This document shows positions 1 through 24,534 of a DNA stretch of 24,534 nucleotides, in pieces. The DNA is taken from the IMG/VR virus record IMGVR_UViG_3300023210_000211, positions 1 through 24,534 of that record. The stretch is one strand, 5' to 3'. The DNA comes from a virus. The notes beneath the pieces were generated by a model, which was given only the letters and a program-made list of their open reading frames with translations, was not told the origin of the DNA and searched no databases. The translations under genes were made by a program, and so were the position numbers. Positions within the stretch are counted from its first letter, which is position 1. Every line of letters starts with the position of its first letter.

Positions 1-1
1 G

Positions 2-235
2 AAGCCCGCAAAGCAGGAGAAAGCACCAGAGGCACCACCCAAGCAGGGAAAGACTCAGGAGGAGATAAACCACGCATTATACTCAAGAGAAATGAGGGAG
101 TGCAAGAAAAAGAACCCCATACTATTTAGTATCGTGGCAGATAACTTGTCTCATAAAAAAGACTTCTCGCCTGCTGACCTCTCAGCGTATCAATGCAAGG
201 TTTTTGTAGATGAGTTTATTCAGAGGGATAAATAA
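2..235 (+). CDS. C-terminal end of an unidentified early protein (5' partial)
   Basis: An open frame runs from the left edge of the window to a TAA at 233-235 and encodes 77 residues with no start inside the window. The first third is a lysine/proline/glutamine-rich linker (KPAKQEKAPEAPPKQGK). It is followed by a compact helical segment containing EEINHALYSREM, NPILFSIVADN and DFSPADLSAYQ, and it ends in IQRDK. The stop overlaps the ATG of the next gene by one base (TAATG), which indicates translational coupling. A disordered linker followed by a small C-terminal helical domain is seen in phage recombination and replication proteins, and Gp157-type genes often sit near single-strand annealing proteins. 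That is context only, and I do not recognise the family. Confidence 0.7.
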   Translation, partial: KPAKQEKAPEAPPKQGKTQEEINHALYSREMRECKKKNPILFSIVADNLSHKKDFSPADLSAYQCKVFVDEFIQRDK

Positions 236-579
236 TGGAACTTGCACAGCTTGAAAAAGAGCTCATGGAGAAAGCAGGATGGTTGGTCACAAAGCTAACT
301 GAACAAAAAAAACTTGTGATTGATCATGCCCATGCTGAAGAGGCTTACCGTATTGCCCTTGCTTCCAAAATTACCGAGCTTAAATTAGAGGGCGAAAAGG
401 TCACAATTATATCTGACATTGCCAGGGGAGATAAGACCGTGGCAGGACTGAAAAGAGATAGGGATATTGCAAAGGGTGTTTCTGATGCTTGCAAGTCCTC
501 AATTCACTCACTACAGGCCACTATGTCAGGGATTCAAAGCCTGATATCAACTAAGAAAGAAGAGATGAAGTTAGTATAA
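235..579 (+). CDS. Small coiled-coil phage early protein of unknown function
   Basis: This 114-residue, almost entirely helical protein is rich in K, E, L and A. Residues 1-60 form heptad-like helices (ELAQLEKELMEKAGWLV, EEAYRIALASKITELK), followed by a conserved-looking patch (EGEKVTIISDIARGDKTVAGLKRDRD) and a C-terminal helix ending in TKKEEMKLV. There is no membrane segment and no catalytic motif. Small proteins with this E-A-Y-R ... G-D-K/R ... A-x-L-K-x-x-R-D pattern are common as hypothetical proteins in phage early operons beside recombination genes. The start is set by the TAATG overlap with the upstream gene and an AGAGGGA site ahead of it. A role as a single-strand-DNA or recombinase partner is only a guess from the neighbours. 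Confidence 0.85.
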   Translation: MELAQLEKELMEKAGWLVTKLTEQKKLVIDHAHAEEAYRIALASKITELKLEGEKVTIISDIARGDKTVAGLKRDRDIAKGVSDACKSSIHSLQATMSGIQSLISTKKEEMKLV

Positions 580-605
580 CACTTAAACCAAAGGAGAGAA
601 TGAAA

Positions 606-1079
606 ATGAAACTGTACGAGATTGAAAACGGAATAAAAGCGATACTTGACATTGAACCAGATGAGAATGGAGAGCTTGTCATTGATTATGATGCCCTTGA
701 CAGCCTGGAGATGGAGAAGGCCCAAAAGATAGAGAACCTAATCAAGTATTATAAGGGGCTCATCAGAGATACAGAGGCATTCAAGGCAGAAGAAAAGGAG
801 CTTGCTGTAAGGCGCAAAACCATAGAGAACAAGAGCGCATCCCTGAAGGCATACCTTGACCTGATCCACAAGGGTGATAAGGCAGAGTATGGAGTTCACA
901 AGATCACCTACAGGAAGAGCGAATCTGTGCAGGGTGATGTATCATCTCTGCCAGCTGAGAGCCCCTATTTGAAGATTACAGAATCAGCAGACAAAGCAGG
1001 TATAAAGAAAGCTATAAAAGCTGGTGATGATGTTCCAGGATGGGAGCTTTCCACAAAGCAGAATATCCAGATCAAGTAA
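606..1079 (+). CDS. Siphovirus Gp157-family protein
   Basis: The protein has about 157 residues and matches the Gp157 family (PF05565) by pattern. It starts MKLYEIENGIKAIL and continues through an acidic region (DEN..LVIDYDALDSLE). A long charged coiled coil covers residues 35-95, including the typical EEKELAVRRKTIENK...LKAYLDLI stretch. A beta-rich end follows with KITYRKSESVQ, then the usual K-A-I-K-A-G-D-D-V-P-G-W-E-L finish and KQNIQIK. The family occurs in early regions of many phages; a phage-resistance role was proposed from Streptococcus thermophilus phage Sfi21, but the biochemical activity is not settled. AAGGAG at 591-596 lies 9 bases before the ATG at 606 and only 3 before the in-frame ATG at 600, so 606 is preferred; the difference is two residues. 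Confidence 0.88.
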   Translation: MKLYEIENGIKAILDIEPDENGELVIDYDALDSLEMEKAQKIENLIKYYKGLIRDTEAFKAEEKELAVRRKTIENKSASLKAYLDLIHKGDKAEYGVHKITYRKSESVQGDVSSLPAESPYLKITESADKAGIKKAIKAGDDVPGWELSTKQNIQIK

Positions 1080-1118
1080 GGTAAGATTAGGCACACAGAG
1101 ATAAACTATTAACCTTTG

Positions 1119-1222
1119 CCCCCGCACTCCAAATCATGATGGACTTGACCGCCAAGGATAAAACGGACGGATAATAGACCCTGCATCACAGCACATCCGA
1201 TGCAGACCCCAGAGTGTGGGGG
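1119..1222 (+). ncRNA. Candidate structured leader (three-way-junction-like) upstream of the kinase gene
   Basis: The 5' leader of the kinase gene can fold around an 11-bp closing stem, 1119-1129 (CCCCCGCACTC) with 1212-1222 (GAGTGTGGGGG), which has one G-U pair. Inside it are two hairpins. CCGCC (1150-1154) pairs with GGACGG (1165-1170, one bulged A) around an AAGGATAAAAC loop, and CTGCATC pairs perfectly with GATGCAG (about 1181-1205) around an 11-base loop. The Shine-Dalgarno site at 1239-1244 lies 16 bases after the closing stem. It does not match any riboswitch or ribozyme core I know. The call rests on base pairing alone, in a single sequence. Confidence 0.35.
1145..1175 (+). promoter_or_regulatory. 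Possible sigma70-type promoter for the kinase gene
   Basis: TTGACC at 1145-1150 matches the -35 consensus in five of six positions. GATAAT at 1170-1175 matches the -10 consensus in five of six. The spacer is 19 bases, longer than the ideal 17. It lies in a 169-base non-coding gap, which would suit an internal promoter. It overlaps the candidate RNA structure, so both readings may not be right together. Confidence 0.3.
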
Positions 1223-1248
1223 TAATTAATTTAACATCAGGAGGCAAT

Positions 1249-2001
1249 ATGACTTTATACATTATGACAGGCAATATTGGATCTGGAAAATCATTATTAG
1301 CCAGCAAGTTGGCGAAAATGGGAAACATAATTGTTAATATGGACAGTATTCAGCAGATGGTTGGAGGGGGTGAATATGGGTCCTATGACCATAATAAGAA
1401 AGAGATATATCAAATAACCGAGATGGCTGCTATTGAGTCTGCTTTAATGTCTAATCTGTCTGTTGTAGTCGATAGGACCAACATGGACATAAAGAGGCGC
1501 GCAAAGTTCATCGATGCTGGTAAAAAGCATGCACAAGAGATTATATCCATCAATTTTGGTGAGGGGACAGCCTATGGCCTGGAACGGAGATGCAAGAACA
1601 GCCATGGAGTCCCAAGAGAAACATGGGAAAATGTTCATGCATATATGAAAAAGTCATATGAGCCACCATCTCTTGAGGAGGGCTTTGACAAGCTTATAGA
1701 AGCACCTACCAAGTTTAAATTCCACGCTTTTGATTTTGATGGAACAATCGCCAAAAAAGACTGGCCTGGTATCGGTGAGCTTTTGGGTTGTACCGTTGAG
1801 AAGATGACTGCCCTATGGGAAGACCTATCCAATATCATCATCATATGGAGCTGTAGAAACGGTGATTATGAGAATCAGATGAGGGCTTTTTTATTAAAGC
1901 ACAAGATACCGTTTGATTTCATAAATGAAAACCCGATGTTTGATCCCGGTGGGCGTAAAATATTTGCTCATGAATATCATGATGATAGGAACGCAGTTTA
2001 A
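1249..2001 (+). CDS. Two-domain polynucleotide kinase / HAD-type phosphatase
   Basis: The 250-residue protein has the architecture of T4 Pnk. Residues 1-140 are a P-loop kinase: Walker A GNIGSGKS (8-15), NMD at 30-32 where T4 Pnk places its general base, and VVVDRTNM (72-79) with KRR after it, typical of AAA_33 polynucleotide kinases. Residues 156-250 are a HAD domain: DFDGTI (162-167, nucleophile D162 and acid/base D164), then IIWSCRNG as motif II, a lysine near GGRKIFAHEY as motif III, and HDDRN near the C-terminus as motif IV. It probably heals 5'-OH/3'-phosphate ends of nicked RNA or DNA in the cytoplasm. It is shorter than T4 Pnk (301 residues), and the arginine after the T4 base aspartate is replaced here. 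AGGAGG at 1239-1244 supports the start at 1249; an in-frame ATG at 1216 has no such site. Confidence 0.88.
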   Translation: MTLYIMTGNIGSGKSLLASKLAKMGNIIVNMDSIQQMVGGGEYGSYDHNKKEIYQITEMAAIESALMSNLSVVVDRTNMDIKRRAKFIDAGKKHAQEIISINFGEGTAYGLERRCKNSHGVPRETWENVHAYMKKSYEPPSLEEGFDKLIEAPTKFKFHAFDFDGTIAKKDWPGIGELLGCTVEKMTALWEDLSNIIIIWSCRNGDYENQMRAFLLKHKIPFDFINENPMFDPGGRKIFAHEYHDDRNAV

Positions 2002-2144
2002 ACGGCCTTGCCCATCAGGGTGGCTGATCACTGTACTGACTCATGCATTACAGCCCAGAGTCAGCAGGATAAACGGGCGTGATTTATCTATATGCTACAC
2101 TTTTGGAATAGGCCCTCTGCATTGGGTGGAGGGCCGAACCGGAG
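2002..2144. other. Convergent intergenic region with several inverted repeats
   Basis: The early plus-strand operon ends at 2001 and the late minus-strand operon ends at 2145, so transcription converges here. No gene is visible. Inverted repeats: GCC/CCC with GGG/GGC around ATCA (2005-2024); CTGACTC (2036-2042) with GAGTCAG (2058-2064), 7 bp perfect; GATAAA (2068-2073) with TTTATC (2083-2088); and the hairpin at 2111-2135. AGGATAAACGGGCG at 2066-2079 resembles AGGATAAAACGGACG in the kinase leader. None of the stems is followed by a good T-run, so factor-independent termination is not clear on either strand. Confidence 0.55.
2111..2135 (-). terminator. Hairpin at the end of the late operon, possible terminator
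   Basis: GGCCCTC (2111-2117) pairs perfectly with GAGGGCC (2129-2135). Three more inner pairs (two of them wobble) leave a five-base loop. It begins 9 bases beyond the stop codon of the last late gene. The following minus-strand bases (TATTCCAAAA) are not T-rich, so it may act with Rho, or protect the 3' end rather than terminate. Confidence 0.4.
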
Positions 2145-2477
2145 CTATGTGGAAGGAAGTCCAGACCTAATAATGAAGAAAGCTACTCCAAGAATACCGG
2201 ATATTGAAAGCCCTGTGAGCCACCATAATGTATTGGTTGTTTTCTTTTGTACTGCAAGGGCTGTGTTAGTCTTGCCTATAAAACCCTCTTCTTTCTCATC
2301 CCCATGGAGGGATGTCTTTACTTTTAATACCTCAGTAAGAGTCTGGCTATTCATCATGGCACTAGCGTCCATTGACCCTTGGAGCTTATCTAGTTGATTT
2401 TTAAGCCGAAGTTCAATGATCTCCATTTTTTGGTCAACTATCTGCTTAGTCTCTTTATCCATGTCTCCCGGTCCCAT
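2145..2477 (-). CDS. Coiled-coil protein with C-terminal membrane segment (holin/XhlA-like candidate)
   Basis: The protein has 110 residues. Residues 7-60 are a charged helix (DKETKQIVDQKMEIIELRL...DKLQGSMDA). A basic, polar stretch (KTNTALAVQKKTTNT) precedes a single hydrophobic segment at about 84-104 (LWWLTGLSISGILGVAFFII) and a short RSGLPST tail. A soluble coiled coil followed by one C-terminal transmembrane helix is the layout of XhlA-type phage haemolysin/holin accessory proteins. It is the last gene of the late operon, directly after the probable lysis genes, which fits a holin or holin helper that inserts in the inner membrane. AGGGA lies about 9 bases before the ATG. A second in-frame ATG five codons in (MDKETK) is less well placed. 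The function is inferred, not shown. Confidence 0.65.
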   Translation of the reverse strand: MGPGDMDKETKQIVDQKMEIIELRLKNQLDKLQGSMDASAMMNSQTLTEVLKVKTSLHGDEKEEGFIGKTNTALAVQKKTTNTLWWLTGLSISGILGVAFFIIRSGLPST

Positions 2478-2488
2478 GTTTTATTTCC

Positions 2489-3022
2489 CTACAGTTTCCC
2501 TTCAAATATAATATCAAAATTATTCCAATTGCGCCACTCATCTGCCAAAGTGTCAGGGTTTGTGCCCTTGTAGCCGTCATGTCTGGAGCCTGCCTTATAT
2601 AGATAATAAGCCACAAGCTCAGAGCAGACCATTCTTTTAAAAATCATAATCTTTGCCAAGGGTGGGATTATATGCATGGGGATCCTCCACCATGGGTAGA
2701 TATTGCCCTTCTGTTTCAGAACATCCCTGAGCCCGTTATCTATGTCTGTATCTATGGTTGGAACATTGCTTGCTTTACGGGCTATAGGTCTTGCAACCAG
2801 CACCATGTCACCACTATACGCCTTTAAGAAGTCCTGAGACTCAACCTTTTTGGGCAGGGCCTCAAGGGTCTGACCGTCATCAGAGATGATAACACCTGAA
2901 TGGCTGTATGTTGAGCTGCCATCCCTGGACCATAACCACTGAACCGCATTGATTAGCAGACCAACACCAACACTTGGGTTTGAACTGCAAAACACATCAC
3001 CCCTCTTGATTTCAATCGTCAT
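2489..3022 (-). CDS. Permuted NlpC/P60-like (YiiX/YebB, DUF830 type) cysteine hydrolase
   Basis: The protein has about 177 residues. It shows the circularly permuted papain-like order: an N-terminal strand IKRGDVF..SN, then the histidine motif YSHSGVII, and a C-terminal cysteine motif MVCSELVAYYLYKAG near residues 125-140. The family (PF05708-like) comprises putative amidases or peptidases acting on cell-wall peptides or lipids. Position in the lysis cluster suggests a peptidoglycan or envelope hydrolase, possibly the endolysin or an accessory. No signal peptide is seen, so it would need a holin or other route. The gene overlaps the preceding one by 11 bases. GGAGG lies 8 bases before the ATG at 3020-3022, so MTIEIKRGDV is the preferred start over the upstream ATGs at 3037 and 3028. 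Confidence 0.72.
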   Translation of the reverse strand: MTIEIKRGDVFCSSNPSVGVGLLINAVQWLWSRDGSSTYSHSGVIISDDGQTLEALPKKVESQDFLKAYSGDMVLVARPIARKASNVPTIDTDIDNGLRDVLKQKGNIYPWWRIPMHIIPPLAKIMIFKRMVCSELVAYYLYKAGSRHDGYKGTNPDTLADEWRNWNNFDIIFEGKL

Positions 3023-3320
3023 CGTCATCCCCTCCATTCAATATTGCTGTTGGGTCGTTTATTATCATAGCCTGGAACCACTGAGAAATTAAACTGGGCT
3101 CACCATCATTGTTAATGATCACCTCTGCCCCTGACTCCGATCTATACTCAATCTGAGCGTTTCCCTTGGCCGTTATCTGATACTCTTTGACCAGGGCGTA
3201 CTGTGGCTCATCTCCAGGCGCAACCTCAATAGGCACCCATTCTTGGATGTATGTGGTGGTTGCACACCCTGACATAATGCAGAGTGCACAACATATCATC
3301 AGCTTAATCAAGTTTCTCAC
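3012..3320 (-). CDS. Small outer-membrane-type lipoprotein (o-spanin-like candidate)
   Basis: The protein has 102 residues and begins with a GTG codon. The N-terminus MRNLIKLMICCALCIMSGC is a classic lipoprotein signal: a basic start, a hydrophobic core and a lipobox ending in SGC at residues 17-19. The mature part is polar and beta-rich (TYIQEWVPIEVAPGDEPQYA, QIEYRSESGAEVII) and ends in a run of five aspartates (GGDDDDD). It overlaps the preceding envelope-protein gene by 17 bases and the next gene by 11. In position and pairing it could be the outer-membrane half of a two-component spanin, but it lacks the strongly proline-rich character of Rz1. The ribosome binding site is weak, so translation is probably coupled to the upstream gene. 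Confidence 0.7.
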   Translation of the reverse strand: MRNLIKLMICCALCIMSGCATTTYIQEWVPIEVAPGDEPQYALVKEYQITAKGNAQIEYRSESGAEVIINNDGEPSLISQWFQAMIINDPTAILNGGDDDDD

Positions 3321-3615
3321 TCAGCTCATCTATGGCTTTTTCTATCTCAAGCAATTTCGGGTCATTCAGGGCCGCTTTTATACTGGTCCCCTGCTCTTGT
3401 GCTTTCAATATAATGCGATCGGTAAGGAGCTGCGCCTGCTTTACTAGGCAATCCCTCATAGCCTCACCATCTAAATCCACGCAATATTCCAGCTCTTCCT
3501 TTATAACTTGTTTGTCATATGAGCTGCAAGCAACAAACAAAGAAGTAGAAGCCCAGAAACATACACTCATAAAACTAGAATAAATCAAAAATCTCCAATT
3601 CAAATTCTTCAACAT
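3304..3615 (-). CDS. Small membrane-anchored helical protein (i-spanin-like candidate)
   Basis: The protein has 103 residues. Residues 9-30 form a hydrophobic segment (FLIYSSFMSVCFWASTSLFV) followed by ACSS. The rest is a charged helical region (KQVIKEELEYCVDLDGEAMRDCLVKQAQLL, then LEIEKAIDELSEKLD). An N-terminal anchor with a periplasmic helical body, followed by an overlapping lipoprotein gene, is the arrangement of an Rz/Rz1 pair. The FVAC sequence could instead be an imperfect lipobox, which would make this a lipoprotein. The start lies inside the 3' end of the DUF5675 gene (41-base overlap), and GGGAGG precedes the ATG by about 7 bases. Such embedded small genes are typical of phage lysis clusters. 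Confidence 0.65.
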   Translation of the reverse strand: MLKNLNWRFLIYSSFMSVCFWASTSLFVACSSYDKQVIKEELEYCVDLDGEAMRDCLVKQAQLLTDRIILKAQEQGTSIKAALNDPKLLEIEKAIDELSEKLD

Positions 3616-3967
3616 TTTCCATCCTCCCCATAAAGTTTCTAAAGGTTGCGCCGCTATTTAGTACGGCCCTATTCTCTCCTAATTTGCCTGGATACTGGCC
3701 TAATAAGACACATCCCTCTGAATGGGCCTCTGTATTGCCTGCGTGGAACAGAAGGGCAGTATGGCCAGGGACAATAATTTCAAACGTGTCAGGCCATTTT
3801 GTGCCGTGGAATCTCTTGGCCCTGTACCAACCCACAGGAATCTGGAACTTGTCACCCCCTGCATCAGGCATCAGGAAAGAGCAGAAATATTCCCCATCCA
3901 GGACCAAGGCACCTAGTGCGCCCTGGTCGGTTTGTTCTAGCCTGTAAAGGTTAATCACCGTCACCAT
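3575..3967 (-). CDS. DUF5675 family protein
   Basis: The 130-residue protein has the DUF5675 pattern: VINLYRLEQTDQGALGALVL, EYFCSFLMPD, KFQIPVGWYRAKRF, then LLFHAGNTEAHSEGCVLLGQ at about residues 74-93, and a C-terminal ENVEEFELEIFDL. The family is common in phages and prophages near lysis genes, and its function is unknown. The H-A-G-N ... S-E-G-C-V array resembles the catalytic His/Cys stretch of YkuD L,D-transpeptidases (H...S-x-G-C), so cell-wall chemistry is an attractive but unproven idea. The gene follows the tailspike by 8 bases with only a weak ribosome binding site, and its 3' end contains the start and the ribosome binding site of the next gene. Confidence 0.78.
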   Translation of the reverse strand: MVTVINLYRLEQTDQGALGALVLDGEYFCSFLMPDAGGDKFQIPVGWYRAKRFHGTKWPDTFEIIVPGHTALLFHAGNTEAHSEGCVLLGQYPGKLGENRAVLNSGATFRNFMGRMENVEEFELEIFDLF

Positions 3968-3975
3968 CCCAGTTT

Positions 3976-6129
3976 TTAAATTCTTTCAACCAAAAAGTAA
4001 TCTACTAAAATACGGTCTGCTGCATCTGCATGTTGACCTGTAACTTTTACCTCAACATCTGCGGTAGTGTCGATTGCTGAAGAAGTCTCATTCATCGTCA
4101 TTGTTCCATTATTATTAAGCTCCCAATAGACCATTTGTGCGCTCGTCCCAGTTGTGTTTTGTATGATAGCCTCAAGTTTCCACTCAACGGCATCATTCGC
4201 AGCAGGAAACACGGGAAAAGAAGTGGCTCCAAAATAAAGTTTAATAGTCTTATTACCGGCACCACCTGTCTTCTTACCTACCACAGTAACCTTAATGCCT
4301 CCACCCTCGCTTATTGGAGTTGCTCCAAGTGTGTTAGCTGGTATAGTTGTTCCGGCCAAATCAACCTCTGCTGTTGATGCTCCGGTTGATACACTCAAGG
4401 CCGATTTAGCATAATACAATTGCTGGCCTATAGTTCTCCATTCTCCAGGAGTTCCAGCCTCTATGCACGCCCACCCAGATGGGAAATCAGCATTTTGATT
4501 ATAGATAGTATCCCCCACATTCCAAGTACCTGTTGTGGGGATGACTGAGCCGTAAAAAACTTTCCTCCCAAACATTTGCCACGGAGTATCCCCTGTATCT
4601 GGAATGATAGTTGTCCTACGCCTCGCTGACGCATCTGCATAATTTATACGATCACTACCCGAGGAGATATATCCCTCTAATAGGATACCGTTATTTGATA
4701 TATCAAAATCATATGAGGCAGCCGGGTCATTCAACGTTATTTCCCTAACAATACCTCTTGATGCTGATTGGACTCCAGTAACAAAATTCTCAATAATCAT
4801 TCTATCAAAAATCCACCCCTGACTTGTGGTTGTAACACCTGTTTCAAATTGTGTGATATAGGCGTCTTCCACAGTTACAGTTGTACCTAATACAAGCTTT
4901 ATACCAATACCTGTAGTTCTACTTTTACCACTTACGTATACTTGCTCTATACTAGCGTCCAGAGGGTCCTCTAATATTATACCATTAGTGTGCTGTAGAA
5001 GTCTTACGTTTTCAATTTTAGGGTACCTCTGTACTTCTGATCCCGAGGAATAACCAGCTATACCGTACCCCGTGGAACCACCGGAGGAATTGATACGTAA
5101 ATCTCTTATTTGTACGTTTTGCAAACCCGTAATGGTGATAGAATCATTAGACGCATGAGTATTATCTAATCTACTCGCGTCTCTATTTAGGCCTTTTAGT
5201 GTTAAATCGTCTACCAAAGTAAGGCCTTCGTGTCTGTACACCCCAGGTAGTACTTCAATCTCACCACCTAAACCGTCCAAAGATGAAATAGTGGCCGACA
5301 TTGCGTCATGATCGGATATAGCATCCGCCGGGTTAGCCCCAAACCTATCAAAATGCTCTTTACCCCCAGCTTGATAAACTATAGCTCCACCGTTACTAAC
5401 GTCATATATTTGTTGATCAGGAGTCGAGTGGACATTACTAGGTCGATAGGGCCTTATAGTTACACCAGAAGTTGCAGGAACAAGTATAGCCCCATTCTCA
5501 AACTCAAGAGTGATGTTTTCTGGTATAGAGAAATTATTTAAGAATGTGAAGTCAGTCTCTCCGTCAGGGTCATCGTTACCGCAATAGATAGTTGCTAGGT
5601 CTGTGCCTATCCTGTTTTTAATGTCAGCAAAAGAGTTGTCGTCACCATCTACTGACTGATCCAAGACCTTATAATCAGGGTAATATATAGAGCCCCTATT
5701 AGGGGGGAAATAATTTATCACCTTACCAGGGCCTACTACATAATCAGAAAATGCCTCAATATTGCTCTCTGGTGGCAAAATAAGAGTCACACCTGATGCA
5801 ACATAAAATTGAGCCCCATTTTCAATATAGAGCCTCATTCTATCATAACCGCTCAAATCCAAGTCACTGGCTACCATATATTGTGTAGTGGTCCCACTCT
5901 TATCATGGTGCAAAATATTGGTATAATAAGGGGTTACGCCCTGGTCATCTATTATATTGTAGAAGGTAACGACTGAATTATCAGCTGATCCTTGGTCTGC
6001 TGCGCTTGGATCTGGTGCAAATTGCTCAAATTTGGGCGTGATCATATTGGGAAGTTCAGTATCTACAGTAAACGCATAGCTGTAACTTGAGGCCAGAAGG
6101 ATTAATAGTGTCAGGATTAGTCTTTTCAT
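3976..6129 (-). CDS. Tailspike, pectate-lyase-like beta-helix, with Sec signal peptide
   Basis: The protein has 717 residues. Residues 1-19 (MKRLILTLLILLASSYSYA) form a canonical signal peptide. Two N-terminal segments share the ENGA...SGVT...P pattern (around 100-125 and 210-235) common in phage fibre head-binding regions. From about 263, FDRFGANPADA...GGEIEVLPGVYR matches the start of the Pectate_lyase_3 fold, followed by beta-helix turns (LTLKGLNRDASRL, IRDLRINSSGG, IENVRLLQH). Later comes a WNVGDTIYNQ...GWACIEAGTPGEW module and a C-terminal beta-sandwich ending in DYFLVERI, probably for trimerisation. It likely binds or cleaves host surface polysaccharide; active-site acids cannot be assigned. 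AAGGGGAG (6134-6141) sets the start at 6129; an ATG 14 codons upstream lacks such a site and would overlap the previous gene. Confidence 0.85.
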   Translation of the reverse strand: MKRLILTLLILLASSYSYAFTVDTELPNMITPKFEQFAPDPSAADQGSADNSVVTFYNIIDDQGVTPYYTNILHHDKSGTTTQYMVASDLDLSGYDRMRLYIENGAQFYVASGVTLILPPESNIEAFSDYVVGPGKVINYFPPNRGSIYYPDYKVLDQSVDGDDNSFADIKNRIGTDLATIYCGNDDPDGETDFTFLNNFSIPENITLEFENGAILVPATSGVTIRPYRPSNVHSTPDQQIYDVSNGGAIVYQAGGKEHFDRFGANPADAISDHDAMSATISSLDGLGGEIEVLPGVYRHEGLTLVDDLTLKGLNRDASRLDNTHASNDSITITGLQNVQIRDLRINSSGGSTGYGIAGYSSGSEVQRYPKIENVRLLQHTNGIILEDPLDASIEQVYVSGKSRTTGIGIKLVLGTTVTVEDAYITQFETGVTTTSQGWIFDRMIIENFVTGVQSASRGIVREITLNDPAASYDFDISNNGILLEGYISSGSDRINYADASARRRTTIIPDTGDTPWQMFGRKVFYGSVIPTTGTWNVGDTIYNQNADFPSGWACIEAGTPGEWRTIGQQLYYAKSALSVSTGASTAEVDLAGTTIPANTLGATPISEGGGIKVTVVGKKTGGAGNKTIKLYFGATSFPVFPAANDAVEWKLEAIIQNTTGTSAQMVYWELNNNGTMTMNETSSAIDTTADVEVKVTGQHADAADRILVDYFLVERI

Positions 6130-6133
6130 TTGT

Positions 6134-6141
6134 CTCCCCTT
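6134..6141 (-). promoter_or_regulatory. Ribosome binding site that fixes the tailspike start
   Basis: On the minus strand AAGGGGAG lies 4 bases before the ATG at 6127-6129 and overlaps the stop codon of the upstream gene. This makes the signal-peptide-bearing form MKRLILTLL the primary product, rather than the longer form that starts MPSNQKMKTN. Confidence 0.75.
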
Positions 6142-8374
6142 ATTGGTTTTCATTTTCTGATTGCTGGGCAATGCCTAAGGCGGCAAGGATTCCAGGGTAA
6201 TTATTAGGTATTACTGTTTTGAGTCCCTCTAAATACGCCTCAGGGTCTTGCAGCTGCTCTCCTAGAGTCTGCGCCCTGAATGGTGTGCTTTTGGGTAGTA
6301 CTTCAGGCACAGGAGACAAGGACCCCTTAACGAAGCTTGCCTTTTTAATCGGGTCAGTTACAGCCTTGATAGCTCCAAAAGCCAAGTTAAATCCGGGCTT
6401 TGCAGAAATGGCACTGATTCCCATCCTATTAAACAAGTCAAGAATAACATTTGCCGACCCCTTTGGTGTTGTCTTGTCTGGTGGGGTTAATTCTGTTGCT
6501 ATTCTCTCTATATTGTTGAGCCTATTCAATACAGGTAAATTGTCTTTAAATATCTCTTTAAGCTTATCCTTGCCAAGAGTCTCCAGCCTTTTATTAAATG
6601 CCGTATGATTAAAGACAGGAATCCCATCTATCTGCCTGGAAGGGGTACTAAAACCAGCATTTACAAGATCAAATATAGTTGTTGTTTTTAGGGCCTCCAA
6701 TGAAAGCGCTCCCTCTTCCCCGGCCTCCTTTAAGGTCTCCATTAGCTTTCCTACCCTCTCAGCAGGAATCGCCTTGCTTGCTATCTTATCACTGTACACT
6801 TTAGAGGATTCAATCATTTGATCGACTCCGTCCCTGCCTGTAGCGATTAGCTGTTTTGCAAGAGCCTTATCACTATATTCCCCCTTTTTCTTCGCATGGG
6901 CTGCCCTAGCTTTCTTGAATGGGTCAACTATATCATCTGCAACGCCTGCATCCTCTAAGGCCCTTCCAACGGTGTCAAGCTCAGTATCTAATGATGATTT
7001 CAAGTCGTGGACTATCCCTCTGATTGCTCCAGTTGTATCGGCAGAAGATATATTATTCAGGCTCTTCCTGAATCTCTCAAAGTTGGTAGTGTCAAGGGGC
7101 GTATACTTTTTAATCCTTCCGGATATTTCTTCGGTGGGTTCAATAACTCCATACTTAGCTAATAATGTTTGCAAATCAGAGACAGATGCCCCTGCTGTAA
7201 TAGCAAGATCATCTAATTCGTCAATACCAGGCAGGGCACCTTCAATACGCTTAGTGAATATGGGAACAGACCCAACGTCCTTAACATTTTGGACCGCTGC
7301 GTCATACAGTTCCCTGGTAGCAGTACTCATCTGATTATAACGTCCTTCAAGCGCTTCTTTTATTAACTGTCCTGTTTCAGTCTTCGTGAATTCGGAAGGG
7401 AATAAATCGGTTAGCCTGTTCTTTATCCTTTCACTCTGCTTCAACTTGAACGTCCTGAATGGCTCCGCTGCTATATCTTCAGCAGAGCCCAATAATGATT
7501 CCTCTTTGGATAGTTGCTTAAAGTCCTTTGTAAGTTCACCCTTGGATATCGGAACCCCTTCCTCTGCAAAAAGTGCTGCCCTTGCAACCTGTTTAGGGTC
7601 GGCCCCTGCTGGCTGTGATTTAATAAAGGCCTGAGCCTCTTCTGTTAGATCCTCAAATGTCCGACCTGACATATCAAGAGCCTCTTTAAGTTCTGCTGTT
7701 GGAGTGCCCAAGTTGTCAAGCAGGGACCCCTTAGGAGCCTTGCCCATAATCTTTCTAAAAAACTTACCTAACATAGTTCCAAGAACAGGGAGGAACAACT
7801 CCGCACCAGTTGCCAATGCTGCGCCTGAAAAAGCCCCCTTTGTCTGATCTTCAGACAGTAATGCCCCTTCAAGGCCTCCAGCGGTTCCAGCTCCTCCTGC
7901 TGATACCAACCTTACAGCTTTGGGGCCAAGGCCTGCCCTTGATGCCGCTGCGCCTGCTCCCTCTGCGGCTACTAAACCAAGAGGCGCGAAAGGTGCCGCC
8001 TCCCCTAATGTTTCACCTGCTCCCGTGGTAATAGGTCTCTCTCTTTTTAGTGCTGCAATGCCCTCATACTCGGTTGGGTCAGCTGGATCAATTAGCCCAA
8101 CGCTGCGCCCTACATTAACAAAGCCCTTACCAGCTCCAATCAAGGTTGCCTGGATTGGCCCCACCTCTTGTGCCAGCTCCGAAAATACCTCTTCTCTTTG
8201 CCCTGCCATCTTTTCACGCAATGCAGCTGATCTTGATTCCTTAAAAGTCTGCCCCACACCAAGATCAAGGACTCCTTTTCTTGATAGAGCCTCAACTGAA
8301 GCCTTTTGATCAGGAGTCATTGTTCCTGAGTCGTATAACTCTTTTAACTTGGCGAGAGCTTTTTGATCTGCCAT
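6140..8374 (-). CDS. Large ejection/internal virion protein (P22 gp16-like in position)
   Basis: The protein has 744 residues, mostly helical, and starts MADQKALAKLKELYDSGTM. Residues 90-215 are alanine/glycine-rich with hydrophobic stretches (AGETLGEAAPFAPLGLVAAEGAGAA split by charges, then AGGAGTAGGLEGALL and FLPVLGTMLGKFFRKIMG) that could insert into membranes. The remainder is a long helical region (TATRELYDAAVQNVKDVGS, FEKARAAHAKK-type segments, LFNRMGISAISAKPGFNLAFG) ending in PGILAALGIAQQSENENQ. There is no signal peptide. It is the third and largest of three consecutive alanine-rich genes between the tail hub and tailspike, the slot held by ejection proteins in P22-like phages. It overlaps the previous gene by one base (TAATG). 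No enzymatic domain is recognised. Confidence 0.7.
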   Translation of the reverse strand: MADQKALAKLKELYDSGTMTPDQKASVEALSRKGVLDLGVGQTFKESRSAALREKMAGQREEVFSELAQEVGPIQATLIGAGKGFVNVGRSVGLIDPADPTEYEGIAALKRERPITTGAGETLGEAAPFAPLGLVAAEGAGAAASRAGLGPKAVRLVSAGGAGTAGGLEGALLSEDQTKGAFSGAALATGAELFLPVLGTMLGKFFRKIMGKAPKGSLLDNLGTPTAELKEALDMSGRTFEDLTEEAQAFIKSQPAGADPKQVARAALFAEEGVPISKGELTKDFKQLSKEESLLGSAEDIAAEPFRTFKLKQSERIKNRLTDLFPSEFTKTETGQLIKEALEGRYNQMSTATRELYDAAVQNVKDVGSVPIFTKRIEGALPGIDELDDLAITAGASVSDLQTLLAKYGVIEPTEEISGRIKKYTPLDTTNFERFRKSLNNISSADTTGAIRGIVHDLKSSLDTELDTVGRALEDAGVADDIVDPFKKARAAHAKKKGEYSDKALAKQLIATGRDGVDQMIESSKVYSDKIASKAIPAERVGKLMETLKEAGEEGALSLEALKTTTIFDLVNAGFSTPSRQIDGIPVFNHTAFNKRLETLGKDKLKEIFKDNLPVLNRLNNIERIATELTPPDKTTPKGSANVILDLFNRMGISAISAKPGFNLAFGAIKAVTDPIKKASFVKGSLSPVPEVLPKSTPFRAQTLGEQLQDPEAYLEGLKTVIPNNYPGILAALGIAQQSENENQ

Positions 8375-9759
8375 TATTGCACTCCTGCGGCTCTTTTAAT
8401 GAGCTCCTCGACACTCAGATTATCATAATCAGAATCAGGTAGGGTCTCGCCTGGCTCTTCTATCCTTATCGAGTCCACGGGCGTAAGGCTAAAGGATAGC
8501 AGGTCATCAATATCATTGACTGTGAATTCATCACCTCTTGCAACTGCTGCCGCCCTTGCTCTTTGTGCTGTGTTTTCAGCTATTCTAAGAGCCTGGGCCA
8601 ATAATCTCTTATTCGTCTCTGGTGACTTGGTGAAAGCAGCCTCAATCCTAGCAAGCCTTGAGCCCTCTGCTTCAGTGAATGCAGCGCCAAAAGTTTCCCT
8701 TAATTGAGATAAAACTGCCTTACCTAAAGTGTTGGACAGCTCACCTTCATCAGCGCTCTCAACACCAAATATCTGCTTGGCCCTTGCCGCCACAGCACTG
8801 AATCCACCTGTGTCAACTGAATCAAGCAGATCTATAGCCCTCCTTATGGTGGCGGTTGACTCTGCTGCTGCAACGCCTCTTGCTATTAACTCGGTAGCTT
8901 GGGCTTCAGTGCCTCTGGCTGCTGCCTCCTGGGCCACCTGACCGACCTCTCTTGCTGTTTCTTCCTGTCCTGTTTCGCCTAATTCAGATACAAGTTCGAG
9001 TCCAGATAATTCAGCCGTTTCAGTTTTGAGTGTCCCGGTGGATGGGTCAAAAGAGCCAACCGCAACCGCTGTTTGTCCTGTTGCTGGGTCTCTCACTATA
9101 AAGGATCCTGTTTTCTGGAAAGCGGTTCCTGCCTGCGCTGCTTCGGTCTGCTCTACTGTAAGCTGCTGCGCTGTAGTCGGCATAAGCTGATCAATGATAT
9201 TGCCCTCTGTATCATCTGAAAGCATTTTCATTTCCATGAGGATCTTGCTTGACACAACAGGATCTCTTTCTTTCCTGTATTGCTGCTCAAGAGATTGCAA
9301 GGTGCTCTGCCTATACAGTGGCCATCGTTCTTTGAAAGAGTTGTAAACTGTCCTGTGTGTTGCACCCTCTGCCCCTGCGAACTTATCAAGATCAGTCAAT
9401 ACAGAATCATAGGCGTTCAATACTCCTTTGCCCTCAAGAATCTTTTTGAATCCAGCCACTTTATCATGCCCAAAATTAGTATCTGCATGGCTGGCGACTT
9501 CCTGAGTGAATGCCTGATGTTCGCCCAACCTCTGCTCTTGGGCTCCAAGCCTTTGTTCCTGGGCTTGAGCGATTCCAAGCGTTGGTTTTTCAACCTCCTC
9601 AAACCTTCGCTCACTCAAATCAAGGGCTTGCTGCTCCTGCTGAGCCCCTGTGGCAAGTGCCTTTGCCCTGTCCCTTGCCTCCATTATAGATGATACTTGG
9701 CTCGGTAAGTCAGACAAAGCACTCCTCAATGGGCTAACACTTGTTAATCCATCAGCCAT
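8374..9759 (-). CDS. Coiled-coil ejection/internal virion protein (P22 gp20-like in position)
   Basis: The 461-residue protein is rich in A, E and Q. Residues 25-85 form a glutamine-rich coiled coil that includes a near-exact repeat (AQEQRLG, GAQEQRLG). Other helical segments are SFKERWPLYRQSTLQSLEQQYRKE-type and ELGETGQEETAREVGQVAQEAAARGTEAQ-type, split here for brevity. A beta-like insertion (GSFIVRDPATGQTAVAVGSF) lies near residue 220. The C-terminal third is a helical repeat region (AFTEAEGSRLARIEAAF, RLLAQALRIAENTAQRARAAA), and the end is acidic. It overlaps the upstream gene by 8 bases and the downstream gene by one, so the three genes are probably translated together. The composition fits proteins that are packed in the head and ejected with DNA. 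The specific role is inferred. Confidence 0.7.
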   Translation of the reverse strand: MADGLTSVSPLRSALSDLPSQVSSIMEARDRAKALATGAQQEQQALDLSERRFEEVEKPTLGIAQAQEQRLGAQEQRLGEHQAFTQEVASHADTNFGHDKVAGFKKILEGKGVLNAYDSVLTDLDKFAGAEGATHRTVYNSFKERWPLYRQSTLQSLEQQYRKERDPVVSSKILMEMKMLSDDTEGNIIDQLMPTTAQQLTVEQTEAAQAGTAFQKTGSFIVRDPATGQTAVAVGSFDPSTGTLKTETAELSGLELVSELGETGQEETAREVGQVAQEAAARGTEAQATELIARGVAAAESTATIRRAIDLLDSVDTGGFSAVAARAKQIFGVESADEGELSNTLGKAVLSQLRETFGAAFTEAEGSRLARIEAAFTKSPETNKRLLAQALRIAENTAQRARAAAVARGDEFTVNDIDDLLSFSLTPVDSIRIEEPGETLPDSDYDNLSVEELIKRAAGVQ

Positions 9760-10579
9760 TGGCTTGAACCTCCTTGCTTAATTCGTCCTTGATAAAACCC
9801 ATAACATTACAAACACTTAGGAAAAATTCACTCACAATCTTACTTGTAATATGTTTCCGCTTCTCATAATACCCAAGCTCTACATATCCATGGTCAATCA
9901 ACCTATCTACAAGGATCTTCTTGACTATGGCCTTGATAATACACGATTTATTAATAAAAGGCACGATTAAAGATGCCAGCCAATAATACCCTATTACCTG
10001 GGATCTGGTTAAAAATGTATCTCTATACTCCCTGGTCAACTCGACTTCTGGACTGTCGTGAGATGTGCAGGCTGTAACAATAATACATGAATCACTTGCT
10101 AAATCGGTTAATCCAGCAACTGGATTCAAGGCAATTTTGGCTAGGTCTTTATCCTCTGTCTCTTCTATAAATTCGCCACCCTTCTCAACTATGTCCATAC
10201 CAACATTGACCTTTTCAAATGCAGGCACTAAGACAGGACCAGCAGCAGCACCAACCTGTGATCCAACAGCAGCACCAACAGGCCCACCGAATACCCCGCC
10301 TACCGCACCACCTGCAACGGCTCCAGCGGCCTCATGTTTTTCCCTGGTAGACTGGGCCTTTTCTGCTCTGGCTGCTGCCTCTTCGCCCTTTCTTATGGCC
10401 TCTTGCCTTTCCTGCCTCTGCTTCTCAAGCTCTTGAACCTGCAATTTCTGACCAGCCTTAACGCTGGCTTCCTGTGCAAAACTTTCTGCGATGCCTGCCG
10501 TTTCAGCCTTAGATAGTGGCCTTCCTGCAATTCTTGCTCTTCTACGGGCAGACTGTAATGCAGATGCGAAATCAACCAT
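9752..10579 (-). CDS. Glycine-zipper protein with CFI-box-type C-terminal domain, probable ejection protein
   Basis: The protein has 275 residues in three parts. Residues 1-82 form a basic, glutamine-rich coiled coil. Residues 84-114 are a glycine zipper (GAVAGGAVGGVFGGPVGAAV, then GSQVGAAAGP), a motif of membrane-inserting or oligomerising helices. Residues 164-235 (SCIIVTACTSHDSPEV, LTREYRDTFL, GYYWLASLIVPFINKS, VKKILVDRLIDHG) match the CFI-box C-terminal domain pattern: a C-[FI]-I-x-T-A motif, then E-V...R-x-[FY]-R-D and YY. The gene follows the tail-hub gene, whose TAG overlaps its AGGAGGA site. As first and smallest of three alanine-rich proteins it resembles P22 gp7 in position. A CFI-box in a virion protein is unusual; its role is unknown. 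Confidence 0.72.
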   Translation of the reverse strand: MVDFASALQSARRRARIAGRPLSKAETAGIAESFAQEASVKAGQKLQVQELEKQRQERQEAIRKGEEAAARAEKAQSTREKHEAAGAVAGGAVGGVFGGPVGAAVGSQVGAAAGPVLVPAFEKVNVGMDIVEKGGEFIEETEDKDLAKIALNPVAGLTDLASDSCIIVTACTSHDSPEVELTREYRDTFLTRSQVIGYYWLASLIVPFINKSCIIKAIVKKILVDRLIDHGYVELGYYEKRKHITSKIVSEFFLSVCNVMGFIKDELSKEVQANG

Positions 10580-10590
10580 GGGAACTCCTC

Positions 10591-13500
10591 CTAATTGTCG
10601 AATATCCTATCAAGTGAATCATAATAAAGCCCTAAGCCTTGCAATTCCATACCATCAGCAACTGAACTTATGGTACTCGATATTTTGAAACTATGTGTCA
10701 AATATGGTCCCATTATACAGGACTGAGTGTCAAAAGGGCCAGAGTTTAAAGCTATAGAACTTGGAGATCTCTGCATGTTCGTTCCAGATACGGTCAAAAC
10801 ATCATCACCATAATGCTGTATAGATATGGACTCAGTTGCAGCACTTTTGTTTTCAAACATCAACCTTGTGTATTTGATGGTTGAGTTTTTCATTAATGGG
10901 TATGTTGGATCAAGGAAATGGTTCTTGGTCCATACATATTGGCTGATACCGGTACCGTTCCACGTGAAACCATTCTCAAGGCGATACATGGCCCCTTCAT
11001 CTGTAGCACCATAGGTATATCTTTTTCCTTCCTCAGTCTTAACCACAAAGGCACTCTGAAGCTGATTTGAGCCTGATCCGTTCTCTCTGTAAAGCTTGGT
11101 CCATTCCCCATATTTAAGCGAATATTCAAGCTCTACATTGTGAGTTGTTGCACCTGAACCTGATGATATCAAAAGCTTATAGGCCATAATATCAGAATCA
11201 AACCACCCAAGGCTATCGGGTTGTCTGTCTACAGGTATATAAGTAGGGTCGTCTGGATCCCAATAATTTCTAATGTCCGCATGGATAGGCACGATCACTG
11301 CGCCATCACACATATAAACTCCTGATGAGCCCTGCCAAATGGCGACATGTCTTTCGCCCTGTTCCTCGCTTGCAACTTCGCAAACGGTTATAGACAATGG
11401 AGCTATGCAACCTATGTTGCTAGACATTTGCTGAACCGTCCAATCTCCAGGGTATGTTCCAAACAACCTGTATGTTTCATTTTGCTTGCATACTATCAGC
11501 TGATCATATCCGGTAGAGTTGAACACATTATAAATATTTGCAGTCCCTATGATATCTTCATCAGTCCCAAAATATACAAATCCAGCATCAGAACCATTAA
11601 AAATATAAGGAGCATTGAAAGATGAAAATATAGCCTTATTTTTCTCTCCGCTCTGCTCAGACAATAATATGGTCCTATTCCCGTACAGAGCCGCAAACTT
11701 ATAATTCTTGATCTCTTCTTGGCTCGGTATACCTGTTATGTAATATATCTCCGTTTCATCGTCTAGATTCGCAGTCCATGACAACCTATAATAATACAAT
11801 TCAGCTTCTGTCTCTATGGCTGTAAGAAACTCATCTGACATATCGGGAGAATCAAAGGTTATAGTACCTGACTTGCTTAAGCTAACACCGTCAACATTGG
11901 TAGAGTCATCAATATTGCCTGCTTCCTGCCATGATCCGCCATCCCAATATGATACTGATACAGTGGCTGAGTTTCCGTTTCCTTTCTTCGCTGGTATGTT
12001 CAAGCTTATTGACTGCAACCTTTCTATGGATCCAATCAGCAAATAGTCATCAGCTGTTCCAAGATCATCCAAAACAACCACGGTTGTCGTATCGTCATCT
12101 TGGGCCTCAGGTGTGTAATCATTATAGACATCAGCATCAAATACAAAGCATGATGAGATTATAGCATTCGCACCGTCCCAGATATTAGATATCCCCTGGG
12201 GTTCTGCTGAGCCTGTAATGTATGATATTTCGACACCAGCATCGCATTGGCTCACCTCGATTTGATACCAAAAAAGCTCTATTTCATCCACAAGCTTTAA
12301 ACTGGCTATTTCTGTTGTGCTATCAAAGGTAACCGATCCAGTTTGATACATGCTTGTTGCACCGCTTGCTGTACCATCAACCAGATTAGAAACAGGTAAC
12401 CATTCGGATCCAGACCAGTAGTTCACCAACATGGTACTTGATGCGATATTCGGAGTCTCAATATACATCCTGAATCCGTCAAGCTTTAAATATGACCCAA
12501 GATACATGTATGTCTTGCCTGTAGATGTATATTCTGATGTGGGAGGAGTGAAAGCAGATGAATACCTGGCAACACCCTTGCTTACCCTTGTTTCATCTAT
12601 CCAACCATTAAAATCAAGCCCTATAGATACTCCACTTGCATAATCAGGGATTGCGCTTGACTCTGAAACAGATGCTTTCTGAACACCGTCAATCCATATA
12701 TTCCATGTATCTGTATCATTCCTGGTAACCGCGATATGATACCAAGTATTGGTTGATATAAGCCCATTTGCAGTACTTACACTCACAGCAGCAACATCAT
12801 CAACCTCATGGTAAAAGGCCACATTACCAGCAGACCCAACAAAAAACCCTGCATAATTTGTTGAGCCTGATCCCTGGTAATAAACATATAGATCATCATC
12901 AAGAGCATTTACACGCACCCATGTATCAATAGTTAAAGCAGATGACCCAAAGTTCCAATCATTTGAATCATGGATTGACAAATAATCTCCAGTTCCGTCA
13001 AACAGCCCAGAACTTAAACCAAATTTCTTGTATGCAGTATCGAGCTGAGCATTTCCGTTTGCAGTCACAACATGAGCGGACCCGCTATCATCCGTGAAAG
13101 TAGTACTTCCATCAAGTCCATTATTATGCAGCATTAATACCACATTGCTGTCGATTTCTGCCTCTGCTGAGGCTGTTACTGCAACATTCCCGCTATCTGT
13201 AAGAGTATTAGAAACCTGCTCTGAATAATCATATGAGAAGCTTCCATCCGGATCATATATCTTGAATCCTAAAACGCTGGACTCATCCCCTCCCCATATT
13301 AAGGTCTCCTCCCCGTTGGCATAGACAATATTCCCCTGGGGAGCTGGTGCGAATCTACCCAGGCCAGCACCTTGAGCATCATTATGCCATACCGTGCTTG
13401 AAAAATTACCTTGGTTGGGTATTGCAGTGGTGTTTCTATAAACACGGCCACTGGTTCCGCTTACATTGGTTGCATATACCAAAACATGGGATTCATCAGG

Positions 13501-13773
13501 CTGATCCTTTTTGAAGTGATAACCATTCTTGGGGTATTTGTATGTTGAATCCCAGACAGAAGAATTGATAGGCGTATGACCCTTGACCCCAATAAGCCCT
13601 TGATGGTCTTTCCTTAGATTCTGAATGTCTTGGAATCCAAAATCATCAATCAAGGATGGATCATTGGCAGGTTGCCATCTACCATTAAAAGTGATTGCAT
13701 ACCCATCCATTGATTGGGCATTACAAATACCAAGTAATATAAAATAGATAAATAAAGTCAGTAATATTCTCAT
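10591..13773 (-). CDS. Large tail-hub candidate: signal peptide, LamG domain, duplicated beta-sandwich, beta-propeller-like C-terminus
   Basis: The protein has 1060 residues. Residues 1-19 (MRILLTLFIYFILLGICNA) are a signal peptide. Residues 30-180 are a beta-rich region. Residues 210-415 are a LamG/concanavalin-like domain (FDGTGDYLSI, TIDTWVRV, NTWYHIAVTRN, FNGWIDETRVSKGVARYS). Residues 425-535 and 578-690 are two copies of one beta-sandwich (SYW-G-x-x-W, G..TFDS, EIxYITG). From 690 onward strands such as YKFAALYGNRTILLSE, YDQLIVCKQNETYRLFG, HVAIWQGSSGVYMCDG and YKLLISSGS look like blades of a beta-propeller, as in P22 gp10-type head-closure/hub proteins. It starts 4 bases inside the adaptor gene (ATGA overlap). 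Hub assignment is from layout and position; LamG probably binds glycans. Confidence 0.72.
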   Translation of the reverse strand: MRILLTLFIYFILLGICNAQSMDGYAITFNGRWQPANDPSLIDDFGFQDIQNLRKDHQGLIGVKGHTPINSSVWDSTYKYPKNGYHFKKDQPDESHVLVYATNVSGTSGRVYRNTTAIPNQGNFSSTVWHNDAQGAGLGRFAPAPQGNIVYANGEETLIWGGDESSVLGFKIYDPDGSFSYDYSEQVSNTLTDSGNVAVTASAEAEIDSNVVLMLHNNGLDGSTTFTDDSGSAHVVTANGNAQLDTAYKKFGLSSGLFDGTGDYLSIHDSNDWNFGSSALTIDTWVRVNALDDDLYVYYQGSGSTNYAGFFVGSAGNVAFYHEVDDVAAVSVSTANGLISTNTWYHIAVTRNDTDTWNIWIDGVQKASVSESSAIPDYASGVSIGLDFNGWIDETRVSKGVARYSSAFTPPTSEYTSTGKTYMYLGSYLKLDGFRMYIETPNIASSTMLVNYWSGSEWLPVSNLVDGTASGATSMYQTGSVTFDSTTEIASLKLVDEIELFWYQIEVSQCDAGVEISYITGSAEPQGISNIWDGANAIISSCFVFDADVYNDYTPEAQDDDTTTVVVLDDLGTADDYLLIGSIERLQSISLNIPAKKGNGNSATVSVSYWDGGSWQEAGNIDDSTNVDGVSLSKSGTITFDSPDMSDEFLTAIETEAELYYYRLSWTANLDDETEIYYITGIPSQEEIKNYKFAALYGNRTILLSEQSGEKNKAIFSSFNAPYIFNGSDAGFVYFGTDEDIIGTANIYNVFNSTGYDQLIVCKQNETYRLFGTYPGDWTVQQMSSNIGCIAPLSITVCEVASEEQGERHVAIWQGSSGVYMCDGAVIVPIHADIRNYWDPDDPTYIPVDRQPDSLGWFDSDIMAYKLLISSGSGATTHNVELEYSLKYGEWTKLYRENGSGSNQLQSAFVVKTEEGKRYTYGATDEGAMYRLENGFTWNGTGISQYVWTKNHFLDPTYPLMKNSTIKYTRLMFENKSAATESISIQHYGDDVLTVSGTNMQRSPSSIALNSGPFDTQSCIMGPYLTHSFKISSTISSVADGMELQGLGLYYDSLDRIFDN

Positions 13774-14681
13774 AGAAGAAACGGAGCCCCCAGATCTTCC
13801 TTACTAGCTTTTTCCCAAAAGTCAGTATTAAGTGTTTTCATTGCTTCAAGTTGGTTGGCATATAACCCAGGCCATAATGTTGGATTATCAACCATCACAT
13901 TGTTTTCTGCAAGCCTGGTTGCTGCCCCTGATACTATCATATGGTGGAACTGTGGCGGCAATAAAGGAACGTCTGTGCTGTTTACGAGCCTTGGGGCTCT
14001 GGCTTCGAACCAATATCTGAGCTTGTAATTGTCGTCAGAGCTTGGATGCCATATGATTTGATTTGTCTCTCCTCCTGTGCTGCTGAAACTTTTGCCTGCA
14101 TAATATCTTTCAGGTAACCCCGTGTTATCTGTCCAGTGGTTTTCACCGTAATCCTGATCAAATCCGTCTGGACCAATTGGAGTCATTGCCTTTTCATCAT
14201 TCCAAGATGCGTTGGTTATTCTCTGTATTGACTTTCCCGTTGTATTTAATGTCAGACCTCTATGGCCTATTATGCCACCGCTTTCATATGAGCTATATGA
14301 AGCTGTTGAGATCCCCAGATTTAAAAGATTTGGACCAGGCACAGAATTAACAGCGGCTATTCGCTCATTTACCTCTGTCATACCTTGGACGTTATTAATC
14401 ACAACCAACGCACCAACGCTTAATCCATGGGGTGATTCTGTGGTAAAAATACCAGGGTTTGCCTTTGATATCGCCGTGATATTGGAAGGGGCTTGAGCCT
14501 CAAGAGAGTCATCCAAATCGATCATCCACCAGAGAGGATTATTCCTGTCATAAACCATAATTTCATTCAAGTAGACCATGTTTACAACATCCTCGATGAT
14601 GTCATTCATGGAGTTATTGAAATCCCTAATGATATTCTTAACTCTGGTCTTTATTTGCCCATAATTTAAATAATCAGTCAT
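13770..14681 (-). CDS. Head-tail adaptor / connector protein with an FCCH-like insertion
   Basis: The protein has 303 residues. The helical N-terminus (YGQIKTRVKNIIRDFNNSMNDI, ending VNMVYLNEIM) and the late segment PLLPPQFHHMIVSGAATRLAENN are typical of phage gp4/gp6-like adaptor proteins that bind beneath the portal. Between them, residues 66-115 (ITAISKANPGIFTTESPHGL, then VGALVVINNVQGMTEVNERIAAVN) match the small beta-domain described as E1-FCCH-like, often inserted in phage structural proteins. The remaining beta region (IIWHPSSDDNYKLRYWFEAR) is also adaptor-like. It is the first gene after the intrinsic terminator at 14693-14722, with AAAGGAC as ribosome binding site, and starts the tail part of the operon. 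Confidence 0.78.
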   Translation of the reverse strand: MTDYLNYGQIKTRVKNIIRDFNNSMNDIIEDVVNMVYLNEIMVYDRNNPLWWMIDLDDSLEAQAPSNITAISKANPGIFTTESPHGLSVGALVVINNVQGMTEVNERIAAVNSVPGPNLLNLGISTASYSSYESGGIIGHRGLTLNTTGKSIQRITNASWNDEKAMTPIGPDGFDQDYGENHWTDNTGLPERYYAGKSFSSTGGETNQIIWHPSSDDNYKLRYWFEARAPRLVNSTDVPLLPPQFHHMIVSGAATRLAENNVMVDNPTLWPGLYANQLEAMKTLNTDFWEKASKEDLGAPFLL

Positions 14682-14692
14682 GGTGTCCTTTG

Positions 14693-14722
14693 AAAAATCC
14701 CCCAGGTTGCCCCAGGGGATTT
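14693..14722 (-). terminator. Intrinsic terminator between head and tail genes
   Basis: On the minus strand, AAATCCCCTGGG (14722-14711) and CCTGGGGGATTT (14706-14695) form a 12-bp stem with two G-U pairs and a GCAA tetraloop. The 3' arm runs into TTTTTC. It lies between the secreted-type head gene (stop at 14744) and the adaptor gene (start at 14681). Stem, loop and T-run are all as expected for a factor-independent terminator. Confidence 0.85.
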
Positions 14723-14743
14723 GATTATTCTAAATATACCAGA

Positions 14744-15565
14744 TTATCTGAGTCTTGTGAACAGGTAATGAATGTAACCTGCTGCGGTATCAGATCCGGC
14801 TGAACCTGTATAAGTCAGGCTGACTGCGTTGGCTCCAGTGCAGACATGGCCATCAGGATCAAAGTTTGTACCATCATCCATCAAGGCCCCTGAAGTGGTC
14901 AGGGTCACAAGAGGATAACCAGCGGTTGCAACTGATACTCCAGCAAGGAACCCGTTTGCATCTCCAGCTGTTTCAGAAGAAAGCAGGCCAATGTCAATTG
15001 TTTCAGTGGCATCTACTGTCACAATTTCAGCCTGTACATGCTCGATAAGAGTATCATACTGAAAATTAACACCTGTGTCAGTCTCTGAGTTATCAGAAGC
15101 ACCAAACCATATCATTCCAGTATGCTGCTCACCTGGGCTCTCATCAATTATGATAGTATGCTGATACTGATTGAAGTCCTCAACAAAGGCCGTATAACCA
15201 CCATCTGTATTGACTACGATCAGATCTACATTCTCATCCCCTGCCTCGCCTGGGTCAACTCTAAACCTTACATAGTCATTACATGTAACAGAGCTTGCAA
15301 AGGCTGTAGCTGATACAGGATTGGTGATTGATGTCATGGTGTCATCATCAAACTTATAAAGAGTCTCCGCTGTGTCAGAGTTTGCCTGTAGAACCTTAAA
15401 AGTAATCCCTGAGGTCTCCCTGACAAGGTTTTTCTCTCCAATGGCATTCGTTGTGCCATCCCAAGAGTAAACGGCTGCTGTCATGTCCTTAAATTCTGCC
15501 TGAGCTGCGCCTGCATAAACACAGAACATCATCGCAATTGTGATCAGTGTAAAAAGTTTTTTCAT
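14744..15565 (-). CDS. Secreted-type beta-rich virion/decoration candidate
   Basis: The protein has 273 residues. Residues 1-23 (MKKLFTLITIAMMFCVYAGAAQA) form a textbook signal peptide with an A-x-A cleavage site before EFKDM. The mature part is beta-rich and poor in lysine. It includes SITNPVSATAFASS, VRFRVDPGEAGDENVDLIVV, GYTAFVEDF, YQHTIIIDESPGEQHTGMIW and DTLIEHVQAEIVTVDATETI. The NPVSATAF...VDLIV.(D/N)T.GGYTAFVEDF pattern recurs in capsid-proximal phage proteins that I would call decoration or head-fibre candidates. The gene is the last before the terminator and lies just downstream of the capsid and three-repeat genes. GGAGAGGA overlaps the stop of the preceding gene and lies 4 bases before the ATG, so the signal-peptide start is well supported. 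Confidence 0.7.
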   Translation of the reverse strand: MKKLFTLITIAMMFCVYAGAAQAEFKDMTAAVYSWDGTTNAIGEKNLVRETSGITFKVLQANSDTAETLYKFDDDTMTSITNPVSATAFASSVTCNDYVRFRVDPGEAGDENVDLIVVNTDGGYTAFVEDFNQYQHTIIIDESPGEQHTGMIWFGASDNSETDTGVNFQYDTLIEHVQAEIVTVDATETIDIGLLSSETAGDANGFLAGVSVATAGYPLVTLTTSGALMDDGTNFDPDGHVCTGANAVSLTYTGSAGSDTAAGYIHYLFTRLR

Positions 15566-15566
15566 G

Positions 15567-16226
15567 TTATCCTCTCCAAGAGTTGGAATTATTGCCCACG
15601 GTGTTACCCCGTGAGTTTTCCACTCTCATTAAAATGTTTGCTGTGAACCAAAGAGCCTCATAATTGGTATCAGTAACACCCGAATCGGAATCAAGCTGCT
15701 CTGTGAGTGTCTCAATTGCGTCAACCAGGTCATACAACCAATCAACTAGCTCTCTCTGAGGGCCTAAACCACTACCAGGATTAAACCAAAACGCCTTGCC
15801 ATTGCCAAGGGTATTACCCTGCTGGTTTGTAACCATCTTAAGGCATTTAGCCGTATATACGTTCGCCTCATAATCAGTGTCATTAACAGTTCCATCCGCG
15901 TCAAGCTGCTCTGTCAATGTCTCAAGGCTGTCATATATCTGATAGGCAAGCTCAATCAGTCCGTCTGCGCTCTCTCCATAAGGACTGATCTTTTTGAAAT
16001 TCTTTTCGGCAAGGTACTGACCTGTTTTATTGCCCCTGGTATCCTCAATAATTGTATTGAAAATAGCAGTATAGCAATTAGCCTCGTAAGTTTCATCAGT
16101 GACACCACCATCATCATCCAGCTTGGTGCAGATGCCCTTAATTGAGCTGACTATCATATACAGCAAATTGACAAGATCTTTCTGACTCAAGCCAGTGGGC
16201 TTTATATCAGGGTATATACTCGCCAT
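15567..16226 (-). CDS. Three-repeat protein of the head region, unknown function
   Basis: The 219-residue protein is built from three copies of a 55-60 residue helical unit at about 12-69, 86-142 and 153-212 (period 70-72). Each unit has a leucine/tyrosine-rich helix (LLYMIVSSIKGICTKLD, LAYQIYDSLETLTEQLD, WLYDLVDAIETLTEQLD), a D/G/V/T turn, and a [TN]D-x-x-YEA-x-x-[YF]TA segment, and ends near (R/Q)GN(T/K). The linkers contain glycine and proline. There is no signal peptide or membrane segment. It follows the capsid-linked 229-residue gene by 3 bases and precedes the secreted-type gene by 1. The family is not recognised; the modular helical repeats suggest a spacer, neck or decoration role. 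Confidence 0.75.
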   Translation of the reverse strand: MASIYPDIKPTGLSQKDLVNLLYMIVSSIKGICTKLDDDGGVTDETYEANCYTAIFNTIIEDTRGNKTGQYLAEKNFKKISPYGESADGLIELAYQIYDSLETLTEQLDADGTVNDTDYEANVYTAKCLKMVTNQQGNTLGNGKAFWFNPGSGLGPQRELVDWLYDLVDAIETLTEQLDSDSGVTDTNYEALWFTANILMRVENSRGNTVGNNSNSWRG

Positions 16227-16229
16227 AAA

Positions 16230-16919
16230 TTACACCTCTACATTGTTGGATATGCTGCCTGCTACATCGTCAAGGGAATCCTCAGACTCTCCAGAAATGG
16301 AACTTGCAACACGTTCAACCTTTAAATGAGGATTGATAATTATACCAAAAAGCTTTCTCAGCCTGCTACTCTGGTTAGGATCAAGAAGGACATAGTTGGT
16401 GTCAACCTGTACACCGCCCTTTCTTTTCAGCTTGAAAAGCAACTGAGCCCTAAGGCTGTGGCTTTCCACTATCGCAACGGTAATCTTTCCGCCGTCTTCA
16501 AGTTCAAGCGTCCTGTCAAAAACGATGTCAGTGTTTTCTCCTCCATTGTCATAATCCCTTAAGACTCTTGAATGATAGCTCTTTAGGGTAACAACTTTAT
16601 CCTTTGGGGCCTGTCCGTCTCTTTTGTCAACAGTGATTGTTACGGCTTTGCCTGAAGGATCTTGAGGAACAAACATCTGGGGGTTAAGGCCAACAACATA
16701 TGTTGTAGGTGTCAACACCTCACCGATATGAACCTTTTCATTCAAAGGATATCCATCAAAAGGGGCAGGAGTCCTTGCAGTATCCTGACTCAGTTGCTTG
16801 AAATCCTTCATGGAAAAGCTTCTGATATCAACCTTTTTAAGGTCTTTCTCAAGGTCGCTTTGCCTCTTCTTGTTCTCTGCTTTGCTTGCAGGATCTATAA
16901 GCTTTTGATCTTTTGCCAT
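16230..16919 (-). CDS. Head-region protein of unknown function downstream of the capsid gene
   Basis: The protein has 229 residues. Residues 1-45 are a highly charged helix (MAKDQKLIDPASKAENKKRQ, then DLEKDLKKVDIRSF). Residues 60-200 are predicted beta strands (NEKVHIGEVLTPTTYVVGLN, AVTITVDKRDG, TDIVFDRTLELEDGGKITVAI, LLFKLKRKGGVQVDTNYVLL). The acidic C-terminus (ISGESEDSLDDVAGSISNNV) may be disordered. It is the first gene after the hairpin cluster that follows the major capsid gene. It could be a head-decoration, head-stabilising or connector-associated protein, but I recognise no family. TGGAGAGAAA before the ATG serves as the ribosome binding site. Confidence 0.7.
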   Translation of the reverse strand: MAKDQKLIDPASKAENKKRQSDLEKDLKKVDIRSFSMKDFKQLSQDTARTPAPFDGYPLNEKVHIGEVLTPTTYVVGLNPQMFVPQDPSGKAVTITVDKRDGQAPKDKVVTLKSYHSRVLRDYDNGGENTDIVFDRTLELEDGGKITVAIVESHSLRAQLLFKLKRKGGVQVDTNYVLLDPNQSSRLRKLFGIIINPHLKVERVASSISGESEDSLDDVAGSISNNVEV

Positions 16920-16931
16920 TTTCTCTCCATA

Positions 16932-17016
16932 CTATCCCGTTAGTTGGGATAGGAAGGGCAAGCGGGAGATTCTTGCCCTTGTCAGGATGTACGGCCAGTA
17001 CACCCCTATCCTATCA
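16932..17016 (-). promoter_or_regulatory. Array of hairpins after the major capsid gene
   Basis: The 104-base gap holds consecutive perfect inverted repeats: CTATCCC/GGGATAG (16932-16938 and 16946-16952), AAGGGCAAG/CTTGCCCTT (16954-16962 and 16972-16980, 9 bp) and TGTAC/GTACA (16988-16992 and 16998-17002). The GGGATAGG arm can also pair with CCTATCC at 17006-17012, offering an alternative fold. No T-run follows any stem, so RNA processing, 3'-end protection of capsid mRNA or partial attenuation is likelier than intrinsic termination. Confidence 0.6.
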
Positions 17017-17023
17017 AGCCAAA

Positions 17024-18013
17024 TTAATTATTGGTCCTCATTGTTCTGACAGCGATCACAGCATTGTCAGCACCGTTAAACACATTCTTGGTTGTTCCAT
17101 AGATGGAACCGATACAGAAACCAACCTTATTCTTGTAGTCAAAGGTTTTCTCTGTCCAGATCTTACGCTTTGCGTATGCAATGGCACCGGCTCCGCAACC
17201 CATAAAAAGTGAAGTGGTTCCGTTTACATTGGCACCAGATCCCCAGTTTGTGGATGTGGCTGTTCTGGAATGCTCATGGATAGCTGTACCCTTATGCACT
17301 CCAAGTGCTGTATGGAATATAGGGTTATCAGGTCCAGCCTTCATAGCTTCACGCTGAGCCTGCGCCCATGCGGCGTCTCTTTCAGACAGGTCAAAAGCTG
17401 AGTCAGGAGAGGTCACAAAAGCAAAGCCCTCTTTCCCCATCATCTTCTTTCCTATGATCTTTGGAGTTGCCTTGTGAGCGTATGCAACACACTTACTGAT
17501 AAGGCTTAGAGTGAGATAGTCACCCGCCTCGATAGTTGCTGTACTGGTTGCATCACCACCATAAATAACCTTTGTTGGAGATGTGCCAAGATCAGTGAAG
17601 AAATCCTGATCAATAGTCTCAGCCATCCACCTTTTAAGCAGCTCCTTGGCCCATTTCCTGACGCTCTTGTCAGATGGGTACTGATCAGAAAGCTTTCCAA
17701 AGGTACGGATTGCGTTTCTTTTCTGGTCCAGGGTGATAGCATCATCAAATACATCTGGAACTTCCTCATTGCCTTCCATGGTGGAGTCACCAGATACACC
17801 AGATCCTGAAAGATCCCTGAGCTGTCCAAAGTTGTGCTGATATCCCTGCTCTTTCTCAAGGTCAGGAAATTCAACTATAAAATCATTCATTTCAGATGGA
17901 CCAACAAAACCATGTCCGTAGAAATAAGACTCAGTCTTTGCCTCTATCCACCATCTCTTAGCCCAAGTCTGGGCTGTCAGTGCGTCTGTAGTTTTAAATT
18001 CCCAATCTGCCAT
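17024..18013 (-). CDS. Major capsid protein, DUF4043 / N4-gp56 type (HK97 fold)
   Basis: The protein has 329 residues. Hallmarks of the Phage_capsid_3 (PF13252) / N4-gp56 group are visible: WAKRWWIEAKTESYFYGHGF near the N-terminus; LRDLSGSGVSGDSTMEGNEE (about 65-84), the family's most typical stretch; DDAITLDQKRNAIRTFGKLSDQ; and WMAETIDQDFFTDL. A C-terminal P-domain region includes FAFVTSPDSAFDL, GVHKGTAIHEHSR, LFMGCGAGAIAYAKRKIW and GFCIGSIYGTTKNVF. It forms the icosahedral shell, aided by the acidic scaffold gene just upstream (28-base gap). AAAGGAC precedes the ATG. There is no signal peptide, in contrast to several neighbours. Confidence 0.88.
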   Translation of the reverse strand: MADWEFKTTDALTAQTWAKRWWIEAKTESYFYGHGFVGPSEMNDFIVEFPDLEKEQGYQHNFGQLRDLSGSGVSGDSTMEGNEEVPDVFDDAITLDQKRNAIRTFGKLSDQYPSDKSVRKWAKELLKRWMAETIDQDFFTDLGTSPTKVIYGGDATSTATIEAGDYLTLSLISKCVAYAHKATPKIIGKKMMGKEGFAFVTSPDSAFDLSERDAAWAQAQREAMKAGPDNPIFHTALGVHKGTAIHEHSRTATSTNWGSGANVNGTTSLFMGCGAGAIAYAKRKIWTEKTFDYKNKVGFCIGSIYGTTKNVFNGADNAVIAVRTMRTNN

Positions 18014-18041
18014 TTTAAAGTCCTTTCAGACTTGATACCGA

Positions 18042-19148
18042 TCAAATAGGATCCCAGTCTATACCTGGAAACTTATCCTTAAGAGATTGAGGGGCATCCT
18101 TTAAAAAGCCACCATACTCTTTCTCAGACATATTATTCATCTTAGAAACCATCTGGTGCTCTGACATTTGCTCAAAAGACTCCCACTTATTACCAGCTGG
18201 CCTGTCTCCACTTCCACCCTGTACTGTATGGCCCGGGTTCTGCTTGAGCTTATTGCCCAAATTCCTGGCTCCATTCTTCAGGGCATCCTCTATGATCTTA
18301 TCCTTAAACAAATAAGTGTAAGCCACGTCAAGGTTTGTGGTGTGATTCTTAGGGTCAGATATAAAATCTATGACCTGCTGTAATGCACCGTCAACCCCTG
18401 CGACTTCATCAGATGATAAGGCTTTAAGATCTTCTTTGCCATAATGGTTTTTCGCAAATGTCTCTTTAAAGGTTGAAACATCACGCTCCGCCTGGGCTTT
18501 CTCTTCCTCTGCTGCGGTTGCCTGCTTGGCCTGCTCTGCCCTCACTTCGTCATTGGCTCGCTCTGTGTTGAGCTTCCAAGAGATATAAAGGTCTGCTGCT
18601 GCCATTGGGTCAACTTTCTGCACTTCGGCTAGAGTCTTGCCCTTGTGAGTCCCAGAATCAACAATCAGGTTTGCTGCTGCTGCTGGGCTGGTATCCTGTA
18701 TCTGTGTGGATACCTGAGCAGGCGTAGGCTGAGTGTTTTTAGGGGCAGGGGCCTTGTAATCAGCCGGTGCCTTATCTGGGTGCAGTTCGTAATATTTCTC
18801 AACTCCTAAGGTCTTGATCAGTTCAAGTTCACGTTTAGTTTCGTTTTTCTCCCAAGTAAGCGCGTCAATCCTTTTGTCAAGATTGCTCTTTGGTTCACCT
18901 GGTACGGGTTCTTGGCCTCCTGGCTCTGGCTCCTGCTCACCCTCTTTGTCTGGGTCAACATTTGGCTCTGGCTCAGCTGGTTGCTCTGGTTCTTGTCCTG
19001 GGTCAGCTGGTGGGTCGTCAATCGCTGGCTCACCTTCTGTCCCTGGTTCAGGATTTCCAGGTTCCTGTGCAGGCTCCTCCTGCGGCTCTACTTCTCCCAA
19101 TTCGACTAATTCCTCTGGTGTAAAGCCTTCATTTAAATCTACTCCCAT
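18042..19148 (-). CDS. Scaffolding protein, acidic proline-rich N-terminus
   Basis: The protein has 368 residues. Residues 1-85 are strongly acidic and proline-rich with EP/QEP/DP repeats (VELGEVEPQEEPAQEPGNPE, PGQEPEQPAEPEPNVDPD). Residues 85-110 contain a coiled-coil element (LDKRIDALTWEKNETKRELELI). The middle holds another long helix (ERANDEVRAEQAKQATAAEE). The C-terminus (WESFEQMSEHQMVSKMNNMS) probably contacts the shell. This composition and the place between portal and capsid genes are standard for scaffolds of P22/N4-like phages. The scaffold acts inside the procapsid and leaves or is degraded before packaging. AAGGAG lies 7 bases before the ATG. Confidence 0.85.
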   Translation of the reverse strand: MGVDLNEGFTPEELVELGEVEPQEEPAQEPGNPEPGTEGEPAIDDPPADPGQEPEQPAEPEPNVDPDKEGEQEPEPGGQEPVPGEPKSNLDKRIDALTWEKNETKRELELIKTLGVEKYYELHPDKAPADYKAPAPKNTQPTPAQVSTQIQDTSPAAAANLIVDSGTHKGKTLAEVQKVDPMAAADLYISWKLNTERANDEVRAEQAKQATAAEEEKAQAERDVSTFKETFAKNHYGKEDLKALSSDEVAGVDGALQQVIDFISDPKNHTTNLDVAYTYLFKDKIIEDALKNGARNLGNKLKQNPGHTVQGGSGDRPAGNKWESFEQMSEHQMVSKMNNMSEKEYGGFLKDAPQSLKDKFPGIDWDPI

Positions 19149-19176
19149 ATTACTCCTTTTTGCATGTCTCTTATGA

Positions 19177-19227
19177 GGCCGACAAGTAGCCTATTAAGTG
19201 CATGTCATTAATGGCTGACAAGGGGCC
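19177..19227 (-). repeat. Pair of imperfect hairpin repeats upstream of the scaffold gene
   Basis: Two direct copies of a 15-base unit lie in the 86-base gap: GGCCGACAAGTAGCC (19177-19191) and GGCTGACAAGGGGCC (19213-19227). They match at 12 of 15 positions, and each can close with a GGC/GCC stem. TGTCA/TGACA (19203-19207 and 19216-19220) gives a competing stem. They may be a regulatory RNA or DNA site for the scaffold-capsid unit. Confidence 0.45.
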
Positions 19228-19234
19228 ATGATTC

Positions 19235-19480
19235 CTATTTTTCTTTTACCTTAAGCTCAATCTTAAAAAGGCCGGTCACGGTGTACTTATCAGCCTCATA
19301 GTCAGCTGGTAACAGGCTCCTGTCTATCTCAAACCGTCTTGGCCCGATTATCTTCTCACCTTCCAGGGTGATCCTTGCGGCTCTACGATCTACAGACTGA
19401 AACTTGACCTCACCGCCTATCTCAACTTCTATAACTTCCTTTTTCTTGGGCTTCTTTGGTGCTCTCTTCTTAACTGCCAT
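19235..19480 (-). CDS. Small basic protein between portal and scaffold, unknown function
   Basis: The protein has 81 residues. The N-terminus is very basic (MAVKKRAPKKPKKKEVIEVE). The rest alternates beta strands and charged residues (IGGEVKFQSVDRRAARITLE, RFEIDRSLLPADYEADKYTV, LFKIELKVKEK). The ATG directly follows the portal stop codon, and AAGGAG lies in the last portal codons, so it is translationally coupled. Its place suggests a head-assembly accessory, such as a small decoration or portal-associated protein that binds nucleic acid through its lysine-rich tail, but no family is recognised. Confidence 0.72.
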   Translation of the reverse strand: MAVKKRAPKKPKKKEVIEVEIGGEVKFQSVDRRAARITLEGEKIIGPRRFEIDRSLLPADYEADKYTVTGLFKIELKVKEK

Positions 19481-21412
19481 TTATTGCGCTCCTTGTTGTT
19501 GTATTTGCTGTTGTTGGGCCTGTAATTCTGCCCTTTCCCTTTGTCTCTGCCTTTCTACCACTGAATCCTTATTCGGATCATCTATATAGTCAAGAGCTGC
19601 CTCTGTATCAAATATCTGGGCATTTCTAAGCTCTATTGCTGCTCCAAGTTTTGCCATCCTATTGGTGGGCATACTTGAACCAGCTGTGATTTTAACATCA
19701 ATATCAACTATGGAAAGCTCTGGGTTGCCATCAATGGGGGATATAAGGTTAAGAGCCTCAAGCCATCTGTTTTTTATTAAGATACCCTGCTCTTTCTTCA
19801 TCCTGGCGATCTCTTCAACAGCCTGGCCCTGCTCTTCTGCCTGCTGTATCTTCTGCTCGGCCTCAAGCCTCTCCTCTTCTGGCAACCACTCATACAACTC
19901 AGAATCCTCTATCAACCTCTCCCATTGGTCACGACTCCAGAAGCGCATGCACTTTGCAATGATGGACTTGCCAAGCCTGACCAAGGCTGACTCCAAGGCC
20001 CTCAAGAAAGGCTTTGACATCATCGCACCAAACTCCTGAAGAGCGTAAACAGTCTGCCATGCTATGCGCTCTGATATGTTTCCACGCATTACATCGGATA
20101 AGTCATACTGATTATCAACATCAGTTGAATTAAGCTGCTCAAGCTCACCAAATAACTGCACATTGGCTGCACCAGACCCCAATCTGTAAGGCTGAAAGGC
20201 TGCGTTTTGATCAACTATAAGCTCAGACCCTGGTGTACCTGGTTGACCCTGCCAGACCGCATTCTTTGGCCTGACTACTGGACTTGCTGCAAGCTGAGTA
20301 ACTGCATATGTCAGCTGCGCTCTACGCTTTATTAGGTCCCTGTTACTCTCCACTGCATAATTAGTTGGGCTCATTGGGTAGGCTGTTCTGGTCCTGTGAT
20401 GTGGTAGCCCTGCCCAATCAATAATAGGCTCGCCATCGGCGTCCACACCCTCAGGGTTCACCTCATTGCTCATCACCTTTTTGCCAACTATAACAATCTT
20501 TCGTCTTACTTCTCTTCCCTTCTCAATGACCTCCACAACTTTGTTGGCCTCAATAGCTGCATCAGCCTCTTCCTTGGTCTCAAAAGTAACAGGAACCACT
20601 TTCATACCATTGACTTGATAACCAAAGTATTCAGGCACAGTCTCAAGCATCCAAGCTTCTATCTCCCATACCATGGGCCGCTCATCACAGTCAGCGTCTT
20701 TCTCACTCACGTTCTCTGCATAGTTGTCACCTGAAGTAAGCCCCTCTGAAAGGGTCGGCTCTCCTATGTCACTGCTGGTGCTAAACTGGATATCCTCTTC
20801 TTTAATCCCAGGATAGTGTGACTTGATATAGTCTGGGGTTCTCTCTATGGCCTTAATCATGTGGGTGTCAGAGAAATCTCTTTTGCGGCTCTTCGGATCC
20901 CAATAGAAATTAGTCGGGTCTTCCTCTGCAAATATTATTCTGCCAAATGGCCCCTTAGTGACATCAAACCAACAACCTATCATTCCCTGAGCACCAACCT
21001 TGGCTTCCTCTACCAGGCGGTAAGTCTCATCTTGTCCCTCATTCTTCTCCCAGACAACATCGTTCGCCCTTTTAAGGAGTTCAGCAACATACAGGTCACC
21101 CTTTCCTATGGGGTTAAACTTAAGCTCTGGTTTCTGGTCTGTGACTATTGCAGATGCACCCTGAACACCCTTAACAATCTTATTGATGGTAGGCTGATCA
21201 ATACCAAGCTTTGACATCTCTTGGATATCTTTCTCGGTAAGGATCTCGTTTTCCATAGCATCCCATGCAATCTTACGGTCCTTGATCCATTTTGCCCTTG
21301 CAGTCGCACCATCATAATACTTTAGGGTCTTATAGACCTCCTTGACCTCATCAGGCATGTCTCCACACTTACATATAAAATCAAGGCTTGATGTGACTAT
21401 TGATTCTGGCAT
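19481..21412 (-). CDS. Portal protein, P22 gp1-like
   Basis: The protein has 643 residues. Portal features in order are: an N-terminal helical wing (VYKTLKYYDGATARAKWIKD, DWM-type A-W-D-A-M-E-N); IVKGVQGASAIVTDQKPELK; the stem/clip region with VEEAKVGAQGMIGCWFDVTK, FAEEDPTNFYWDPKSRKRDF and DTHMIKAIERTPDYIKSHYP; a crown helix region (NRDLIKRRAQLTYAVTQLAA); and a glutamine-rich C-terminal barrel-like coil (EERLEAEQKIQQAEEQGQ, RERAELQAQQQQIQQQGAQ). The dodecameric portal is the DNA gate at one capsid vertex and docks the terminase. Its size is close to the P22 portal (725 residues). It starts directly after the stop of the previous gene with GGAGG 10 bases upstream. Confidence 0.85.
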   Translation of the reverse strand: MPESIVTSSLDFICKCGDMPDEVKEVYKTLKYYDGATARAKWIKDRKIAWDAMENEILTEKDIQEMSKLGIDQPTINKIVKGVQGASAIVTDQKPELKFNPIGKGDLYVAELLKRANDVVWEKNEGQDETYRLVEEAKVGAQGMIGCWFDVTKGPFGRIIFAEEDPTNFYWDPKSRKRDFSDTHMIKAIERTPDYIKSHYPGIKEEDIQFSTSSDIGEPTLSEGLTSGDNYAENVSEKDADCDERPMVWEIEAWMLETVPEYFGYQVNGMKVVPVTFETKEEADAAIEANKVVEVIEKGREVRRKIVIVGKKVMSNEVNPEGVDADGEPIIDWAGLPHHRTRTAYPMSPTNYAVESNRDLIKRRAQLTYAVTQLAASPVVRPKNAVWQGQPGTPGSELIVDQNAAFQPYRLGSGAANVQLFGELEQLNSTDVDNQYDLSDVMRGNISERIAWQTVYALQEFGAMMSKPFLRALESALVRLGKSIIAKCMRFWSRDQWERLIEDSELYEWLPEEERLEAEQKIQQAEEQGQAVEEIARMKKEQGILIKNRWLEALNLISPIDGNPELSIVDIDVKITAGSSMPTNRMAKLGAAIELRNAQIFDTEAALDYIDDPNKDSVVERQRQRERAELQAQQQQIQQQGAQ

Positions 21413-21880
21413 CTAACACTTCCCTCCAGGTACTACGATATTGGGGTTCTTCTCCACAAGGAACATGGGCTGGAAGGTCTGAGAGAACCTTATTTCATAT
21501 TCGCTGATCTGAGCTGAATCCAGCATACCAACGCCCCTATCAAGGAAGACATCAAGTATACCATTGACCACAGGCTCTCTTTCCTTCTCTGTAACCTCTG
21601 ACAGCTTCTGGTCACACTTAATGCAAATCATTCTCTGCATAACTTCACCGAGATCCTTTAAACCATATCCCACTTCCCACTCATCAACCTTGTGAGTATA
21701 TATCTTATCCTTGTCCAGGCTCTGGAATATACCATTCCTGACCGCCATTACAGGAGCCTTGTTGATGTTCTCCACAAAGTTACGCAGATCCTCAAAGGCT
21801 TTCCGGTATCTCTTACGGGTTCGCCTCATGGCTCCGCTTTCTTTGATTGTCCTTAGTTTCTCCCTTGAATCATGTGACAT
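21413..21880 (-). CDS. Small protein with CxxC motif between terminase and portal, unknown function
   Basis: The protein has 155 residues. The N-terminal half is a basic helix (SREKLRTIKESGAMRRTRKR, YRKAFEDLRNFVENINKAP). The middle has WEVGYGLKDLGEVMQRMICI followed by KCDQKLSEVT, which gives a single CIKC motif near residue 95. The C-terminus is beta-rich (EISEYEIRF-like and FQPMFLVEKNPNIVVPGGKC) and ends in a terminal cysteine. There is no signal peptide. One CxxC pair with a distant cysteine could bind a metal only through dimers. It overlaps nothing but abuts the portal start. The family is not recognised; a packaging- or portal-linked role is suggested by position alone. Confidence 0.7.
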   Translation of the reverse strand: MSHDSREKLRTIKESGAMRRTRKRYRKAFEDLRNFVENINKAPVMAVRNGIFQSLDKDKIYTHKVDEWEVGYGLKDLGEVMQRMICIKCDQKLSEVTEKEREPVVNGILDVFLDRGVGMLDSAQISEYEIRFSQTFQPMFLVEKNPNIVVPGGKC

Positions 21881-21889
21881 ACTGGCCTC

Positions 21890-22255
21890 TTAATTATATC
21901 TGTAATAAACGATGAGTTCTGCTGTCCCTGAGGTGGTAAACTCTGCGTAAATACCAGACGGACAATCAAAATTAAGTCCTGTGGCCCCATTCAAGCCAAG
22001 GTTTGCAGCCACAATGCCATGTGTTGGCACTATCTCCCTGCCTGTGTTGTCTGTCCCATCATAGATAGTGAAAGCAGAGACGTCATTTGTCCCATCAGTC
22101 CCCATCAGGTAGCCCTTCATTATGGCTGATCCATTGGCAATGATACCTGAAGAGGTTAGCTTCTTAAACTGAAATGCCCCCTCTTCTGCGTGTCCTGCTC
22201 CAGAAAGACAAACAAGCCCGATTACCGCTATTATTGCTATAAATCTTTTTATCAT
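21890..22255 (-). CDS. Small secreted-type beta-sandwich protein
   Basis: The protein has 121 residues. Residues 1-23 (MIKRFIAIIAVIGLVCLSGA, ending GHA) are a signal peptide cleaved before EEGAFQF. The mature 98 residues look like a single beta-sandwich: FKKLTSSGIIANGSAIMKGY, DVSAFTIYDGTDNTGREIVP, GIVAANLGLNGATGLNFDCP, SGIYAEFTTSGTAELIVYYR. The LTIYD-x-T-x-x-x-G...ELIVYYR pattern is common in small phage capsid- or fibre-associated proteins, which are normally without signal peptide. AAGGAG lies 9 bases before the ATG and overlaps the upstream stop, so the start is sound. It lies between terminase and portal genes, so expression is late. Virion decoration or envelope display are both possible. 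Confidence 0.7.
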   Translation of the reverse strand: MIKRFIAIIAVIGLVCLSGAGHAEEGAFQFKKLTSSGIIANGSAIMKGYLMGTDGTNDVSAFTIYDGTDNTGREIVPTHGIVAANLGLNGATGLNFDCPSGIYAEFTTSGTAELIVYYRYN

Positions 22256-22267
22256 GATCTCATCTCC

Positions 22268-23119
22268 TTAATATACATGTAAAAGTAAGCCGTTAATATC
22301 GCTGAGGTCTCCAGACTTAACCACAGCAGATACGCTGTCTATTATAAAAGAGGCTGCTGCGCCTCCCTTTGTTGATATGTAAAGCTCTCCTGTTGCTATG
22401 GTCAAAGGAAAACCTGACATTCCCGCTGATGTGATCTCATATGAGTTGGCCCCACCATCAGAAACAACTACTGTGCCAGATGTCAAGGTATCGACATTCA
22501 ACATCATATTGTAATCTTCATTCGCAAGGGCTTGCTTGATACTGAAGACTGTCCCGCCACTATCGAACTTAACTAGACCCTGGTTCGGATCATAGCAAGT
22601 GTGTTCTGTTGCGGTTCTGGTCCCAACCTCCGTCCAATTATCAAGAGTTAGAGTCTTTAAAGATATGCCACCTAAAACTATAGTGGTAAGATCCGTACCC
22701 TTGGCCCTTAAGGCAAAATCTGTCGGGCTGGATCCAGTGTTACAATCATAAAGAATGTCAGTGCTTGGAAACTCGTTTATTGCCTGCTTGGAAGGGAAAA
22801 AGGTATCTCTGACTTCACAGTTGCTTGATTGGTTGTACTCAAGGATCTCAACAGTAACCATACATGATTGATACGCAGGGACTGGTTCGTCATTAGTAGA
22901 CAAGTTGCCTGCGGCCGTACCGTTATGTGTGGCGGTGCTGCCTGAGATACTCCATGGTGCTTGTGTGGACCAGCCTGTTCCAGTATCAAAACCAGGATCA
23001 GTCGCCAATTCTGCGCTTGCTGTGGTCGATGTGAATTCAGGATTTGACAGTTCATTGGAAAGAGCCTGAGATAAACCCAAGGAAAGGAATAGAGCTGTTA
23101 ATATTAATCTCTTAATCAT
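22268..23119 (-). CDS. Secreted-type protein with a carbohydrate-binding-like module
   Basis: The protein has 283 residues. The N-terminus MIKRLILTALFLSLGLSQAL is a signal peptide with cleavage near ALS or SQA. Residues 35-100 (ELATDPGFDTGTGWSTQAPW, SISGSTATHNGTAAGNLS) match the galactose-binding-like module often seen in phage structural proteins (N-G-D-F...G-W...W-x-I-x-G-G-x-A). A second similar half follows (TDFALRAKGTDLTTIVLGGI, TLDNWTEVGT), then a beta region (GTVVVSDGGANSYEITSAGM, GELYISTKGGAAASFIIDSV). The start lies 8 bases inside the 3' end of the terminase gene. AAGGA is 11 bases upstream, weaker than its neighbours. A glycan-binding decoration or host-surface protein is the best guess. 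Confidence 0.7.
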   Translation of the reverse strand: MIKRLILTALFLSLGLSQALSNELSNPEFTSTTASAELATDPGFDTGTGWSTQAPWSISGSTATHNGTAAGNLSTNDEPVPAYQSCMVTVEILEYNQSSNCEVRDTFFPSKQAINEFPSTDILYDCNTGSSPTDFALRAKGTDLTTIVLGGISLKTLTLDNWTEVGTRTATEHTCYDPNQGLVKFDSGGTVFSIKQALANEDYNMMLNVDTLTSGTVVVSDGGANSYEITSAGMSGFPLTIATGELYISTKGGAAASFIIDSVSAVVKSGDLSDINGLLLHVY

Positions 23120-24534
23120 CTAGTTTTCCGTCCTTCCATATCTTGAGCCACCCGTCATCAGTCGGATTGACTCGTTCTGGTGGGCCTTCAAGAAAAATGT
23201 CTGCTTGTACTGCGCAACCGCCCGCGATGGTGCAGTCATCATGTTTGCCATCCTCATGGCCCAGTTTGCCATCTTCATGCTTGATGAAGGTGGAGCACTC
23301 ATCCAGGAGAATGGCACAATATACCGTGCCTGTTGTAGCTCTAAACCAGTTTTTAAGGTCGCCTGCAAGTACATGTTTACTCTGGTGTGTAGTGTTCCAG
23401 CCAAATTTCTTAGTTAATCCTGCCCCAATTTGATCAGGTATGACACTAATATACTGATTTGATTCAAGTTCTGCAAGTCTTTTTATTGTGGTCTGACCTG
23501 CCCCTGTCCTTTCAGCACATATAAGCGCGTTTTCATAGTATAATGATAAATTACTCAGCATATCGGCCCAACTATGAGCATCAACCCTATTTGACCTTAA
23601 TCGTGCTATAGGTTCATGTAATAACCTATCGTAGACATAGGCAACAGACCAATCCTGGCCAAGCCCCTCTGATATATCGGAGCCTATGCAGTATCTTTTA
23701 GTCCAGTATGTGGAATCCCACCCATCAACCAGCCAGTAAGGGAATCGCCACACCTCAAGTATACCTCTGTCTGATTGCACAAATTCAAGCTCTTTATGCC
23801 TATTCAGCTCCACCATGCCCCTTATGCCATCCATGGTGTAAACATGACGCTTAAGTGTGTTTGTGAAGTATGAGCCTCCTGTAGTGCTTACGGCCTCTTG
23901 CTCTGTCTCTGGATATTGTTCGCTGAACTCCTCCTCATCCATACCGCCCATCAGCTGAATGTCTTTGAAATTCTCTGGCCTTCCTGGTCGGTCCCACCAT
24001 GGCATGAAGATTCGTTTAAAGTCATTTAATCCCTTCATAGAATCTGTGTATATCTGCCTTGTCCAAGACCACCCTGGAGCGGTCTTGATCGAATTGGAGA
24101 TCACTATAAACCTACCACTAGCCGCATCGACACCAGGCTTTGAGGCTGAGTATATGGCCTTTATGTGGGGATTCCAACAGGTTTCATCAAGTATTACAAG
24201 GTCAGGGGTTTTAGACTGTGCACCTGCCTCTGTAGTGGCAAGGGATTTTATAGTGGAGTTTCCGCCCTTATGGTAAAATACAATCTGCTCAGTGTTCTGC
24301 TTCACGATCTTTGGGGCTAACCACTCAGGCAACCTTGACATGATAAAAACACACCTATCAACAAACTCAACAGCCCAATCACCCTTGGCACTCATTACGA
24401 TGACCAGCTTCATAGGGTGAGTCATGCACCACCACACTGTATAGGCCGCACAGATCCAGGTCATGCCAAGCTGTCGAGCCTTGAGCATGATAAGCCGCTT
24501 TGCACTGAAGATCTCAGGAACAACCCTTAGCTGT
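23112..24534 (-). CDS. terL: Terminase large subunit (5' partial, start outside window)
   Basis: About 473 codons are visible and the frame stays open to the right edge (reading Q-L-R-V-V-P-E-I-F-S-A-K-R before the first internal ATG), so the N-terminus is missing. The ATPase part has the terminase Walker A variant LKARQLGMTW, Walker B LVILDE (after TPD) and the coupling motif VISNS. The nuclease part has the RNase-H-like acidic positions YCIGSDISEGLGQDWSVAYV, NALICAERTGAG and HEDGKHDDCTIAGG. TerL pumps DNA into the procapsid and cuts the concatemer at the portal. It is the first late gene in view; a small-subunit gene is expected just beyond the window. Its stop overlaps the next gene by 8 bases. 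Confidence 0.9.
   Translation of the reverse strand, partial: QLRVVPEIFSAKRLIMLKARQLGMTWICAAYTVWWCMTHPMKLVIVMSAKGDWAVEFVDRCVFIMSRLPEWLAPKIVKQNTEQIVFYHKGGNSTIKSLATTEAGAQSKTPDLVILDETCWNPHIKAIYSASKPGVDAASGRFIVISNSIKTAPGWSWTRQIYTDSMKGLNDFKRIFMPWWDRPGRPENFKDIQLMGGMDEEEFSEQYPETEQEAVSTTGGSYFTNTLKRHVYTMDGIRGMVELNRHKELEFVQSDRGILEVWRFPYWLVDGWDSTYWTKRYCIGSDISEGLGQDWSVAYVYDRLLHEPIARLRSNRVDAHSWADMLSNLSLYYENALICAERTGAGQTTIKRLAELESNQYISVIPDQIGAGLTKKFGWNTTHQSKHVLAGDLKNWFRATTGTVYCAILLDECSTFIKHEDGKLGHEDGKHDDCTIAGGCAVQADIFLEGPPERVNPTDDGWLKIWKDGKLDD

Follow-up and report, generated by a model that had tools for sequence, protein, structure and literature searches.

Predicted Sec leaders are found on the exterior virion proteins of a clade of uncultured podoviruses, namely the cement-like protein, the presumed tail nozzle protein, and the spike or fibres. 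Their occurrence is limited to exterior proteins, they are conserved across the clade, the nozzle gene that carries one is single-copy, and they are absent from distant homologues. These features incline us, with little more than even confidence, towards a two-compartment podovirus, in which the exterior, late-added parts would travel through Sec, the heads would form in the cytoplasm, and the two would be joined at lysis.

Genome Layout

The window, that is, the whole stretch of DNA analysed, comes from IMG/VR as a virus record 24,534 bases long. It comprises a single long late module on the minus strand and, after it, a lysis region. The late module runs from a terminase-like gene through portal, acidic scaffold-like protein, capsid, SU10-type adaptor, nozzle, and three genes in ejection position to the spike. 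Its leaderless genes, all on the minus strand, are the P22-like portal (19481..21412; P22_portal match), the acidic scaffold-like protein (18042..19148; named from position and composition), the major capsid protein (17024..18013; Phage_capsid_3, phrog_334), a 219-aa head-region protein (15567..16226), the tail adaptor (13770..14681; SU10_adaptor), whose stop is overlapped by the start of the nozzle gene, and three genes in the position of ejection or internal proteins (6140..10579). Two overlapping short minus-strand genes (3012..3615), membrane- or lipoprotein-like, lie in a spanin-like position, with a lipobox found by scan for the 3320 start (SGC) and by eye for the 3615 start, and this pair suggests lysis of a double-membrane host. 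A host search led to two MAGs only, one labelled Omnitrophota and the other Deltaproteobacteria/Myxococcota, and searches of the corresponding phyla (395 and 384 genomes) yielded no further close relative. Among INPHARED isolates, the window portal had 0 matches at E 1e-5, and tblastn with the portal, the cement-like protein, the nozzle minus LamG, and the 121-aa protein described below also gave 0 matches.

Sec Leaders on Five Window Proteins

Leaders were called with a heuristic score of the n-, h-, and c-regions that rewards a basic n-region, a hydrophobic core, and small residues at -3/-1, with a cut-off of 5.9 calibrated on two stretches of E. coli K-12, where it recovered 9/13 signal-peptidase-I proteins, 0/46 cytosolic proteins, and 1/20 inner-membrane proteins. 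A reading of the sequence alone had proposed Sec leaders on five proteins, and all five N-termini are present at the expected positions, each above the cut-off, with scores of 6.3, 7.55, 7.3, 6.67, and 6.59; shuffling residues 2-31 matched the observed score in only 0-6 of 2000 trials per protein. The same reading had stated that portal, capsid, adaptor, and ejection genes lack leaders, which is borne out, with no other virion gene in the window leadered: the remaining 20 genes tested (13 from the virion/packaging series, the others from the lysis region and the plus strand) all fall below 5.9, the top score among them, 5.7, belonging to a lysis-region lipoprotein. The features of Sec export and signal peptidase I cleavage are thus present in five predicted leaders.

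A Shine-Dalgarno-like sequence (AAGGA, TAAGGAG, GGAGAGG, TAAGGGG) precedes four of the five leader starts; the nozzle start at 13773 has none and overlaps the adaptor stop by four bases (ATGA), so that the nozzle is probably translationally coupled. These sites and this overlap, together with the conservation of the leaders, rule out mis-called starts. A lipoprotein (signal peptidase II) reading of the five proteins was rejected as well, the lipobox scan being negative with no cysteine at +1. No lytic enzyme domain was found in any of the five, which do not belong to the secreted/SAR endolysins.

The Leadered Proteins and Their Probable Places in the Virion

One of the five is a 273-aa protein (MKKLFTLITIAMMFCVYAGAAQA/E; 14744..15565, minus strand), best called capsid-cement-like on the strength of its predicted fold and gene position. 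Its AlphaFold2 model (pLDDT 86.9) matched, with a Foldseek probability of 1.00, two capsid entries, one from Helicobacter phage KHP30 (7dn2) and one from cyanophage Pam1 (7eel), at TM-scores to the target of 0.60 and 0.51, about half of the query covered, and E-values of only 0.009. An Ig-like fold is common to the cement proteins of KHP30, Pam1, GP4, BPP-1, and epsilon15 (PMC9698820). The model of the 273-aa protein has an Ig-like/jelly-roll fold, and its gene belongs to the head cluster, close to that of the capsid. Its gene is the third after the capsid gene throughout the clade, and a strong Shine-Dalgarno sequence precedes the start in nearly all clade sequences. Of the three beta decoration proteins originally proposed, this one has gained structural support as capsid cement; the other two, a beta-rich 283-aa protein (MIKRLILTALFLSLGLSQA/LS; 22268..23119, minus strand), whose gene overlaps the terminase stop, and a small 121-aa beta protein (MIKRFIAIIAVIGLVCLSGAGHA; 21890..22255, minus strand), are at most candidate virion proteins. 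For the 283-aa protein no homologue was found in the clade loci, and the relatives of the 121-aa protein include members with and without a leader.

The 1060-aa leadered protein with an inserted LamG domain (MRILLTLFIYFILLGICNA/QS; 10591..13773, minus strand) had been taken for a hub with LamG; its position and a low-confidence model instead make the tail nozzle protein the best reading. Its gene lies directly downstream of the SU10-type adaptor, which is where a nozzle gene is found, the nozzle of SU10 being gp17, bound to the adaptor (PMC9509320). Foldseek aligned almost the entire model (pLDDT 62) with chains from the tails of cyanophage A4 and SU10 (9k09_U, 7z4f_G), at low TM-scores. Sequence profile comparison of the window nozzle with other nozzles gave no significance, and a PDB profile search gave nothing past LamG-type domains. 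Each near-complete contig holds exactly one nozzle gene, and a second, leaderless one was sought in these contigs without success, so that no leaderless copy is available to the virion.

The fifth protein is a 717-aa tail spike or fibre (MKRLILTLLILLASSYSYA/F; 3976..6129, minus strand) with a PHROG tail fibre match in its C-terminal part, and its 391-aa homologue in a related contig (G005) is also leadered. Elsewhere in the clade, among the larger contigs, a 727-aa tail fibre (G024; tail collar fibre PHROG, E 7.6e-11) is leadered, as are genes judged fibre-like from their sequence, size, and location, which encode 1005 aa in G021, 649 aa in G017, and 354 aa in G013.

Conservation across the Clade

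Scanning IMG/VR by capsid yielded about 40 contigs of uncultured podoviruses whose capsids are 56-72% identical; part of these contigs overlap or are near-copies, and clustering at 90% identity leaves 21 cement-slot and 12 nozzle clusters. As a check on the leaders, the equal gene positions in these related contigs were scored, and the leaders are there in 29/29 intact cement homologues and 19/19 intact nozzle homologues. In the same contigs, eleven other genes, including terminase, portal, scaffold, capsid, adaptor, and ejection genes, gave 0/308 leadered homologues (portal 0/37, scaffold-like protein 0/41, capsid 0/46, 219-aa protein 0/38, adaptor 0/26). Three nozzle sequences were called negative: two (L023 and L024) are broken between leader and body, with the leader in an ORF just upstream, and the third (L088) is a match to LamG only. 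Across the clade the charge of the n-region is kept, small -3/-1 residues occur in almost all leaders, and an acidic residue occurs in just one. Leaders have diverged to an extent similar to that of the mature parts (identity 0.38 vs. 0.44-0.46), which rules out recent copying of one leader. The pattern had been described as coordinated and previously undescribed, and it has held up, the positions being conserved clade-wide, the interior genes leaderless, and the open literature without a report for tailed phages. Disulfide bonds were considered as a reason for export and rejected, given that there is no paired-cysteine pattern and the cysteine number varies.

Origin of the Leaders

In the capsid tree, the contigs with a leadered cement protein form one side of a branch with 100/100 support. 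Among the distant contigs beyond that branch, 0/91 virion-region genes are leadered, and the same holds for 0/~83 annotated genes of five public relatives (SopranoGao, BcepIL02, KLEP18-1, Atu_ph08, and ctDrO704). The cement homologue of one distant contig (L090), whose gene lies immediately after the capsid gene, is leaderless (33% identity over 246 columns, E 3e-27). The sequence-only reading had held that homologues without leaders would tell against it, and the outcome is split: the close homologues are all leadered and the distant one in L090 is not, a distribution that indicates gain of the leader rather than a mis-called start. Two basal relatives from one MAG (L083 and L117) have a leadered cement protein and a leaderless nozzle, which points to stepwise addition; the leaders thus appear to have been gained first on an existing head protein and later on the nozzle.

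In L034/L038 and in L101, the cement slot is occupied by proteins without detectable cement homology, in L101 along with a capsid gene that is also unrelated, yet these proteins are leadered, which argues for selection for export at this slot as opposed to one inherited accident. Comparison of the L034/L038 protein with leaderless post-capsid virion proteins gave no significant match.

A Putative Membrane Glycosyl-Transfer Gene next to the Cement Gene

In many members of the clade, a multi-span membrane gene of Wzy_C (O-antigen-ligase/PglL) or PMT_2 type lies immediately 3' of the cement gene. It is Wzy_C-like in both basal relatives, where it follows the leadered cement gene, and about 12 further contig groups have a gene of one type or the other at this place; it is absent from the window, L006, L036, L038, and the L022 group. 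The Wzy_C match of L101 reaches 45.7 bits against a Pfam cut-off of 31.7, most other Wzy_C matches being under the cut-off, and the PMT_2-type gene of L010 exceeds its own. The Wzy_C-like set bears the marks of the domain, with an Arg and a His invariant in the alignment. A PDB profile search with this family added nothing.

Enzymes of the Wzy_C and PMT families act at the outer face of the inner membrane. PglL genes usually adjoin those of their protein targets (PMC3643930), and from these two points together periplasmic glycosylation of the exported virion parts is plausible, WaaL/Wzy activity on host polysaccharide being an equally possible role for these enzymes. The Pfam models PglL_A and PglL_B gave no match to the Wzy_C-like genes, and PilO likewise lacks these motifs (PMC3643930).

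Proposed Two-Compartment Assembly and Its Alternatives

In the well-studied podoviruses and in lambda, cement, nozzle, spike, and fibres attach from the outside once heads have expanded or been filled. The leadered set coincides with these outside-added parts and the leaderless set with the interior and the shell, and this is the main ground for proposing assembly in two compartments. Cement, nozzle, and spike or fibres would be made as Sec precursors, while capsid, scaffold, portal, adaptor, and ejection proteins would stay in the cytoplasm and form DNA-filled heads there. The exported parts would be cut by signal peptidase I and would wait in the periplasm, probably beside the phage-encoded membrane glycosyl-transfer enzyme in many members, and they would meet the heads once lysis breaches the inner membrane, before or while the outer membrane opens. 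Export, cleavage, periplasmic storage, lysis-time assembly, and glycosylation are all steps that we infer. We know of no tailed phage with a joining step at lysis; such a step would be sensitive to dilution, and since the nozzle is expected to help retain DNA, filled heads without a nozzle would have to survive. The complete version of this scheme, with cytoplasmic heads joining at lysis to periplasmic cement, nozzle, and fibres already glycosylated by the phage Wzy_C/PMT enzyme, is offered as a tentative proposal that we think rather doubtful as a whole.

A related possibility, which extends the two-compartment reading without excluding it and which we also regard as tentative, is that export first served O-glycosylation of the cement protein by a Wzy_C/PglL-like or PMT-like enzyme, the nozzle and fibre leaders coming later. 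The basal relatives, in which the cement is leadered and followed by a Wzy_C-like gene and the nozzle has no leader, are as such an order would predict, and the enzyme genes of the other dozen or so contig groups, two of them (L101 and L010) above Pfam cut-offs, agree with it, as does the habitual place of PglL genes beside their targets (PMC3643930). Against this stand the window and the other members without an enzyme gene after cement, the unmatched PglL_A and PglL_B models, and the equal possibility of WaaL/Wzy activity on host polysaccharide.

The exported and cut proteins might also act off the particle, in surface display, in blocking of receptors against superinfection, or in adhesion. 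The 121-aa and 283-aa proteins, having no proven virion role, would suit this idea, LamG and spike domains bind sugars, and the nearby membrane glycosyl-transfer genes could change the host surface; however, with a single nozzle gene per near-complete contig the virion would be left without a nozzle, a classical tail fibre is also leadered, and the cement-like protein resembles capsid cement proteins, so that we consider an off-particle role unlikely. We give as little credence to uncut hydrophobic N-termini that would serve as anchors, within the particle or tethering assembly to the inner membrane. Export or virion anchoring had been left as alternatives, and export has proved the better idea: every leader is indeed a strongly hydrophobic helix, and by the SU10 domain layout the nozzle N-terminus would sit near the adaptor (PMC9509320), but small -3/-1 residues, needless for anchors, are kept in almost all sequences, and one leader type occurs on proteins of very different virion places. 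Finally, an internal start giving a leaderless cytoplasmic form that builds the virion, the leadered form being minor or regulatory, is very improbable, because the ATGs near the cut site in some genes (M22 of the window nozzle, M28 of cement) are unconserved and almost never have a Shine-Dalgarno sequence, while the leader start of cement has a strong one in nearly all sequences.

Comparison with Known Systems

The accepted view is that the virions of tailed phages are put together entirely inside the cytoplasm, and a clade whose Sec leaders sit precisely on the exterior parts that are added late would contradict it. In the open full-text literature of PMC, we found no report of Sec leaders on tailed-phage virion parts, and within that coverage our results suggest that Sec-exported exterior parts would represent an assembly route undescribed for tailed phages. 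If true, two-compartment assembly would give such phages a natural way to have virion proteins oxidised, glycosylated, or concealed, and would offer a new approach to the time and place of tail joining.

Among other phages, the pIII and pVIII coat proteins of Inoviridae are made with Sec signal peptides that are cut before assembly, and the proteins described here resemble them as virion proteins with (predicted) Sec leaders. In contrast, Inoviridae are ssDNA phages extruded through the membrane without lysis, while the window phage is short-tailed and leadered only on its exterior proteins; an inovirus-type extruded virion is ruled out for it by the terminase, the P22-type portal, the HK97-type Phage_capsid_3 capsid, and the ejection genes. 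Secreted and SAR endolysins, such as Lys44 of fOg44, are tailed-phage proteins that use the host Sec pathway (PMC6116005), but they are lysis enzymes, unlike the leadered virion parts. Lambda Lom and similar proteins are signal-peptide-bearing conversion proteins encoded near tail genes (PMC12309495); Lom, however, is an outer-membrane protein expressed in the lysogen, is not a virion part, and lacks the clade-wide nozzle, cement, and fibre pattern. The PglL/PilO O-oligosaccharyltransferases offer the same arrangement of a Wzy_C-type enzyme gene beside the gene of an exported protein (PMC3643930), although the predicted enzymes of the clade differ in the undetected PglL_A/PglL_B motifs. The probable structural counterparts are the SU10 tail for the presumed nozzle and the cement of Pam1, KHP30, and GP4 for the cement-like protein, and it is in the leaders that the clade departs from SU10, whose virion genes have none.

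Leader variation and gene replacement in related contigs

Among the uncultured related virus contigs, the relatives of the 121-aa beta protein comprise both leadered and leaderless forms, even inside one contig, in G013 (L058, L064, L065), G005 (L059), and G008 (L060), the leader being a predicted Sec signal peptide. In L080, of the L016-L018 lineage, a 61-codon remnant (8714-8899) is what is left of the cement-like shell protein gene, and the tail nozzle leader was retained despite this decay. The nozzle gene of L024 (14355-14567), and also that of L023, is broken between the leader and the body, either by a frameshift or by an assembly error.

Many relatives carry, within the late virion module, membrane genes of the Wzy_C or PMT_2 type between the cement and adaptor genes, as exemplified by L009 (13507-15039), L010 (14657-16210), L012 (9582-10664), and L101 (1550-2686). 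The capsid gene of L101 (39-815) is of an unrelated kind, Phage_capsid_4/Mu gpT-like with scores slightly under the cut-offs, and despite this, L101 shares the adaptor, the leadered nozzle, and the Wzy_C gene with its relatives, a head-gene swap.

Other genes of the window

Besides SU10_adaptor, the adaptor (13770-14681) matches the E1_FCCH domain (PF16190) over its cut-off. The 275-aa protein (9752-10579) has dissimilar-looking N-terminal and C-terminal halves, possibly reflecting a domain swap or a frame error. The product of 1216-2001 (+), perhaps an end-healing enzyme, has a P-loop kinase domain (AAA_33 match; weak Zeta_toxin match) and a C-terminal part resembling, by eye, a HAD phosphatase. 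The compact lysis region (2145-3967) encodes a single-span protein, a small protein judged by eye to be like the permuted NlpC/P60 (YiiX-like) type, a DUF5675 protein, and, in a spanin-like position, two overlapping lipoprotein/membrane genes.
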